Source: a virus
Strand: one strand, 5' to 3'
Length of the DNA stretch: 44,933 nt
IMG/VR virus record: IMGVR_UViG_3300021957_000076
Coordinates: 1-44,933 of that record
Shown here: in pieces, positions 1 to 44,933 of the stretch
Position numbering within the stretch: the first letter of the stretch is position 1
Layout of the letters: every line of letters starts with the position of its first letter
The notes under the pieces: model-generated
The model's input: the letters and a program-made list of their open reading frames with translations, nothing else
Databases searched by the model: none
What the model was told of the DNA's origin: nothing
Program-made: the position numbers and the translations under genes

Positions 1-328
1 CCCATGGCGACCAAACCAAGCACTTAATAGAAACAAACTTCAAGTAAGTACAGTAACGGCATCTAGTTATGACGCAACTGTATTTGATGAGGTTATTTTA
101 GCAGATGCTTCTTCTAATAATATCACAGTTAATCTCCCAGCACCAGTGGAAGATTATGATGGTTTGAGGTATGATGTTAAGAAGATTGATAGTTCGGTGA
201 ACACAGTTTCGGTTGTATCTATCTCTGGTAACATGGACGATGTTGTGGGAACGACAGGAACTACTATCTCAACGCAAAACAACTCAAAGACTTTTGTTTG
301 TGATGGCACTAATTATTGGTTGATCTAA
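1..328 (+). CDS. Partial structural (fibre-type) protein, 5' end outside window
   Basis: The frame is open from base 2 to the stop at 328, so the start lies outside the window; about 108 residues remain. The visible part is polar and beta-rich and ends in CDGTNYWLI, a kind of aromatic ending common in phage fibre domains (the product at 3088-3462 ends in WYWSS). It abuts the LamG-like gene at 330, so it probably belongs to the same tail-fibre or decoration block. No enzymatic motif is seen. A virion role is inferred from context. Confidence 0.7.
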   Translation, partial: PWRPNQALNRNKLQVSTVTASSYDATVFDEVILADASSNNITVNLPAPVEDYDGLRYDVKKIDSSVNTVSVVSISGNMDDVVGTTGTTISTQNNSKTFVCDGTNYWLI

Positions 329-329
329 T

Positions 330-1154
330 ATGTCGTCCAATATAGTCAAGTTTTCTAATGTTAATGATCAAATAGACCATGGTGGTATATGGAACCCTGC
401 TCTTATAGACACAATAACTTGGTTTGATGCAGGAGATATTTCAACTATTACAGAAGAGGGTGGATCTGTCACTCAATGGGACGATAAGAGTGGCAATGGA
501 CACCACGCAACTCAAGATAATAGTATTCAGCAACCCACATATGATTCGGTAAATAAAGAAATAGTTTTAGATGGTACAAATGATTGTATGGAGGTCGGCA
601 ATAACACAGTTGACACCGACCCTTGGAAAGACTTGCAACAATTTGCAGCTATTACAGTAGCAAGGTTTGATACTTTCTCTCAGTCTTATCAACAAATTAT
701 TGGATGGAATACAAGAAGTTTAGGTGGTGGCGGTGGTTGGGCATTGAGGCAGAACGGTGGTACAGCAAACTCTTTTTCTTTCAATAGAAGGCTCTCCGAT
801 GGCACAGATGACTTTAATGTAACATCCACACCAACAGATTCAGATTTCATTGGTGTGGGATTTAGGGACTCTACAAACGCTAATATACGATTTAATGGTA
901 CTGATGAATCTACTATATTGGATGGTGGTAGTATCGGTTATGGTGGTGATTATAAATCTGGTATAGGTGCTTGGATGTATGGTGATAACTGGGGCAACCA
1001 AGCAAACTATATGGAAGGTGGTATTAAAGAAATTATTGTTATCGAAAACACTAACCTAAGTGATATACAAAAAGTTGAAGGATACCTTGCGTGGAAGTGG
1101 GGATTACAAGGTAGTTTAGATGTTAGTCACCCTTATAAAGATAATAGACCATAA
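330..1154 (+). CDS. LamG/concanavalin-like fibre protein, paralogue 1
   Basis: 274 residues. First of three paralogues (330-1154, 1478-2287, 2287-3060). All open with a segment like NDQIDHGGIWNP, then WFDAGDIST, QWDDKSGNGHHA, and close with EGYLAWKWGLQGSL and HPYK. The W-[FY]-DA.D.ST...WDDKSGN pattern is typical of LamG-like jelly-roll domains in marine phage and bacterial surface proteins, which bind glycans. I infer a receptor-binding or decoration protein of the virion. The start is 2 bases after the previous stop, implying translational coupling. Confidence 0.8.
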   Translation: MSSNIVKFSNVNDQIDHGGIWNPALIDTITWFDAGDISTITEEGGSVTQWDDKSGNGHHATQDNSIQQPTYDSVNKEIVLDGTNDCMEVGNNTVDTDPWKDLQQFAAITVARFDTFSQSYQQIIGWNTRSLGGGGGWALRQNGGTANSFSFNRRLSDGTDDFNVTSTPTDSDFIGVGFRDSTNANIRFNGTDESTILDGGSIGYGGDYKSGIGAWMYGDNWGNQANYMEGGIKEIIVIENTNLSDIQKVEGYLAWKWGLQGSLDVSHPYKDNRP

Positions 1155-1165
1155 AGGAGAAAACA

Positions 1166-1474
1166 ATGGCAAATTTATATTATGTATTTGATGATGAAAC
1201 AACGGCAATTGATGCGGAAGCATACATTTGTACAATAGCACAAGTGCCTATCGTTGGTAGAAATGCTAAGACGGGACAGTTAGAACCTAATAAAGCAAAG
1301 ACAGAAAGATGGGCAACACCACAAGAACGATTGGACGGAAAATGGGTATTTCCTATTATACCAGACGCAATTGCTTATCAATATCCACCAGAAGTTGCAA
1401 CTGCATTTAACACTAACTATCCAAACACAAGAGAAGAATACGATCAAGCATGGTTCCCTGCTGAAGAAGAATAA
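1166..1474 (+). CDS. Small hypothetical protein between LamG-like fibre genes
   Basis: 102 residues, preceded by AAAGGAG a few bases before the ATG. It is acidic with no membrane segment. Proline-rich stretches (PIIPDAIAYQYPPE) and an acidic C-terminus are visible. I do not recognise the family. Its place between LamG-like paralogues, 4 bases before the next, suggests a fibre accessory or assembly protein; this is inference from context only. Confidence 0.75.
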   Translation: MANLYYVFDDETTAIDAEAYICTIAQVPIVGRNAKTGQLEPNKAKTERWATPQERLDGKWVFPIIPDAIAYQYPPEVATAFNTNYPNTREEYDQAWFPAEEE

Positions 1475-1477
1475 AAC

Positions 1478-2287
1478 ATGTCTAATAACATAGTATTTTT
1501 CGATAGTTTGAACGACCAGATAGACGATGGTGGTATTTGGAATCCATTGTTAGTATCTCCTGTTGCTTGGTATGATGCTTCAGATGCGTCTACAATAACT
1601 TTTGGTACAGGAAACAATGTTGCTCAGTGGGATGATAAGTCGGGCAACGAATACCATATGTCCCAAGGCAGTTCTAGCAAACAACCAGAATGGGGAAAGG
1701 AAGGGATACAAATAAATGGGATGAATGTGATACACTATGCTGACACTCTTGCCCAAATGCTCATAGATATACCTTCGGAGATTGACTTAACACAATTTTC
1801 TATTTTAGGAGTAGGAGAATCTAAATCATCGGGAGATTCCCCTGCCATGGGATATGTAAGGAGTGATGACTCTACGGACTTTTTGGATTTCAATTTGCAA
1901 TGCAACGATACGCAAGGAAGAATAAACACTTCTTTTAAAATAGATAATTCCAGTTATAATCCGACAACTGGTTATACCACAGAACTCGCAGATGACAACC
2001 CATTTGTCGTTTCCGTTTGGTATGATGGTGCTGAAAATGTTTCAAGAGTTAATGGTGGAACTGTATCGGCAACTAATACAAGTGCTCCCGATGGAGCAAC
2101 ATTTAGCATCAAGAGAATACAATGTGGTAGACAGAGTAATACTCCTAAAAACTGGCAAGGTGAATATATAATTTTAAACACTGCTGATATAGCAACTATA
2201 GAAAAATGCGAAGGATACCTTGCGTGGAAGTGGGGATTACAAGGTAGTTTAGATATTAGTCACCCTTATAAGGGAAACGCACCATAA
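1478..2287 (+). CDS. LamG/concanavalin-like fibre protein, paralogue 2
   Basis: 269 residues, same architecture as 330-1154: NDQIDDGGIWNP near the N-terminus, WYDASDASTIT, QWDDKSGN, and the C-terminal EGYLAWKWGLQGSLDISHP. The stop overlaps the next start in a TAATG junction, so paralogues 2 and 3 are translationally coupled. The middle of the protein has diverged most, as expected if the ends hold the fold while the ligand-binding face changes. Ligand unknown. Confidence 0.8.
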   Translation: MSNNIVFFDSLNDQIDDGGIWNPLLVSPVAWYDASDASTITFGTGNNVAQWDDKSGNEYHMSQGSSSKQPEWGKEGIQINGMNVIHYADTLAQMLIDIPSEIDLTQFSILGVGESKSSGDSPAMGYVRSDDSTDFLDFNLQCNDTQGRINTSFKIDNSSYNPTTGYTTELADDNPFVVSVWYDGAENVSRVNGGTVSATNTSAPDGATFSIKRIQCGRQSNTPKNWQGEYIILNTADIATIEKCEGYLAWKWGLQGSLDISHPYKGNAP

Positions 2288-3060
2288 TGTCCAATAACAT
2301 AGTAGTTTTTTCTAATAACAATGACCAGATAAACGATGGTGGTATATGGAGTCCCTCTCTTATAACAACAGAAGCATGGTTTGATGCTTCTGATGCGTCA
2401 ACTATTGACTTGCGAGAGGATACCTATGTTGTGCAGTGGGATGATAAGAGTGGTAACAATAGGTACGCATCTCAAGGGACAGCGGCAGACCAACCAACAT
2501 ATTCTTCTTCGGATAGTCTTGCAAATAACCTTCCTACAATAAAGGGTCTTTCATCGACCGATTCTGGTTTTTTAACATTCAACGAAAACATTTCAACACG
2601 GGAAATATTTGTCGTAACATATTATAAAGACGGTTTGGATGTGGGTTTTGATTCATATAACTATCTATTTTCTGGTCCTAGTAGCCCTAATGATACTCCA
2701 AGATGGTTGGGAGATGGTGGAGGTGGAGCTACGAAATCTAATTGGTTTACTACAGGCACTAGAGTTGTTGACCAACATTATAGGGATGGTTCGGATTCTT
2801 CTACACAGGTTGCACTTCCCATGCCATTGACATTATGGAGAGCAAGGCATTCTACTACAGCGGGGAATCTCAACAGAGTTTTGGGGTCAAACCAATACAA
2901 AACCTCACGAAACTGGGATGGTGGTATTGGAGAAGTTATTATATTCTCAAGTCTCCAAGATGAAGATACTATCCACAAAGTAGAAGGATACCTTGCTTGG
3001 AAGTGGGGATTAACTACAAGCCTCCCTTCAGCTCATCCATACAAGAATGTATTACCATAA
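2287..3060 (+). CDS. LamG/concanavalin-like fibre protein, paralogue 3
   Basis: 257 residues; third paralogue, with NDQINDGGIWSP, WFDASDASTID, QWDDKSGN and the C-terminal EGYLAWKWGLTTSLPS and HPYK. The C-terminal WKWGL block is conserved in all three and is probably structural. It ends just before a late promoter box at 3064-3071, which starts a new transcription unit. A virion surface role is inferred. Confidence 0.8.
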   Translation: MSNNIVVFSNNNDQINDGGIWSPSLITTEAWFDASDASTIDLREDTYVVQWDDKSGNNRYASQGTAADQPTYSSSDSLANNLPTIKGLSSTDSGFLTFNENISTREIFVVTYYKDGLDVGFDSYNYLFSGPSSPNDTPRWLGDGGGGATKSNWFTTGTRVVDQHYRDGSDSSTQVALPMPLTLWRARHSTTAGNLNRVLGSNQYKTSRNWDGGIGEVIIFSSLQDEDTIHKVEGYLAWKWGLTTSLPSAHPYKNVLP

Positions 3061-3063
3061 GGA

Positions 3064-3071
3064 TATAAATA
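3064..3071 (+). promoter_or_regulatory. T4-type late promoter
   Basis: TATAAATA, 16 bases before the ATG at 3088, with GAAGGTG as ribosome-binding site between. Confidence 0.65.
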
Positions 3072-3087
3072 ACATAGAAGGTGAAAT

Positions 3088-3462
3088 ATGAGTTATAAGG
3101 ATTTTCAAAAAGATCAAACCATTGGTGGTGATTTAACCATTAGTGGAGAATTAGTTTCCATAGATAACGCCCAATTCGGAAAGGCAATATATAATAAGGT
3201 AACGACAATTTCAGGTGGGTATGCGACAACTATATATGATAATAAAGTTTTTTGTGATGGCGACTTTTCGCTGACCTTACACGATGCGTCAACTGCGTAT
3301 GATTATTCTAACGACACCGGACAAGACATAACATTAAACAATATAGGAACCGAAACCGTCGCTATCGTAGGGACCATCCAAGGAAACATAAATCCTAATT
3401 TATTTTCTGGAGAAGTCTTTAATATCATTTCAAATGGAAATGGTTGGTATTGGTCTTCTTGA
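3088..3462 (+). CDS. Fibre/collar-type structural protein
   Basis: 124 residues with own late promoter and Shine-Dalgarno. The N-terminus (IGGDLTISGELV) resembles beta-repeat phage fibre segments, and the C-terminus has FNIISNGNGWYW, an aromatic end like the partial protein at 1-328. Probably a small fibre or spike component; the exact role is not recognisable. Confidence 0.7.
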   Translation: MSYKDFQKDQTIGGDLTISGELVSIDNAQFGKAIYNKVTTISGGYATTIYDNKVFCDGDFSLTLHDASTAYDYSNDTGQDITLNNIGTETVAIVGTIQGNINPNLFSGEVFNIISNGNGWYWSS

Positions 3463-3470
3463 TATAAATA
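3463..3470 (+). promoter_or_regulatory. T4-type late promoter
   Basis: TATAAATA overlapping the end of the preceding gene, 17 bases before the ATG at 3488; AAAAAGGG lies between. Confidence 0.65.
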
Positions 3471-3487
3471 TATAAAAAGGGAATAAA

Positions 3488-3664
3488 ATGAGCATATTTA
3501 GGGAAACAGAGACAACTGCTAATGATGAAGAGTTGCAGGTCAGAAATAACCAAGACCATGCAAGAACATTTGACCCAGATGGCACTAGGTTATTGAAAGA
3601 GATATTGAAAGAAATGAAGAAAACGAATACACTACTTAGTCTCATTTACGGAGAGGAAATATAA
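3488..3664 (+). CDS. Small hypothetical protein (58 aa)
   Basis: ATG at 3488 behind AAAAAGGGAATAAA; the stop overlaps the next ATG (TAATG at 3662-3666). The product is charged, starting MSIFRETETTANDEELQVR, with a helical C-terminal half (LLKEILKEMKKTNTLLSLIY). It sits at the head of a four-member paralogous block and is coupled to it, so it is likely a structural accessory. No family recognised. Confidence 0.65.
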   Translation: MSIFRETETTANDEELQVRNNQDHARTFDPDGTRLLKEILKEMKKTNTLLSLIYGEEI

Positions 3665-4239
3665 TGAGTGTTATAGAAGATGGGTCTGGAGACAGTTATA
3701 CCGCTAAAGTTGATAGTGACCAAAGACTTAATACAAAATCAGTAATACAATCTAGAGTTTCTGATGTAAGTAAGAGGGAAGGAAATTCGTTTCTTCTTGC
3801 TTCGGGATTTGTAAGTCTCACAACCACGGGAAGTTTTAATGGTATGTTGTATTTAAAAAACACCTCAGATGATGACTTGTATATTGCTACCATAAGGACT
3901 TGTTCAGATACAGCAGGAAATCTCCAAGTTAAAATCATAAAAAACCCTACATTAGGAACTCTTATATCGGACGCTAATGTTGCGTTGAAAGCAAGTTCTA
4001 ATTATGGTTCTAGTAAGGAGTTCGGTGGTTTAGTATATTCTGCTAGTGGGGATGGTAAAACAGTTACAGATGGTGACGATAGTACGACATTTATTAATCA
4101 TTCACCGGGGCATAGTATTCAAGAATATCAAGGTGCGATAATCATACCTAAAGGGAAAAGCATGGCAATAGTTACGAAACCAAGTGTTGCTACTACTGCT
4201 TGTGTAGAAATTCAATGTTGGTTTGAAGGAGACGAATAA
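3664..4239 (+). CDS. Tandem structural paralogue A1
   Basis: 191 residues. First of four tandem relatives (3664-6054). Shared marks: N-terminal MSxIEDGxGxxxxAKV, a central LYLKNTSDDDLYI, then KIIKNPTLGTLISDA, then NYGSSKEFGG. The pattern suggests a repeated beta-sandwich head or tail decoration protein. Stop and next start overlap by one base (TAATG). The function is not established; virion surface location is inferred from the block. Confidence 0.75.
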   Translation: MSVIEDGSGDSYTAKVDSDQRLNTKSVIQSRVSDVSKREGNSFLLASGFVSLTTTGSFNGMLYLKNTSDDDLYIATIRTCSDTAGNLQVKIIKNPTLGTLISDANVALKASSNYGSSKEFGGLVYSASGDGKTVTDGDDSTTFINHSPGHSIQEYQGAIIIPKGKSMAIVTKPSVATTACVEIQCWFEGDE

Positions 4240-4823
4240 TGAGTATCATAGAAGATGGAAAAGGTCAAGGTCGTAATGCTGAAGTAGATAAGAATAATCG
4301 TCTTCAAGTAAAGAGTGTATCAGAAGGGTTTAATGTAGAAGCTGCCATATTAGGTGATAACTATAATATCAATACTGGGGCAGTTACTCTAACATCTGCT
4401 GACAACTCAGCGGTATTCTATTTAAAAAATACCAATGAAGAACTCTTCATTATCACAGAAGTTATTGTTATATTGGGGACATCAACTGGTGGAAGTGGAG
4501 ATACGGTTGTTAAGATTATCAAAAACCCTACAACAGGAACTATAATTTCTACAGCTACTGATGCGGATAATGTTGAAAATAGAAACTTTGGTTCTAGTAA
4601 ATTATTTGGTGGACATGTGTTTAAAGGAGTTGAGGGTGATGATTTCACAAATGGTTCTGAGTTTGCTAACACAACTCGTTCAACCAATGCAGTCATAAAC
4701 TTTGATGCGGATGTAATGGTGTTGCCAAAAGATTCAACTGTTGGTGTAGAAGTAGAACCAGCGACAGGAAACACAAGTCAAGTGGTTAAAGTGGCAGTAG
4801 TCGGATTTTTATTTGAAAACTAA
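4239..4823 (+). CDS. Tandem structural paralogue A2
   Basis: 194 residues; same plan as A1, with MSIIEDGKGQGRNAEV, FYLKNTNEELFI, KIIKNPTTGTIIS and NFGSSKLFGG. Coupled to A1. It is closest in visible motifs to A1 and A3, consistent with stepwise tandem duplication. Confidence 0.75.
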   Translation: MSIIEDGKGQGRNAEVDKNNRLQVKSVSEGFNVEAAILGDNYNINTGAVTLTSADNSAVFYLKNTNEELFIITEVIVILGTSTGGSGDTVVKIIKNPTTGTIISTATDADNVENRNFGSSKLFGGHVFKGVEGDDFTNGSEFANTTRSTNAVINFDADVMVLPKDSTVGVEVEPATGNTSQVVKVAVVGFLFEN

Positions 4824-4834
4824 GGAGCAATAAA

Positions 4835-5413
4835 ATGATATTAGAAAATGGTGCAGGTAACGGCAAAAAGTTAAAAGTAAATGGTCGCAACGAAGCGTGT
4901 GTGTTCTCGGTACAAGAATCTGAAGCACAGGCAGCAGCAGAGAATGGTGACGCATACAACATTAACACAGGCGATATAACAGGTATCACTGGTACTACAT
5001 CTTTGTTATATTTCAAAAATGACGAAGAACAAGATATGGTTGTAGAAGCAATTGCCTTGGGTGTTCGTGGTGCAACTATTACAGATATGGCATCTGTCTT
5101 TGTGGTAAAGAATCCAGATGCGGGAACAATAATTTCTAACGCTACTGCTGTTGATATGAACCAAAATAGAAACTTTGGTTCTAGTAAAGTATTGAAAGAC
5201 ACCTCGGTTGCTTACAAAGGTGCTAACGGATATACTGCAACGGGTGGACAAGACTCAGTTCAATTGTACACTGGAAACAATGGTAGACTATTTGCGACAA
5301 TTAACATCGAGTTACCAAGGGGTTCATCTTTAGCAATACGTCTCGAAGGACTAACAGGCGGTACAGCATATGCCGCTTTAGTGATGCATCTTAAGGACAG
5401 TGAAAGAGGATAA
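4835..5413 (+). CDS. Tandem structural paralogue A3
   Basis: 192 residues; MILENGAGNGKKLKV, LYFKNDEEQDMVV, VVKNPDAGTIIS and NFGSSKVL align with A1 and A2. Preceded by AAGGAG. The C-terminal part (YAALVMHLKD) keeps the terminal beta strand. Likely the same virion role with altered surface loops. Confidence 0.75.
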   Translation: MILENGAGNGKKLKVNGRNEACVFSVQESEAQAAAENGDAYNINTGDITGITGTTSLLYFKNDEEQDMVVEAIALGVRGATITDMASVFVVKNPDAGTIISNATAVDMNQNRNFGSSKVLKDTSVAYKGANGYTATGGQDSVQLYTGNNGRLFATINIELPRGSSLAIRLEGLTGGTAYAALVMHLKDSERG

Positions 5414-5415
5414 TA

Positions 5416-6054
5416 ATGTTAAAGACAATATTATCAGATGGTGGCGGTTCTGAAAACAAAGCAAAGGTCACGGACGAGGGTGCATTACAAGTTGTGCCCC
5501 ATTCGCATCCAGTTGTTGATGAACCAATAATAACCAGACCATTTAGGCAGTATTTCACTGATAACGGTCATGATGATGGTTCCAATGACATGAGAGTTGA
5601 TGGTTCCACCAACAATGTGGAATTTTATATCACGGCATTAACTGATTATGACTTGTATATCAACTCTGCATCTATTGTTATTGCAGATGCGGGACAAACT
5701 TTAAGTGAGTTTGGCAACTTGAATTCAGCATTAACGAATGGTGTTACTCTTGATTGGGTCACAACCGATGTAGGACAGACCCAAATCCACGAAGGGTTGA
5801 AAACAAACTTTGATTTTATTAGATTGGCAGGAGGGCAACCTGCGTTTGGTTCGGCTGCTGATTCATTTAGAGCGCCTAATGTTAGTGGGACTTCTGAAGC
5901 ATATTTCCCATTCATTGACTTTGACCAAATCTTTGGGGTAAAATGGGGTCTAAGACTGAGAAAAGGCACTAATGATAGATTAACTTGGACAGTAAGGGAT
6001 GATGTAACCGGAGTTGACCAATTTGATATAATTGCTTATGGTATTTATTTGTAA
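5416..6054 (+). CDS. Tandem structural paralogue A4 (divergent)
   Basis: 212 residues. The N-terminus (LSDGGGSENKAKV) and strands such as VEFYITALTDYDLYI keep the family plan, but the KNP and FGSSK blocks are lost or altered, so this is the most diverged copy. It ends with an aromatic strand (FDIIAYGIYL). Last gene of the block, before a late promoter at 6077. Confidence 0.7.
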   Translation: MLKTILSDGGGSENKAKVTDEGALQVVPHSHPVVDEPIITRPFRQYFTDNGHDDGSNDMRVDGSTNNVEFYITALTDYDLYINSASIVIADAGQTLSEFGNLNSALTNGVTLDWVTTDVGQTQIHEGLKTNFDFIRLAGGQPAFGSAADSFRAPNVSGTSEAYFPFIDFDQIFGVKWGLRLRKGTNDRLTWTVRDDVTGVDQFDIIAYGIYL

Positions 6055-6076
6055 AAGATAACTTACCGTAAAGACC

Positions 6077-6084
6077 TATAAATA
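6077..6084 (+). promoter_or_regulatory. T4-type late promoter
   Basis: TATAAATA 27 bases before the ATG at 6112. Confidence 0.65.
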
Positions 6085-6111
6085 CTTGTACATTAGTTGG
6101 AGATGAGAGTC

Positions 6112-6408
6112 ATGAAAGATGATTTGAAGAAACAGGTTGAAGATGTTAAAGAGGCTCTCGATAAGAAAATCGAAGAACTTCAAGCAAAAGCAGAAAAAGG
6201 ATTGGACGAGATCGAAATTCTCGCTAAGACCAAGTTAGAAGAAACCAAAAAGCAATTGGAAGACTTGGGTGATGAGGCAGAAGAGATCCTAGAAGCAAAG
6301 GTTGCTCAAATTAAGAGTCAATATCAGACAGTCGAAGATGAACTAGAATCTAGATACAAAGGGTTCCTTAATTGGGTTAGAAACTTCTTTAAGAAACTTT
6401 TATCTTAA
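6112..6408 (+). CDS. Amphipathic helical coiled-coil protein
   Basis: Start at 6112 (MKDDLKKQVEDVK) is chosen because GGAG lies about 10 bases upstream; in-frame starts at 6103 and 6097 are alternatives. About 98 residues, almost entirely charged heptads (Lys/Glu/Leu/Ala), apolipoprotein-like, ending in an amphipathic tryptophan-containing helix (NWVRNFFKKLLS) that could associate with a membrane or form a bundle. Under its own late promoter. Function unknown; a scaffold-like or membrane-active role is possible. Confidence 0.7.
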   Translation: MKDDLKKQVEDVKEALDKKIEELQAKAEKGLDEIEILAKTKLEETKKQLEDLGDEAEEILEAKVAQIKSQYQTVEDELESRYKGFLNWVRNFFKKLLS

Positions 6409-6467
6409 AGACCACAAAATAGTGATTTTCAACGACTTATCTATCGGTCTGTCATTAAAAATAGCAC

Positions 6468-6495
6468 TTGCAAATGTTATTTTAGGTGATACAAT
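6468..6495 (+). promoter_or_regulatory. Early sigma70-like promoter
   Basis: TTGCAA (6468-6473), 16-base spacer, TACAAT (6490-6495), preceded by AAAAATAGCAC, the same upstream element as the minus-strand early promoters. Faces the ribonucleotide reductase gene. Confidence 0.6.
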
Positions 6496-6591
6496 TTAGG
6501 GATGGAAACGTTACGAAACGCTATTTTTAATCATTAACCCTTGAAAAATAACAGCATCCGTTAAACGACCTTCCCAAATAGGAAATATCGT

Positions 6592-6599
6592 TATAAATA
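6592..6599 (+). promoter_or_regulatory. T4-type late promoter
   Basis: TATAAATA 35 bases before the ATG at 6635; AGGAG lies in the leader. Confidence 0.6.
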
Positions 6600-6634
6600 T
6601 TCTCACCAACTAAGAGGAACTAGGAGAAAAAAAC

Positions 6635-9142
6635 ATGGCAAATAAAGCATTAGAAGATTACACCCAATACGCAAAATACGCAAGACATAATCCCGAGAAA
6701 GAGAGAAGGGAGACATGGAATGAGCAAGTCGATAGGGTGTTTGAAATGCATGAAAGACAGCTTGGAGATAAGTTGGATCTCATTAGAGAAGATTTCGAAT
6801 TTGCTAAGAAAATGGTCAGAAAGAAGAAGGTCTTAGGTTCTCAACGAGCATTGCAGTTTGGGGGCGATCCCATCCTTGACAAAAACGCAAAGATTTATAA
6901 TTGTACTGTCTCTTATGTAGACAGAGTAGACTTTTTTAAGGAGTGTATGTATTTACTCCTTTGTGGATGTGGGGTTGGATTCTCAGTCCAAACACACCAC
7001 GTTGCAAAACTTCCCAAGATCGTTAAACGAGACAAGGGAGAGGAAACCTTTGTCATTCCTGATTCTATTGAAGGATGGGCAGATGCTATTGGAGTCCTCA
7101 TGCAATCTTATTTTCAAGATAAGAGAAAATTCACCATGTATGATTACGATGTGGACTATGCATCATTCTCAGGGAAGAAGGTTAACTTCGATTACTCTCT
7201 AATTAGAGAAGAGGGAGCCCAAATCTCATGGGGAGGCAAAGCACCCGGTCCTAGAGGTCTTAAGAATGCAATTGCCAACATCGAAAAGGTGCTCGATAGA
7301 TGCCTTGAGGATGGGTTTAAAACCCTTCGTGCTATCGATGCATATGATATTATCATGCACTCATCCGATGCTGTTCTAAGTGGTGGAATTAGACGTTCAG
7401 CAACCATTTGTTTGTTCTCCCCAGATGATGACGCAATGGCAACAGCAAAAACAGGTGATTGGTTCGTAAAGAACCCTCAAAGAGGACGTTCAAACAACTC
7501 TGCTTTGCTTATTAGAGATGAGACTACTAAAGAACAATTTGCTAAACTCATGGAGTCAGTGAAACAATTTGGCGAACCAGGATTTGTTTGGGCAGACGAC
7601 AAGGAAGCACTTTATAATCCATGCGTTGAAATTGGCATGAGAGCATATGACGAAGATGGAAACTCTGGATTCGAATTCTGCAACCTTTGTGAGATAAATG
7701 GTCGAAAAGCAACCTCTGAAGAAGAATTTTTGGACATGTGTAAAGCAGCGGCAGTTCTAGGAACTATCCAAGCAACATATGATGAGTTTGATTATCTATC
7801 CGCTGCTTCCTCTAAGATTGTTAAGAAGGAAGCACTCTTGGGAGTCTCTATGACAGGCATGATGGATAACCCAGAAGTGACCTTTGACCCAGAGATCCAA
7901 CGAAAGGGTGCTAGGTTGATCCTAAAGGTCAACGAAAGGATTGCAAAGCATCTTGGTATTAATAAATGTGCGAGAGCAACATGTGTGAAACCAGCAGGTA
8001 CAACTTCTTGTATCCTTGGTTCGGCGTCTGGTGTTCATCCTCACCATGCTAAGAGATATATGAGAAGAGTCCAAGCAAACAAGTTGGAATTCCCAGTACA
8101 GCATTTTGCGTCCAAAAACCCTATTGCAGTGGAAGAGTCAGTGTGGTCTAACAACAACACCGACCTTGTTATTAACTTCCTTTGTGAAGTGCCTGATGGT
8201 GCTAAAACAAAGAATCAAATTAGTGGTATTGATTTACTTGAATATGTTAAAACGACCCAACAAAATTGGGTTGAAGCAGGAACAAGAAAGGATCAACCAG
8301 TTGCTCCTTGGTTGCGTCATAATGTTTCCAACACTATCAACGTCAAGGAAGATGAATGGGATGAGGTTGAAGCATACATCTTTAGGAATCGTAAGTGGTT
8401 TGCAGGTATTTCGTTGATCCCAGCAGCAGGAGACTTGGATTATCCCCAAGCACCATTCGTTACAGTTCTTAATGAAAAGGAATTGGTACAGACATATGGT
8501 GAAGGAACTTGTTTCGCATCTGGTCTTGTTGTAGATGGTCTTAAGGCATTCAACAATAATCTATGGAGTGCTTGCGATACTGCTTTGGGGATTGGAGAAG
8601 ATTTATGGCAAACTTGTTTTGATCAATTTGTACTCAATGATCCAGACAAAGAACTCCATAAAGAGTTTGAAGCACCAGGAGATGTTTCTTTAGGAGAAAA
8701 GGTTCCTTTTGAAAAAATGATGTCATTGGTTGAACCTAGAGAACCTTTGTTACCCCACAAAAACGGATATAACAACAAAGAATGGGCCACCAAACTAGCA
8801 CAGTATGCAGGTGATATAGCAAGATACCATGATGATCTTGAGAAATACGATATTCTTAGATCAAAAGCTGATTGGGTTAGAAGGTTTATGCAATTCGCAG
8901 AGAGATATAGTGAGGGCAAACTTCGTAAATGTTCTCATATGTTGAAGCACGTTCTTGTATGGAAGCAATGGTTGGACCTTAGTAGAACTTATGTTGATAT
9001 TGATTGGTCAGCGGTTAAAGAAGAGAGTTATGACATTGATGTTAGTGGGTTGAGTGGTGAAGCATGTTCTGGAGGTGCCTGCGAAACAGGTGCAATTGGA
9101 GCGGCTATTAAAGAAAAGAAAGATAAGGAAAAGGCGAGTTAA
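6635..9142 (+). CDS. nrdJ: Adenosylcobalamin-dependent (class II) ribonucleotide reductase
   Basis: 835 residues, ATG behind ACTAGGAG. Reduces ribonucleotides to deoxyribonucleotides using a thiyl radical from adenosylcobalamin. Seen: the active-site cysteine segment NCTVSYVDR near residue 90, LLCGCGVGFS near 100, NPCVEIGMR near 328 and FCNLCEIN near 348, and a C-terminal CSGGAC pair near 811-816 suited to shuttling electrons. The order fits the monomeric RTPR type rather than class I; no NrdB or NrdG partner is present. It is somewhat longer than typical RTPR. It would supply dNTPs with or without oxygen, provided the host has B12. dUTPase, dNMP kinase and 5'-nucleotidase genes lie nearby. 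Bacterial or archaeal B12 RNR families cannot be separated without alignment. Confidence 0.9.
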   Translation: MANKALEDYTQYAKYARHNPEKERRETWNEQVDRVFEMHERQLGDKLDLIREDFEFAKKMVRKKKVLGSQRALQFGGDPILDKNAKIYNCTVSYVDRVDFFKECMYLLLCGCGVGFSVQTHHVAKLPKIVKRDKGEETFVIPDSIEGWADAIGVLMQSYFQDKRKFTMYDYDVDYASFSGKKVNFDYSLIREEGAQISWGGKAPGPRGLKNAIANIEKVLDRCLEDGFKTLRAIDAYDIIMHSSDAVLSGGIRRSATICLFSPDDDAMATAKTGDWFVKNPQRGRSNNSALLIRDETTKEQFAKLMESVKQFGEPGFVWADDKEALYNPCVEIGMRAYDEDGNSGFEFCNLCEINGRKATSEEEFLDMCKAAAVLGTIQATYDEFDYLSAASSKIVKKEALLGVSMTGMMDNPEVTFDPEIQRKGARLILKVNERIAKHLGINKCARATCVKPAGTTSCILGSASGVHPHHAKRYMRRVQANKLEFPVQHFASKNPIAVEESVWSNNNTDLVINFLCEVPDGAKTKNQISGIDLLEYVKTTQQNWVEAGTRKDQPVAPWLRHNVSNTINVKEDEWDEVEAYIFRNRKWFAGISLIPAAGDLDYPQAPFVTVLNEKELVQTYGEGTCFASGLVVDGLKAFNNNLWSACDTALGIGEDLWQTCFDQFVLNDPDKELHKEFEAPGDVSLGEKVPFEKMMSLVEPREPLLPHKNGYNNKEWATKLAQYAGDIARYHDDLEKYDILRSKADWVRRFMQFAERYSEGKLRKCSHMLKHVLVWKQWLDLSRTYVDIDWSAVKEESYDIDVSGLSGEACSGGACETGAIGAAIKEKKDKEKAS

Positions 9143-9174
9143 ACCTAGTCTGAATTAATCTTCAGGTTGGACTT

Positions 9175-9206
9175 GGGAGAGGGTTGGTAATCCTCTCCCT
9201 TTTTTT
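9175..9206 (+). terminator. Rho-independent terminator
   Basis: Perfect 8-bp stem GGGAGAGG / CCTCTCCC with a 9-base loop followed by seven T. It ends the ribonucleotide reductase transcript; a late box begins at its last T. Confidence 0.9.
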
Positions 9207-9213
9207 ATAAATA
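9206..9213 (+). promoter_or_regulatory. T4-type late promoter
   Basis: TATAAATA immediately after the terminator; drives the receiver-domain gene block. Confidence 0.65.
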
Positions 9214-9224
9214 ATAATGACACA

Positions 9225-9710
9225 TTGAGTGACAGTGCCATGATAGAATCCAACCCCTCCTATTCGAATAAGCAGGTTATCGCATTTGAAGACAACCCTG
9301 TATGGGCGAAAACGTTAGTGTTATGGCTAAATCATTATGGTTTTGGAAATGTTAGGACATTCAACAATAAGAAATGCATGGCATGTTACATAAAAGACAA
9401 TCATGAAAAAATAGATCTTTGTTTGATTGATTTTTACGATCAAGAAGGAGATACTCAGCAATTAATTAAAGAAATAAGAGAGATTTCAAAAGATTTACTC
9501 ATAATTGCTATGTCAGCAGACTTCGTTAACGATAGAGAAGTGTTAGACACCAAAGAAATGGTCAAGACTATATATGCTGGTGCCAATAGAGCAACGTTCA
9601 AAGATATCAAACATCTTAAGATGATAATTGACGAACATTTAACACTAAGATCCCTTGATAACTATGAAGATATCAAAACAGACCCCCAAGCATTTTTAAA
9701 ATCCGTATAA
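9225..9710 (+). CDS. Receiver (REC) domain protein 1
   Basis: About 161 residues from a TTG at 9225; an ATG at 9240 is the alternative, and neither has a clear Shine-Dalgarno. The fold reads as a CheY-like receiver: acidic pair FEDNP near residue 22, phospho-acceptor region LCLIDFYD (Asp near 69), IIAMSAD with the conserved Ser/Thr position, and GANRATFKD with the conserved Lys. No output domain and no histidine kinase nearby. The phage could intercept phosphotransfer from a host kinase; that is inference. Confidence 0.75.
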   Translation: MSDSAMIESNPSYSNKQVIAFEDNPVWAKTLVLWLNHYGFGNVRTFNNKKCMACYIKDNHEKIDLCLIDFYDQEGDTQQLIKEIREISKDLLIIAMSADFVNDREVLDTKEMVKTIYAGANRATFKDIKHLKMIIDEHLTLRSLDNYEDIKTDPQAFLKSV

Positions 9711-9713
9711 ATA
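9706..9713 (+). promoter_or_regulatory. T4-type late promoter, 6 bases from the ATG
   Basis: TATAAATA then six bases then ATG at 9720. With T4-like geometry transcription would begin at about the start codon, predicting a leaderless mRNA. Confidence 0.65.
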
Positions 9714-9719
9714 AAAGTT

Positions 9720-10154
9720 ATGAGCGTAATACTAACTATTTATCATATTATAGGTATAATGACAGGGACTATTGTTGTCCTCGGCTTCTTTTTGAAGTTT
9801 TATGCCAAGTCCATCAAGAATGATGTTAAAGACGATTGGCAAAAGCAAATAACAGATACCAGAAATTCCATCGAGTCCAAACATGAGAAGGAATTCAAAG
9901 AACTAAAAGAAACCATTACTAGGGAATCTAGTACCGAAGCAATCAAAGCAAAGGTGAGAGACTTCGTTGAAGGCGAAATCAAACTCATGGAACAAGACGT
10001 TAGACAAATCAAAGAATTGACAGTCGATCTAAAACAAATCCTAAGCACTCAACAAGAAACACTCATTGCTATTCAAATGAGCATTACAGAACTTAAACCA
10101 AGGATCACTAGTCTAGAGAAGCGTGTTGCTAAACTAGAAGATAAAGATGATTAA
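9720..10154 (+). CDS. Membrane-anchored coiled-coil protein
   Basis: 144 residues: one N-terminal transmembrane helix (residues ~3-27, LTIYHIIGIMTGTIVVLGFF) followed by a long charged coiled coil to the end (SLEKRVAKLED). It lies between two receiver-domain genes, with the stop overlapping the next ATG (TTAATG). Context suggests a membrane partner of the receivers, but no kinase or HAMP signature is visible. Confidence 0.75.
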   Translation: MSVILTIYHIIGIMTGTIVVLGFFLKFYAKSIKNDVKDDWQKQITDTRNSIESKHEKEFKELKETITRESSTEAIKAKVRDFVEGEIKLMEQDVRQIKELTVDLKQILSTQQETLIAIQMSITELKPRITSLEKRVAKLEDKDD

Positions 10155-10582
10155 TGTTTTCTGGAAAGAAAATACTCATTCTAGACGACGACGATGTTAT
10201 CTTAAAAGGCTTTAAGAAATTCTTCCAAAAGAAAGCACCAGATAACGAAATAATCACCATCAATAGATTCAGTGAAAGAATTTATGAGATAGTCCAAACA
10301 TGTGATGCTGTTATCTTTGATTATTATTTTGACCACAAGATAAAAACTCATGAGATGATCCATCATACAAGAAAGTTAAACTCTGATATCTTTATTTTAT
10401 GTTGTAGTGGTATGTTTGTTGTTGAACATGTAAGAGGGAATTGCATCGATGAAAACACGATGAAAACATGTTTAAATTGTGGGGCAAATAGAGTGATGCC
10501 CAAAGACATCGAAGAAGTCATCGACATCCTTGCTGTTCACTTTGAGTTAAGAGACTCTGGTGAACTTAGTTCATTTACCTGA
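10154..10582 (+). CDS. Receiver (REC) domain protein 2
   Basis: 142 residues. CheY-like signature: KILILDDDD at residues 6-14, phospho-acceptor Asp56 in VIFDYYFD, CCSG at the Thr/Ser position and GANRVMPKD with the conserved lysine. It shares the GANR..KD ending with 9225-9710, so the two are probably duplicates. No effector domain. Its 3' end overlaps the convergent dUTPase gene by 12 bases. Confidence 0.8.
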   Translation: MFSGKKILILDDDDVILKGFKKFFQKKAPDNEIITINRFSERIYEIVQTCDAVIFDYYFDHKIKTHEMIHHTRKLNSDIFILCCSGMFVVEHVRGNCIDENTMKTCLNCGANRVMPKDIEEVIDILAVHFELRDSGELSSFT

Positions 10583-11041
10583 ACTACCGAAACCCTTCCC
10601 ACCACGGTCAGAATCACCCAAAGAATCCACTTCAACGAGTTCTGGGTCATAATGCTTGCGAATGACGAGTTGTGCGATTTTATCCCCTTTAGCAATGGAA
10701 TAACCCTCTCCAGACATGTTTGCTAACATCACACCAATTTCTCCACTGTAACCGTTGTCAACGACTCCTCCGACTGGAAAAACACCTTTGGATGCCATTC
10801 CAGAACGACCTTCGATTTGCAACCAGTATTGTCTTAACTCTCTTTCTGGTCCAAACATTCCGGTTCCAGTAATCACACTTTCGTCTTCCACGGCGCAAGC
10901 AATCCCAGTAGATACTTTGGTTACTTTGCCGACTTTCAAGACAATATCTTCGTCAGCAAAAATATCCCAACCTTCGTCTTCTGATCTATCCTTCTTAGGA
11001 AGTGTTGCTGTATTTGTTAATTTTTGTACTTGTAATTTCAT
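10571..11041 (-). CDS. dut: dUTP diphosphatase (trimeric dUTPase)
   Basis: 156 residues. Hydrolyses dUTP to dUMP and pyrophosphate. The five family motifs are visible in order: EDEGWDIFA, EGRSGMASKG, VVDNGYSGEIGV, KGDKIAQLVI and the C-terminal arm RGGKGFGSSG. Length is normal for the trimeric enzyme. It is last in a minus-strand chain in which each gene overlaps the next by about 4 bases. Confidence 0.95.
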   Translation of the reverse strand: MKLQVQKLTNTATLPKKDRSEDEGWDIFADEDIVLKVGKVTKVSTGIACAVEDESVITGTGMFGPERELRQYWLQIEGRSGMASKGVFPVGGVVDNGYSGEIGVMLANMSGEGYSIAKGDKIAQLVIRKHYDPELVEVDSLGDSDRGGKGFGSSGK

Positions 11042-11262
11042 AATTCCTCTTCTATAGAATTGCCTTTTAAAATGTATGCTTCTGTCTTGTAATCTTCACC
11101 ATAAAGATCTATTAGAATATCTTCAGTGCCATCCTCCACCCATTGATGACTGCAACTATAACATTCCATCATTTCTGCGTCAGGCAAAGTGTAATCATTA
11201 GGATCACCCAAATCAAATGTATTGGGTAGTTCGCATTTAGGACAACGTTCTATTATGGTCAT
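11038..11262 (-). CDS. Zinc-ribbon protein
   Basis: 74 residues with two Cys pairs, CPKC near residue 7 and CYSC near 34, spaced as in a zinc ribbon; the rest is acidic. It overlaps dut and rmlB by 4 bases each, so it is co-translated. A nucleic-acid or protein adaptor role is possible; target unknown. Confidence 0.75.
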   Translation of the reverse strand: MTIIERCPKCELPNTFDLGDPNDYTLPDAEMMECYSCSHQWVEDGTEDILIDLYGEDYKTEAYILKGNSIEEEL

Positions 11263-12221
11263 TTAGAGAACTCCTTAATGTACCATTGGACGGTCTTTTC
11301 TATTCCCTCGTCAAACGAGTGTTTAGGCTCCCACCCCAACTCAGTCCTTATTTTACTTGAGTTGATTGCATATCTCATGTCATGTCCCATCCTATCCTCT
11401 ACGAAAGTAATAAGGTCTTTATAGGAACCTTCGTTTCTAGGAAGGTCATGATCTAACTTCTCACAAATCAAGTTAACCAAGTCAATGTTTTTCATTTCCA
11501 CATCACTTCCAATGCAATAGGTTTCACCAGGAACTCCATTCGCTAAAACATTGGTGATGGCATCATTATGGTCCTCGACGAAGATCCATTCTCTTACATT
11601 GTCTCCCTTGCCATAAACAGGAATTGGTTCCTCGTTCATTGCCTTTTGGATGATAACTGGAATCAACTTCTCAGGGAATTGATGCGGCCCCATATTATTA
11701 CAACAGTTGGTTATTACCACATCCAACCCATAAGTCTCATGGTATGCTCTTACGAGGTGATCAGAGGATGCCTTAGAAGCACTGTATGGACTCCTTGGTG
11801 CATAGGGGGTAGTTTCGGTGAATGGATCATCGTCGATACCTAGATGCCCAAATACTTCGTCGGTGGACACATGGAGAAAGCGACAATTAAAGTGTCTTGC
11901 GATCTCAAGCATGTTTGCTGTCCCCATGACATTTGTTTGTACGAACCCAAGAGGATTTGTAATTGATCTATCGACATGGGATTCTGCTGCGAAGTGAACG
12001 ATGTATTCTGGTGTGAAACCATTAGCAGGAAGATTCTCTGCTTTTAGTTCGCAAATATCTATATCAATTCCATCGATGTCTTCGGATATAGCGGTTATGT
12101 TTCTAGGGTTTGAACCAACACTTAGATTATCTATAATCATGATGTTGTTGTCCTTATAGTTGTTATTGACCCAATTGGAGCCAATGAACCCATATCCACC
12201 TGTTACTAATATATTACTCAT
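11259..12221 (-). CDS. rmlB: dTDP-glucose 4,6-dehydratase (RmlB-like)
   Basis: Start at 12221 (MSNILVTGGYGFIG), whose ATGA overlaps the upstream stop; an earlier TTG is less likely. 320 residues, extended SDR fold: NAD-binding GGYGFIG at the N-terminus, STDEVFG, the active-site YSASK (Tyr and Lys), and the sugar-nucleotide loop VYGKGDNVREW. These are diagnostic of RmlB, which makes dTDP-4-keto-6-deoxyglucose. With the RmlD-like gene next door it points to phage-directed deoxysugar synthesis. No RmlA or RmlC is in the window. Confidence 0.9.
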   Translation of the reverse strand: MSNILVTGGYGFIGSNWVNNNYKDNNIMIIDNLSVGSNPRNITAISEDIDGIDIDICELKAENLPANGFTPEYIVHFAAESHVDRSITNPLGFVQTNVMGTANMLEIARHFNCRFLHVSTDEVFGHLGIDDDPFTETTPYAPRSPYSASKASSDHLVRAYHETYGLDVVITNCCNNMGPHQFPEKLIPVIIQKAMNEEPIPVYGKGDNVREWIFVEDHNDAITNVLANGVPGETYCIGSDVEMKNIDLVNLICEKLDHDLPRNEGSYKDLITFVEDRMGHDMRYAINSSKIRTELGWEPKHSFDEGIEKTVQWYIKEFSK

Positions 12222-12934
12222 TGCAAACCCCAATAATATTTTGGAACACGATTAGACATGAGAGAGGTGTCCTTTGGAAGTGGATACCCCTTAACGTCTA
12301 ACCTACTAATCTTTTTTATTTCTTTATTAGGTGACAATTCTTTTGCCAAGTCATAAACAGTTTTGGTGTCCCCACCAACATGGACCACCCCACACTTCTC
12401 TTCCTTGATAACATCCGATATCATCTTAGCACACTCTGTAACCCCCGTCCTTGTGGTTTTTTGGTCATAGAATGCTTTGTCATAGGGAAAGTCATCTGTG
12501 CAAAAAGAAGTGCGTATGATGAGGGAGTTATCGTACATCTTAACTGCGCACTCACCTCCAAGTTTACTCCAACCATATTTATTAAATGGGTTTAAGGAGT
12601 CACTCTCTTTATAACGCCCACGTTCACCATCGAATACATAGTCACTTGAAATGTATATCAACTTCACATCTCTCTTCATGCATTCCATGACTAGGTTGGA
12701 TGTTGCGACTATGTTGGTTTGTATGGCATTAGCGGATTCTTTTGTTTCACACCCAACTGTGTCGGTCACCGCTGCCATATGTACCAAGGTATCGAAATCT
12801 TTATTAAAGAAACGATGGTAGTCTCTTGTTATATTAATGTTAAAATGTTTGCTTGTTGGGAATAGAGCATCAGGAAAATGCTCTTTTAGTTTAGACCCTA
12901 GTAAACCTGAACCACCTGTAAATGCTAACTTCAT
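12218..12934 (-). CDS. NAD(P)-dependent sugar-nucleotide reductase (RmlD-like SDR)
   Basis: 238 residues: GGSGLLG nucleotide-binding loop, VHMAAVTD, ISSDYVFDG and the catalytic YGWSK. These features match the RmlD/dTDP-4-dehydrorhamnose reductase group, though it is shorter than the usual ~290 residues. The likely reaction is reduction of a 4-keto sugar made by the neighbouring RmlB. It overlaps rmlB by 4 bases. Confidence 0.8.
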   Translation of the reverse strand: MKLAFTGGSGLLGSKLKEHFPDALFPTSKHFNINITRDYHRFFNKDFDTLVHMAAVTDTVGCETKESANAIQTNIVATSNLVMECMKRDVKLIYISSDYVFDGERGRYKESDSLNPFNKYGWSKLGGECAVKMYDNSLIIRTSFCTDDFPYDKAFYDQKTTRTGVTECAKMISDVIKEEKCGVVHVGGDTKTVYDLAKELSPNKEIKKISRLDVKGYPLPKDTSLMSNRVPKYYWGLQ

Positions 12935-13308
12935 AGATACGTTTCGTCTCCGTCTACGAAATGTTTGTAATCATGGAAGTTCATTAGGTCGTTGAATTCT
13001 TCTTTATTATTCATTTTGATTTTGCATATCCACCCAGTAAATTCCGTATCATCTGTAATGAAGAGAGGGTCTTCCTTGAGTTCTTCGTTGATCTCTACCA
13101 CTTCTCCTGATACAGGACATGGGAAGTCAAACGTTTCATCTACGGTATCGACGATGCATAATGTGTCACCCGCTATAATCTCTTCAAGATTAGGGAAGTC
13201 GATGAATTCTACCCTATTTAAAGTTTCTACGAAGAGTTCGCTTACCCCTAGATAAACAAAATTCTTTTCCTTTCTTACAAAGACGTTTTCTGTCGTATAT
13301 TTAGTCAT
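12931..13308 (-). CDS. Glycine-cleavage H-like protein lacking the lipoyl lysine
   Basis: Start at 13308 (MTKYTTENVF) behind GAGGTG. About 125 residues that follow GcvH end to end: AGDTLCIVDTV, PVSGEVVEINEEL, GWICKIK and a C-terminal helix. In GcvH the lipoyl lysine lies in ESVKAASD; here the segment reads DTVDETFD, so the lysine is replaced by Asp. Lipoylation at this site is therefore impossible. It may act as a decoy or structural mimic of host H protein. It overlaps the RmlD-like gene by 4 bases. Confidence 0.75.
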   Translation of the reverse strand: MTKYTTENVFVRKEKNFVYLGVSELFVETLNRVEFIDFPNLEEIIAGDTLCIVDTVDETFDFPCPVSGEVVEINEELKEDPLFITDDTEFTGWICKIKMNNKEEFNDLMNFHDYKHFVDGDETYL

Positions 13309-13325
13309 TATCACCTCAAAATAAA

Positions 13326-13359
13326 AGGTTGTGGGGAAAAAACCCTGACCCCACAACCT
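13326..13359 (-). terminator. Rho-independent terminator (minus strand)
   Basis: Perfect 11-bp stem AGGTTGTGGGG / CCCCACAACCT with a 12-base loop, followed on the minus strand by TTTTATTTT. It ends the 13386-13988 transcript. Confidence 0.85.
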
Positions 13360-13385
13360 ATTATATATAAAGTTTCTCGAACTTT

Positions 13386-13988
13386 TTACGCCATGTATGC
13401 TGGTGCGTCTTCTTCTTCTTCGAGATCGACCTCTCCGACATAACCACTACTTTCATCTTCATCAAGATTGGTAGCGTCGTCAAGCAATGCTTCAGATGTC
13501 GCTGTGGTATCAACCAAGGTCGAACCCCTATTCTCGATAAGAGGGGTGAATGGTGCTGTGAGTTGACCAACCCTTGCCTCAACCATTTCTAGGAAGTCAC
13601 GTGGTTCCATGAGCCATGTCTTTGGCGCTCCACGTTGACCTTGAACGATTTCTCCACAAGAAACATCCAAGAAACCATCGTTATAAACATCGACGGTAAA
13701 CTTGCCAATCTTTTCGCAATGCTCTGAATCCTCAACTTCCATGTCATCATACACTTGTTGAGCAAGAGGTTCGATTGCTGGCATTACTGAAGGCACAAGT
13801 GACCTAACGCAAGAAAGGAACTCATCATGTCCTGGTACGATGCACTTTTGATTCTTACTTCGTCCAATGTTTCTAATCTCGGTACAAGTAGAACCTGATA
13901 GACAACCATCATCCCACAAAACCGCACTAATAGAAAAAAGCTTAACTGGTTTTGCTTCTTTTCTTTGTTGAACTGGATCGTTACTCAT
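13386..13988 (-). CDS. Hypothetical acidic protein (200 aa)
   Basis: Starts behind TAGGAGAAAACAT and is expressed alone from a good early promoter (14021-14048) with a terminator after it. Several cysteines (LSGSTC, KCIVPG, LSCVRS, HCEKIG, VSCGEI) and a very acidic C-terminal tail (VDLEEEEDAP). No recognised domain. The early, monocistronic setting fits a host-takeover protein, which is inference. Confidence 0.7.
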   Translation of the reverse strand: MSNDPVQQRKEAKPVKLFSISAVLWDDGCLSGSTCTEIRNIGRSKNQKCIVPGHDEFLSCVRSLVPSVMPAIEPLAQQVYDDMEVEDSEHCEKIGKFTVDVYNDGFLDVSCGEIVQGQRGAPKTWLMEPRDFLEMVEARVGQLTAPFTPLIENRGSTLVDTTATSEALLDDATNLDEDESSGYVGEVDLEEEEDAPAYMA

Positions 13989-14020
13989 ATATGTTTTCTC
14001 CTAAATAAGTGAACGTGATA

Positions 14021-14048
14021 ATTATACTCTTAAAACTAAGATTGTCAA
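14021..14048 (-). promoter_or_regulatory. Early sigma70-like promoter
   Basis: On the minus strand TTGACA, 16 bases, TATAAT, with AAAATAACAT just upstream. Drives 13386-13988. Confidence 0.8.
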
Positions 14049-14051
14049 ATG

Positions 14052-14471
14052 TTATTTTATTTCTTCCCAACCGTCTTCTCTGTGCCAATCCCAACTCTTT
14101 CTAGCGCCTTGGGTGGTCAATCTTGGGTTCACATCAAAACCTTCACAGGCTACTACAACCATGTCTCTCTCTTCGTGGACCTCAAATCCCTTATAGCAAT
14201 CGCCCTTTTTCAATATATGGATTTTAGGAGTGTCTTTGAAGCCTTGTGATTTTTTATAACACATTTTAGCTGTTGCTGAACCATTAAAATCTATATTTAA
14301 CGTAAGAGATTTACAATCAATGAACTTTAGATCACGAATGTAAATATCTTCTTTATTAGAAAAACTATTTTGTAAATCAGAAATCAAATTCTCATCTGAG
14401 GTCGTAAACTGTATGGTTTGGTTTTCCCAGTCGGGTATTAAAGCAAAGATCTTATTAGTCATGTCTTTCAT
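14052..14471 (-). CDS. Hypothetical protein
   Basis: Starts considered are 14471 (MKDMTNKIFALIPDW) and 14462; the long N-terminal extension to 14540 is unlikely because it crosses the divergent promoter. About 139 residues, mixed alpha/beta, with WDWHREDGWEE at the end. Its 3' end lies at the early promoter of the next gene. Not recognised. Confidence 0.6.
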   Translation of the reverse strand: MKDMTNKIFALIPDWENQTIQFTTSDENLISDLQNSFSNKEDIYIRDLKFIDCKSLTLNIDFNGSATAKMCYKKSQGFKDTPKIHILKKGDCYKGFEVHEERDMVVVACEGFDVNPRLTTQGARKSWDWHREDGWEEIK

Positions 14472-14480
14472 TTTATTTCT

Positions 14481-14488
14481 TATAAATA
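14481..14488 (+). promoter_or_regulatory. T4-type late promoter, 5 bases from the ATG
   Basis: TATAAATA, five bases, then ATG at 14494: predicted leaderless late transcript. Confidence 0.65.
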
Positions 14489-14493
14489 ATGTT

Positions 14494-14859
14494 ATGAAGT
14501 TTACTATGTTTCTAGAACAATCTGACCTTGATTTGGTCAACTATTGGTTTGATCATGAGGTGGTCACAGAAGCTAATGAAACTTTTGTAAGAATCAAAAA
14601 CGTCCTTAAAAGAAACAAGACAATTAATACTGACGTTGAATCTTCTTCTTGCATTGCTCATGTGTATTACGAACCTTCTAAAAAGTATTTGGTATTAACA
14701 TTCAAAAAGACGGGTGCTAAATATGAATACAAGAATGTTGACAAAAGATCTCTCTTGAACTTATTATCCAACAACCAAACTCAAGGGTCGATAGGTAAAG
14801 CATTTTGGAAAGACATTAGACCGAATTCTAATAAGTTTCCTTACAAAAGAATTGCTTAA
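14494..14859 (+). CDS. KTSC-domain protein
   Basis: Start at 14494 is set by the late box 5 bases upstream. About 121 residues. The C-terminal half matches the KTSC domain: SSSCIAHVYYEP, LTFKKTGAKYEYKNV, then GSIGKAFWKDIRP. KTSC domains occur alone in phages or beside lysyl-tRNA-synthetase-like proteins, and their activity is not settled. The first 50 residues are helical and specific to this protein. Lies alone on the plus strand and overlaps the convergent gene by 4 bases. Confidence 0.7.
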   Translation: MKFTMFLEQSDLDLVNYWFDHEVVTEANETFVRIKNVLKRNKTINTDVESSSCIAHVYYEPSKKYLVLTFKKTGAKYEYKNVDKRSLLNLLSNNQTQGSIGKAFWKDIRPNSNKFPYKRIA

Positions 14860-15218
14860 ATTCTATCCTCTTTAACTTCGAAATAGAAAGAATTAGCGTT
14901 ATGCGTTTTTCTAAGCGCATCTAAAAGAGCAACTCTATGTTCAATGATTTCGGTATGCCCACTAAACACTACATACCCTTCATCTCCTGCATACTTAATT
15001 GCTTCTCTTCCATCATAAGCAGACTCTGTGCTATAATTCAAGCATTGCGTTAATGCCATGATGTAAAAATTGTAATCACAAAAAGCAGAGTAGAAAACAA
15101 CGATATGAAAATGGGGAAAAGTGGCAAGCATAGTACACTTCTCCCCATAACCTAAAGATGCCCGTAACTTCTCTAGACCACTAAGACGATAATAAATATC
15201 TCCTATCGTCTTAAGCAT
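14856..15218 (-). CDS. Hypothetical protein downstream of Ro60 gene
   Basis: 120 residues, overlapping the 3' end of the Ro60 gene by 8 bases, so it belongs to the same transcript. Aromatic and cysteine-rich middle (FYSAFCDYNFYIMALTQC). No recognised domain. Co-expression with Ro60 suggests, but does not prove, a linked RNA-related role. Confidence 0.65.
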   Translation of the reverse strand: MLKTIGDIYYRLSGLEKLRASLGYGEKCTMLATFPHFHIVVFYSAFCDYNFYIMALTQCLNYSTESAYDGREAIKYAGDEGYVVFSGHTEIIEHRVALLDALRKTHNANSFYFEVKEDRI

Positions 15219-16620
15219 CCGTGATCATCTTTTGGTATTTCTCAACTGTAGTCACCATGATAGACTCTGGTGAGATACGATCAAGATCTGCGTCAACAAC
15301 TGCCTTCATGACAAATGGAGAGAATCCACTCACCAAGGCTACACCATCTTGAGTAGATGATGATGGGTAGTTGTCGTATCCTGCGTTAAGGTTCCAAAAG
15401 ATCACCTTTGGTATCTCATACCCACTTTGTTCGAATGCTACACGCATCTTACCAAAAGCGGTTTCATAAGAAGGAACATCAACTTGTCTCCAAGCACCTC
15501 TATTACTACCAGTTGCCTCGTCGAATTGCATGTCACTAAGAACAACAAGGTACTCTGGCATTTGCTCCTTTGGGATTTGACTTTGAACTGCCTCGTTCAA
15601 AATTGCTTGGTAAGCACTTTGGAAGTTAGTGGTCATGCCCCAATCGGAACGTCGAAGTGATTCGAATACTCGTCCTACGTCATCAGTCTCTGGGAGATCT
15701 TGAAGAGTAGACTTCTCTGAGAAAGTCAAGAACTTATTCTTGAAAGACCCTGTGTTCTTTTGTGCCAAGAAAGCACCAAGAGAGATAGCAACTTCCATGC
15801 AAGTAACACCCTTGGACGCTGTACAGTCCATGGAACTACTTGTGTCAACCATTGGAAGGATGTTTGCTCCAATCTCCATTTCAAGTGCCTTCCATTGCTT
15901 ACTAGCAAGTTGAGCACTGTTGTCATTAGAGTACAAACCTTGCTTCCATGTTTGGTAGATTTGATGAGGGAAAAGAACGGACGCATTTACTTTAGCATCA
16001 TCGTCATTGATCCAAGAATCAAATCTCTTGCCATCATGAGCACGGAATACGTTTGCGTTCTTTTTCATGCAAACCGAAGGAACGTGTTCGTAGGTAATAT
16101 CCACCCACTCTTTGCCACACATCTTTTTCTCAACGATGTTAGGTCTTCCTGCGACGATCTTTTTACGGAACTCTTTGTTAGACATCTTCATGTGCTTACG
16201 AAGGCGGTGGTCTTTCTTGATGTTGACCCACTTGTGTGCCAACTCATTACCTTCTTCGATAGCATCTGCCCAAATCTTGACAGCGACATCCTCAAGAGAG
16301 GTGTTGAAACCAGAACGAAGGTCATCAAAACGGCCCAAGGTAGGTGCGAGTTTGAGCAACTTGGTTGCTAACTTTTGATCCACCTTGATCAATTTACGAA
16401 GGAGGTTACGAAAGGTTTCTCTTTCCCCTGCTCCACCTCTTGCGTCTCTTGCCCAAGCAAGGATAGCAGCGGTTAGTTCAGGTTCACTTTGGAGTGCCTT
16501 ATCAAAAAGACCCTCGACCCTTTCTTGTGCGTTTCTAGCAGAACCAATATTGAAGAAGAGATCTACTGTCTCTCGTCCAGTTCCACTAAGGGCATTTTCA
16601 CCATTCATTGTTTGAGTCAT
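15211..16620 (-). CDS. rsr: Ro60/Rsr protein (TROVE + vWA domains)
   Basis: Start at 16620 (MTQTMNGENALSG) behind AGGAGGT. 469 residues. The N-terminal two thirds is the HEAT-like TROVE ring: NIGSARNAQERVEGLFD, ILAWARDARGGAGERETFR, and LPTLGRFDDL-like helices. The C-terminal third is a von Willebrand A domain with the MIDAS motif DTSSS near residue 257 and VVLSDMQFDE near 360. Ro60 orthologues bind Y RNAs and the ends of misfolded RNAs; in Deinococcus, Rsr works with exoribonucleases and its Y RNA gene lies directly upstream. Here a Y-like RNA (16695-16763) sits between promoter and gene. It probably acts in RNA quality control, or in reshaping host RNA decay during infection. Confidence 0.9.
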   Translation of the reverse strand: MTQTMNGENALSGTGRETVDLFFNIGSARNAQERVEGLFDKALQSEPELTAAILAWARDARGGAGERETFRNLLRKLIKVDQKLATKLLKLAPTLGRFDDLRSGFNTSLEDVAVKIWADAIEEGNELAHKWVNIKKDHRLRKHMKMSNKEFRKKIVAGRPNIVEKKMCGKEWVDITYEHVPSVCMKKNANVFRAHDGKRFDSWINDDDAKVNASVLFPHQIYQTWKQGLYSNDNSAQLASKQWKALEMEIGANILPMVDTSSSMDCTASKGVTCMEVAISLGAFLAQKNTGSFKNKFLTFSEKSTLQDLPETDDVGRVFESLRRSDWGMTTNFQSAYQAILNEAVQSQIPKEQMPEYLVVLSDMQFDEATGSNRGAWRQVDVPSYETAFGKMRVAFEQSGYEIPKVIFWNLNAGYDNYPSSSTQDGVALVSGFSPFVMKAVVDADLDRISPESIMVTTVEKYQKMITDA

Positions 16621-16694
16621 GTCTGACCTCCTGTAAGTTAGTATAGAATGAAATAAACGTATTGGGTGCAAGGAGATGTTGGTCGTCTAAGTGA

Positions 16695-16763
16695 CGGATA
16701 AGTTCGACTTCCAACAACCCTCGACTTTTCATATCGTTTGGATATATTTGCTGTATCTTATCC
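16695..16763 (-). ncRNA. Y RNA-like leader RNA upstream of Ro60 gene
   Basis: On the minus strand the RNA starts GGATAAG (16763-16757), continues AT-ACAGCAA, and closes with CTTATCC (16702-16696) followed by G: a perfect 7-bp terminal stem around about 54 bases with small inner hairpins. The ACAGCAA motif and the stem-G ending recur in five RNAs of the tRNA array, with compensatory changes in the stem. Its 5' end lies about 4 bases after the predicted transcription start of the early promoter. Position directly upstream of rsr matches bacterial Y RNA genes. Identity as Y RNA is inference. Confidence 0.65.
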
Positions 16764-16773
16764 CTATGAACAA

Positions 16774-16801
16774 ATTATAGCATCAAGAACCACATTGTCA
16801 A
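16774..16801 (-). promoter_or_regulatory. Early sigma70-like promoter of the Y RNA/Ro60 unit
   Basis: TTGACA, 16 bases, TATAAT on the minus strand, preceded by AAAAATAGCAT. Start expected near 16767. Confidence 0.85.
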
Positions 16802-16810
16802 ATGCTATTT

Positions 16811-17080
16811 TTAGAATCGACTGGCATGTAAGCACATGTTTAATTCGTGGTGCCACTCTTTAGAAGGAGCCTCCTCTATAACTAAACGATCTGCTCTCAT
16901 TCCACGCAACCTATTTTCTGGGTCGCTTCTTGGATCGATGTTATGTATTTTCACAGCCTCATATTCGAAGTAATCCCTGGAGTCGAACTTAATGATGTAG
17001 TTACTTAGAAGACAGTGATTACGAATGGATTCTTTGTACCTTTCAAACTGCAAACGTGTTCCAAAAAAGAGGATGGTCAT
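16811..17080 (-). CDS. Hypothetical protein (89 aa)
   Basis: Mixed alpha/beta with FGTRLQFERYKESIRN at the start and RGMRADRLVIEEAP near residue 60, a segment resembling Walker-B-like strands of nucleotide-binding proteins but with no Walker A. Overlaps the upstream gene by 4 bases; last gene of a five-gene chain (18199 to 16811). Function unknown. Confidence 0.65.
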   Translation of the reverse strand: MTILFFGTRLQFERYKESIRNHCLLSNYIIKFDSRDYFEYEAVKIHNIDPRSDPENRLRGMRADRLVIEEAPSKEWHHELNMCLHASRF

Positions 17081-17442
17081 TCTCCAAACCCTTCTTTAGA
17101 GATTTGTATCCTTCCACCCAAGATTGCGCTTTGGATGGGACCAGCATTTTCTAAACCATCTACTGGATTGTCGTCTACTTGCTTATAAAGGTCTTGGAAC
17201 TTGCCTCTTTGCTTTTGACGTTCCCCTGCGAGTGGATCTTGTCCACTTAGTTTATTTCTTGCCATTTGCTCTAGTTCCCTAAGTCTACGATCTCTTGGCA
17301 TAGCATGGTTAGGAAACTGCTGTAGTTGCCTTTCTAGGGTCTTTATCTTGTCTTCAGGGTCTGTGATCCCATATTGCCTATAAAACAATTCTAGGTGGTC
17401 TGAGGGTTCATTGGGCACCCCAATGTTACCACTACTTGTCAT
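17077..17442 (-). CDS. Hypothetical protein (121 aa)
   Basis: Charged, helical (LERQLQQFPNHAMPRDRRLR), proline- and glutamine-rich, ending in a short beta strand (SAILGGRIQISKEGFGE). 4-base overlaps on both sides indicate translational coupling. Unrecognised. Confidence 0.65.
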   Translation of the reverse strand: MTSSGNIGVPNEPSDHLELFYRQYGITDPEDKIKTLERQLQQFPNHAMPRDRRLRELEQMARNKLSGQDPLAGERQKQRGKFQDLYKQVDDNPVDGLENAGPIQSAILGGRIQISKEGFGE

Positions 17443-17723
17443 GGGTTTTTCTCCCCAATATCTGCGTACTTCTTAGGGACGTAAAATGCGCAATGCCCCA
17501 TTTCAACCTCTCCTAGAAACATGGAATCATCTTCTAGTTCTTCTTGGTGGCATCTTCCTTCGATGACATGATACATATCGGTATAAAGAACTATTACGTC
17601 TTCTACTTCGACGTGTGGGAGTTCTCCAAAATGTTCAAGAAACCATTTACATCTTGTGGGGCTAAAGTAGAGTTTAATTAGCAAGGTCTCTCTCCCAGTT
17701 ATTGTGTTTAATTTCTTCTTCAA
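17439..17723 (-). CDS. Hypothetical protein (94 aa)
   Basis: Mixed sequence with FSPTRCKWFLEHFGELP and VEMGHCAFYVPKKYA. The start (ATG 17723) lies inside the small gene 17674-17814 in another frame; an in-frame later start cannot be excluded. Member of the 18199-16811 operon. Unrecognised. Confidence 0.6.
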   Translation of the reverse strand: MKKKLNTITGRETLLIKLYFSPTRCKWFLEHFGELPHVEVEDVIVLYTDMYHVIEGRCHQEELEDDSMFLGEVEMGHCAFYVPKKYADIGEKNP

Positions 17724-17814
17724 GATCTTCGTATTTCTTTTGCCAATATTCGACTTGATGTTTCAAGTGTCTAACTTGATCTTGTAGAATGTAACTATGC
17801 GTATCGTCTTGCAT
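17674..17814 (-). CDS. Small coiled-coil protein (46 aa)
   Basis: ATG at 17814 behind GAGGTGAAGTTCC, inside the end of the phosphoribosyltransferase gene. The product is a single charged helix with heptad character (LKHQVEYWQKKYEDLEEEI). The strong ribosome-binding site supports it. It overlaps the next gene by 50 bases in another frame. Function unknown. Confidence 0.6.
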   Translation of the reverse strand: MQDDTHSYILQDQVRHLKHQVEYWQKKYEDLEEEIKHNNWERDLAN

Positions 17815-18199
17815 GGAACTTCACCTCTGAAATTGTATCTTTGTGATCGTATTCAAATGGGAACACAATCCAATCTCTTGTTTTTTCTACAAAGAAATCG
17901 GGATAATGCTTGCATCTTTCCTCATTCACAAAAAGAGTTGCTGTTCTTATTTTATAGTCAAAATCTTTTATTTTTTTGCCAGAATCTGCAATATCATCAA
18001 CCACAAGAACATCATAAACACCTCCATGCTCATCCAACTCTGTAACGAGGGGGATGTCAAGATAATGAGAGATGATGGTAGCAGGGACTAAGCCTCCTCT
18101 AGGCACACCATAGACTGATCTAAACTTAGCATGTTTTACCTTTTCGGCAAGTTCTTCGCAAAGACCATGCAATGTATTCCAATTAATATGTCTTTTCAT
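17795..18199 (-). CDS. Phosphoribosyltransferase (xanthine-guanine PRT-like)
   Basis: 134 residues, type I PRT fold. VYGVPRGGLVPA near residue 30 resembles the start of the bacterial Gpt family, and the PRPP-binding loop VLVVDDIADSGKK lies near 68. It would join a purine base to PRPP (salvage). It is slightly shorter than Gpt (~152) and the hood differs, so substrate choice is not certain. Own early promoter at 18206-18233. Fits with the nucleotide-metabolism genes elsewhere in the window. Confidence 0.8.
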   Translation of the reverse strand: MKRHINWNTLHGLCEELAEKVKHAKFRSVYGVPRGGLVPATIISHYLDIPLVTELDEHGGVYDVLVVDDIADSGKKIKDFDYKIRTATLFVNEERCKHYPDFFVEKTRDWIVFPFEYDHKDTISEVKFHARRYA

Positions 18200-18205
18200 T
18201 AAAGT

Positions 18206-18233
18206 ATTGTATAGTAAAACTAAACAATGTCAA
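18206..18233 (-). promoter_or_regulatory. Early sigma70-like promoter
   Basis: TTGACA, 16 bases, TACAAT on the minus strand; TAGCAC lies upstream. It is directly before the phosphoribosyltransferase start, so its mRNA leader is very short. Confidence 0.75.
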
Positions 18234-18236
18234 GTG

Positions 18237-19736
18237 CTAAAGCATCATGTCATAACGATAGTACACTTCTAGGCAAAGTGCGAACATTGCAGTGGTTCCC
18301 ACTCGTCCAACCTTGTGTCCGGTATGCCCTTTGGTTGGGGTCCATGATCCTCCAAGTTGCTTCGGATCACCTCTATGCTGTGAACCAATCAAAGTTTTCT
18401 TCATTGCAGGATTCCATGCTCTCCATACATCCTCTTGTTGTTGGAATGCCATCAATGTAGCATAGTAAACTTGGTAAACGTCCCCAGGATTATCACCGCC
18501 AACCAATGATCCTTTCTTTACTTCCTCAATAAGTTTCTCACTTGCCTTTTGTAGGAACTCATCAGATCGTGGGAACCCAAGGAATTGCTTCTGGAAGCCT
18601 CCTACCCATGACATACTCAACCTTGCACTATTTGGTTGGTAGAAACCTTTCCCTGTCTTTGGATCAGTCATTACATTTGCAGTCCAGTCCTTGTATCCTT
18701 GAAACATCTTCTTTGCCTCTGGGGAATCCATCACATATAGTCCTGCTGACTTTGCTGATTTCAAACCAAGAGCAACCCAACCACTAACAGAGAAGTCTTG
18801 TCCACCGTTGTGGTAGTGCCATCCTTGTCCACTCCATTGATCCAATAGATACTTTGCCATTCCTTCAGCATGTTTGGTTGTCCTGTCACTTGAACCAAAG
18901 ATTGTTGTCTCTGACATCGCCATTAGAGCAATAGAAACTCCATAGTTGTTGTAGAATCCTTTTCCCTTGTAGTTACCCTCCAGCAGATCCATTTCCTTGT
19001 TGAGATACTTGATCCCTTGTTTGACAGTATCCTTATACTTCCCTGCCATCTCATTGTGTCCTGCACCAAGAAAGGGAAGCAATGCTAACCCAGTAGTTGC
19101 CAAGTCTGCTTGTGAACTACCTTCATACTTAGAAGCAATCCATGACCCATCATTCTCTTGATGTTCTGCCAACCATTTGAGAGCCGCATCCACTGATCCT
19201 TCAGTTGCTCGACTGCCACCCCCAGTTCTGACTGCTCTATTCTTATTCTTACCAGATCTGTTTTTCATCCCAGAAGGCAATCCCCCACCACCCGAAGGTC
19301 CACCTGTCAATCCTATCGTTGCAAGATCACTCATGTTAGGATCTGAACTCACATCATCTGGTATAAGATCCATCACCTCCTCCATGCTATCATTCAATGA
19401 TTCAACAGGATCTTCGACAACATCAACAATTTCTTCATCAACTGGTTCATCCTCAGTTTCAATGGGATCAACTTCAACCTCAACAGGTTCTATGGTGATT
19501 TCTGGTATGACCTCAATCTCGTCTTCCACAATTGGGTCTTCGATTGTGGTTATCACAGTAACAGATTGTTCATCAACTCTATGTTCAGTTGGTATTAGAC
19601 TAATAATAAAAAGCAACATCAAATGGAGTGCGAATGATAATAGAGAAACAGGAATATATTTTTTGATCCAATGATCGTCCTTTTCTTCTAGTTCAATTTC
19701 TTCGAAGAGTTCTTCTTCGGTGATATTATCTTCCAT
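18237..19736 (-). CDS. Membrane-anchored squalene-cyclase/prenyltransferase-repeat protein
   Basis: 499 residues. Order: acidic N-terminus, one transmembrane helix (PVSLLSFALHLMLLFIISLI, residues ~29-48), a long Glu/Asp/Val/Pro-rich stalk (~55-130), a Gly/Ser-rich linker (TGGPSGGGGLPSG), then an alpha/alpha-barrel repeat domain from ~175 with the QW-like signature GSVDAALKWLAEHQENDGSW. Proteins with this TM-stalk-barrel plan are common in Planctomycetota and related groups, where their role is unclear. The DxDD protonation motif of true cyclases is not seen, so catalysis is doubtful. Late box at 19802-19809. Possibly host-derived. Confidence 0.75.
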   Translation of the reverse strand: MEDNITEEELFEEIELEEKDDHWIKKYIPVSLLSFALHLMLLFIISLIPTEHRVDEQSVTVITTIEDPIVEDEIEVIPEITIEPVEVEVDPIETEDEPVDEEIVDVVEDPVESLNDSMEEVMDLIPDDVSSDPNMSDLATIGLTGGPSGGGGLPSGMKNRSGKNKNRAVRTGGGSRATEGSVDAALKWLAEHQENDGSWIASKYEGSSQADLATTGLALLPFLGAGHNEMAGKYKDTVKQGIKYLNKEMDLLEGNYKGKGFYNNYGVSIALMAMSETTIFGSSDRTTKHAEGMAKYLLDQWSGQGWHYHNGGQDFSVSGWVALGLKSAKSAGLYVMDSPEAKKMFQGYKDWTANVMTDPKTGKGFYQPNSARLSMSWVGGFQKQFLGFPRSDEFLQKASEKLIEEVKKGSLVGGDNPGDVYQVYYATLMAFQQQEDVWRAWNPAMKKTLIGSQHRGDPKQLGGSWTPTKGHTGHKVGRVGTTAMFALCLEVYYRYDMML

Positions 19737-19801
19737 GACAATTCTCCTTTATTATGTCTTTAAACCATAGGCACATTAGACCTATAATGTCACATATAAA
19801 T

Positions 19802-19809
19802 TATTTATA
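19802..19809 (-). promoter_or_regulatory. T4-type late promoter
   Basis: TATAAATA on the minus strand at the end of the upstream gene, 65 bases before the start at 19736. Confidence 0.5.
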
Positions 19810-20257
19810 GGAGTGGGATGTCTTCGAACCCTAATGTTTTAATGATGTTTTCTGCATAAACCTTGGTCCAACCTACAGAGAATTCCTCAACTGTCATGTC
19901 TTTATTAACACTCCAATCAATAGTCTCCATAGCAATGTCAAATTTCACTGCATCCAAGATATCTACCCAATTCTCACTAATGACCCTCTCTATATATTCT
20001 TCTGGTTCTTCGTGTGCTAGTCTACCAGGGACTCCTATGATGTCAGCCAATATAGTATTATCGTTATCGTCATCGTGATGGAAGATATGTGCTTCCTCTG
20101 GGAAGTTCTCCATGTCCTCGGTCAAAGGTTCGGCATCTGGTACTCCATCTGCTTTCCCATCATCTACTATTTCCATCCACCTATCGATCCATTCATCGGT
20201 TATTTCTTCGAATGGGCCTGCAACTTTATGTTTGTACCAAATGAACTTATTAGGCAT
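19805..20257 (-). CDS. Hypothetical acidic protein (150 aa)
   Basis: Start at 20257 (MPNKFIWYK) because its ATG overlaps the clpS stop by 8 bases; the 20287 alternative runs back into clpS. Acidic, with a histidine-aspartate cluster (HIFHHDDDND). Co-translated with clpS, so a role in Clp-dependent proteolysis is conceivable, but nothing in the sequence proves it. Confidence 0.65.
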   Translation of the reverse strand: MPNKFIWYKHKVAGPFEEITDEWIDRWMEIVDDGKADGVPDAEPLTEDMENFPEEAHIFHHDDDNDNTILADIIGVPGRLAHEEPEEYIERVISENWVDILDAVKFDIAMETIDWSVNKDMTVEEFSVGWTKVYAENIIKTLGFEDIPLL

Positions 20258-20576
20258 CCTCTTCGTCCTCGTAAATAATGACATCATGTTCTAACATATG
20301 GATGTTATGAACTTCCCCTAAACGGGTAATCTCTACGTTGGTTAAATCTTTCTTGAGATTGCAAGATTCTTTAGACCCTATAAAGACCACACTTTTACCT
20401 GTATTGTTAATCTCATGCGCTTTATCCATAGCATTCTCTACCGTATATTGAAATACTTCTGTGAAAATATGAATGACCGCATCAAACGTAGTCAAATCAT
20501 TATTGTAGAAGACGTTACAGAACTTAGGTGGTCTTCTAAGTTTTAGCTTTCTTCTTGTTTCTATTTCGGTTGACAT
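20250..20576 (-). CDS. clpS: ClpS-like N-end-rule adaptor
   Basis: Start at 20576 (MSTEIETRRKLK) behind GAGG. About 108 residues. ClpS signature: PPKFCNVFYNNDLTTFDAV at residues ~15-33 (the N-D pair that binds N-degron substrates), then the helix-strand core (VVFIGSKESCNLKKDLTN). The basic N-terminal extension fits ClpS binding to the N-domain of ClpA/C. It lies 1.3 kb from a phage ClpC gene on the same strand. No ClpP is in the window. It presumably delivers substrates to phage ClpC coupled to host ClpP. Confidence 0.8.
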   Translation of the reverse strand: MSTEIETRRKLKLRRPPKFCNVFYNNDLTTFDAVIHIFTEVFQYTVENAMDKAHEINNTGKSVVFIGSKESCNLKKDLTNVEITRLGEVHNIHMLEHDVIIYEDEEDA

Positions 20577-20673
20577 AATTATAAACCTCACTCATTATTG
20601 CCAAGGGTACTAATATTGTTAATGTAAGAAATATTATAGAATACAAAAATATATTGTACCAATAACCTTTCAT
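20536..20673 (-). CDS. Small membrane protein (45 aa)
   Basis: ATG at 20673 behind AAAGAG. A single hydrophobic helix (NIFLYSIIFLTLTILVPLAI) followed by a basic tail (NRNRNKKKAK). It overlaps the clpS start by about 40 bases in another frame, as in compact phage operons. Function unknown. Confidence 0.55.
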   Translation of the reverse strand: MKGYWYNIFLYSIIFLTLTILVPLAIMSEVYNYVNRNRNKKKAKT

Positions 20674-20684
20674 TGTCAATCTCT

Positions 20685-21926
20685 TTAGATTAAATCTTTG
20701 TATGTCTTCATTGAATAAGATTCTTCTTGGATCTTATCCTCTTCGTCCTCGTCTTCGTCTTCTTCTGGTTCCTCACTAGAAGGTTCGTCCACTGGACCAT
20801 CATCAATTTCTAAAGGTTCGTCTTTGATCGTTTCTGTTTCTACTGGTTCTTCATCAGAAACTTCATCATTAGATACTTCTGGTTCCTCACTAGAAGGTTC
20901 TTCATCACTTACTACTTCTTCTTCGTCATTGGTTGGTTCTTCGTCAGAAAACTCTTCTTCTCCACCTTCTGAAGCGTCTGATGTGTCAGCAAACCCATGT
21001 TCTGGGAATTGAAGTGTTTCGTACTCAGATTCTCTTACGAGAAGTGCCTTGTTGTTGAACCAAAGCTCTTTGTCTTTGAGTTCACCTACGACGAAATTCT
21101 TGAAAGGCATGTGCTTGAAACTATTCTCGGAAGGATCGAAAAGAGTATTAATCATCTCTTCTAACGTAGTTCCTTTTGCTTGAAGATACTCAAGGATAGA
21201 AATGACGTTTGCTTCGGTCTCTTTATTATATGGTTCTGCTAAGATACCTGCAACGACTTGCTTGCCTTCGTCGGATTGCATCTTCTCGTCTGCTCTTTGC
21301 ATTGCTTGTTTTGCTTCTGCATACGAATGATCGTAAAACTTTTCATTTGTTAGAGTAAGTTTCTTTGTATCTGGTTCGTATGTGCCTTCTGGATTATTAA
21401 ATACATTCAAGACAATATTAAAAGAACGATTGAAGTATTCAAACTTCATACCCAAGTTAATGGATACGTTGTTAAAACTATCGTCAAGGGTTTCTTTAGG
21501 TGCGACACCCAAACGAGTTCTATCAAAAGGGACTACAACAAAGGTAACACCATCATCTGTGATCTTATCCTTGTTAGGATAACAAACAATAGCATTCTTT
21601 CTCTTAGGATAATCACTCCACCCTTCCGATTTATCCATGATGATGACATTATAGAGTTTGTTATAAGGTCTATCTGCTTGTAGAGGGTCATAAACAAAGA
21701 AATCTCCCTCTTTACCTTGCAACTCGGTCCTATCGATAAGATGATACGTTAGTTGCTGTTTTTGGTATGCTGAGCAGTCTTCAGAGAGTATCTTGTTTGC
21801 CTCTTCGATGGAAACGGTCTCAAGGTAATTCTTTTCCTTCACCTCTTGATTGTCTTCATCACCTACACCCAATGCTTCGTGTAAGTTTCTCAAGAAAAAA
21901 TCCATGTCTGTCATATCATTGCCCAT
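20685..21926 (-). CDS. Acidic head-type protein, possible scaffold
   Basis: 413 residues. N-terminal DFFLRNLHEALGV, a globular middle (~60-290), then an extremely acidic Glu/Ser/Pro repeat region (~300-395: EEPSSEEPE repeats) and the end EESYSMKTYKDLI. Late box upstream at 21948-21955. The C-terminal MKTYKDLI is reminiscent of the T4 internal-protein tag and follows an IQE, a possible prohead-protease site. I suggest a capsid-interior or scaffold protein; no homologue recognised. Confidence 0.6.
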   Translation of the reverse strand: MGNDMTDMDFFLRNLHEALGVGDEDNQEVKEKNYLETVSIEEANKILSEDCSAYQKQQLTYHLIDRTELQGKEGDFFVYDPLQADRPYNKLYNVIIMDKSEGWSDYPKRKNAIVCYPNKDKITDDGVTFVVVPFDRTRLGVAPKETLDDSFNNVSINLGMKFEYFNRSFNIVLNVFNNPEGTYEPDTKKLTLTNEKFYDHSYAEAKQAMQRADEKMQSDEGKQVVAGILAEPYNKETEANVISILEYLQAKGTTLEEMINTLFDPSENSFKHMPFKNFVVGELKDKELWFNNKALLVRESEYETLQFPEHGFADTSDASEGGEEEFSDEEPTNDEEEVVSDEEPSSEEPEVSNDEVSDEEPVETETIKDEPLEIDDGPVDEPSSEEPEEDEDEDEEDKIQEESYSMKTYKDLI

Positions 21927-21947
21927 AATTCACCCTTAGTTTTAGAG

Positions 21948-21955
21948 TATTTATA
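21948..21955 (-). promoter_or_regulatory. T4-type late promoter
   Basis: TATAAATA on the minus strand, 21 bases before the ATG at 21926, with AAGGGTG between. Confidence 0.65.
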
Positions 21956-24442
21956 TTATTTAGTGGTGATTTTGAGACCCTCTTTGGTCGCATTAACACT
22001 AATTGACTTAATATCTTCTCCCTTTTCGAGGACAATATCTGCAATATCATCACTTAAATGGTTTTCGATACTTCTTTTTAGTGGTCTTGCTCCCAAATTA
22101 CCATCTTTGTCATCACTATGATCGATCAAGTGATCACTTGCCTTCTTAGTGACTGTTAGACGAATGCCCTTTTCCTTCAAGGCATCCTTCATTGGTTGAA
22201 GTTCGTTGCTTACAATCCTACGAAGGTCGTCTCTTTCAAGGTCATTGAACACAACGATCTTAGAGATACGATTGAAGACTTCTGGTTTGAAGTAATCCTT
22301 GACTGCCTTCATGAACTTGTCTTTTCTCTCTTGCTTCTTGTCCTCATCGGCACCAAGATCGAATCCCATTGATTTCTTCTTGGAAAGTTCGCTACCAATG
22401 TTAGACGTAAGGATGATGACTGTGTTCTTGAAGTTGATGTGCTTGCCATTGGCAGTCTTTAGTTCCCCTTCTTCGAAGATACTCAAGAAAGTATGCCAAA
22501 CATCTTTATGCATCTTCTCACATTCATCCACAAGAAGCACTGAGTAAGGATTGTTTCTGACTTGCTCGAAGTCGGTTGCTTCCCCATAACCCACATAACC
22601 AGGATCTGAACCTTTCAAACGATTGGCACCTGTCTTGTCTGAGTATTCCGCTCCATTCAAGAATATGAGTTTCTTCTCATCACCAAACAAGAAATTGGCA
22701 AGTTTTTTAGCGGTAAACGTCTTACCTGTCCCTGTTGGTCCCGTGAACATGAGAACTGTTGGTTTGGTGGAATCTTCGATCCCCGCCTTCTTCCTCTTGA
22801 TTGCTTTCGAGATGACCTCAATTGCTTCCTCTTGGTGAATGACTTGTTGGTTAAGGTCTTCTGCCATATGAAGATACCTTTTAGCGTCATCACTACTGCT
22901 ATTGACACTTTCCACTGGCACCCCACTAATGAGAGAGAACACCTCACGTACATCTTCTTCGGTAACATCACGAACCACTTTGCTCTCTAGCATGAGTTGA
23001 TCGATTTCTGTGATTAAAGAGTCTTTTTGCTTTTTGTAGTCTCCTGCTTTTTCGTACTCTTGCATGGATACCATCTCTTCAATGAACAGATCGATACTCT
23101 TTAATTTCTTCTTTAGATGAGACACTTCTTTGTTATCTTCATCCATGAGTGCTAACTTACTTCCCACTTCATCGAGTGTGTTGATGGAACGATCTGGTTC
23201 GAACTGCCCTGTGATGAATTTATCACTCAATTCCACGATAAGGTCAATAATGTCGTTGCCATACTTCACTCCATGATAATCTTCATAGTATTTACGAAGA
23301 CCTTTAAGGATCTCAATGGTATGTTCTTTATCAGGTTGCTCTACAACGAGTTTTTGGAACCTTCTTACTAATGCCGAATCCTTCTCGAAGTTCTTTTGGT
23401 ATTCCTCTGTCGTGGTAGCACCAATGACTTGGAGTTCCCCACTAGCAAGTGCTGGTTTGAGGATATTTGCCCCATCCATAGAACCCTCTGCACCACCTGC
23501 CCCAATGATCGTATGTACTTCATCAATGAATAGGACGATGTTACCTAGTTCACGACATTCATCGATGACTGCTTTGATTTTCTTCTCGAAATCTCCACGA
23601 TACTTGGAACCTGCTACCATCCCGCTAACATCAAGGAGATAGATTTCCTTATTAGATAGTTTGGAAGGTGCTTTTTCTTGTGCAATGTAATTCGCAAGAC
23701 CTTCTGCGATTGCCGTCTTGCCAACTCCTGGTTCACCAATAAGTGCAACGTTGTTCTTCTTACGTCTTGCTAGGATTCTCCATACACGTTCGATCTCTGT
23801 GTCACGACCAACGACAGGATCAAGTTTGCCCTCTCTAGCAAGTGCTGTTAGGTTACGTCCAAAGGTATCCAATGCCAACACATCTGCCTTCTTACGTCTT
23901 CGTGTGGCTGTAGATCCACCTCTCCTAGAAGAATTATTACGAGCCATGCCATCTTGGACTGCTCCAAAGAGTTCGTCTGCTTCTTCCAAACTCTCTTCGC
24001 CTTCTTTGATTGCTTCTTTGTATTCCCTCATTACTTCTTTGTAAGTAATACCACTTCCTTTGAGGGTTTCTTTGATTTCAGAATCCTTGAACTTTAGCAA
24101 TCCCATAAGAACATGCACTGGTTCAATGTAGTCCCAATTGGTTTTCTCCATTTCCTGTTCTGCCACCTCGAAGATAGATTTGACTTCTGGTGTAAATACG
24201 AGTGCATCTGGGATAGTTGCTTCTGGTTCAGGGATAAGTATCTTCTTCATTTCATTATAAAGTTCCGTGGTGTCGAACCCCATGTTTTCTAAAATGCTAC
24301 ATGCAAAGCTATCTCTTTGCGTTAGGATGCCCATAAAGAAATGGGTAGACCCAATATAGGTCTGTCTATTGTCTTCTGCGATTTGCCTTGCTAAACGGGC
24401 AACTTCTTGTGTATCTTTGGAAAACTTATTTAGAAAACTCAA
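21956..24442 (-). CDS. clpC: ClpC-type AAA+ unfoldase
   Basis: TTG start ([12 protein letters not shown]) behind AAGGAG, 828 residues. Order: Clp N-domain repeats (1-150), AAA+ D1 with Walker A GEPGVGKT near 235 and LFIDEVHTI, a UVR-like middle segment near 464 ([14 protein letters not shown]) typical of ClpC rather than ClpA, then D2 with GPTGTGKT near 567 and sensor LTSNIG. Near 690 the segment MGF could be the ClpP-docking loop. ATP-driven unfolding of proteins for ClpP is the known role; no phage ClpP is visible, so host ClpP is the presumed partner. Early promoter at 24473-24500. Shares the neighbourhood with clpS. Confidence 0.9.
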
Positions 24443-24472
24443 ATCTATACTCCTTAAAAATGGTATGGTTTT

Positions 24473-24500
24473 ATTATAATAGGTATATGAAGGTTATCAA
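24473..24500 (-). promoter_or_regulatory. Early sigma70-like promoter
   Basis: TTGATA, 16 bases, TATAAT on the minus strand, before clpC. Confidence 0.75.
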
Positions 24501-24815
24501 GTGTTTTTTTTAAACAAAAACGAAGAAGAACGTGGTTCGTGGTTGGTTTACTCGGAAAAGGTCCGTAAACTCACGGAGAAAACCTTTAGAAGAGAATGGA
24601 TTGAACACAGTGATCTTCGCGGTAAAGGTTGGTCTCTTGATCATAAATTATCTATTCGTCAGTGTTACGATGAAGGGATTCCACCAGACATGGCATCACA
24701 TTTGTGCAACCTTGAGATGGTTCCCTCTAAATACAATTCTAGTAAAGGATCGAGATCGTCAATAACTTTTATAGATTTAATTGAAATGGTTACTGAGTAC
24801 GAAGACGATTTTTAG
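24501..24815 (+). CDS. HNH-like endonuclease fragment or small nuclease
   Basis: About 104 residues from a GTG at 24501, with no clear ribosome-binding site. WSLDHKLSIRQCYDEGIPP and LCNLEMVPSKYNSSKG match the LDH...N...N layout of phage HNH-type proteins that act in group I intron homing or DNA nicking. Alone on the plus strand between two minus-strand genes. The catalytic set is reduced, so it may be inactive. Confidence 0.55.
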   Translation: MFFLNKNEEERGSWLVYSEKVRKLTEKTFRREWIEHSDLRGKGWSLDHKLSIRQCYDEGIPPDMASHLCNLEMVPSKYNSSKGSRSSITFIDLIEMVTEYEDDF

Positions 24816-24852
24816 TCTAGGTCTGCTACTTCCTCTAGATACTTAGAGAATT

Positions 24853-26460
24853 TCATGATTCTTGAGTTAATGTTTTTTCTAGAATGCGTTCGAAGTCTTT
24901 TTGACTCGTTGAGGACACTTCAACATCCAAGTCAAAGAATGCCAAGAAGTGTTGGATACTTTGTGTTGCGACTTTGATCATCTTATCCACATATTTAACC
25001 CAAAGATTTTTTAGCATTGTCTTCACTGAAGAAACGAATGAAGTTGCTGAATCTAGAAGACCTTCTTGAAGCATAGATGTTTTGAGTTCTGCCTCTTCGG
25101 TGAACATTTCCATATAGTCTTGGAAAGTAAAACCCTCTTCGACTCCTGCTAGTTCTAAATTAGGATCAACTAATGCTAGGTTTCCTTTTTCACCACCATC
25201 TACGTTTTTAAGTTGTGCGTTGAAATCTTTGTGATAACCTTTGAAGTTCTTTTCTTCGTCTTCACCACTTACACCCAATCTAATCTCTGACCACGATTGT
25301 CCAGGATGACCAGATTTGAACGCAAAGTCAAATTCATATACATTAGTCAATTGATCTAATACTTCGTCATTGATTTCTTTCACTATTGAAAAACCATCGG
25401 TAGGAGAGGTGTACATGATATGATTGGCTGCATTAATGGATTCTTCACCAAACTTCAAATTACCTGTAATTGCTTCCTTGAGGATTTCTTTCTTAAACAT
25501 CTTCATGTGTTCATTTTTGTTAAAGAAATTTTGAAAGATAGATGTCAATTCCACGTGTGCGTCTTGGTAACTTTTAACCTTAACATATTCAGAGAAATCA
25601 TCATCTAAAGACTTAAGAAGTAGTTCTCTATTCTTAAGGGCATTTTTTTGTTGCCCAGGTCTTAAACCATTCAATGCCTCACTTGGTATCTTTTTCAAAA
25701 AGTAAGATTCTCCTTGCTTATCGAAGAGTTCAAGATTCACTTGATGTCCATCTCCAACGAATTGATCTAGACCTTGCCATTCCGCTTCGAAAGCCAATGC
25801 GTTATTTATTTTATCAATATCTTTGATGGACTTTTTACTAGATACACGGATCAACGATGTTCCTTTCTCTTTGAATGTACCATAAAGTTCATCGAAACTT
25901 TCTTTTAGCATACTATCCATAGTCTTATATACGGTAGTCGATACCAAACTTAGATACTCTTGGTTCTTACCAGATAGAACCTTAGATCCACCCATGTTCT
26001 TATAAGAGATCTTTTTTGTTTCGGTCTCGTCGTAGAAGTCGGTCTTTGGTTGGGATGCTCTAGCACGACCATCTGCTCCATCTTCTTTTTTATATTTAAA
26101 CCATTCTTCTGATGATGAGATCTTCTTGTCTCCCAAGAAGGTGAGTGGTGAGTTTATGGTGTCCTCTAATTTTTTAGTTAGTTGGTTAACGAAAACTCTT
26201 AGTTTTTTGCTAATGCCACTACTATTCTTTTCTTTCTTCAAATGTACTTTATTGAAGTTGACTATTTGTTTAATCTCTTTTTCTGCTTTGGGGTCTTCAA
26301 CATCCTCACCCTTCAAGATACTATCGATAGTAGCGTCGATGTCTCTACCTTTGCTTAAGAATGTGTTGTAGATATAAGGAATCAAAACTTCTAATTTATC
26401 ATCGAACTTAGGGTCTTGGGTTTTAGTTTCCCTTTCGTTTAAATATGTCTTGAAACTCAT
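24853..26460 (-). CDS. Large protein with capsid-targeting-type tag
   Basis: 535 residues. Begins MSFKTYLNERE; LNE at 7-9 fits a T4-type prohead-protease site (L/I-x-E). No known domain is recognised in the body (visible segments include KNMGGSKVLSGKNQEYL, LNGLRPGQQKNALKNREL and SGHPGQSWSEIRLG). A second LQEGLL-type site lies near residue 467 before a helical C-terminus. I infer an internal capsid protein, possibly ejected, whose size suggests an enzyme. Confidence 0.65.
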   Translation of the reverse strand: MSFKTYLNERETKTQDPKFDDKLEVLIPYIYNTFLSKGRDIDATIDSILKGEDVEDPKAEKEIKQIVNFNKVHLKKEKNSSGISKKLRVFVNQLTKKLEDTINSPLTFLGDKKISSSEEWFKYKKEDGADGRARASQPKTDFYDETETKKISYKNMGGSKVLSGKNQEYLSLVSTTVYKTMDSMLKESFDELYGTFKEKGTSLIRVSSKKSIKDIDKINNALAFEAEWQGLDQFVGDGHQVNLELFDKQGESYFLKKIPSEALNGLRPGQQKNALKNRELLLKSLDDDFSEYVKVKSYQDAHVELTSIFQNFFNKNEHMKMFKKEILKEAITGNLKFGEESINAANHIMYTSPTDGFSIVKEINDEVLDQLTNVYEFDFAFKSGHPGQSWSEIRLGVSGEDEEKNFKGYHKDFNAQLKNVDGGEKGNLALVDPNLELAGVEEGFTFQDYMEMFTEEAELKTSMLQEGLLDSATSFVSSVKTMLKNLWVKYVDKMIKVATQSIQHFLAFFDLDVEVSSTSQKDFERILEKTLTQES

Positions 26461-26879
26461 TATACGTTCTCCTCTTCTTCGTCGTCTTGTTCTGGTGCCA
26501 CTAACTCGTCGTCTTCTGTGGGTTCTTCTATGGGTGCTACCACTTCGTCATCCCCATCTTCATCGTCTGCTACATTAGGATCAGGTTCTTCATCAGAGAG
26601 TTTTTCTTTCGTGGACTTAATAATCTCAGTAAATTCATATTCATCAAGACTAATGCTTTCCTCACTATAGAAAGAAACCACATCATCTTTAAAGTCTTCG
26701 ACCACATCTACTGTTTGATTATTGGAATAGTCGGTGTCATCAGCCATTTTGCCAAGCAACCAACCTCTAAAAAGAAACGTTTGTTCTTCTTGGGACAATG
26801 ACTCTTTAGCCCCTTCATCTTCATGCGCTATAAAATCGCCATTGAAGTCTTCTACTAACTTAACAAAGTCACCATTCAT
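26460..26879 (-). CDS. Tagged acidic small protein
   Basis: Start at 26879 (MNGDFVKLVEDFN), seven bases from GGGAG; an ATG 3 bases earlier is possible. The tag has LVE at residues 8-10. The remainder is highly acidic, ending in Glu/Asp runs (DDEDGDDEVV). Late box at 26902-26909. Overlaps the next gene by one base. Likely a capsid-internal protein by its tag. Confidence 0.65.
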   Translation of the reverse strand: MNGDFVKLVEDFNGDFIAHEDEGAKESLSQEEQTFLFRGWLLGKMADDTDYSNNQTVDVVEDFKDDVVSFYSEESISLDEYEFTEIIKSTKEKLSDEEPDPNVADDEDGDDEVVAPIEEPTEDDELVAPEQDDEEEENV

Positions 26880-26901
26880 CATTATCTCCCTTGAGTATAG
26901 T

Positions 26902-26909
26902 TATTTATA
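26902..26909 (-). promoter_or_regulatory. T4-type late promoter
   Basis: TATAAATA on the minus strand with GGGAG in the leader. Confidence 0.65.
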
Positions 26910-26931
26910 AACCCTATGACAGAAAATGGGT

Positions 26932-27069
26932 TTACGCCTTGACATCTAAGAACTTGCCCTTATAAGGGTGTTTTACCTCTTCTACTACTTGGTCCCTTTT
27001 TAGACCAACACAACTAGGACTTAGTTTCTCGTCTAGGTTACTTAAGGTGGACGTTTTTTCCAAATTCAT
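26932..27069 (-). CDS. Small protein overlapping the tagged gene (45 aa)
   Basis: ATG at 27069 inside the end of 27038-27460, +1 frame; the product ends with DQVVEEVKHPYKGKFLDVKA. Amino-acid use looks coding, and it fills a gap otherwise empty, but there is no strong ribosome-binding site. It could also be a C-terminal extension reached by frameshifting. Confidence 0.45.
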   Translation of the reverse strand: MNLEKTSTLSNLDEKLSPSCVGLKRDQVVEEVKHPYKGKFLDVKA

Positions 27070-27460
27070 TCTTGATGATGTAAACCATAGAAGGGACTTC
27101 CCATCCTGTTCTCATCTCACACAATGCTTGTACAACATCTTCGTTGCCTTTCTTGTGCTCTGAGACAATGATCCCATTTAACAAAGCACCTGCTAGTTCT
27201 TTGTCTTCCCTACTTTTAAGATCTCTTGCTTTGAGTTTCTTTTGCGAAACCTCTACCATGAAGAACTTTTGGAGTTCTAAGCAAAATACAGGTATCTCTC
27301 CCTTGCCTTCGTTGATTCTCTTCACAAGCTCTTTCTTTTGGTTTAAGACAGAACTTTTAAAGAACTCATCGTATTGTTTGAGATTGATCTTAAAATCAAT
27401 CTTATTAGGTTTGGGTGTTTTGACGGATACTTCTTCCGACAAAAAGTTTTTGAAACTCAC
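27038..27460 (-). CDS. Tagged small protein
   Basis: GTG start 8 bases after GGAG. Begins MSFKNFLSEEV with LSE at residues 7-9, then a Lys/Phe-rich helical body of about 130 residues, including LKQYDEFFKSSVLNQKKELV. Both an early promoter (27487-27514) and a late box (27498-27505, inside the early spacer) lie upstream. Putative capsid-targeted protein; body unrecognised. Confidence 0.65.
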   Translation of the reverse strand: MSFKNFLSEEVSVKTPKPNKIDFKINLKQYDEFFKSSVLNQKKELVKRINEGKGEIPVFCLELQKFFMVEVSQKKLKARDLKSREDKELAGALLNGIIVSEHKKGNEDVVQALCEMRTGWEVPSMVYIIKNEFGKNVHLK

Positions 27461-27486
27461 TGAATCTTCTCCATATTAAAAATACT

Positions 27487-27514
27487 ATTATAATTGTTAT
27501 TTATAGTTTGTCAA
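27487..27514 (-). promoter_or_regulatory. Overlapping early (TTGACA-16-TATAAT) and late (TATAAATA) promoters
   Basis: On the minus strand the late box (27505-27498) sits within the 16-base spacer of a consensus early promoter, so the same site can serve both phases. Confidence 0.7.
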
Positions 27515-27997
27515 ATGCTTCTTTAGTTCTAGAAGGGTAGATTTGGTGTCTGTATGCAAAATACCAATGCCACCTGCTGCCCTCCACTTGTCTATTTTCT
27601 TCTGGGTATCATCAACGAGAATACTAACTGTATCTTCTTTGACGTATAGATGCTTGTCCTTGGCGACGTGAATATTGTCAATCCCTAGTTGTTCGATAAA
27701 CCCCTCTTTCTTTAACCAAAGGTGCTTCCCTTTTTCAGACTTTTGCTCAGAGTCTTGCGTGGGAGCAGTTAAGATGTGTAGGTCTTCGAAGTTGTCTGAT
27801 AGGAATTTCCATAGTTCTTTCCCATCTTCCATCCAAGGCATCGTTTCCCACCATTCAACAGGGAAAGTCTTAGTCACCTTGTAACTCTCATTCCTTGAGA
27901 TAGTTAGGTAATGGTAGCCCATTCGATCTTCGAAATGCCCCTCCCAATTGGTAAGCACCCCATCCATATCACAAGCTAGGAATATTTCTTTGTTCAT
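27497..27997 (-). CDS. HAD-family 5'(3')-deoxyribonucleotidase-like protein
   Basis: 166 residues. CDMDGVLTNWEG at residues 9-20 holds the DxDxV nucleophile motif; ILTAPTQD near 75 is motif II; K at SEKGKHLWLKK and LVDDTQKKIDKW near 128 give motifs III and IV. This is the layout of NT5C-type deoxyribonucleotidases in phages. It would dephosphorylate nucleotides, for example to shape pools with the RNR. Preceded by AAAGGGAG. Confidence 0.8.
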   Translation of the reverse strand: MNKEIFLACDMDGVLTNWEGHFEDRMGYHYLTISRNESYKVTKTFPVEWWETMPWMEDGKELWKFLSDNFEDLHILTAPTQDSEQKSEKGKHLWLKKEGFIEQLGIDNIHVAKDKHLYVKEDTVSILVDDTQKKIDKWRAAGGIGILHTDTKSTLLELKKHLTNYK

Positions 27998-28041
27998 AAA
28001 TTATCTCCCTTTTGTTATATAATAATTATACTGTTAGATAC

Positions 28042-28049
28042 TATAAATA
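28042..28049 (+). promoter_or_regulatory. T4-type late promoter, 5 bases from the ATG
   Basis: TATAAATA, five bases, ATG at 28055; the ATG at 28049 overlaps the box and cannot be in the mRNA. Confidence 0.65.
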
Positions 28050-28054
28050 TGTGT

Positions 28055-28375
28055 ATGGATTATAAACTTTTACTTTGTGAAGAATGCGAGAACGTTGTCT
28101 CTTGTGAGGACATCGACGAACCCACGTTTATTTGCCCTGTTTGTGGTACGATTAATGAACGTGATAGAACCAAGTTCTATAAGGGTTCCTTGACTATATT
28201 TAGTCCCGAAATGAAATGTAAGATTGGTACTGACGAAGACGAAGGTATCATTGGACTTGCTGATGCCGATGAAGACCTTCTCTCCGCACTAACGACTCTT
28301 ACAAAACATGGTTGGTCCATGAGATTCAAGGGTGAACGTTCTGACAGTCTTGACGAAGACGATCTCGAAGACTAA
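28055..28375 (+). CDS. Zinc-ribbon protein
   Basis: Start at 28055 (MDYKLLLCEECENV) because the preceding ATG lies in the promoter. 106 residues. CEEC and CPVC form a zinc ribbon in the first 35 residues, followed by an acidic alpha/beta body. Predicted leaderless late mRNA; overlaps the convergent HNH gene by 4 bases. Role unknown. Confidence 0.7.
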   Translation: MDYKLLLCEECENVVSCEDIDEPTFICPVCGTINERDRTKFYKGSLTIFSPEMKCKIGTDEDEGIIGLADADEDLLSALTTLTKHGWSMRFKGERSDSLDEDDLED

Positions 28376-28953
28376 GAACTTTTTACAAAAGTTTCCCAAG
28401 ACTTCATTCGCTTGCTCTTAGGAACTCTGTAAAGAAGGTTGGTCTCTGGTGAGTACAACCTATGTCTCACCTTCCACCCAATTTCGTTGAGTAGTCTGTC
28501 TCCCTTCTTAGAGTTACATGCACCACAACAAGCAACTACATTGTCATAGGAGTTTCTTCCTCCACGACTTGTAGGTATGACGTGATCGATTGTACGATTG
28601 GCACTTGTGAGTGTCTTGTCGCAGTACCCACACTTATTACCATCTCGTTCAAATACTTTCCTCTTACTAATGTTGAGAGAGGTTCTCTTCTTTTGAAGAG
28701 AGTTAGTGTTAAGGACGATGATCTCTGGGATCATGATCCACAACTTCTCTGAACGCATAGTAGAGTCTACATCTTGAATGTTGTTCTTCTCGACCCATTG
28801 AGTGAAGGTGAATAGTTCGTAAGTCTTAGGGTCCATTGCTTTCCCCTCATCACCAATAAGGTAACCCAGACTCTTCTTCACTCCTTCGACACTCAAAGGT
28901 TGAAAACTCTTGTTCAAAATAAGAGAATACCTTTTACGGTCATTCATATTCAA
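28372..28953 (-). CDS. HNH endonuclease
   Basis: 193 residues. The C-terminal half has the McrA-type HNH core: ERDGNKCGYCDK, IDHVIPTSRGGRNSYDNVV and CCGACNSKKGDR, with both zinc CxxC pairs and the catalytic DH-N-N residues intact. The N-terminal 90 residues resemble the RRSxxLILNKSFQPL-type domain of phage HNH proteins. Likely an active nickase or homing enzyme. Confidence 0.85.
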   Translation of the reverse strand: MNMNDRKRYSLILNKSFQPLSVEGVKKSLGYLIGDEGKAMDPKTYELFTFTQWVEKNNIQDVDSTMRSEKLWIMIPEIIVLNTNSLQKKRTSLNISKRKVFERDGNKCGYCDKTLTSANRTIDHVIPTSRGGRNSYDNVVACCGACNSKKGDRLLNEIGWKVRHRLYSPETNLLYRVPKSKRMKSWETFVKSS

Positions 28954-29197
28954 TCTCCATTTCTTTAAAATTGTGTAATTTGCTTAATGTATTCCATAGT
29001 TCTCTTGCTATTTCAACATTGATGTTTGCGTACTTCTTTTTAGGAACCCCATACATGAGTTCCTTATCCCACACCTGCTTCCTAAAAAGTAGATATGGTT
29101 TTTCTTCAAAGAGAAAGGCAACCTTACAATAACCTGCCTCATTGACCCACTTTATTATAGTTTCTCTCTCCACCCTTCTTCCCAAAAGGCATCCCAC
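28940..29197 (-). CDS. Hypothetical protein, relative of its upstream neighbour
   Basis: 85 residues from ATG 29197; a GTG at 29173 is an alternative. NVEIARELWNTLSK here and HSALAKRVWDAFWEE in 29155-29406 suggest a shared helix, so the two may be relatives. Overlaps the neighbour by 43 bases and the HNH gene by 14. Function unknown. Confidence 0.55.
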   Translation of the reverse strand: MGCLLGRRVERETIIKWVNEAGYCKVAFLFEEKPYLLFRKQVWDKELMYGVPKKKYANINVEIARELWNTLSKLHNFKEMEIEYE

Positions 29198-29406
29198 ACT
29201 CTCTTAGCCAATGCTGAGTGCGTTTTTGATTCTTTTGTTTCTTTAAAATAGCCCATCAAATGCTTAGGGGCTAACTCTTTAGAAAAATTATAATACTGCT
29301 GATTCCATTGCTTCAACCGATGCTTTGGACAAATCAACGTCCTCACATGATCACCATCTCTTGTGGTATAACCACTTCTACTAAACTCAACCGTCATAGG
29401 ATACAT
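29155..29406 (-). CDS. Hypothetical protein (83 aa)
   Basis: ATG behind AAGGAG. Basic, aromatic-rich (VEFSRSGYTTRDGDHVRTL, WNQQYYNFSKEL). Part of a run of small minus-strand genes from 29691 to 28372. Unrecognised. Confidence 0.65.
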   Translation of the reverse strand: MYPMTVEFSRSGYTTRDGDHVRTLICPKHRLKQWNQQYYNFSKELAPKHLMGYFKETKESKTHSALAKRVWDAFWEEGWREKL

Positions 29407-29424
29407 AGTTTCTCCTTAATAAAC

Positions 29425-29691
29425 CTATAGAACTTTAATTTCTTCGTACTTCTCTAATTCTTTTTTTATTTCGCATAACTCATTGTGTGTATAGTTATGT
29501 CTCTTCTCTACATAATATTGTACTCTGTGCTCCCAGTTGTCAAATACTTTTCTGAGAGTTTGTGGTCCTTTACGTTCGACAAATTCCATAAAAGCACCAT
29601 GGAATGCCTCTGGTTCGTAACGAGACGAGACACCATAATGTTCTTCTATGATTTTTAGTTGTAGAAGATTGAGGAATTTAACACGGTTCAT
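29425..29691 (-). CDS. Hypothetical helical protein (88 aa)
   Basis: MNRVKFLNLLQLKIIEEHYG; charged helices to the end. Its ATG lies 6 bases after a late box, so the mRNA is predicted to be leaderless. Unrecognised. Confidence 0.65.
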   Translation of the reverse strand: MNRVKFLNLLQLKIIEEHYGVSSRYEPEAFHGAFMEFVERKGPQTLRKVFDNWEHRVQYYVEKRHNYTHNELCEIKKELEKYEEIKVL

Positions 29692-29697
29692 GGTAAA

Positions 29698-29705
29698 TAT
29701 TTATA
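29698..29705 (-). promoter_or_regulatory. T4-type late promoter, 6 bases from the ATG
   Basis: TATAAATA on the minus strand overlapping the stop of the micro-gene 29701-29751; ATG at 29691. Confidence 0.6.
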
Positions 29706-29751
29706 CCTCAGATAGTTCCTCGAACCACTTACAGTCTTTGCACAATTTCAT
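29701..29751 (-). CDS. Micro-protein (16 aa)
   Basis: ATG at 29751 behind AAGGTGAAAG; product MKLCKDCKWFEELSEV. An early-type promoter (TTGACA, 15 bases, TATAAT) lies just upstream at 29776-29802. The CxxC could bind metal. Too short for homology; it might instead be a leader peptide. Confidence 0.4.
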   Translation of the reverse strand: MKLCKDCKWFEELSEV

Positions 29752-29775
29752 CTTTCACCTTTTAAAGTAGATGAA

Positions 29776-29802
29776 AGAATTATAGATCTCTTATGAGTTT
29801 GT
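29776..29802 (-). promoter_or_regulatory. Early sigma70-like promoter (15-base spacer)
   Basis: TTGACA and TATAAT on the minus strand, spacer one base shorter than the others. Confidence 0.55.
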
Positions 29803-30174
29803 CAAACAAAGTTTTTCGAAATGTTTTTTGATGCCATCCAATGTTTTGGCAAATTCACCTTCATTCATTTCGTGTATATCTATGCAAATGCTGTCTGTTG
29901 TTCTATATGAGTTTGTGTGCTTAACGACATTCACATAGATTGCTCTTATCATACCACGATAGATCTTTTTTCTATAATCCAAAGTCACGATGACTTGAAA
30001 TGTAGTAGGTTTGATAACTAATTCATCGTTAGATTCGAAGTTGATGATGCAAGCATCCTCTGTCTCAGTTACGTCAATGAGTTTGCTCTTAACTGCCTTC
30101 TTGATAACGTCCTCGACTTGCTTACGTTTTTTCTTACCGTCTTCTTCGTCTACTATAAAATCTGCGAAACTCAC
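29791..30174 (-). CDS. Tagged-type small protein
   Basis: GTG start behind AAGGAG. Begins MSFADFIVDEED, close to MSFKNFLSEE and MSFKTYLNE of neighbouring tagged genes, though the cleavage triplet is not a clean L/I-x-E. The body is alpha/beta (DACIINFESNDELVI, FQVIVTLDYRKKIYR). Unrecognised. Probably capsid-internal by family resemblance. Confidence 0.6.
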   Translation of the reverse strand: MSFADFIVDEEDGKKKRKQVEDVIKKAVKSKLIDVTETEDACIINFESNDELVIKPTTFQVIVTLDYRKKIYRGMIRAIYVNVVKHTNSYRTTDSICIDIHEMNEGEFAKTLDGIKKHFEKLCLTNS

Positions 30175-30183
30175 GTTATCTCC

Positions 30184-30699
30184 TTATGAGTGATCTGACA
30201 CACCAGTGCCACCAAGGGGGTTTTTTGTAGGTATTGATTCTGGACTTTGCCCAGGAACTTCGAAACCTAATTGTATGATAGAATCAATTGCGTCTTTTAG
30301 AAGTGCTTTGTATTGGTCAGGAGTAGCTAGTTCTCCATCCATACTTAGTTCACTTCTCGCTACATAAAGATCTTCTGGGATATTCTCATAACCACTACGT
30401 TCTAAATCACTAACGAAACTATTTGAACCCATTTTACCTGTCTTAGGATTTTTAAGAACAAACCAAGAACTAATTTCATGGTCGATGAATAATATTAGTT
30501 GCTTTCCATCTACATGAGCATCTAGGAAAAATACACCTATGTTTTTTCTTTTGTCGTTTTCTTTATGAGAAAATACAGATGAAGGTACGAATAAAGGGTT
30601 GCCTTTTGAAGTAGAATATTTGTTAATATCCGAACTAAAATCAGAAGGTAGCATAACACTATTGATATTTTCTACTAAGTTGACGTATTCTTGTTTCAT
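30184..30699 (-). CDS. Tagged small protein (MKQEYVNLVEN family)
   Basis: 171 residues beginning MKQEYVNLVENIN, identical for 11 residues to the tag of 30700-31098. LVE at 8-10 is the presumed cleavage site. The body is mixed alpha/beta (GVFFLDAHVDGKQLILFID). Late box at 30717-30724 and SD AAAGGTG. Confidence 0.7.
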   Translation of the reverse strand: MKQEYVNLVENINSVMLPSDFSSDINKYSTSKGNPLFVPSSVFSHKENDKRKNIGVFFLDAHVDGKQLILFIDHEISSWFVLKNPKTGKMGSNSFVSDLERSGYENIPEDLYVARSELSMDGELATPDQYKALLKDAIDSIIQLGFEVPGQSPESIPTKNPLGGTGVSDHS

Positions 30700-31098
30700 T
30701 TATTCACCTTTAGGATTATTTATAAGTTCAAGCAACACATCGCATAGTTGTCTAACAGCCTCTACGTGTTCATTGTCATTCTTGATGTAATCGACTTTAT
30801 CCATCCAAATTTCTTGTGCGTTCTTAAGTGATGCTCCATTGAACTCACCATCAAAACGAAGGATTGCGACTTTCTCTTCAAATTCGACGATCGCTGCTAA
30901 CCCAGTGGGTGCTTTGTTTGCGTCTAATATTTCATAAGCATAACCACCATTACGACCCAATGCTATCACCAATGGACCTGTATGAAGAGGACCACCAGGC
31001 AGTTGTCGTGTATAATTATGAAAGGTGCCTTGAACGGGTGTCAGTGATTCTTTTAGATTATTGACGTTTTCAACCAAATTGACATATTCTTGTTTCAT
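30700..31098 (-). CDS. Tagged small protein (MKQEYVNLVEN family)
   Basis: 132 residues beginning MKQEYVNLVENVN. The body is a small alpha/beta domain (PLVIALGRNGGYAYEIL, EKVAILRFDGEF). The stop TAA is followed directly by the next ATG. Late box at 31122-31129. Putative capsid-targeted protein. Confidence 0.7.
   Translation of the reverse strand: MKQEYVNLVENVNNLKESLTPVQGTFHNYTRQLPGGPLHTGPLVIALGRNGGYAYEILDANKAPTGLAAIVEFEEKVAILRFDGEFNGASLKNAQEIWMDKVDYIKNDNEHVEAVRQLCDVLLELINNPKGE
30717..30724 (-). promoter_or_regulatory. T4-type late promoter
   Basis: TATAAATA on the minus strand before 30184-30699. Confidence 0.6.
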
Positions 31099-31121
31099 TT
31101 TAAACCTTTAGAGAACAAAGG

Positions 31122-31129
31122 TATTTATA
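31122..31129 (-). promoter_or_regulatory. T4-type late promoter
   Basis: TATAAATA on the minus strand before 30700-31098, AAAGG in the leader. Confidence 0.65.
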
Positions 31130-31796
31130 ATCTCAGTTTGGTAATTTCATCTTGTAATTCACGTAAAGACCCATCATTCTTAATTCTCACATCACAATCA
31201 AACGTCTTTAGGTCTTTTTCAGACGCATGGGTGCTGTATTCATTGTCATCTGTTGATCTATCTACATGGATAAAACTAACCTCGAATTCATCCTTATCAA
31301 GATTTTTAAGTGTCTCGTATTCGTTTCTAAAACGACAATCTGTAATACAAATAACATCTTCGTCAGACTCTTTCAATTGATCGACGAAAGCATCCACCCA
31401 TACATCACGATAAACATTACGGCAAACCTCCGTCCCAAACCATTGAAGTAGTCTTCGACCCGTCCAATACGTCTCAGTAAACCCACAAGAATCTTTTACG
31501 TCTTGCGGAACTTCCCAACCTTCTATGGGTGTTTCTTTTTGTTCTATGGAACCATTCAAGAGGTTCTTGTCTACGATCTTGTTTTTGAATAGATCCCAAA
31601 CAATCTCTCTAAGTTTACCTGCGAAGCTTAACTTCTCTATGGTTTTAACTTGGAGGTCTTTGCCAAAGAGGGAACGAATCTTACCACCAACGGTCATAGA
31701 TTCGATCTTTCTATCAAAGTAGATGTCCCTCAAGATTTCATAACAAGTATCTTTACCAGATCCTTTGTAACCATAGAAAACTACTATTTGCTTCAT
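31125..31796 (-). CDS. Deoxynucleoside monophosphate kinase
   Basis: 223 residues. P-loop GYKGSGKDT at residues 9-17, then a lid/core order like T4 gp1-type dNMP kinases: KLSFAGKLREIVWDLF, TGRRLLQWFGTEVCRN, VICITDCRFRNEYE and IHVDRST. Phosphorylates dNMPs to dNDPs, completing the route with RNR, dUTPase and nucleotidase. Preceded by AAAGGTG. Confidence 0.85.
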   Translation of the reverse strand: MKQIVVFYGYKGSGKDTCYEILRDIYFDRKIESMTVGGKIRSLFGKDLQVKTIEKLSFAGKLREIVWDLFKNKIVDKNLLNGSIEQKETPIEGWEVPQDVKDSCGFTETYWTGRRLLQWFGTEVCRNVYRDVWVDAFVDQLKESDEDVICITDCRFRNEYETLKNLDKDEFEVSFIHVDRSTDDNEYSTHASEKDLKTFDCDVRIKNDGSLRELQDEITKLRL

Positions 31797-32014
31797 AGTA
31801 TCACCTTTGTGTTTAATAGACTAATTATTTCCTCGAAAACATCATCTCTTCTATCTTCTGTTTCAAAATCCCAAGATTTTTTATGTTCTGTATATTGAAA
31901 AACTATTTGATAGACTATTTTTTCATTCTGATTCGTATAGTGGTATAGATAAACATCGCACACTTTTTCCGTATTAATCAATAACGATTGGTTATCTTGG
32001 CTAAATAAAAACAT
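31793..32014 (-). CDS. Hypothetical small protein (73 aa)
   Basis: Behind AAAGGAG, from an early promoter at 32034-32061; overlaps the kinase start by 4 bases, so it is co-translated. Aromatic beta-rich middle (VYLYHYTNQNEKIVYQIVF). Unrecognised. Confidence 0.65.
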   Translation of the reverse strand: MFLFSQDNQSLLINTEKVCDVYLYHYTNQNEKIVYQIVFQYTEHKKSWDFETEDRRDDVFEEIISLLNTKVIL

Positions 32015-32033
32015 AGAATGCTCCTTTGATTAT

Positions 32034-32061
32034 ATTATACCAAGGGGAGCAATGTTGTCAA
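32034..32061 (-). promoter_or_regulatory. Early sigma70-like promoter
   Basis: TTGACA, 16 bases, TATAAT on the minus strand, with AAAATAACAC upstream; drives 31793-32014 and the dNMP kinase. Confidence 0.8.
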
Positions 32062-32069
32062 GTGTTATT

Positions 32070-32474
32070 TTATACGTTTTCTGCTTTTATAATGCCACTA
32101 GAAGTAGCAATGATCCATTTTTTAAACTTGTCTAAATCATTAGGAGCAAAGATCTTCTCTGCGTATGCCTTTAATGTGTCAACGGAATAGTTAGAATCGT
32201 CTTCATTAGAGTTAACGTCTACTCCCATTGCACAAGCAATTCCTTTATTGGTTACTTTGATGCCTTCAGGTTGTTTATCTAAAAGTTTATACTTGAAAAA
32301 CGCCTTAACATCGTCAGAACCAATCTCTAAAGTATCGTCTTCTGTGACAAAAAGATTGTCATTACCCAAGAAGTTTTTCTTGACCATCACTACAAATTTC
32401 TTTCTAATTAATGATGTCTTATCAATCTTAACTTCACTCAAAAGATTTTCAACTAGTTTAACGTATTTTTGCAT
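32070..32474 (-). CDS. Tagged small protein
   Basis: 134 residues beginning MQKYVKLVENLLSE: LVE at 7-9 and a second LSE at 12-14. The body has alpha/beta segments (VVMVKKNFLGNDNLFVTE). Late box at 32500-32507, SD AAAGGC. Capsid-targeting inferred from the tag. Confidence 0.7.
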   Translation of the reverse strand: MQKYVKLVENLLSEVKIDKTSLIRKKFVVMVKKNFLGNDNLFVTEDDTLEIGSDDVKAFFKYKLLDKQPEGIKVTNKGIACAMGVDVNSNEDDSNYSVDTLKAYAEKIFAPNDLDKFKKWIIATSSGIIKAENV

Positions 32475-32499
32475 TAATGGTGCCTTTAAATTACGTCTT

Positions 32500-32507
32500 T
32501 ATTTATA
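32500..32507 (-). promoter_or_regulatory. T4-type late promoter
   Basis: TATAAATA on the minus strand. Confidence 0.6.
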
Positions 32508-32524
32508 ATTGATGTTTGTTAAAG

Positions 32525-32595
32525 GTTGGATGATGGGTAACGCGCCCACTTCTATAGATTCACAGTCTACCGCTTTACTTTTAAGCTACATCCAA
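32525..32595 (-). tRNA. tRNA-His(GTG)
   Basis: Acceptor TTGGATG/CATCCAA, D-arm GCTT-AAAAGTA-AAGC, anticodon loop CTGTGAA, T-loop CGCGTTA (G55). Discriminator C73 as expected for His. No encoded CCA. D-loop lacks GG and has AG. Confidence 0.9.
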
Positions 32596-32597
32596 AG

Positions 32598-32674
32598 TCG
32601 TGATGGAAGGATTTGCACCTTCGTGTAACTAACTACTCTTTCTACTGCATATGAAACAGAGGAGATACACCACG
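32598..32674 (-). tRNA. tRNA-like, probably Ile(CAT), irregular centre
   Basis: Acceptor CGTGGTG/CATCACG is nearly that of tRNA-Ile(GAT) at 38636, and the T-arm is GAAGG-TGCAAAT-CCTTC. The middle does not fold normally: a hairpin CTGT-TTCATAT-GCAG offers a CAT anticodon, but the D-arm is missing and about 22 bases follow before the T-arm. May be a rearranged Ile2 tRNA or a pseudogene. Confidence 0.5.
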
Positions 32675-32679
32675 TTAAG

Positions 32680-32750
32680 AGAGGATACTGGGTTACGCTC
32701 CCAGAACTTGACCTTGGCAAGGTCATGTGATACTATTTCACCACATCCTC
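32680..32750 (-). tRNA. tRNA-Gly(GCC)
   Basis: Acceptor GAGGATG/TATCCTC, D-arm GTGA-AATAGTA-TCAC, anticodon arm TGACC-TTGCCAA-GGTCA, T-arm CTGGG-AGCGTAA-CCCAG. Discriminator U73 fits Gly. No CCA. Confidence 0.95.
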
Positions 32751-32756
32751 ATAAAG

Positions 32757-32827
32757 TAGTCCGTCAGGGTTACGCTCCCCATCGTTCTCCATGTAAAAGA
32801 GAAATGCTGCTATTACATCAACGGACC
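32757..32827 (-). tRNA. tRNA-Val(TAC)
   Basis: Acceptor GGTCCGT/ACGGACT, D-arm ATGT-AATAGCA-GCAT, anticodon loop TTTACAT, T-loop AGCGTAA. A73. No CCA. Confidence 0.9.
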
Positions 32828-32829
32828 TT

Positions 32830-32908
32830 GTGTTTTTTAGATTCTTTCAACTCTATCATATGACTGTTTTTAGGAAAACACCATCATATGACGAAAAACG
32901 ATAATATA
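32830..32908 (-). other. Intergenic with palindromic repeats
   Basis: Contains ATCATATGA twice and GTTTTTAGGAAAACAC, imperfect inverted repeats that may mark a transcript end between the tRNA-Val gene and 32909-33727. Confidence 0.3.
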
Positions 32909-33727
32909 TTAAAGTCTTTTATCAAGACAAGATTTGACAAACTTATCTGACATAGTAAAGCATTGTTGTGTGCTACTAATACCAAAGTTTCCAAATACGT
33001 CAAGATGTATATTATTAAGATTAGTTTTGTTACCAAAATGCAACTTGTAATGCACATCAGAAGAGATGCATGGCAAACCAAATATAGGTGCTATGTAACT
33101 ACCTCCTCCCATACCAAGGGTGAGTTCTGCATTACTCATAATCTTAAGTTGCTTATATAAGAAATCGGGGTCGTCTAAAGTATCCTTGTAAAGATGATAA
33201 TCACCCAAGTCTCTATAGTTAGGTATATTGTCATAACCCACATCGAACGTATTGCCCATTACATATACCTTATAACCTTTATCATTTACAATCTTCTTGT
33301 ACTCCAACCAATATTTAAATGGAACTGTTATCCCACCCGCATTGGTTGTTCTACCATCTATGTCATAGGTACTTGGATGCCAACGTTCTGCTAAGTTAGG
33401 TATGAAGCAAACATACTTCTCATCGATCTCTCTTTCTGCTTTTGGGAATGCAAGAGACTTAGATACCTCTTGAGGTGTATAACTTCTATTGAACGAGTCT
33501 ATTAAAAAATCATATGTCTTAGTAGGTTCGCAATCCATGTTTACTATATATTCATCTGCGAATTGTTTTGATATTTCCTTGGGGAAATTATGCGACCCTG
33601 TGACTTTTATCTTTTCATTAGGATGCTTTTGTTTATAGATGAATGAGGCCCATACTTGTCTAACCAAGTCAGGACTAAATTCGAATGGTTTTATGCGATA
33701 ATCAAACATACCATCATTATAAATCAT
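32909..33727 (-). CDS. Glycosyltransferase-like protein (GT9/heptosyltransferase-type C-terminus)
   Basis: 272 residues. The C-terminal half, YKVYVMGNTFD then SNAELTLGMGGGSYIAPIFG and LPCISSD, follows the GT-B pattern in which a nucleotide-sugar enzyme senses a conserved Gly-rich loop (compare GT9 'sG..HlAaalg.P'). The N-terminal half lacks a clear acceptor motif. It sits inside the tRNA array; it may use the deoxysugar made by the RmlB/RmlD-like enzymes. Substrate unknown. Confidence 0.6.
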   Translation of the reverse strand: MIYNDGMFDYRIKPFEFSPDLVRQVWASFIYKQKHPNEKIKVTGSHNFPKEISKQFADEYIVNMDCEPTKTYDFLIDSFNRSYTPQEVSKSLAFPKAEREIDEKYVCFIPNLAERWHPSTYDIDGRTTNAGGITVPFKYWLEYKKIVNDKGYKVYVMGNTFDVGYDNIPNYRDLGDYHLYKDTLDDPDFLYKQLKIMSNAELTLGMGGGSYIAPIFGLPCISSDVHYKLHFGNKTNLNNIHLDVFGNFGISSTQQCFTMSDKFVKSCLDKRL

Positions 33728-33773
33728 ATATGATCGTTTTTAGGATCGTATGAACAACATATACAATAAAAAG

Positions 33774-33848
33774 TAGTGATGGGGAGATTTGCACTCCCAA
33801 ACGATACGCTCTCAACGTATCAGGTCTGCTAGTTGCCGTCACATCACC
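33774..33848 (-). tRNA. tRNA-Leu(GAG), short variable loop
   Basis: Acceptor GGTGATG/CATCACT, anticodon arm ATACG-TTGAGAG-CGTAT, T-arm GGGAG-TGCAAAT-CTCCC, A73. D-loop CTAGCAGA shows AG instead of GG. The variable loop is only about 5 bases, whereas bacterial Leu tRNAs have a long arm. Confidence 0.9.
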
Positions 33849-33853
33849 ATAAG

Positions 33854-33920
33854 TATCTCCATTAGGTATCGCACCCAACCTAAATCCTTCGTAGGGATTC
33901 GTCCGTCTGTCGGTGGAGAC
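33854..33920 (-). tRNA. tRNA-Arg(ACG), 67-base form
   Basis: Acceptor GTCTCCA/TGGAGAT, shrunken D hairpin CCG-ACAGA-CGG, anticodon arm AATCC-CTACGAA-GGATT, T-loop TGCGATA (G55). A73. Unusually short. Confidence 0.85.
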
Positions 33921-33925
33921 AAGAG

Positions 33926-34013
33926 AGGAAGAAGTCGGTAACGCTCCGAAATGCCTTTCACGACACCCAATTCCTTAGCAGGGAATGCTGATCACTATCA
34001 CAGTTCATCTTCC
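33926..34013 (-). tRNA. tRNA-Ser(GCT)
   Basis: Acceptor GGAAGA/TCTTCC, D-arm CTG-TGATAGTGAT-CAG, anticodon arm ATTCC-CTGCTAA-GGAAT, long variable arm, T-loop AGCGTTA. Confidence 0.9.
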
Positions 34014-34057
34014 ATAAAGTCCAATTTTGCTAAGCAGGCCTTGGACCAGGGCGGAAG

Positions 34058-34143
34058 AGGAGAGCATCGGTAACGCTCCGAAATGCATCCCTACATCCAT
34101 CTATTTTCGAAATAGAGTCAAGGACTTCCTTAAGTTACTCTCC
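34058..34143 (-). tRNA. tRNA-Ser(CGA)
   Basis: Acceptor GGAGAGT/GCTCTCC, anticodon arm TCTAT-TTCGAAA-ATAGA, variable arm ATGTA...TGCAT, T-loop AGCGTTA. The D-arm is a tight hairpin TTAAGG-AAGT-CCTTGA. Between this gene and tRNA-Ser(GCT) lies a hairpin GTCCAA...TTGGAC (34018-34045). Confidence 0.9.
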
Positions 34144-34147
34144 ATAG

Positions 34148-34235
34148 TGGAAGACGGAGGAGTTGAACCCCATAGCCATCCCTGACTATCCTCAGCTTTC
34201 AAAACTGCGACAATGCCCGCATTGCAACATCTTCC
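34148..34235 (-). tRNA. tRNA-Ser(TGA), canonical elbow
   Basis: Acceptor GGAAGAT/GTCTTCC, D-loop with GGG (CAATG-CGGG-CATTG), anticodon loop TTTGAAA, variable arm ATAGTC...GGCTAT, T-loop TTCAACT. This is the only Ser tRNA here with a normal T-loop and the only one with GG in the D-loop. Confidence 0.9.
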
Positions 34236-34240
34236 ATAAT

Positions 34241-34315
34241 AAGGGGATAATACAGGGATCGAACCTGTCACCTCAATCAAGCGGTGGACTCCAAGACACT
34301 ATCACTGATACCAAG
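34241..34315 (-). tRNA. tRNA-like, unassigned
   Basis: A clean canonical T-arm ACAGG-TTCGATC-CCTGT (34252-34268) and a hairpin CACC...GGTG are visible, but no 5' acceptor strand pairs with ATTATCC and no standard anticodon arm forms; CTTGGAG could present TGG. Probably degenerate. Confidence 0.35.
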
Positions 34316-34330
34316 GAGCGACCTTGATAT

Positions 34331-34362
34331 CTCTATTTGGGTTTCGAACCCCAAACATAGAG
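34331..34362 (-). other. tRNA minihelix-like hairpin
   Basis: CTCTATG directly joined to a T-arm-like hairpin with loop TTCGAAA and then ATAGAG: acceptor stem plus T-arm with no D-arm or anticodon arm. It touches the 3' end of tRNA-Ser(GGA). A deletion remnant or a processing signal. Confidence 0.5.
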
Positions 34363-34446
34363 GAAGATAGGGGTAACGCTCCCCAACGCATTTCTACGTC
34401 CACCATGTTTCCAACATGGACTGATCACTATCACAGATTATCTTCC
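34361..34446 (-). tRNA. tRNA-Ser(GGA)
   Basis: Acceptor GGAAGAT/ATCTTCC, D-arm as in Ser(GCT), anticodon arm CCATG-TTGGAAA-CATGG, variable arm ACGTA...TGCGT, T-loop AGCGTTA. Confidence 0.95.
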
Positions 34447-34451
34447 ATAAG

Positions 34452-34525
34452 AGCCCCTGGTGGGTTTCGCTCCCACGATCTTTTGCTTTGCAGGCAACTG
34501 CCTTGACTATCTTGGCTACAGAGGC
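34452..34525 (-). tRNA. tRNA-Cys(GCA)
   Basis: Acceptor GCCTCTG/CAGGGGC, D-arm GCC-AAGATAGTCAA-GGC, anticodon arm TTGC-CTGCAAA-GCAA, T-arm GTGGG-AGCGAAA-CCCAC. U73 as required for Cys. Confidence 0.9.
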
Positions 34526-34530
34526 ATGTA

Positions 34531-35172
34531 TTAAAATTTTAATTTCCTTCCTTTCTCCCATCCTTTTGATATCCACTGATTAAGTTCTTCAAGAACTACC
34601 ATTTTACTTTGTTTTTTGGCAATATGGTGGACCCAGCATTTACCAAAATTTACATTTTTTTCACCTTTTTGGTGTACTGAATTAGCTTTTCCTATTTTCT
34701 TTTTTGTTTCATTGCTATGTTTTTTCCCATTCCACCAAGATTCATTTTCACTAAAATATAATTTTAATCCATTTGAAACTTTTTCTTGGAATTCTTTTTT
34801 ATATTCTTCGTCTTCTAATAATTTTTTAGTTACTTCTCCTCCTTTTTTTCCGTTGTCGTTTTTATTATTAAGCCCTTGTTTATTAGCGTAGTACCAACTA
34901 CCGCATTTTCCTCCAAGTGCGACATTATATGTATCTAACCTTGAAACAAATTCTTCATTTACTAAATCTTCTTCTATGGAAAACATTTCTTCTTCATTTT
35001 CACAATCAAAAAGTATTTCTTTCTTAAAATGCGCCTCTCCATATTTATTATATGCTCTTTTTAGTAATGTGCCTGACCCCATATAATCATCGTTTTTATC
35101 GTCTGTTTTATGACAACCAATATATATTTTGTTGTTAATAGTGTTCATTATTTTATAAATTAAGTAGTGCAT
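34531..35172 (-). CDS. GIY-YIG homing endonuclease with NUMOD3 repeats
   Basis: 213 residues. The N-terminal YLIYKIMNTINNKIYIGCHK is the GIY-YIG core, followed by YMGSGTLLKRAYNKYG and an E-containing helix. The C-terminal half has NUMOD3-like DNA-binding repeats (GKKHSNETKKKIGKAN). Free-standing, seg-type. It has its own late box and AAGGAG. Inserted between tRNA-Cys and tRNA-Glu, it could promote spread of the tRNA cluster. Confidence 0.9.
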   Translation of the reverse strand: MHYLIYKIMNTINNKIYIGCHKTDDKNDDYMGSGTLLKRAYNKYGEAHFKKEILFDCENEEEMFSIEEDLVNEEFVSRLDTYNVALGGKCGSWYYANKQGLNNKNDNGKKGGEVTKKLLEDEEYKKEFQEKVSNGLKLYFSENESWWNGKKHSNETKKKIGKANSVHQKGEKNVNFGKCWVHHIAKKQSKMVVLEELNQWISKGWEKGRKLKF

Positions 35173-35193
35173 AGATTCTCCTTACTACACTAC

Positions 35194-35201
35194 TATTTAT
35201 A
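35194..35201 (-). promoter_or_regulatory. T4-type late promoter
   Basis: TATAAATA on the minus strand, 21 bases before the GIY-YIG ATG. Confidence 0.65.
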
Positions 35202-35227
35202 AAAGTGCGATATCAATATTGCACTTT
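35202..35227 (-). terminator. Hairpin, probable terminator
   Basis: AAAGTGC / GCACTTT stem with 12-base loop; the minus-strand 3' side runs into TTTT of the late box. It would end tRNA transcription before the endonuclease gene. Confidence 0.5.
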
Positions 35228-35283
35228 AACAGAAAAGTGACCCATCCGTGCCTTCGACTGCTCGGACCAAGGACGCATGTTAT

Positions 35284-35354
35284 TAGGGTGTAGGGGTTAT
35301 GCTCCCCTGCTCTCAGTTAGAAAGACTGATGTGCTGCTATTACACCAACACCCC
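35284..35354 (-). tRNA. tRNA-Glu(TTC)
   Basis: Acceptor GGGGTGT/ACACCCT, D-arm GTGT-AATAGCA-GCAC, anticodon arm TCAGT-CTTTCTA-ACTGA, T-arm AGGGG-AGCATAA-CCCCT. Confidence 0.95.
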
Positions 35355-35355
35355 A

Positions 35356-35600
35356 AGAAAGCACACAAAACACATTGACTTCTGCTCGTAACCCTCTGAA
35401 CCTTTTCGTAAAGGACATTGGGAATATTATTGCATCTTACTAATAGATGCCCGAACTACCCAGGGACTACCTGGGAGTTTCTGTTTTGCATTAAGGTTGT
35501 GCTAATCCCCCTATATACCATAGGAAGTGGTTTTTTGTGGTTATGACTCCACTTCTTTCATGGGGCACCCTTCCCCACTATCCGACCATAACTCGGAGTG
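35356..35600 (-). other. Structured gap, possible decayed tRNAs
   Basis: No gene. Minus-strand hairpins include a D-arm-like GCATCT-ATTAGTA-AGATGC (35435-35453), CCCAGG...CCTGGG near 35460, CCTTT-ACGA-AAAGG near 35405, and a T-arm-like GTGG...CCAC near 35540. No full tRNA folds. Confidence 0.35.
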
Positions 35601-35605
35601 TCCTG

Positions 35606-35842
35606 TTATTTATCACTCCATTCTTCACAAAAATCTTTGTCATAGATGTGATAGTAAATGGAATGAAATATACTTGCTAAAGATGGTAAAATCAAAAAAG
35701 ATCCCAAACCCATTTTCACTGCAATACTTGGACGGAAATAATACATTCTCCAAAAGGTGAAATCTTTGTGTCTCACTGACCATAGCAATGACATATCGGT
35801 GATGGCTACCACCAACACAATATAAAGATAAATTTCTAACAT
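35606..35842 (-). CDS. Small membrane protein (78 aa)
   Basis: Behind AAGAGG, from an early promoter at 35865-35891. N-terminal hydrophobic helix (YLYIVLVVAITDMSLLW) and a second near residues 40-60 (MGLGSFLILPSLASIF), with topology suggesting two passes. Within the tRNA array. Unrecognised. Confidence 0.65.
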   Translation of the reverse strand: MLEIYLYIVLVVAITDMSLLWSVRHKDFTFWRMYYFRPSIAVKMGLGSFLILPSLASIFHSIYYHIYDKDFCEEWSDK

Positions 35843-35864
35843 GTCTAACCTCTTAATAGGATGC

Positions 35865-35891
35865 CTTTATTATACACCCCTAAAAAGGTTG
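35865..35891 (-). promoter_or_regulatory. Early sigma70-like promoter (15-base spacer)
   Basis: TTGACA and TATAAT on the minus strand before the small membrane protein gene. Confidence 0.65.
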
Positions 35892-35898
35892 TCAATGT

Positions 35899-36279
35899 TT
35901 AATTATAAGAAATACCTGTATTTTTACCAAGACCTGTTGAAATGCTTTTTGATAAGGAACCACTAGGGTCTTTTCCAAAACTTGAATCCTTGCTTTTCAT
36001 TGAGTTAGTGTAAAGTTCTAATGCTTTAGCCAACTTTTGTTCTTCAGGAGATAATTCAACGTCTTTTTCTCTAAGTACCTTAACTAGAAAAGCAAGAACC
36101 TTTTGAAGGTTGTTGACGATGTACTTTTCAATCGTATCTCCTATGCCCTCATTCACAATAGTGAAAGTGTTTAAATATTCTTCTAGATTATCTGTGCTTT
36201 TCAGACCCTCTAAAAGATATTCAGATGCTTTTTCTAAAAGGTTGGATGATTCTACTAAATTTACATATTCTTGTTTCAT
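35899..36279 (-). CDS. Tagged helical protein (MKQEYVNLVE family)
   Basis: 126 residues beginning MKQEYVNLVESSN. The body is amphipathic helices (VNNLQKVLAFLVKVLREKD) with a Ser/Gly-rich tail. Stop and next start overlap by 4 bases. Capsid targeting inferred from the tag. Confidence 0.7.
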   Translation of the reverse strand: MKQEYVNLVESSNLLEKASEYLLEGLKSTDNLEEYLNTFTIVNEGIGDTIEKYIVNNLQKVLAFLVKVLREKDVELSPEEQKLAKALELYTNSMKSKDSSFGKDPSGSLSKSISTGLGKNTGISYN

Positions 36280-36587
36280 GTTTTCTTCCTATTGGTCAAG
36301 AAAATCGACCCTAAAACGATAATGATGACGAGGAGAGCATAGAGTAAAGGATTACCCCCATCTTCCTCGTTTGATGGTGTTTCTACATTGACTATCTTGA
36401 AAGCATTGCCTTCAAAGTCTCTCAAAAGCCCATCGTCTTCCACCTTTAATATAGGTGAGACTTGCGTGTGTTCTAATACGTGCCCTACTTCAATGGTAGG
36501 TGACTCAACAACTTCGTACTTTGCTGTGCCATATGCATATCCTGTGTTCATTAAAAAGAACATTAATATAAAAAGTGATCTTTTCAT
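36276..36587 (-). CDS. Exported protein with C-terminal membrane anchor
   Basis: 103 residues. Signal peptide MKRSLFILMFFLMNTGYAYG at the start, an acidic extracytoplasmic part, and a C-terminal transmembrane helix (LLYALLVIIIVLGSIFL) followed by NRKKT. Overlaps both neighbours by 4 bases. Likely an envelope-located phage protein, perhaps superinfection exclusion or lysis timing; not established. Confidence 0.7.
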   Translation of the reverse strand: MKRSLFILMFFLMNTGYAYGTAKYEVVESPTIEVGHVLEHTQVSPILKVEDDGLLRDFEGNAFKIVNVETPSNEEDGGNPLLYALLVIIIVLGSIFLTNRKKT

Positions 36588-36838
36588 TTTAACTCCATAT
36601 GATAGTAACCTTCAACAGTTAAAACGTACTTTCCTGGTTTTAAATGTTTCATGAAGATAGGTTCTTCGTCGGTATATGCATCATAAGGATGGGATCTCTT
36701 TGGATCATGGTAGAGAGTTGCGGTTGCTTCCTCTTTAAGTCTAAAGGTATTTCTACCACTATAAGACCAACCTGTTCTTTGTGTGGCTGCTCCAACACAA
36801 ATGATAAACGCTAATAATCCACAAAGTATTTTCTTCAT
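36584..36838 (-). CDS. Secreted small protein
   Basis: Start at 36838 (MKKILCGLLAFIICVGAA), five bases after the late box. Signal peptide of ~20 residues, then a ~64-residue beta-rich domain (TATLYHDPKRSHPYDAY, LKPGKYVLTVEGYY). Overlaps the next gene by 4 bases, so the two are translated together in the envelope. Unrecognised. Confidence 0.7.
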   Translation of the reverse strand: MKKILCGLLAFIICVGAATQRTGWSYSGRNTFRLKEEATATLYHDPKRSHPYDAYTDEEPIFMKHLKPGKYVLTVEGYYHMELK

Positions 36839-36843
36839 ACTTT

Positions 36844-36851
36844 TATTTATA
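36844..36851 (-). promoter_or_regulatory. T4-type late promoter, 5 bases from the ATG
   Basis: TATAAATA then five bases then ATG 36838: predicted leaderless. Confidence 0.65.
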
Positions 36852-36853
36852 AA

Positions 36854-36925
36854 AGTCCCATGCGAGATTTGCACTCGCCCCTTGAGCTTGGAAGGCTCTT
36901 ATGCTGCTACTAACACCAATGAGAC
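36854..36925 (-). tRNA. tRNA-Gly(TCC)
   Basis: Acceptor GTCTCAT/ATGGGAC, D-loop TAGTAGCA, anticodon loop CTTCCAA, T-arm GCGAG-TGCAAAT-CTCGC. U73. Confidence 0.9.
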
Positions 36926-36931
36926 ATGAAA

Positions 36932-37047
36932 CGGATAACATTTTTACGTTGCTCTACCAACTGAGCTACCGAAGTTTTCACTAAGGGTGAGATTCGAACT
37001 CACGACATACGGCTTAAGAGGCAGTTTGTAATTGCTGTTAGCTATCC
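36932..37047 (-). ncRNA. Y RNA-like (YrlA-type) with circularly permuted tRNA-Lys(CTT) module
   Basis: Terminal stem GGATAGC/GTTATCC, then TA-ACAGCAA. Inside, in order: anticodon arm ACTGC-CTCTTAA-GCCGT, ATGTC, T-arm GTGAG-TTCGAAT-CTCAC, CCTTAGT-GAAA-ACTTCGG (acceptor strands joined by a tetraloop), TA, D-arm GCTC-AGTTGGTA-GAGC, A. Rotated, these make a standard 72-base tRNA with two acceptor mismatches. It lies 6 bases upstream of tRNA-Gly and 9 bases downstream of tRNA-Asp, so tRNA processing could release it. Y RNA identity inferred. Confidence 0.7.
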
Positions 37048-37056
37048 TGAAATTAG

Positions 37057-37127
37057 CGACCAATAGGGGTAACGCTCCCCTTCCAGATCCTGGACAGGGA
37101 TCTGTGCTACTTTTACACCAATTGGCC
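37057..37127 (-). tRNA. tRNA-Asp(GTC)
   Basis: Acceptor GGCCAAT/ATTGGTC, D-arm GTGT-AAAAGTA-GCAC, anticodon arm GATCC-CTGTCCA-GGATC, T-arm AGGGG-AGCGTTA-CCCCT. G73 as expected. Confidence 0.95.
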
Positions 37128-37211
37128 AGACTGTTGTTTTTGTTTATCCGGTTCCGACAGAGTATGGCGTACTAGGGGGGGATCCAGAACAATGTCTAAA
37201 ACTGGATTTAG

Positions 37212-37282
37212 TGAACCGTGAAAGAGTCGAACTTTCGTGAATGGATTAAAAAGCCATTATTCTGCCATTGAATTAACGGTCC
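37212..37282 (-). tRNA. tRNA-Lys(TTT), canonical elbow
   Basis: Acceptor GGACCGT/ACGGTTC, D-arm ATTC-AATGGCA-GAAT with GG, anticodon loop TTTTTAA, T-arm GAAAG-TTCGACT-CTTTC, A73. Confidence 0.9.
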
Positions 37283-37384
37283 GTATTGAGAAGTTTCACC
37301 CCAACCACAACAGGACTATTGGGGAATTTGCCTTGTCCTGCTTTATAACCATCCACAACTTCTCTGATGGTCTTACGCTCTTTT
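37273..37384 (-). pseudogene. Coding remnant between ASCH gene and tRNA-Lys
   Basis: In the -1 frame relative to the ASCH gene an open stretch reads VKERKTIREVVDGYKAG then KFPNSPVVVGVKLLN and stops inside the tRNA-Lys 5' strand. Composition looks protein-coding but no start codon with a ribosome site exists. Either a remnant cut by tRNA insertion or a frameshifted extension of the ASCH protein. Confidence 0.4.
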
Positions 37385-37826
37385 ACTTTATGACTTTAAT
37401 TCCATTTCTTGGAAAATCATAGGGGAATAACTTAGGTTTATCGTACTTTTCTATATCAATAACCATCCACCCATATCTAGGATTCTTATTAGGTCTATTC
37501 TTAAGATCGAATCCGCTATCTTCAGGAACCATATGTAGGTGGCGATCTTTCTCCCACTCTTTAAACCCTATGTCATTTATAGGATAAGTTTTGTCTTCAC
37601 TAAACACCACCTTGCCTATTGTGTATTTCTTTTTCCCTATGTAAGTAACCAACTCAATAGGTTGATCTTTTAGCATAGGGAATTTCTCTATGGAAACACC
37701 TCTTGTCTCAATGGTCTTTTTACCATTGATGATATTCTCTGCGAACTTGGCTCTTTTGTTGTGAACTAAGATAGCATTGTTATCTTCTGCTACTTGCGTT
37801 TCTTCGAAAAATCTTTTAAATGACAT
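37383..37826 (-). CDS. ASCH-domain protein with tag-like N-terminus
   Basis: Start at 37826 (MSFKRFFEETQ), five bases after a late box; the longer form to 37871 would run through tRNA-Arg and is rejected. About 147 residues. The ASCH core has KFAENIINGKKTIETRG, then a beta-barrel with IGKVVFSEDKTYP and YGWMVIDIE. ASCH proteins bind RNA, and some are nucleases or amidohydrolases. The N-terminus resembles the MSFK tag of presumed capsid proteins, but FEE replaces a clean L/I-x-E. Confidence 0.75.
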   Translation of the reverse strand: MSFKRFFEETQVAEDNNAILVHNKRAKFAENIINGKKTIETRGVSIEKFPMLKDQPIELVTYIGKKKYTIGKVVFSEDKTYPINDIGFKEWEKDRHLHMVPEDSGFDLKNRPNKNPRYGWMVIDIEKYDKPKLFPYDFPRNGIKVIK

Positions 37827-37831
37827 ATCTT

Positions 37832-37839
37832 TATTTATA
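37832..37839 (-). promoter_or_regulatory. T4-type late promoter, 5 bases from the ATG
   Basis: TATAAATA on the minus strand, ATG at 37826. Confidence 0.65.
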
Positions 37840-37841
37840 AG

Positions 37842-37913
37842 TACCTCCTCAAGGAATTGCGCCTTGACCAAAAGTTTAGAAGACTCTTATGCTGTCTGTT
37901 ACACCAAGGAGGC
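37842..37913 (-). tRNA. tRNA-Arg(TCT)
   Basis: Acceptor GCCTCCT/AGGAGGT, D-arm GTGT-AACAGACA-GCAT, anticodon arm AGAGT-CTTCTAA-ACTTT, T-arm CAAGG-CGCAATT-CCTTG (G55). Confidence 0.9.
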
Positions 37914-37919
37914 ATGTAG

Positions 37920-37992
37920 TACCTTCGCTGGGAATCGCACCCAGTCAACCTCATTTTCTAAGAATGAGAGCTCGCTAATGGCTTACGAAGGC
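37920..37992 (-). tRNA. tRNA-Leu(TAG), short variable loop
   Basis: Acceptor GCCTTCG/CGAAGGT, D-arm AGC-CATTAGCGA-GCT, anticodon arm TCATT-CTTAGAA-AATGA, T-arm CTGGG-TGCGATT-CCCAG, A73. Variable loop about 5-6 bases, as in tRNA-Leu(GAG). Confidence 0.9.
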
Positions 37993-38272
37993 TTGTTTTT
38001 TTATACAAACACAATTGACACTTTTTAGAGTCATCAAGATATTTGTAAGGACAATCATTTTCGTTTTCGAGGATTTTATCAGATATTATCTTCGTCGATT
38101 TCATAATTGTTTTCTTTTCACAACCATGTAAAGTGTGACTAACCCTTTGGAGTTTATGAAAAGTGTCAAAGAGTTCTATGTTGGGGCATTGTTCGTTCAT
38201 GGTAGTGTATAGTAACCACCATGCCAACATATTCGACCTGTTTTGGTTGTTTTCTGCTATGTCTTGCGACAT
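37958..38272 (-). CDS. Hypothetical cysteine-containing protein
   Basis: 104 residues. NMLAWWLLYTTMNEQCP near the N-terminus and CPYKYLDDSKKCQLCLYKK near the C-terminus suggest a metal-binding cluster. Its last 11 codons run into tRNA-Leu(TAG), so the true end or even the gene is uncertain. No convincing ribosome-binding site. Confidence 0.5.
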   Translation of the reverse strand: MSQDIAENNQNRSNMLAWWLLYTTMNEQCPNIELFDTFHKLQRVSHTLHGCEKKTIMKSTKIISDKILENENDCPYKYLDDSKKCQLCLYKKTSLRKPLASSHS

Positions 38273-38298
38273 TGCTGTTGCTTATTGCAACGTTAAAG

Positions 38299-38369
38299 CT
38301 CCTCATCCTGGTAACGCTCCAGGCACTGTCGGGTAACAACCGAATATGATACTAATTCACCAATGAGGA
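38299..38369 (-). tRNA. tRNA-Asn(GTT)
   Basis: Acceptor TCCTCAT/ATGAGGA, D-arm GTGA-ATTAGTA-TCAT, anticodon loop TTGTTAC, T-arm CCTGG-AGCGTTA-CCAGG. G73 as expected. Confidence 0.9.
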
Positions 38370-38483
38370 ATATAAGTTGTTAGTCTACTCTCAAACTAAC
38401 AAAGTCACGCACAAAGTTCTCCGACCAAGGGACATCATAGTACGTTTTGATGGGTCACGATTATCCCCGTGAAAGGATATAGG

Positions 38484-38630
38484 CTCCCGATGAAGGAATT
38501 GAACCTCCTCTACTCTTTTCCAGAGCGTGCTATGACCATGTTCTAGATCATGTCGAAATGCTCTCTAGGAATACTTTCTAGAATGATTCCTAAAAATGCA
38601 GATCGTGTCATACCATTACACTAATCGGGC
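38484..38630 (-). tRNA. tRNA-like with ~75-base insertion
   Basis: Acceptor GCCCGAT/ATCGGGA (pair 1 G-A mismatch), canonical D-arm GTGT-AATGGTATG-ACAC, and canonical T-arm GGAGG-TTCAATT-CCTTC. Between them lies an extra ~75 bases that fold into TAGGAAT...ATTCCTA and AGAGC...GCTCT hairpins. A GAA triplet in GCTC-TGGAAAA-GAGT could be the anticodon, but base 33 is G. Amino acid not assignable. An intron or an RNA domain inserted at the anticodon arm is possible. Confidence 0.5.
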
Positions 38631-38635
38631 TTGAG

Positions 38636-38707
38636 TCGTGATGGATGGATTTGCACCATCGACCAATTCTGTATCAGAGAATCACTCTACTGCTGAGTTA
38701 CATCACG
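38636..38707 (-). tRNA. tRNA-Ile(GAT)
   Basis: Acceptor CGTGATG/CATCACG, D-arm ACTC-AGCAGTA-GAGT, anticodon arm ATTCT-CTGATAC-AGAAT, T-arm GATGG-TGCAAAT-CCATC, A73. Confidence 0.95.
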
Positions 38708-38720
38708 TTATAATATCAAG

Positions 38721-38792
38721 TAGGGGTACAAGGAGTCGAACCTCAATTAACTGGATCAAAACCAGTTGTAATAGCCGTTATACCATACCCCT
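38721..38792 (-). tRNA. tRNA-Gln(TTG), canonical elbow
   Basis: Acceptor AGGGGTA/TACCCCT, D-loop with GG (GTA-TAACGGCTAT-TAC), anticodon arm ACTGG-TTTTGAT-CCAGT, T-loop TTCGACT. Confidence 0.95.
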
Positions 38793-38798
38793 ATGAAA

Positions 38799-38855
38799 CA
38801 GGTAACATATAAGTCAAGTTTCAGATTTGATTGTTTAAATTGCTGTTAGTTACCT
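38799..38855 (-). ncRNA. Short Y RNA-like RNA
   Basis: Terminal stem AGGTAAC/GTTACCT followed by G, then TA-ACAGCAA and one small hairpin TCAA...TTGA; no T-arm. About 57 bases, 6 bases upstream of tRNA-Gln. The first stem base pair differs from its relatives by a compensated change. Confidence 0.55.
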
Positions 38856-38921
38856 TGAAAATCGTAACACTTTTTTTGCACGATAACCTTAAGTATGTTA
38901 CTGTGCATTGTGTTAGTTAGT

Positions 38922-38996
38922 TGCGGGTCCGGGTAACGCTCACCGGATAGTCAACTGCTTATGAGGCAGAGGAGGTCACTTTCCCTTCTCACCCGC
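38922..38996 (-). tRNA. tRNA-Met(CAT)
   Basis: Acceptor GCGGGT/ACCCGC, D hairpin AGG-GAAAGTGA-CCT, anticodon arm CTGC-CTCATAA-GCAG, T-arm around AGCGTTA with one extra base, A73. Initiator or elongator not resolved. Confidence 0.8.
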
Positions 38997-39012
38997 TTTG
39001 TTTGTTTAATAG

Positions 39013-39131
39013 TATATGAGGAAGGAGTCGAACCTTCATTGCTGCCATAGTTTTCGAAGTGCCCTTCTACTTGCTCGAATCGAACGAGCCACTCAACTGC
39101 CGTTGGGAGTTTACCATTTCTCCACTCATAT
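39013..39131 (-). tRNA. tRNA-like with extra T-arm and 66-base centre
   Basis: Acceptor ATATGAG/CTCATAT, canonical D-arm GGAG-AAATGGTAAA-CTCC, canonical T-arm GAAGG-TTCGACT-CCTTC. The centre contains a second T-arm-like hairpin GCTCG-TTCGATT-CGAGC and two GGCA-loop hairpins (CAAC-GGCA-GTTG and GAAG-GGCA-CTTC); no normal anticodon loop. 119 bases in all. Amino acid not assignable. Confidence 0.5.
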
Positions 39132-39133
39132 AG

Positions 39134-39204
39134 AGCACCCACTCGGTAACGCTCCGAGGTCTAAAGATTACAAAACTTTTATTCTGCTATTGAACTATAG
39201 GTGC
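39134..39204 (-). tRNA. tRNA-Thr(TGT)
   Basis: Acceptor GCACCTA/TGGGTGC, D-arm GTTC-AATAGCA-GAAT, anticodon loop TTTGTAA, T-arm CTCGG-AGCGTTA-CCGAG. Confidence 0.9.
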
Positions 39205-39245
39205 ATAATGGTGGAGTTTTGAAGAAGAACCCCCTAACTTCCAAG

Positions 39246-39356
39246 ATGATTACATCTCACCTTGTAAGAAATCCCATGAACCTCAAGGGCAAAGTCATCA
39301 TTTTACGAGAAACAATGAAAAACGAAATAGCAAGGTTGCCTAAAGACAATGGGTAG
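39246..39356 (+). CDS. Possible small protein (36 aa)
   Basis: An open frame from ATG 39246 with coding-like content (HLVRNPMNLKGKVIILRETM) in an otherwise empty 230-base gap between tRNA-Thr and the next tRNA-like gene. No ribosome-binding site; it could be a remnant. Confidence 0.25.
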   Translation: MITSHLVRNPMNLKGKVIILRETMKNEIARLPKDNG

Positions 39357-39432
39357 ATCTCCCCTTAGAGTCTCTAGTCTTCATTATCGGACAACCCAAA
39401 CGACAATCTTATAACACAATCGATCTTGTTAC

Positions 39433-39503
39433 AGGGTCAAGAATGCCCCTGGGAGCAACTCCCCAATGCTGTTACCACGTTTGTGTTACGAAATATCTGA
39501 CCC
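39433..39503 (-). tRNA. tRNA-like, possible Pro(GGG)
   Basis: A 7-bp acceptor GGGTCAG/TTGACCC spans a tRNA-sized 71 bases. AGCA-TTGGGGAGT-TGCT could present GGG, but no T-arm of normal form is seen. Possibly degenerate. Confidence 0.35.
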
Positions 39504-39504
39504 G

Positions 39505-39581
39505 TCTAAATGACTGGGATATGCATCTCCCTACATCACCTAATTGTAACGACAATGGATAGGCCAACATTGTCCAAGAAG
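39505..39581 (-). other. Gap with hairpin
   Basis: Minus-strand hairpin GACAATG...CATTGTC (39550-39575) and GGGA...TCCC near 39520; no complete tRNA recognised. Confidence 0.3.
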
Positions 39582-39654
39582 TCCCCGCCTCTGGAGTCGC
39601 ACCAGAATCCACTGCGTTTCAAACAGTTGCTTGTACTACATAAGCTAAACGGGG
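39582..39654 (-). tRNA. tRNA-Phe(GAA)
   Basis: Acceptor CCCCGTT/GGCGGGG, D-arm GCTT-ATGTAGTAC-AAGC, anticodon arm ACTGT-TTGAAAC-GCAGT, T-arm TCTGG-TGCGACT-CCAGA (G55), A73. Confidence 0.9.
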
Positions 39655-39875
39655 TTAAAGTTTTATAGTTTGTGGCAAGGAAGAAACTCATACACCTTAT
39701 CATTGGCTTATTGTACTCAAACTCCCTTGTGTGTATGTGGACTGTACAATCCCATCCCACACGACATTTCCCAGCCACCACTAGGGTCTACTATTGTGGA
39801 TAGCAAAAAACCACTTTGATCTTGTCGTAAACAAAGAAACGTGTCATTTACGTTGACCAACGGATAGAGCCCATC

Positions 39876-39919
39876 CAAAGAATTGAACTTTGACCGATTG
39901 TGGTGATCAAATACAATCG
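39876..39919 (-). other. Isolated T-arm and stem, tRNA-like remnant
   Basis: A stem CGATTGT...ACAATCG followed by a canonical T-arm CAAAG-TTCAATT-CTTTG. No acceptor stem pairs. It overlaps the end of 39907-40407. The stretch 39660-39875 holds no gene I can support, only hairpins such as CGTAAA...TTTACG. Confidence 0.3.
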
Positions 39920-40407
39920 TCCCCAGTCTGGGCATATTTTTTATTCCTTGCTTTTTTCTTCTCTTGAAACTTTTCTATTTCTTCCTGTTCTTTTTTTCTT
40001 TCTTCTTGAAGGTCAATAACTAAAACAGGATCAATATCGGCAATCTCTTGACCTAATGTTTTTAATTCTTTTCTTTTCTTTGGATCATCTTCGTTTATCA
40101 AATCTAACCCAACTTGTCTAATTTGTGCGTTTTCTTTACTTTGTTTTGCCTTCTCTTTATTCTCTTCAAGGTGTTTGATTGTTTCATAATCATCGATTGT
40201 ATCCAATATTTGATTGAGAATATCTACTTTTTCTGTCATCTTAACTTCTTCAAGTTCATTCTTAACCTTGTATATTTTATCATCCATTTTTTTCAATTGT
40301 TTTTTGAGTAGTTTCAATAAACTCCCCTCTAAGTCAGATAAAAGGAAACACCCTATAATCATGACTATCACTAGCAACGCTGAAAAGAAACCTAGAACAA
40401 AAAACAT
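39907..40407 (-). CDS. Membrane-anchored coiled-coil protein
   Basis: 166 residues: N-terminal hydrophobic helix (VLGFFSALLVIVMIIGCFLL), then a Lys/Glu-rich coiled coil to the end (LQEERKKEQEEIEKFQEKKK). Same plan as 9720-10154 but without shared motifs. Late box at 40434-40441. Function unknown. Confidence 0.7.
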   Translation of the reverse strand: MFFVLGFFSALLVIVMIIGCFLLSDLEGSLLKLLKKQLKKMDDKIYKVKNELEEVKMTEKVDILNQILDTIDDYETIKHLEENKEKAKQSKENAQIRQVGLDLINEDDPKKRKELKTLGQEIADIDPVLVIDLQEERKKEQEEIEKFQEKKKARNKKYAQTGDDCI

Positions 40408-40433
40408 ATTATTACCTTAAGTTAATGCAATAA

Positions 40434-40441
40434 TATTTATA
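40434..40441 (-). promoter_or_regulatory. T4-type late promoter
   Basis: TATAAATA on the minus strand before 39907-40407. Confidence 0.6.
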
Positions 40442-40447
40442 GTTTAG

Positions 40448-40520
40448 TGGAAACGAAGAGAATCGAACTCTTCCAGAAACCTCGCAAGGGTTTCTCGCCA
40501 GCCTTGGTACATGCGTCCCC
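40448..40520 (-). tRNA. tRNA-Ala(TGC), canonical T-loop
   Basis: Acceptor GGGGACG/CGTTTCC, anticodon arm AAACC-CTTGCGA-GGTTT, T-loop TTCGATT, A73. The D-region (TACCAAGGCTGG) carries GG but forms only a tight hairpin. Confidence 0.85.
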
Positions 40521-40525
40521 AATAA

Positions 40526-40581
40526 CGGATAACATTTTATTTCGCCAAATGAAAGTTTGTTGAAGTTGCTGTTAGTTATCC
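40526..40581 (-). ncRNA. Short Y RNA-like RNA
   Basis: Terminal stem GGATAAC/GTTATCC followed by G, TA-ACAGCAA, and a small hairpin TTTC-ATTTGGC-GAAA. 56 bases, no T-arm. The stop codon of 40576-40806 lies within its 5' stem strand; tRNA-Ala begins 5 bases after its 3' end. Confidence 0.55.
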
Positions 40582-40806
40582 TAAAAGTTTTTTGAAATCG
40601 GGAAGAACTTGCTCAAGACATGTCATTTCTTGAGTGGTAGGTTCATCCCCATTTATTATCTTACGCAGTCTAAAGGTTGCTATACACGTTAGTGCTGCGA
40701 CATCCTCCAAACCATATCCTGTACGATTCATTGCTCTCACCAAAGGATGATCTTCGTCACTTTGAACCTTTATATATTCATTAGGATGGTTTTTCTTTGG
40801 ATGCAT
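40576..40806 (-). CDS. Small HTH (XRE/Cro-like) protein
   Basis: 76 residues. GYGLEDVAALTCIATFRLRK then IINGDEPTTQEMTCLEQVLP follow the helix-turn-helix pattern (turn at AALTCIA, recognition helix FRLRKI). ATG lies six bases after a late box. A late regulator, or a Cro-fold protein with other function. Confidence 0.6.
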   Translation of the reverse strand: MHPKKNHPNEYIKVQSDEDHPLVRAMNRTGYGLEDVAALTCIATFRLRKIINGDEPTTQEMTCLEQVLPDFKKLLG

Positions 40807-40912
40807 AAAAGATATTTATATCTAGGAAGGGGTTTTCCATATACCATTGTATATGCTGTCCCCTCTTCAACGACCAATTAATATCGTCAAAGTCAATTTC
40901 CCCTCCATCATT
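40781..40912 (-). pseudogene. Coding remnant overlapping the HTH gene start
   Basis: An open stretch reads DGGEIDFDDINWSLKRG then QWYMENPFLDINIFYASK and stops at 40781. No ATG/GTG/TTG in frame; an ATT behind GGAGGGG is the only candidate. The late box for the HTH gene lies within it. Probably the 3' remnant of a lost gene. Confidence 0.35.
40813..40820 (-). promoter_or_regulatory. T4-type late promoter, 6 bases from the ATG
   Basis: TATAAATA on the minus strand, ATG at 40806. Confidence 0.6.
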
Positions 40913-40977
40913 TTAAAGGAGAAGAATCCCATCCAAGTGTGAAAATTGACAAAAACACTCTTAAGGGATTAAAAAAA

Positions 40978-41096
40978 CGGATAGCATGTTTCTTGGGCGG
41001 ATGCTCTACCAACTGAGCTACCTTAGCTTTCGCTGCGGGTGAGATTCGAACTCACGACATTCTGCATGGAATAGAAATATTTGCTGTTAACTATCC
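40978..41096 (-). ncRNA. Y RNA-like (YrlA-type) with circularly permuted tRNA module
   Basis: Terminal stem GGATAGT/GCTATCC followed by G and a T-run; TA-ACAGCAA. Inside: anticodon-type arm TTCT-ATTCCATGC-AGAA (CCA possible), TGTC, T-arm GTGAG-TTCGAAT-CTCAC, CCGCAGC-GAAA-GCTAAGG, TA, D-arm GCTC-AGTTGGTA-GAGC, A. Same order, linker and mismatch positions as 36932-37047. It lies 9 bases downstream of tRNA-Trp. A separate normal tRNA-Trp exists, so this RNA is unlikely to be needed for decoding. Confidence 0.7.
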
Positions 41097-41105
41097 TAAA
41101 ATTAG

Positions 41106-41176
41106 CACGCCACCGAGGTTACGCTCCCCGTCTAAAACTTTTGGAAAGTCCTGTGCTACTATTACACTAGTGGCGC
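41106..41176 (-). tRNA. tRNA-Trp(CCA)
   Basis: Acceptor GCGCCAC/GTGGCGT, D-arm GTGT-AATAGTA-GCAC, anticodon arm GGACT-TTCCAAA-AGTTT, T-arm CGGGG-AGCGTAA-CCTCG, G73 as expected. Confidence 0.95.
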
Positions 41177-41179
41177 ATG

Positions 41180-41226
41180 AGGATGGGGAATTCACCTACC
41201 AGAGGTTTCATCCCCATCCTTTTTTA
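41180..41226. other. 9-bp inverted repeat, T-run on plus strand
   Basis: AGGATGGGG / CCCCATCCT with a 23-base loop; six T follow on the plus strand, so it resembles a plus-strand terminator, though no plus-strand gene is present. In minus RNA it would be a long hairpin with an inner ACCT-CTGGT-AGGT. Confidence 0.4.
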
Positions 41227-41242
41227 CAAACATCAATTGTTA

Positions 41243-41323
41243 AAGATCATTTAAGATTTACACCTAACCACGATCTTGTGTTGAAAGAGAAAGATTCCGA
41301 AGAATCTTTCGCCCCGACGATCC
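41243..41323 (-). tRNA. tRNA-like with UUCG-capped hairpin in place of D-arm
   Basis: Acceptor GGATCGT/ATGATCT, T-arm TTAGG-TGTAAAT-CTTAA. The D region is a 9-bp hairpin GAAAGATTC-TTCG-GAATCTTTC with a C(UUCG)G tetraloop. TCTT-TCAACAC-AAGA may be the anticodon arm, but base 33 is C, so the amino acid is uncertain (CAA or AAC). Confidence 0.5.
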
Positions 41324-41348
41324 ATGTGGACGAAAGGTTACTCAAAAG

Positions 41349-41436
41349 TGGAGGCACTCTGATTTGCACAGAGACAGACTTATTTGTACGCGGGGAGTTT
41401 ACAGCTCCTTGGGTTCGCTAAATACCCAGTACCTCC
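41349..41436 (-). tRNA. tRNA-Tyr(GTA)
   Basis: Acceptor GGAGGTA/TGCCTCC, D-arm TGGG-TATTTAGCGAA-CCCA, anticodon arm GGAG-CTGTAAA-CTCC, a ~20-base variable arm, T-arm CTCTG-TGCAAAT-CAGAG, A73. 88 bases as usual for Tyr. Confidence 0.9.
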
Positions 41437-41543
41437 ATATTGTCAAAGAACTTATCTAGTTCTCAGATAATTTAGAAAAGTAAATAAAGAAGATGAAATT
41501 ACCATGGACTCTCATCTTTACAACTAACCAGCGTTTCCACTAC

Positions 41544-41617
41544 ACTCTTCGCACGAACTCGCATCGTGTCTGGACCCAGGCAAGGGCCTGTGCGAACGTC
41601 ATACACTACCCGAAATG
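41544..41617 (-). tRNA. tRNA-like, possible Gly(GCC)
   Basis: Weak acceptor CATTTCG/CGAAGAG, D-stem GTGT/GCAC, anticodon arm GGCCC-TTGCCTG-GGTCC with one mismatch, clear T-arm CACGA-TGCGAGT-TCGTG (G55), U73. Possibly decaying. Confidence 0.45.
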
Positions 41618-41660
41618 TGAAGTTAGTTTTACTTTTCTAAATTGTCAAAGAACAAGAACC

Positions 41661-41688
41661 ATTATAGCAAGGGGTTTAACCTTGTCAA
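41661..41688 (-). promoter_or_regulatory. Early sigma70-like promoter within tRNA array
   Basis: TTGACA, 16 bases, TATAAT on the minus strand, preceded by GAATAGCAT. Confidence 0.8.
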
Positions 41689-41703
41689 ATGCTATTCTTA
41701 AAT

Positions 41704-41883
41704 AATTTAGGAAAATAGGTGTGTTGCTACACCAAAGAGATTCGTCATTTGTCCACTGGGATTTCACCTAGCGTCCAGTATTCGCTCCTTCCTATTACCA
41801 GAAGTTGCCACTTGGTACATGGTGACACTCTCACTCTTTAAAGGATCGCTACCTCTGAGCTAACCTTCCCATTTTCCTAAATT
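41704..41883 (-). ncRNA. Possible structured RNA bounded by 13-bp inverted repeat
   Basis: AATTTAGGAAAAT / ATTTTCCTAAATT form a perfect 13-bp outer stem. On the minus strand the 5' part contains a canonical D-arm-like TTAGCTCAGAGGTAGCGA after GGGAAGG, but no matching 3' acceptor or normal T-arm follows. Promoter at 41924-41951 faces it. Identity unknown. Confidence 0.4.
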
Positions 41884-41923
41884 GTCAAAGAACTAAAACC
41901 ACTCTCTCTAAAGTGGAAGAACC

Positions 41924-41951
41924 ATTCTACTAAGGTTTCCCTGTTTGTCAA
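41924..41951 (-). promoter_or_regulatory. Early sigma70-like promoter within tRNA array
   Basis: TTGACA, 16 bases, TAGAAT on the minus strand. Confidence 0.65.
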
Positions 41952-41966
41952 GTTCTTTTTTTTAAG

Positions 41967-42054
41967 TCGGAGTAGAGGGACTCGAACCCCCGAGGCTATT
42001 AAAAAGCTCCGCACCCCAAATGCGGCCCGATACCAAGCTACGGTCTATACTCCG
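41967..42054 (-). tRNA. tRNA-Pro(TGG), long variable arm
   Basis: Acceptor CGGAGTA/TACTCCG, D-arm CCG-TAGCTTGGTAT-CGG with GG, anticodon arm CCGCA-TTTGGGG-TGCGG, T-arm GGGGG-TTCGAGT-CCCTC, A73. The variable region is about 18 bases and can form a hairpin, which is unusual for Pro. Confidence 0.9.
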
Positions 42055-42092
42055 ATGTTTTGTTTTTGCAATGTTACCCATTGCTAAGAGAC

Positions 42093-42120
42093 ATTATATA
42101 ATGAGTCTCTAGGTTGTCAA
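42093..42120 (-). promoter_or_regulatory. Early sigma70-like promoter within tRNA array
   Basis: TTGACA, 16 bases, TATAAT on the minus strand, before tRNA-Pro. Confidence 0.8.
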
Positions 42121-42146
42121 GAAGTTTTGTAAGATTGTTTTTTTGT

Positions 42147-42185
42147 GGGTCGTTCTTACTTCTTGACAATGTTAAAGAACGACCC
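42147..42185. repeat. 11-bp inverted repeat
   Basis: GGGTCGTTCTT / AAGAACGACCC flank about 17 bases. It overlaps the 3' strand of the Y-like RNA at 42170, so the two pairings are mutually exclusive. Confidence 0.5.
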
Positions 42186-42293
42186 GTGCGAGAGAAATTC
42201 ATAATTATGTTTTCTACTCGCCACGGACCAAGACGGCATAATATCCCCCGTACCGCGATTGGTACATGATTGAGATAGTTGCTGTCCTTTAAC
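42170..42293 (-). ncRNA. Putative Y RNA-like RNA, divergent
   Basis: Minus-strand GTTAAAG-G-ACAGCAA and, 110 bases on, CTTTAAC give a 7-bp terminal stem with the family motif. Inside are GTACC...GGTAC and GCGAG-T-AGAAA...TTTCT-CTCGC hairpins rather than the permuted tRNA. Length is close to the two permuted members. First RNA of the array behind promoter 42342-42369. Confidence 0.4.
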
Positions 42294-42331
42294 TTGCATT
42301 TGAAAATACGACCTTTTTTATTAAGTAACTT

Positions 42332-42369
42332 TATTTATATAAGTATAACACCTAAATCTAGTTTTTCAA
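42332..42369 (-). promoter_or_regulatory. Early and late promoters heading the tRNA array
   Basis: Minus strand: TTGAAA, 16 bases, TATACT (42369-42342), preceded by AAAAATAGCAC; a late box TATAAATA overlaps downstream (42339-42332). Confidence 0.65.
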
Positions 42370-42394
42370 GTGCTATTTTTAATTATTTTTAGAA

Positions 42395-42988
42395 TTAGTC
42401 GAAACGACCATCATATTCGTAATCAGAATAGTCATCAGGTTCGACAAATTCTGACCCCAACTCGTCTTCTATTTGAGCATCGATTCTTTCTATATTTTTA
42501 TTACTAGTCATTAGCAAATCAACAAATTGCTCAAGTTGTGATAGTTCATCGTCAGATACATCTATTTGTATTTTATCAAACATGAAACCTAACTCCCTCA
42601 CACTTCTAAATCCAAATTCTCCATCCTCTGGGTTTCCTGTGTCATAATCAACATTTACACCAAAACCATAATCTGGTGATAATTCAATGTTTAATTCTAC
42701 TCCATCCTCTTGACTGAAGAAGGTGTTACAAACTAACGTTCTTGCTTTATCAAAAGTGTCGATTGTAATAGCTTGTTTGTTTGCGTCGATTAGAGATACG
42801 CCATTTTTAATTAACAAGTTAGCCAAGACTTTGATTTCTTTGCCCTCTACTGAGTTCTCTTCAGAGGTTGCATATACTTTACCTTTCTCGTATGCAGGAT
42901 TATAATCCAACGAATCTGATTCTAAGTCAAATTGGTACTTTCTACGAGAGTTTACTGATTCCACTAAGTTTACGTATTCTTTTTTCAT
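42395..42988 (-). CDS. Tagged acidic protein (MKKEYVNLVE)
   Basis: 197 residues beginning MKKEYVNLVESVN (LVE at 8-10). Acidic body with helices (VKVLANLLIKNGVS-like, LSQLEQFVDLLMTSN) and a Tyr/Asp tail (DDYSDYEYDGRFD). Preceded by AAAGGAA. Capsid targeting inferred. Confidence 0.7.
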   Translation of the reverse strand: MKKEYVNLVESVNSRRKYQFDLESDSLDYNPAYEKGKVYATSEENSVEGKEIKVLANLLIKNGVSLIDANKQAITIDTFDKARTLVCNTFFSQEDGVELNIELSPDYGFGVNVDYDTGNPEDGEFGFRSVRELGFMFDKIQIDVSDDELSQLEQFVDLLMTSNKNIERIDAQIEDELGSEFVEPDDYSDYEYDGRFD

Positions 42989-42998
42989 GATAGTTCCT

Positions 42999-43241
42999 TT
43001 ATATTCCTAGATCCGTGACTTCTTTGTCACCCATAGTAAAGGTTCCATTGATATTGAATACTTTGAAGAAATCTTCCCATTCTTTCTCGTCATCATTGAA
43101 CTTGGCCTTTTGTTCCATTTCACGTTTTCTGGGATCAGAGATAACTTGATGGTATTTTTCCATGTCTTGTTGAGAAGCAAACTCATAATTGAAATTCAAT
43201 GTGTTTGAGTTTTCTACTAGATTAACGAATTCAGATTTCAT
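42999..43241 (-). CDS. Tagged small protein (MKSEFVNLVEN)
   Basis: 80 residues beginning MKSEFVNLVENSN; charged helical body (REMEQKAKFNDDEKEWEDFF). It is adjacent to 43243-43800, sharing its transcript. Capsid targeting inferred from the tag. Confidence 0.7.
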   Translation of the reverse strand: MKSEFVNLVENSNTLNFNYEFASQQDMEKYHQVISDPRKREMEQKAKFNDDEKEWEDFFKVFNINGTFTMGDKEVTDLGI

Positions 43242-43242
43242 G

Positions 43243-43800
43243 TTATTGCTCTTGTGAAGGTTCTGTAGTGGCTTCTGCTTCTTGTTCTGCTTTTCCTACT
43301 GCCAACTCTATCCTTGCTAGTGCTTGCATAGCGCCATCTTGGATGCTTTCGTCTTGGTGGTTAAGTAATGCATCTAATGAGTCTTCCCAAGAACTACCAC
43401 TTGCTGGGTTTCTTTTGCCTTGAGTTAGATACAACAAGCATAGTAATTGCCCACCCAATAGTTTTGCTTTTGTGTCTGCGTGTGTTGTTAGGATGTTAAG
43501 AAGGGGTTTGAGACTCTTTTTATGAATGAATACCTTAGAGAATGCTTTTATTAGTTTCCCATTCTTTTCGTTTTGTTTGAGGAGGTTGTTAGCCTTTGCT
43601 ATAACCTTTGGGTCTCCTTGCTTCATGTCTTCTATTTTATTCTTTATTGTTTCTTTGCCTGCTTCCCACCCTGATTTGAGTACATTGGCAAAATCACTGA
43701 ATTTACCTTCAGTCAAGACATCCTTAGAGTCAAGTGAGTCGAGAAAAGATTCCTCTAGAACCTTCAAGTCTTTTACATAATTAATATATTCGTTTATCAT
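43243..43800 (-). CDS. Helical protein with possible tag
   Basis: 185 residues beginning MINEYINYVKDLKVLEESF; LEE at 15-17 and LTE near 30 are candidate cleavage triplets. The body is HEAT-like helices (LLNILTTHADTKAKLLGGQL, DGAMQALARIELAVGK) with an acidic tail. Late box at 43819-43826. Unrecognised. Confidence 0.65.
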   Translation of the reverse strand: MINEYINYVKDLKVLEESFLDSLDSKDVLTEGKFSDFANVLKSGWEAGKETIKNKIEDMKQGDPKVIAKANNLLKQNEKNGKLIKAFSKVFIHKKSLKPLLNILTTHADTKAKLLGGQLLCLLYLTQGKRNPASGSSWEDSLDALLNHQDESIQDGAMQALARIELAVGKAEQEAEATTEPSQEQ

Positions 43801-43813
43801 AATCTCACCCTTT

Positions 43814-44122
43814 TTAGTTATTTATATCTTCTAATTCGAAATCTTGTTTCTGAAGATAATCCCATATGAGTCTCATTTCTTTTCTTGAAAGTTTATCGAA
43901 CTTTTCTGTGAATTGCTCCCCAACCTCATCTTCGTGGTATAACTTTTGGAGGTAGCCTTTAACAGGTAATTCTAGATAACCCTTTGCTTCTTTATCATAC
44001 CCATGCCAACGTCCCCTCAATACCCACTCGTCGTCTTTGTCAGAGAAATGAACTAAAACATCGGCATAGATGTTATCATTGTTCTCCGCTATCACCTTGA
44101 GTAGCATCTTCTGGTTTTTCAT
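43814..44122 (-). CDS. Hypothetical protein (102 aa)
   Basis: Mixed alpha/beta (ADVLVHFSDKDDEWVLRGRW), no tag. Overlaps the upstream tagged gene by 47 bases; a later start is possible. Unrecognised. Confidence 0.6.
   Translation of the reverse strand: MKNQKMLLKVIAENNDNIYADVLVHFSDKDDEWVLRGRWHGYDKEAKGYLELPVKGYLQKLYHEDEVGEQFTEKFDKLSRKEMRLIWDYLQKQDFELEDINN
43819..43826 (-). promoter_or_regulatory. T4-type late promoter
   Basis: TATAAATA on the minus strand, 18 bases before ATG 43800, with AAAGGGTGAG between. Confidence 0.65.
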
Positions 44123-44459
44123 TCTTTGCCTTTGTCATGAGTTTAACTAAAGACACAAGTGCTTGTTTGGTCTTTACCATATTGTTGCCCTTCTCTCTTT
44201 TATCTAGAAGCTGTGCTTGTTTGACTACTTGAGGAAACTTTGCTCTAAAACGGTTATCACTCAAGTCGTCCATCATTTGTAGGAAGTCCTTTGCTTGTTC
44301 ATCTTGCTTCCCATCATCTTTACCATTGAGAAGAACACCAAGAGCAGTTACTACTTCAAAGAGAAGGTCGTCCAATACATCTATTTTCTCAGCAGGTGTT
44401 TGTGGTTCTTCCTCGTTTGCTTCATTGAGCATTTGGTTGTAAGTATTAAGCCAATCCAT
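44076..44459 (-). CDS. Tagged protein (MDWLNTYNQMLNE)
   Basis: Start at 44459 inside the end of the upstream relative. The tag ends in LNE at residues 11-13. The body shares ALGVLLNGKDDGKQDEQ with ALAVLMNGEDDGDLELD of 44446-44874, so the two are paralogues. Helical, charged. Capsid targeting inferred. Confidence 0.7.
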   Translation of the reverse strand: MDWLNTYNQMLNEANEEEPQTPAEKIDVLDDLLFEVVTALGVLLNGKDDGKQDEQAKDFLQMMDDLSDNRFRAKFPQVVKQAQLLDKREKGNNMVKTKQALVSLVKLMTKAKNEKPEDATQGDSGEQ

Positions 44460-44874
44460 CTTCACTGCCATTGTCTTGAGCTATCTTACCTGCATTTGCT
44501 TCTTGTTCTTTTTGAATTGCTTCTTGTTTCTTCTCTGTTGCTGTATTGAGAAGTTTATAAACATCGTCTCTTAGTTTAAGCAACCTATCCATTTGACCTT
44601 TGGTGGTTTGGTTGTCAATTTGTCCCATTTGATGCGATAGTTGCAAGACTCTTTCATCAAACTTATCACTCATTGCCTGTGCAACATCCAAGAATGCTTG
44701 TACATCAAGTTCCAAGTCACCATCGTCCTCTCCATTCATGAGAACTGCTAGTGCCAAGGAGATAGTATAAAGAGGATCTTGTTGTTGAGTAGGTACTTCA
44801 ACCACTTCTTCTTCTTGCTGTTCAACCTCAACATCTTCGTTGATCATTTTTTTATAAGTATCACGCCAATCCAT
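44446..44874 (-). CDS. Tagged protein (MDWRDTYKKMINE)
   Basis: 142 residues. Tag ending INE at residues 11-13, then a Glu/Val/Gln-rich linker and a helical domain (LALAVLMNGEDDGDLEL). Paralogue of 44076-44459. Late box at 44902-44909. Confidence 0.7.
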   Translation of the reverse strand: MDWRDTYKKMINEDVEVEQQEEEVVEVPTQQQDPLYTISLALAVLMNGEDDGDLELDVQAFLDVAQAMSDKFDERVLQLSHQMGQIDNQTTKGQMDRLLKLRDDVYKLLNTATEKKQEAIQKEQEANAGKIAQDNGSEDGLA

Positions 44875-44901
44875 CTTCTGTCTCCGTTAGATCTTCTTTG
44901 G

Positions 44902-44909
44902 TATTTATA
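44902..44909 (-). promoter_or_regulatory. T4-type late promoter
   Basis: TATAAATA on the minus strand, 27 bases before ATG 44874. Confidence 0.65.
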
Positions 44910-44933
44910 TTATACTCTCTCCAACCTTGTTCT

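Follow-up and report, generated by a model that had tools for sequence, protein, structure and literature searches.

Genes with shared N-terminal starts

The window, the whole stretch of DNA that was analysed (44,933 nucleotides), is a 45 kb piece of a large bacterial virus. The initial annotation quoted ten N-terminal start strings from its late genes, and each was found in minus-strand ORFs, the ten strings corresponding to eleven genes, all of which carry (L/I)xE at residues 7–13 as it had described. Seven of these genes form a cluster with starts ending in LVE (the caret marks the predicted cut): MKSEFVNLVE^N at 42999..43241 and MKKEYVNLVE^S at 42395..42988 (quoted as MKSEFVNLVEN and MKKEYVNLVES), both recognized by start and cluster membership; MKQEYVNLVE^S at 35899..36279, which has a second site, LLE^G, at residues 22–25; MKQEYVNLVE^N at both 30700..31098 and 30184..30699; MQKYVKLVE^N at 32070..32474 (quoted as MQKYVKLVEN); and MNGDFVKLVE^D at 26460..26879, whose body is very acidic (pI 4.1). 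The last four are preceded by a late promoter. Two further genes have a T4-like pattern, MSFKNFLSE^E at 27038..27460, with a GTG start and a late promoter, and MSFKTYLNE^R at 24853..26460, encoding a protein of 535 aa. The remaining two, MDWRDTYKKMINE^D at 44446..44874, with an acidic body and TATAAATA 27 nt upstream, and MDWLNTYNQMLNE^A at 44076..44459, are paralogues. For 26460 and 44076, the start codon used is a few codons downstream of where the longest ORF begins. Examples of the window tags are MKQEYVNLVEN, MSFKNFLSEE and MDWLNTYNQMLNEA.

Tag-like starts, as diverged or longer versions, were also found in four minus-strand genes absent from the earlier list, which are probable tagged genes. 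These are 43243..43800 (MINEYINYVKD..VLTE^G, with a late promoter), 37383..37826 (MSFKRFFEE, from an internal ATG directly after TATAAATA), 29791..30174 (MSFADFIVDEE, with a GTG start and Asp at P1 of the aligned site) and 20685..21926 (start MGNDMTDMDFFLRNLHEA, tag MGNDMTDMDFFLRNLHE^A, with a late promoter). The 20685 protein has an acidic C-terminal tail and is homologous to tagged paralogue arrays in phages Atu_ph07 and LR756508. Judged by their starts, at least eleven and probably fifteen late proteins in the window are tagged, on bodies that are mostly unrelated. The earlier description of the bodies as unrelated stands for the LVE cluster, where none of the 21 body pairs is homologous, and fails for 44076 and 44446, whose bodies share 28% identity (E 5e-9). 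By computed pI the mature bodies are acidic (pI 4.1–5.5) in 11 of the 15 tagged genes, and only 27038, 37383 and 43243 are clearly basic.

Excess over chance, selection and late promoters

Alike N-termini are more frequent in the window than expected, with 21 protein pairs scoring ≥27 as opposed to one pair at residues 31–43 and a mean of 0.74 pairs (maximum 3) in 200 shuffles. A match to [FYW]xxLxE begins within residues 1–8 in 8 ORFs where 0.68 would be expected, although one of the eight, 32651-32863, is probably not a gene; for [FYW]xx[FYMW][LIFV]x[ED] beginning in the same residues the count is 5 ORFs and the expectation 0.58. Across tag codons 4–10 of five genes, the peptide stays fixed (pN 0.02) even though silent changes have reached saturation (pS 0.85), and codons 11–20 of the same genes diverge freely; selection acts on the tag peptide itself. 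The description of these genes as late also agrees with the promoters, as TATAAATA occurs in the 60 nt before 9 of the 15 tagged genes and before 4 of the 34 other minus-strand genes (p 0.001).

Relatives of the tagged proteins and the prohead protease

No DNA relatives of the region were found in the phage collection, and Pfam and PHROG searches gave no usable domain in the tagged window bodies. Relatives of bodies 24853 and 30700 were not found in IMG/VR, nor those of 24853 among named phages, and single-sequence structure models of tagged bodies were poor (mean pLDDT 45 and 35). The "YRG" family (20685, Atu_ph07 and LR756508) was suspected by eye to be an ADP-ribosyltransferase, a candidate set aside when its profile gave no such PDB or Pfam match, and weakened further by the missing Arg in the window copy.

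A prohead protease was not found in the 45 kb window. The only convincing further occurrence of the LVE tag in IMG/VR is in contig G001, the nearest relative, on two genes (MKQEYVNLVEQ and MKSDFVQLVEN), and G001 encodes both a gp21-type protease (Peptidase_S77, E 1.4e-35) and a T4-type portal (Portal_T4, E 2.1e-104). The body of its gene 4528-4956, which starts MKQEYVNLVEQ, is homologous to that of window gene 43243 (BLASTP, 34% over 80 aa, pairwise E 1e-6). A relaxed tag pattern matched 44 stretches in IMG/VR, nearly all by chance apart from G001. A sequence of 547,943 bases (L002) with MLKDLKMKNEYINFVEI was rejected as a tag carrier since it looked like chance, and S77 protease and gp23 were not found there. 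The S77 protease is also present in Phosso, CBB and 121Q.

Interpretation of the tags

We consider it quite likely, from the sequences and their pattern of conservation, that the shared starts are T4-type capsid-targeting propeptides cut after (L/I)xE by a gp21-type protease. In the eleven listed genes the N-terminal peptide ends in (L/I)xE at residues 7–13, in keeping with T4-type capsid-targeting sequences, which are about 10–19 residues long. Late in infection, the tag would bring the protein that carries it into the prohead core as this grows, and a gp21-type (S77) protease would cut after (L/I)xE and free the mature protein, which would then remain inside the head beside the packaged DNA. 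The tag would be a reusable address on many different bodies, with tag and body evolving separately. Because the same kind of start occurs on at least eleven late proteins, the virus probably packs a whole set of different proteins inside its shell; packing in the head appears well supported, and we infer that the proteins would be targeted, cleaved and ejected into the host. The capsid-targeting mechanism is already known, and what is new is the enlarged tag set.

It is possible, if on balance improbable, that the tags instead mark substrates of the prohead-core protease that are mostly scaffold or core parts, chopped and lost rather than delivered to the host. An initial (L/I)xE within 6–21 residues is also seen in T4 gp22, gp67 and gp68, core proteins that undergo destruction or trimming inside the head. 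The Atu_ph07 tag is carried by the probable scaffold gp214 and the core-position genes gp199, gp205, gp206 and gp213, the homologue of 43243 sits within the head-gene region of G001, and most of the tagged bodies are acidic, like core proteins. However, T4-type phages need few core proteins, whereas tagged genes already number about 15 in this fragment, where they are dispersed amid tRNAs and enzymes. Their bodies are unconserved, as expected for arms-race cargo and not for scaffold. Since the T4 internal proteins are basic and T4 core proteins share the (L/I)xE start, part of the tagged set may be prohead-core proteins rather than injected ones.

That the tags are uncleaved docking peptides fixing proteins to an outer part of the virion seems unlikely. 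Phages CBB and 121Q each have 11 genes with an N-terminal tag, MLPFxRMxxYGN, and five of the CBB proteins that carry it (CBB_536, 537, 548, 549 and 551) are on the virion list, but Glu is not constant in that tag (6/11 in CBB, 0/11 in 121Q), whereas [LIVMF]xE is present in all 17 window and G001 tags tested. Moreover, (L/I)xE starts are also found on core, scaffold and major capsid proteins of Agrobacterium phage Atu_ph07 and Pectobacterium phage CBB. That the alike starts arose when gene starts (leader and ribosome-binding region) were recently duplicated or recombined, with a functionless peptide, is very improbable and was already disfavoured, since, although 30184 adjoins 30700, the DNA upstream of tagged genes differs and the tags lack the DNA-level identity that this would need.

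Returning to capsid targeting, the precedent in T4, where IPI counters the GmrSD restriction enzyme and Alt acts on RNA polymerase, suggests roles for packaged proteins in host take-over and counter-defence. We tentatively propose, as a reading somewhat short of probable, that each lineage of T4-like jumbo phages has its own address code, which changes fast and comprises several kinds of tag in one genome, and that by this code dozens of unrelated proteins are loaded into a single head and delivered as an arsenal. Distinct tag types may correspond to distinct sites or partners within the prohead core. The majority of large-phage proteins have, to our knowledge, no known relatives. A head-cargo tag readable from sequence would make of such orphans a set of packaged and perhaps injected proteins that can be tested, and if the arsenal reading is true, a tag search alone could lead to undiscovered anti-defence proteins. 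The tags would also be new targeting peptides for loading proteins into phage heads.

Comparison with T4 and other phages

The likeness to T4 internal proteins proposed in the initial annotation extends to tag length, in part the aromatic positions, the N-terminal place and (L/I)xE end of the tag, unrelated bodies, T4-type late promoters, selection on the peptide and the protease and portal of G001, but not to the bodies, as most are acidic and not the small, basic mature proteins typical of T4 (IPII and IPIII, pI 9.6–9.7). The tags of T4 IPI, IPII, IPIII and Alt, cut by gp21, are 10 aa long and those of the window 9–13 aa; IPII and IPIII start identically (MKTYQEFIAE). Experiments on the T4 tag, reviewed in PMC9026906, assign targeting to residues 4 and 7 and processing to residues 8 and 10; the counterparts are F3/F6 and L7/E9 in MSFKNFLSE, and F3/Y6 and L7/E9 in MSFKTYLNE. 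The MSF set has two aromatics with spacing matching IPIII positions 4 and 7, and the LVE set has one (Y/F), its spacing to LxE one residue shorter. The P1′ residue is mostly N, S, D, E or Q in the window and A/G at most T4 sites. There are 11–15 tag carriers in 45 kb here and four in T4, and, unlike T4, at least three tag types within this genome.

In the T4-like jumbo phages Atu_ph07 (MRWEQLTE/MKWHQLTE) and LR756508 (MRLKxLLxE), the tests applied to the window also revealed a lineage-specific, LxE-ended N-terminal tag on many genes, with an S77 protease in the genome and some tagged bodies homologous to 20685, though many of their tagged genes are tandem paralogues, whereas bodies in the window are mostly unrelated. 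The published account of Atu_ph07, whose virions were analysed by mass spectrometry, gives 29 virion proteins from CDS 31-76, a stretch including the tagged array gp054-062 (PMC6102473). In CBB, the rule-conforming CBB_214, 254, 256 and 320 are on the published virion list from mass spectrometry (PMC5259590), and a loose (L/I)xE rule weakly predicts virion membership (7/~32, p ~0.03), an approximate value as 4–6 rule hits with unmatched gene numbers (e.g., records 3905, 16235, 38781 and 302160, plus terminal-repeat copies) were counted as non-virion or left out. This weak enrichment arises in part through the unrelated MLPF tag.

The giant phages phiKZ and SPN3US are only distant relatives of T4. 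Their inner-body and ejection proteins have N-terminal propeptides that are removed by a gp21-like prohead protease with many substrates, as proposed here, but several SPN3US propeptides exceed 100 residues, with known sites that include AVE and ALE (PMC5694885), and the window tags are short.

Gene content of the window

The 44,933-base window is a complete IMG/VR record, a linear fragment, apparently of a large T4-like phage. It carries 13 tRNAs, encodes ribonucleotide reductase, a ClpB/ClpC-like ATPase and a DUF2828/vWA protein, and has the T4-type late promoter motif TATAAATA ahead of many genes; no close relative was found among 50,697 phage records. The DUF2828/DUF7788 vWA-type protein (15211-16620, minus strand) belongs to phrog_850, and the DUF2828 protein of Pectobacterium phage CBB, CBB_183, is in that phage's published virion mass spectrometry list. 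The gene at 34531-35172 (minus strand), in the tRNA region and with a late promoter of its own, is 44% identical to T4 ORF 71253-71918 and related to T4 segD of the GIY-YIG homing endonuclease family. On the plus strand, 330-3060 and 3664-5413 each hold three tandem paralogues, one family matching virion structural protein phrog_10356 and the other unknown, and both are probably tail-fibre or surface proteins.

N-terminal tags

The initial annotation quoted ten late gene starts sharing (L/I)xE, and all eleven corresponding genes were found. They sort into three types: (a) [YF]V[NK]LVE in seven genes, (b) MSFK[NT][FY]L[SN]E in two genes, with two further variants at 29791 and 37383 (minus-strand genes are named by lower coordinate), and (c) MDWx[ND]TYxxM[LI]NE in two paralogues. 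The start of 43243 is a diverged form of type (a), and 20685 has LHE^A at residues 15-17 (^, presumed cut). At the C-terminus of the latter gene (20685-21926), window 20688-20720 (minus strand) encodes an acidic tail and then SYSMKTYKDLI, a sequence similar to the T4 tag MKTYQEFI though at the opposite end.

When all window N-termini were compared without bias, 21 pairs were alike; residues 31-43 of these proteins gave 1 such pair, and 200 shuffles never more than 3. Two motif counts agree with this excess (8 observed versus 0.68 expected, and 5 versus 0.58). The bodies had been called unrelated, which holds for the largest cluster (seven members, no homologous body pair) and fails for the paralogous type (c) genes.

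Recent copying of gene starts could also produce alike tags, but the codons speak against it. Across codons 4-10 of the five M-K-x-E-[YF]-V-N-L-V-E genes compared, 85% of silent sites and 2% of replacement sites differ, so that the peptide has been kept and not the DNA; from codon 11 to codon 20 divergence is free. A copy of TATAAATA occurs in the 60 nt upstream of 9 of the 15 tagged genes, against 4 of the 34 other minus-strand genes (p 0.001), mostly 17-37 nt before the tagged start. Several tagged genes that lack a promoter of their own immediately follow another tagged gene. The tags are thus real, selected and late. They are best explained by packaging of their proteins into the head, which is, in our judgement, likely; subsequent ejection is a plausible prediction from sequence. 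The mechanism, a T4-type capsid-targeting propeptide, is already known. To our knowledge, and in the literature searched, neither so large a set nor several tag types within one genome has been described for this group.

Domain searches gave no usable match for any tagged window body, and structure models were poor. Most bodies are acidic, unlike the T4 internal proteins (IPs), and part of the set may therefore be prohead core.

Tags in related phages

When 2.9 million viral contigs were scanned for the tag, one convincing second genome emerged, the 21.7 kb IMGVR_UViG_3300021957_000369. This nearest relative has two type (a) starts (MKQEYVNLVEQ, MKSDFVQLVEN), and three more resemble type (b) (MKKQEFLKES, MKFSKFFES, MFSEFLNEN). 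The body of its MKQEYVNLVEQ gene is homologous to window 43243-43800 (34% over 80 aa, pairwise E 1e-6). It also encodes a UvsW-type helicase, a Peptidase_S77 (E 1.4e-35) and a T4 portal protein (E 2.1e-104). The tag thus accompanies head assembly of the T4 type.

Applied to other T4-like jumbo phages, these tests reveal tags specific to each lineage, with an S77 protease in all of Agrobacterium phage Atu_ph07, LR756508 and CBB. In Atu_ph07 about 13 genes start M[KR][WY]xxLxE, mostly within one tandem array. In the same genome LTE^S, LLE^G, INE^S, INE^D, LLE^G and LLE^G occur at the starts of the genes in core position, the probable scaffold and the capsid protein. Gp214 of this phage (NC_042013, 171475-172719), annotated as a Rad50 ATPase, is most likely the scaffold protein given its position directly before the major capsid protein, its METGFEKLLEG start and its many (L/I)xE sites. 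In LR756508 the start M[KR][LF]KxLLxE occurs on about 20 genes, and window 20685 is homologous to tagged paralogues of Atu_ph07 and LR756508. About 20 LR756508.1 genes (loci L107-L131; ~140-163 kb, 189-191 kb, 219 kb, 243 kb and 440 kb) carry the longer MKLTERxLRxIIxEELxxVLxE, containing IIxEEL; many lie around the S77 protease, and this looks like a second capsid-targeting tag. The core, scaffold and capsid protein of CBB carry LQE^A, LNE^S, LTE^S and LVE^G. Phosso showed no tag excess by the two patterns applied; its scaffold-position gene starts MNQGLKELLES.

Among tagged bodies of these relatives, CBB_455 matches ART-PolyVal (E 6e-13, ADP-ribosyltransferase-like) and is absent from the CBB virion list, and an Atu_ph07 gene has a weak ADP-ribosyltransferase-like match (E 4e-4, under the curated cut-off); both parallel T4 Alt.

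Published virion lists

The CBB list holds 55 of 554 proteins (PMC5259590). A loose tag rule, set before the list was looked at, matched about 32 annotated CBB genes, 7 of them listed (p ~0.03). Of the seven, two carry a different tag, MLPFxRxxxYGN, which has no constant Glu, and CBB_236 (3,340 aa) may be a chance match; with these three set aside, the clean support is CBB_214, 254, 256 and 320. The tagged Atu_ph07 array gp054-062 falls inside CDS 31-76, a region credited with 29 virion proteins in total (PMC6102473).

MLPFxRMxxYGN also marks kelch, laminin-G or similar proteins in CBB (KU574722, 344-355 kb) and 121Q (KM507819, 118-131 kb), several of the CBB members being in the virion list. 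Since its Glu is not conserved, this peptide probably acts in docking and is not cut off.

Comparison with T4

In the T4 record MKTYQEFIAE opens both IPII and IPIII, and (L/I)xE also lies near the starts of gp22, gp67, gp68 and gp23. According to a review (PMC9026906), the first ten residues of IPIII are enough for packaging, residues 4 and 7 contribute to targeting and residues 8 and 10 to processing, and Asp at residue 10 blocks cutting and not packaging. By analogy with that last result, the product of 29791, which has Asp at the cut position, could be packaged but left uncut at that site. Type (b) tags keep the IPIII spacing exactly, one residue shorter (F3xx[FY]6-L7xE9). The proposed likeness to the T4 tag thus stands in part: the window tags match T4 capsid-targeting propeptides in most sequence-testable features, and the set differs from T4 in body charge and in the residue after the cut.

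Follow-up and report, generated by a model that had tools for sequence, protein, structure and literature searches.

The contact between G18 and pseudouridine-55 is nearly universal in cellular tRNAs, and in cells it is too conserved for covariation to reveal. Eukaryotic initiator tRNA and certain tRNA-Ala species carry A54-A58 but are not known to deviate at positions 18 and 55. Zagryadskaya, Doyon and Steinberg (2003) are said to have obtained suppressor tRNAs from D/T-loop libraries, in which G54-A58 and G54-G58 worked in place of U54-A58. Those suppressors came from laboratory selection, whereas the G54-G58 pairs of the phage tRNAs described here are a natural class, as is the A54-A58 pair of the eukaryotic tRNAs (PMC7566577). 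Natural tRNAs without the usual elbow include the pyrrolysine tRNAs of M. barkeri and D. hafniense, which have neither G18-G19 nor TPsiC; the D. hafniense tRNA uses a G13-C55 contact in place of the usual one (PMC7609411). The D/T-loop consensus is likewise lost in type II mitochondrial tRNAs (PMC7609411). Phage T5 is a known case of tRNAs that depart from those of the host; it resists the anticodon-stem nuclease AriB of PARIS through substitutions at the cut site in the anticodon stem-loop, whereas the changes reported here are located at the elbow (PMC12409363).

The window, which is the whole 44,933-nucleotide stretch of viral DNA analysed, carries 27 recognisable tRNAs on the minus strand at 32.5-42.1 kb, with all 20 amino acids represented. 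This tally combines a stem-only cloverleaf scan, a covariance model and reading by eye; ARAGORN counts 13 tRNAs and the Rfam tRNA model 14. Position 55 is G in 22 of the 27 and U in five, the same number of G55 tRNAs as an earlier note on this DNA had given. The G55 T-loops are AGCGTAA, AGCGTTA, TGCAAAT, CGCGTTA, TGCGATT and similar sequences, and C56 and G19 are retained in the window tRNAs.

The AGCGTWA T-loops (all positions on the minus strand; loops as D-loop/T-loop) belong to Gly(GCC) at 32681..32750 (AATAGTA/AGCGTAA), Val(TAC) at 32758..32827 (AATAGCA/AGCGTAA), Trp(CCA) at 41107..41176 (AATAGTA/AGCGTAA, discriminator G73), Thr(TGT) at 39135..39204 (AATAGCA/AGCGTTA), Asp(GTC) at 37058..37127 (AAAAGTA/AGCGTTA, G73), Asn(GTT) at 38300..38369 (ATTAGTA/AGCGTTA, G73), Ser(GCT) at 33928..34013 (long variable arm, D-loop including ATAGTGA, T-loop AGCGTTA), Ser(CGA) at 34056..34144 (long variable arm, AGCGTTA), Ser(GGA) at 34360..34446 (D-loop including ATAGTGA, AGCGTTA) and a Met(CAT)-like tRNA at 38918..38999 (AAGTGA/AGCGTTA) with a weak model score of 17 bits. 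The T-loop TGCAAAT is found in Leu(GAG) at 33775..33848 (A18-G19), Gly(TCC) at 36855..36925 (D-loop TAGTAGCA), Ile(GAT) at 38637..38707 (AGCAGTA), Tyr(GTA) at 41350..41436 (long variable arm, ATTTAGCGA) and a weak tRNA-like element at 32599..32674 (25 bits, model R1) with no clear D-arm or anticodon. The other G55 tRNAs are His(GTG) at 32526..32595 (AAAAGTA, with A18 and G19, /CGCGTTA, discriminator C73), Cys(GCA) at 34453..34525 (A18-G19/AGCGAAA), Glu(TTC) at 35285..35354 (AATAGCA/AGCATAA), Arg(TCT) at 37843..37913 (AACAGACA/CGCAATT), Leu(TAG) at 37921..37992 (D-loop including TTAGCGA, T-loop TGCGATT), Phe(GAA) at 39583..39654 (ATGTAGTAC/TGCGACT) and an Arg(ACG)-like tRNA at 33855..33921 (short, doubtful D-arm; T-loop TGCGATA). 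Normal elbows are found in Ser(TGA) at 34147..34235 (GG; TTCAACT), Lys(TTT) at 37213..37282 (AATGGCA/TTCGACT), Gln(TTG) at 38722..38792 (AACGGCT/TTCGACT), Ala(TGC) at 40447..40520 (GG; TTCGATT) and Pro(TGG) at 41966..42054 (GG; TTCGAGT).

A18-G19 had been claimed for every G55 tRNA. It is clear in 20 of the 22, but the D-arms of the 32599 element and of Arg(ACG) are disrupted or shortened, so that "all" was slightly overstated. G18-G19 is present in all five TTC-loop tRNAs, as claimed. The resulting split of 20 A18 and five G18 tRNAs has no exceptions (Fisher's exact test, ~2e-5, or 1 in C(25,5)). The claimed change of 54/58 to A/U stands for the AGCGTWA class, to which the swap is confined, but not for the TGCAAAT class, which retains U54-A58. 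In other phages, G54-G58 is also found.

The coupling of 18 and 55 extends far beyond the window, to many uncultured bacterial viruses in which the exchange has arisen repeatedly. In a census of 385 loci, mostly viral contigs, with a scanner whose score rests on stems and U33 alone, 1730 viral tRNAs remained after search seeds and duplicates were taken out. Their 18/55 combinations are A/G in 293, G/U in 1260, A/U in 20 and G/G in 18, so the covariance of D- and T-loop types, on which the earlier note had staked its proposal, holds. A cloverleaf scan (7/4(3)/5/5 stems, U33, 7-nt anticodon and T-loops) gave 488 matches and none in shuffled controls. When four matched patterns were searched in the viral collection, at least 72 A18/G55 and at least 140 G18/T55 tRNAs were verified as cloverleaves, and complete scans yielded only one G18/G55 and 11 A18/T55 matches. 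Seed removal, shuffled controls and the matched patterns rule out chance or search bias as the source of the pattern. When 456 tRNA bodies were placed on a tree that ignores the D- and T-loops, 30 independent pairs split at position 55, and 18 co-changes in about 29 of them and in the opposite direction in none (p ~4e-9). The coupling is therefore general and not owed to common descent. An unsupervised ranking by mutual information placed 15-48, 18-55 and 54-58 on top, with 8-14 among the leaders. A purine is retained at 18, the position whose base in a T-loop motif lies between 57 and 58 and touches 55, alongside the strong covariation.

Because the covariation appears in phylogenetically independent pairs and the ranking recovers known tertiary contacts, there is strong support for the earlier proposal that A18-G55 would stand in for G18-U55, with G19-C56 retained and 54-58 partly swapped. 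The pair at 54-58, which is predicted to close the T-loop motif in trans, covaries as U-A, A-U or G-G in the ranking, and in the loci census it is other than U-A in ~49% of G55 tRNAs versus 5% of U55 tRNAs. Such diversification would be expected on release from the TrmA constraint; alternatively, it may simply be how the structure adjusts once 55 is a purine.

Compared with the canonical bacterial and phage elbow (G18-Psi55, G19-C56, T54-A58), the rewired tRNAs share the cloverleaf, G19-C56, G53-C61, U8-A14, R15-Y48 and isotype-specific discriminators, and differ in having A-G at 18-55 and U-A, A-U or G-G at 54-58, with 18 and 55 presumably unmodifiable. All 293 A18/G55 tRNAs among the 1730, like the 20 clear window cases, lack the G18-U55 expected of a functional elongator tRNA. 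They are not of the tRNA-Pyl type either: in tRNA-Pyl the D-loop is small and G19-C56 is gone, whereas the phage tRNAs keep G19-C56, D-loops of mostly 7-9 nt and normal proportions across many isotypes. Type II mitochondrial tRNAs lose the D-T contact, whereas the phage tRNAs appear to rebuild it by coupled change.

The A18/G55 tRNAs look like working translation tRNAs, because they retain G19-C56, isotype-specific discriminators and often CCA. The discriminator base fits the isotype in 306 of 370 (146 expected), CCA is encoded by 272 of 371, and U8, A14 and G53-C61 are mostly retained. C56 is present in 324 of 335 G55 tRNAs, which is only a partly independent test of G19-C56, as G19 serves for numbering.

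Several phages have rewired whole or nearly whole arrays. Most arrays with rewired tRNAs are mixed, with normal-elbow tRNAs alongside, the window included, and no isotype in the loci census is exclusively rewired. Rewired tRNAs cluster by genome (heterogeneity 200, null mean 95, null maximum 103); shared ancestry or en bloc array transfer could add to this clustering. A18/G55 tRNAs are absent from ~210 tRNAs of 16 named phages, and a similarity search with rewired tRNAs against named phages returned only normal-elbow homologues among the matches examined. A host-chromosome feature was considered and rejected: when 84,980 genomes were scanned for the pattern, five stretches turned up, each on a MAG contig 24-43 kb long, and 789 genomes scanned besides two centres gave no match; the sole match was to one of the centres, G043, a MAG from which L055 also came. 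No phage-encoded TruB was found in 15 records, and a link to the Ro-like gene phrog_850 was discarded, as it is present in just 2 of 22 records. In a gene-sharing comparison of nine rewired phages with six controls, no phage gene accounts for the genome-level pattern; an HNH endonuclease family (7/9 versus 1/6) is unconvincing among 129 families. No relatives were confirmed in viral_contigs through the ClpA-like protein of the window. We found no report of A18-G55 phage tRNAs in the open PMC literature, a search that left subscription papers and preprints mostly outside.

Since each modifying enzyme acts on a specific base, G55 is closed to pseudouridine, A or G at 54 to m5U, and A18 to Gm18, as the earlier note had reasoned for G55 and A54. 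Escape from modification is thus a direct consequence of the rewiring, whereas evading cleavage is just one of the reasons that could lie behind it. We favour, with a probability of roughly two in three, the following reading as a whole. These would be working tRNAs whose D-loop/T-loop lock is rebuilt with A18-G55 instead of G18-pseudouridine-55, the outer G19-C56 staying and 54-58 becoming U-A, A-U or G-G. Judging from known enzyme chemistry, such an elbow could take neither Psi55 nor Gm18, and often not m5U54. Independence from host modification would be what was selected: the elbow may fold without host TruB, TrmH and TrmA, so that a large tRNA set, quickly made in infection, would be stable unmodified and its supply freed from host modification capacity. 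The switch has recurred often, one isotype at a time, and in some phages it takes in all or nearly all of the tRNA set. The mixed arrays speak against a need for modification independence in every tRNA.

The rewired elbow might instead act as a shield, the idea of the earlier note, and conceal phage tRNAs from nucleases or sensors, of host or rival origin, that read G18, T54 or Psi55; phage translation would then outlive tRNA-directed defence. An elbow-cutting tRNase does exist, CdiA-CT E479, which cleaves the T-loop of a tRNA-Arg between T and Psi (PMC9086364), the T5 tRNAs evade AriB, and whole-array rewiring suggests pressure at the level of the genome. We nevertheless consider this unlikely, given the normal-elbow tRNAs in most carrier arrays, the lack of any exclusively rewired isotype and the unaltered outer face of G19-C56, which RNase P and the ribosome read; no elbow-reading phage-defence system was found in the literature searched. 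Neutral compensatory drift, in which selection on phage tRNAs is weaker and one site shifts (probably through A18/U55) before its partner follows without benefit, agrees with the mixed arrays and with the A18/U55 intermediates, of which the complete scan has 11 and the loci have 20. It is a slightly poorer prospect, as the genome clustering and the fully rewired arrays are unexpected from site-by-site drift alone. Degenerate or decoy genes with no role in translation would suit the weak window tRNAs with odd D-arms (32599, 33855 and 38918), but this is very improbable, because stems, U33, purine 37, discriminator, G19-C56 and CCA are retained at rates near those of normal phage tRNAs. Least credible by far is a single odd ancestral tRNA, duplicated and given new anticodons, with loops agreeing by ancestry only: loop sets like AATAGYA/AGCGTWA do come back repeatedly inside arrays, but tandem duplication is ruled out by the independent pairs on the tree, by bodies of different isotypes that are no closer in rewired than in normal arrays (0.41 versus 0.41), by discriminators matching each isotype, by the many rewired tRNAs whose nearest relative has a normal elbow, and by same-anticodon contrasts at body identities of up to 87% in which both 18 and 55 differ. 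In the window, the body of Arg(TCT) is 87% identical to that of a canonical counterpart, the tRNA-Arg(TCT) of phage cr106_1, and the body of Thr(TGT) is 77% identical to that of the canonical tRNA-Thr of phAPEC8; the body of Gly(GCC) is similar to that of the canonical tRNA-Gly in Streptomyces phage Jada (AATGGTA/TTCGATT).

ARAGORN recovers 63% of A18/G55 tRNAs (37% missed), 99% of normal ones and 9% of the G54-G58 class. Phage tRNA sets are thus undercounted, because standard finders overlook more than a third of A18/G55 tRNAs. More tentatively, and at somewhat less than even odds, A18-G55 with U-A, A-U or G-G at 54-58 may form a second, self-contained elbow code, repeatedly evolved over whole tRNA sets under genome-level host pressure (elbow-directed cleavage or sensing, or modification dependence), which would make phage and host tRNAs chemically distinguishable in infection. 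Phages provide natural double mutants at 18-55 and, for tRNA biologists, an alternative elbow tested by evolution that would be unable to bear Psi55 or Gm18. The purpose of elbow modification thereby becomes directly testable, and rewired elbows may serve as parts for orthogonal tRNA design.

The window carries its tRNA array on the minus strand at 32.5-42.1 kb, broken up by small genes. IMG/VR classes the 44,933-base window as linear, so it is possibly a fragment; its phage genes include virion structural proteins, ribonucleotide reductase, a ClpA-like ATP-dependent protease, dUTPase and dNMP kinase. ARAGORN called 13 tRNAs and Rfam 14. A cloverleaf scan scored on stems and U33 only, supplemented by a covariance model and visual inspection, gave 27 recognisable tRNAs, which cover all 20 amino acids, with Met depending on a weak element at 38918. 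Position 55 is G in 22 of them and U in five, as the earlier note had proposed. The A18-G19 that it described in all G55 tRNAs is clear in 20 of 22, the other two having no clear D-arm, and G18-G19 is indeed kept in all five U55 tRNAs. We refer to A18/G55 and G18/U55 tRNAs as having a rewired and a normal elbow, respectively.

A combined AATAGYA D-loop and AGCGTWA T-loop pattern, of the kind the earlier note wished to see searched, matched 52 viral contigs. These loci and the window yielded 488 cloverleaves (none in shuffled sequence): 156 A18/G55, 271 G18/U55, nine A18/U55 and four G18/G55. With search seeds and identical sequences taken out, 1730 tRNAs from 385 loci gave 293, 1260, 20 and 18, respectively. 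Four patterns differing at 18 and 55 alone were also run over one viral collection, and cloverleaf-checked matches numbered at least 72 A18/G55, at least 140 G18/U55, one G18/G55 and 11 A18/U55; these are not frequencies, as the first two are lower bounds and the last two complete scans. Both mismatched combinations are clearly depleted. Many A18/T55 pattern matches (L202-L264) share an offset of 516-562 in prophage contigs derived from isolates. The majority do not pass the cloverleaf check, and the group resembles a single repeated sequence more than tRNAs. Among 93 contigs chosen by a normal-elbow tRNA, 16 held 21 non-seed A18/G55 tRNAs versus 609 normal ones, so rewired tRNAs are no rarity among uncultured viruses.

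The covariation claimed in the earlier note holds when descent is considered. In a tree of 456 tRNA bodies with D- and T-loops left out, supported branches yield 30 pairs that differ at 55; position 18 shifts concordantly in ~29 and oppositely in none (sign test, p ~4e-9). Same-anticodon contrasts (45, from 25 anticodons) differ at both sites on similar bodies, up to 87% identity, for example window Arg(TCT) with AACAGACA / CGCAATT versus ATTGGAA / TTCGACT in phage cr106_1. Bodies of different isotypes are no more alike in rewired arrays than in normal arrays. Unsupervised mutual information over 1098 non-redundant tRNAs brings out known tertiary contacts, with 15-48, 18-55 and 54-58 at the top and 8-14 also high; D-loop numbering uses G19 and thereby partly presupposes its conservation, while the T-loop plays no part in numbering.

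A18/G55 tRNAs mostly retain U8, A14, purine 37 and G53-C61, and CCA is encoded in 272 of 371. The discriminator base matches isotype in 306 of 370, versus 146 expected by shuffling and close to the rate in normal tRNAs (1307/1483); departures from the E. coli table in some isotypes (Glu, Gln) are alike in both classes. The 54-58 pair is U-A in ~95% of U55 tRNAs, and U-A, A-U or G-G in most G55 tRNAs, which in part bears out the swapped A-U pair reported earlier. In the suppressor-tRNA selections of Zagryadskaya et al. (2003), G54-G58 was reportedly among the substitutes that worked. The tRNA-Lys(TTT) at 6002-6071 of Xanthomonas phage X1 (L065), and that of locus L003, combine A54-U58 (ATCGTTA) with normal G18/U55, so a 54-58 swap is possible without an 18-55 swap.

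RNase P, the ribosome and T-boxes recognise the elbow face formed by the G19-C56 pair, and U55, G18 and U54 are modified by TruB, TrmH and TrmA, respectively. In the normal elbow, G18 is inserted between 57 and 58 and bonded to Psi55, with G19 and C56 paired (PMC4810234). In the rewired elbow, A18 would take the inserted position and G55 would provide the donors that normally come from G18. Since the G19-C56 face is the same, processing and translation should go ahead. Such an elbow lacks the target bases of TruB and TrmH, and often that of TrmA. The most likely gain is independence from host elbow modification. Neutral drift is a serious rival, and so is nuclease escape: a tRNase cutting the T-loop is known (PMC9086364), but most carrier arrays still hold normal-elbow tRNAs. 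These readings rest on sequence data from host-unlinked metagenomic contigs.

Among 118 contigs, each with eight or more classified tRNAs, the rewired share is strongly clustered by contig (200 versus a null mean of 95). It is below 10% in 69 of them, and in several others the array is entirely or almost entirely rewired (15/15, 12/12, 11/11, 8/8 and 31/33; window 15/17 by the scanner), a high end inflated by contigs chosen via a rewired tRNA. None of the phage genes tested explains the clustering. An HNH endonuclease family (window 28372-28953, minus strand) is present in seven of nine rewired phages and one of six controls, but may do no more than mark phage lineage. G003 and G008, two of the rewired phages, are closely related, and G033 and G034 have genes in common with them; the window, G007, G009, G035 and G036 have few families in common with other rewired phages, so rewired phages probably span at least five groups. 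No rewired tRNA was found among ~210 tRNAs of 16 named phages (P1, N4, phAPEC8, cr106_1, Jada, Samisti12, X1, BF, Dulem virus 40, a 735-kb phage, KVP40, CcrColossus, G, Atu_ph07, S-PM2 and PAU). Among 84,980 cellular genomes, the AGCGTWA form is confined to five stretches, all on MAG contigs of 24-43 kb, and none of 789 genomes (two centres left out) has the TGC form.

The window array (all features on the minus strand) also contains two sub-threshold Rfam YrlA matches resembling Y RNA, at 36925-37028 (36.5 bits) and 41000-41062 (31.4 bits; gathering threshold 69). Related stretches carry tRNA-Gly annotation in Corynebacterium phages. A phrog_850 'RNA-binding protein' (15211-16671; Pfam DUF2828 and DUF7788) is a candidate Ro60/TROVE-like protein and a possible partner of these elements; KVP40 is among the phages with a homologue. 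In Streptomyces phage Samisti12, a protein annotated as Ro RNA-binding is encoded close to the phage's own tRNA array. Two tRNA-like elements (38483-38633 and 39012-39133), with a normal GG D-arm, TTC T-arm ends, matching acceptor strands and long internal inserts, are possibly intron-containing or split tRNAs. The NUMOD3-containing protein at 34531-35172, within the array, is probably encoded by a homing-endonuclease-type gene.

A18/G55 phage tRNAs were not found in the open-access literature searched. ARAGORN recovers 1683 of 1695 normal tRNAs; for rewired tRNAs the figure is 271 of 433, and for the G54-G58 class 7 of 79. Published counts for phage tRNA sets with rewired members are therefore probably too low.

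What the first reader, a model, noticed from the sequence alone, without database searches (positions are those of the whole stretch)
40978..41096. Second permuted tRNA module with identical plan
Same order, same GAAA linker, same positions of acceptor mismatches (4 and 5), same outer stem class and motif, but different sequence in most stems. Two independent copies preserving the fold argue for selected function. A normal tRNA-Trp lies 9 bases away, so decoding is not its likely purpose.
Basis: partly seen in the sequence, partly recalled or inferred. Interest (0 to 1): 0.85.

Follow-up and report, generated by a model that had tools for sequence, protein, structure and literature searches.

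The report
Phage Y RNA with tRNA-mimic module
The "permuted tRNA" is one of five related small RNAs in this phage that look like Y RNAs, the partner RNAs of Ro60-type RNA-binding proteins; the phage also carries such a protein, and the same RNA-protein pairing recurs in hundreds of phages and in bacterial and archaeal genomes.

Summary
On the minus strand at 41096-40978 a T arm, a GAAA-capped acceptor stem and a D arm lie in permuted order inside a 7-bp outer stem; a paralogue lies at 37047-36932. It is not a tRNA gene. It is a YrlA-type bacterial Y RNA (Rfam YrlA is the only non-tRNA family matching both copies, although below its curated cut-off). The outer stem and its ACAGCAA motif recur in three short hairpins without the tRNA module. 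One lies directly upstream of the window's DUF2828 gene, behind a perfect sigma-70-type promoter; that gene's product has a predicted Ro60 (TROVE-vWA) fold.

A covariance model of the hairpin finds it in 65 of 80 viral DUF2828 loci not used to build it (133 of 133 hits on the gene's strand, 57 loci within 400 nt) and in none of 18 control loci. It also finds it beside bacterial and archaeal DUF2828 genes. The terminal signature matches Dictyostelium Class I RNAs, reported as dictyostelid-only.

Best explanation: an RNP in which the Ro60-like protein binds the outer stem and displays an anticodon-less tRNA mimic. RNA and protein identity are well supported; binding and function are inferred. 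Phage YrlA and Ro60 are known; the DUF2828/ACAGCAA class appears to be a new variant.

The parts
40978..41096 (-). E4: the finding. YrlA-like Y RNA with tRNA-mimic module
41090..41096 (-). E4 outer stem, 5' arm GGATAGT (pairs with 40979-40985)
41081..41087 (-). E4 ACAGCAA motif
41039..41055 (-). E4 T arm GTGAG-TTCGAAT-CTCAC
41021..41038 (-). E4 acceptor stem closed by GAAA: CCGCAGC-GAAA-GCTAAGG, mismatches at 4 and 5
41003..41018 (-). E4 D arm GCTCAGTTGGTAGAGC
40978..40985 (-). E4 outer stem 3' arm GCTATCC plus the conserved following G
36932..37047 (-). E1: paralogous YrlA-like RNA with tRNA-mimic module
   Evidence: (YrlA 36.5 bits over the full model)
38799..38855 (-). E2: short hairpin of the same class, no tRNA module; aligns end to end with Dictyostelium Class I RNA
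   Evidence: E=2.8e-8; in the training set
40526..40581 (-). E3: short hairpin of the same class, no tRNA module
   Evidence: E=8.3e-8; in the training set
16695..16763 (-). E5: short hairpin of the same class, directly upstream of the Ro60-like gene
16774..16801 (-). Consensus promoter TTGACA-16-TATAAT ending about 10 nt before E5
   Evidence: 12 of 12
15211..16620 (-). Ro60-like gene (DUF2828 + DUF7788 vWA; phrog_850 RNA-binding protein); start taken as the ATG at 16620 after AGGAGG

Best explanation
E4 and E1 are phage Y RNAs of the YrlA kind. The outer stem, with ACAGCAA on its 5' side and G after its 3' side, is the handle for the phage's own Ro60-like protein (gene 15211-16620). The inner module is a tRNA fold without an anticodon, whose acceptor end is sealed by GAAA, so it cannot be charged or decoded but still shows a bacterial-type elbow (TTCGAAT / AGTTGGTA). 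The RNP most likely works like known Rsr-Y RNA particles: the Y RNA gates or tethers Ro60, and the tRNA-like arm draws in tRNA-handling proteins or acts as a decoy for tRNA-cutting enzymes, so that tRNAs and other structured RNAs are sorted, degraded or protected during infection. The short hairpins E2, E3 and E5 share the handle but carry other loops, so one protein could be given different cargoes. Shown: anatomy, covariation, family spread, linkage to the Ro60-like gene, predicted Ro60 fold. Inferred: binding of this protein to this stem, and all function. The confidence given is for 'Y RNA of the phage's Ro60-like protein'; for the specific function (tRNA mimicry in RNA surveillance, repair or protection) I would say about 0.45.
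For: YrlA is the only non-tRNA Rfam family hitting both copies. phrog_850 (Ro60-like) is encoded by 29 of 39 viral records with permuted modules and 0 of 11 control records with ordinary tandem tRNAs; Pfam TROVE hits the same ORFs in 25 of them. The window's protein folds like Ro60: VIA Z 16.2 to 1yvp, the ten best rows are all Ro60/TROVE, the next row is 8.8. The hairpin model hits 65 of 80 independent viral DUF2828 loci, 133 of 133 hits on the gene strand, 0 of 18 controls; bacterial/archaeal loci 34 of 80, 45 of 46 hits on the gene strand. Stem covariation: 6 of 7 pairs change on both sides, 216 cells. The ACAGCAA outer stem encloses a permuted tRNA module in 18 further elements from 17 loci, including Felixounavirus wV8, mycobacteriophage DyoEdafos and Enterococcus phage EfV12. 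A Listeria phage related to LP-048 transcribes non-coding RNAs strongly near its Rsr-like gene (PMC12282133).
Against: The YrlA score is under Rfam's gathering score (36.5 and 31.4 against 69). The window's protein itself has no Pfam TROVE match, and the DUF2828 profile finds TROVE in PDB sequences only at E=0.077, so the link rests on fold and on phrog_850. E1 and E4 lie 20-25 kb from the gene. Stem pairing was part of how the training set was chosen. Some viral loci are near-identical, so counts are not fully independent. CcrColossus has the gene but no hairpin hit, and Enterococcus EfV12 was missed by the model although the motif scan finds three elements. No binding or function data exist.
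Confidence: 0.8

Rival explanations
1. A true permuted tRNA gene, processed through a circular intermediate into a working tRNA as in red algae and some archaea.
For: Order of halves (3' half, linker, 5' half) is the same; T and D arms are canonical.
Against: No anticodon loop: the anticodon arm runs into the outer stem. Acceptor mismatches at 4 and 5, a tetraloop linker, no CCA. ARAGORN does not call it and Rfam tRNA gives only 17 bits on E1. The outer stem occurs without any tRNA module (E2, E3, E5).
Confidence: 0.03
2. Decoy only: an RNA sponge for host anticodon nucleases or tRNA-modifying enzymes, independent of the Ro60-like protein.
For: The elbow is of bacterial consensus type and its T loop TTCGAAT differs from every other T loop found in the array with an exact tRNA-type match; the authors of PMC7790460 suggest that Salmonella YrlA could competitively inhibit an anticodon nuclease.
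Against: Does not explain the conserved outer stem and motif, shared with hairpins that lack a tRNA fold, nor the tight linkage to DUF2828 genes.
Confidence: 0.12
3. The ACAGCAA hairpins are cis-acting elements (leader or processing signals) rather than trans-acting Y RNAs.
For: Many lie within 200 nt upstream of the gene; E5 sits in the 5' leader.
Against: Many others lie downstream or kilobases away inside tRNA arrays, in 2-5 copies, with variable loops and tRNA-like inserts.
Confidence: 0.1

Closest known systems
YrlA bacterial Y RNAs (Rfam RF02553; Salmonella YrlA)
   Same: Permuted tRNA-like module with sealed acceptor end inside a terminal stem; linked to a Ro60 orthologue
   Different: Outer stem carries ACAGCAA...G, not the Rfam consensus; below the gathering score; sits in a tRNA array; family includes short forms without the module; partner is DUF2828-type
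Ro60/Rsr (TROVE-vWA) proteins, including the solved Ro60 of Thermus phage phiLo (9l5y) and mycobacteriophage 'Ro-like RNA binding protein'
   Same: Predicted fold of the whole protein; vWA MIDAS residues D276, S278, S280, T348, D380 conserved
   Different: About 10-18% identity over aligned residues; recognised by Pfam as DUF2828/DUF7788, not TROVE
Dictyostelium Class I RNAs (Rfam RF01414)
   Same: About 60 nt, short terminal stem with covarying sequence, motif ...ACAGCAA next to the 5' stem, AAG start and CUGU end, variable loop
   Different: Below gathering score (best 33.4 against 41.5); eukaryotic, own promoter element; reported binding protein is the RRM protein Rnp1A; no Ro60 link reported in the paper read
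Putative Y RNAs of Listeria phage CKA15 (PMC12282133)
   Same: Non-coding, strongly transcribed regions near tRNA genes and upstream of an Rsr-like gene; Listeria phage LP-048 has three hairpins of this class just upstream of its DUF2828 gene
   Different: There proposed from HHpred and RNA-seq only; no motif or structure given in the passages read

Membership tests
YrlA (RF02553) | Score at or above Rfam gathering cut-off | tested here: not met
   36.5 and 31.4 bits against 69
YrlA (RF02553) | Permuted tRNA-like module: T arm, acceptor hairpin, D arm | tested here: met
YrlA (RF02553) | Terminal stem joining the ends, of the family's sequence type | tested here: inconclusive
   Stem present but the motif differs from the Rfam consensus
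YrlA (RF02553) | Encoded with a Ro60/Rsr protein | tested here: met
YrlA (RF02553) | Binds Ro60; module modified by tRNA enzymes | not testable with these tools
   needs wet work
Ro60 (TROVE-vWA) protein | Ro60 fold over the whole chain | tested here: met
   Z 16.2 to 1yvp, model range 15-465, top ten rows all Ro60/TROVE
Ro60 (TROVE-vWA) protein | Pfam TROVE match of the window protein itself | tested here: not met
   only DUF2828, DUF7788, VWA_2
Ro60 (TROVE-vWA) protein | vWA MIDAS residues DxSxS, T, D | tested here: met
   invariant in A4, A5, A7
Dictyostelium Class I RNA (RF01414) | Score at or above gathering cut-off | tested here: not met
   20.1 bits for E2, best 33.4 in G029, cut-off 41.5
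Dictyostelium Class I RNA (RF01414) | Terminal stem, 11-nt motif, AAG start, CUGU end, variable loop | tested here: met
   (position 3 of the motif, T in dictyostelids, is variable here)
Dictyostelium Class I RNA (RF01414) | Common ancestry with the amoeba RNAs | not testable with these tools
   no eukaryotic genomes held
Permuted tRNA gene | Anticodon loop and a processable, fully paired acceptor | tested here: not met

The most novel reading that the evidence does not exclude
The ACAGCAA hairpins and DUF2828 Ro60-like proteins form one ancient RNP class present in phages, bacteria and archaea, and Dictyostelium Class I RNAs are its eukaryotic members, i.e. they are Y RNAs of a DUF2828-type protein. 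In phages the loop has been swapped for a permuted tRNA module, giving a tRNA-mimicking RNP.
Probability: 0.4. Interest if true: 0.92.

Novelty: new variant of a known kind. Interest (0 to 1): 0.78.

Why it matters
It turns an odd permuted tRNA into a testable RNP. It gives the DUF2828 family, annotated as unknown or merely 'RNA-binding', a likely RNA partner. It supplies a covariance signature for finding Y RNAs in hundreds of phages. And it suggests a protein partner for Dictyostelium Class I RNAs, whose function is open and which were reported as found nowhere else.

Tried and rejected
Working permuted tRNA gene: rejected (no anticodon, sealed acceptor, mismatches). GAAA linker and 4/5 mismatch as family hallmarks: rejected, relatives use AGAT, TTCAT, GCAA, TT, TTGGTC and fully paired acceptors. 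Megablast of the region against phages: no match. P0001 alone in viral contigs: no confirmed relatives; the 14-protein alignment found hundreds. First AlphaFold job with a very diverged alignment: pLDDT 54, not used. Profile comparison A5 against A4 is circular because both contain P0001, so it is not counted. Hits of RF01414 in three near-identical control contigs (G040, G044, G048; 23.8 bits) were treated as chance: the G040 site, the one fetched, lacks the motif in the scan. A candidate hairpin at 42293-42171 was left out: its sequence resembles boxA-type repeats. The hairpin model does not hit TROVE-type phage records (0 of 9), so those YrlA RNAs use another outer stem.

Full report
What is there. 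On the minus strand, 41096-40978 reads GGATAGT-TA-ACAGCAA...GTGAG-TTCGAAT-CTCAC-CCGCAGC-GAAA-GCTAAGG-TA-GCTCAGTTGGTAGAGC...GCTATCC-G. The T arm, the acceptor strands joined by GAAA and the D arm are in permuted order. The anticodon arm is replaced by a variable region running into a 7-bp outer stem. The paralogue at 37047-36932 has the same plan. The arrangement is far beyond chance: two on the minus strand, none on the plus strand, mean 0.003 in 300 shuffles.

More members in the window. The outer stem plus motif occurs five times, all on the minus strand (0.12 expected by shuffling, 0 of 200 shuffles reach 5). E1 and E4 carry the tRNA module. E2 (38855-38799), E3 (40581-40526) and E5 (16763-16695) do not. 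E5 lies just upstream of the ORF 15211-16620 and starts about 10 nt after a 12-of-12 consensus promoter.

Identity of the RNA. With relaxed thresholds the only non-tRNA Rfam family matching both E1 and E4 at a small E-value is YrlA, Y RNA-like (36.5 and 31.4 bits; gathering 69). YrlA-like permuted modules occur in many viral contigs. From memory, not tested here: YrlA in phages and tRNA mimicry by YrlA were described by Wolin and colleagues (2014, 2018); papers held here cite that work for mycobacteriophages (PMC12282133) and for phages in general (PMC7765460).

Identity of the protein. ORF 15211-16620 matches DUF7788, DUF2828 and weakly a vWA domain, and phrog_850 'RNA-binding protein' at 1.6e-115. 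phrog_850 and Pfam TROVE hit the same ORFs in 25 viral records. A second AlphaFold model (35 sequences, pLDDT 82.5, pTM 0.83) matches Ro60: Foldseek ranks 1-9 are all Ro60/TROVE, including Ro60 of Thermus phage phiLo. VIA gives Z 16.2, rmsd 4.1 over 345 residues to 1yvp, and the first ten rows are Ro60 before vWA-only rows at 8.8. By sequence alone the DUF2828 profile reaches TROVE in the PDB only at E=0.077.

Linkage of RNA and protein. Of 39 viral records with a permuted module, 29 encode phrog_850; of 11 records with ordinary tandem tRNAs, none (p=9e-6). A motif-plus-stem scan near DUF2828 genes of named phages found 1-4 copies each in Listeria LP-048, Felixounavirus wV8, Cronobacter S13, Campylobacter CP39, mycobacteriophage DyoEdafos, Enterococcus EfV12 and Staphylococcus BE22, against 0.01-0.05 expected per locus by shuffling. 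KVP40, Aeh1 and GAP32 carry them elsewhere in the genome.

Independent test. Model R1 was built from 22 hairpins. In whole records at E<=1e-3 it hit 14 of 15 DUF2828 phages and 0 of 16 records without the gene; counting only phages not used for training, 7 of 8. A further phrog_850 phage, CcrColossus, gave no hit. In 80 new viral DUF2828 loci the model gave 133 hits in 65 loci, all on the gene's strand, 57 loci within 400 nt of the gene, and none in 18 control loci. Near-identical contigs inflate the counts, but not the strand result. In 80 bacterial and archaeal DUF2828 loci it gave 46 hits in 34 loci, 45 on the gene strand; 28 loci have one within 400 nt. These include Woesearchaeota, Roseiflexaceae, Treponema, Anaeroplasma and the complete chromosome of Breznakiella homolactica; whether some of these genes lie in prophages was not checked. 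The stem covaries: 99.5% of cells paired, six of seven pairs with changes on both sides. Pairing was part of the model, so the percentage is biased; the double changes less so.

The module is old. In 18 further elements from 17 loci the ACAGCAA outer stem (7 of 7 pairs) encloses a permuted tRNA module with unrelated acceptor sequences and linkers. The GAAA linker with 4/5 mismatches is a sub-class shared with L052 and L060 and, with a one-base longer linker, L057.

A eukaryotic echo. E2 aligns end to end with Dictyostelium Class I RNA (20.1 bits). That model finds hairpins of this class in other DUF2828 phages, up to 33.4 bits and E=4e-6, always below the gathering score of 41.5. Class I RNAs have a short covarying stem, an 11-nt motif next to it, start AAG and end CUGU, and were reported as absent outside dictyostelids (PMC7919456). 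Prokaryotic elements such as AAGGTTGCTCACAGCAA...GCAACCTGT (L225) fit this description. Whether this is homology or shared binding logic cannot be told here.

Mechanism. Shown: anatomy, covariation, linkage, predicted fold. Inferred: the Ro60-like protein binds the outer stem; the sealed tRNA fold is displayed to tRNA-handling proteins; the particle sorts, degrades or protects structured RNAs, or shields tRNAs from cutting. Expression is supported indirectly: in the Listeria phage CKA15, non-coding regions near the tRNA genes and upstream of the Rsr-like gene are among the most transcribed, and that protein is found in purified particles (PMC12282133).

Verdict. A new variant of a known kind (YrlA Y RNA with a Ro60-like protein), with a wider link to DUF2828 and possibly to Class I RNAs that I did not find in the papers searched. 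Most subscription journals and all preprints are outside that search.

Noticed in passing
window 41130, 39158, 38323, 37081, 32781, 32704 (minus): At least six T arms in the tRNA array have loop AGCGTNA instead of TTCRANN; nine more have TGCRANN. The D loops look changed too (e.g. AATAGTA). Possible non-canonical elbows in phage tRNAs.
   Followed up: partly
window about 42177, 41893, 41653, 41451 (minus): Repeated boxA-like sequence (G)TTCTTTGACAATTTAG / TTCTTTAACATTG, like rRNA antiterminator boxA, ahead of tRNA and other RNA units.
   Followed up: no
window 41650-41470 and 41890-41720 (minus): Two units of roughly 180 nt closed by long stems (TTTAGAAAAGTAAA...TTTACTTTTCTAAA; TTTAGGAAAAT...ATTTTCCTAAA), one holding a D-arm-like stretch; further structured RNAs of unknown kind.
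   Followed up: no
window about 41438-41350 (minus): Probable tRNA-Tyr (GTA anticodon, long variable arm) not called by ARAGORN.
   Followed up: no
window 42120-42093, 41951-41924, 41688-41661 (minus): Consensus promoters (12, 11 and 12 of 12) within the tRNA array.
   Followed up: no
window 12931-13356 (minus): Glycine cleavage H-protein-like gene in a phage.
   Followed up: no
L057 6692-6871: Phage contig with a permuted tmRNA (RF04321, 93.7 bits) close to its YrlA-like RNA.
   Followed up: no
L107 (Listeria LP-048), L116 (Cronobacter GAP32): The DUF2828 gene lies a few genes away from an RtcB-like ligase, or next to an RNA ligase, fitting an RNA-repair role.
   Followed up: partly
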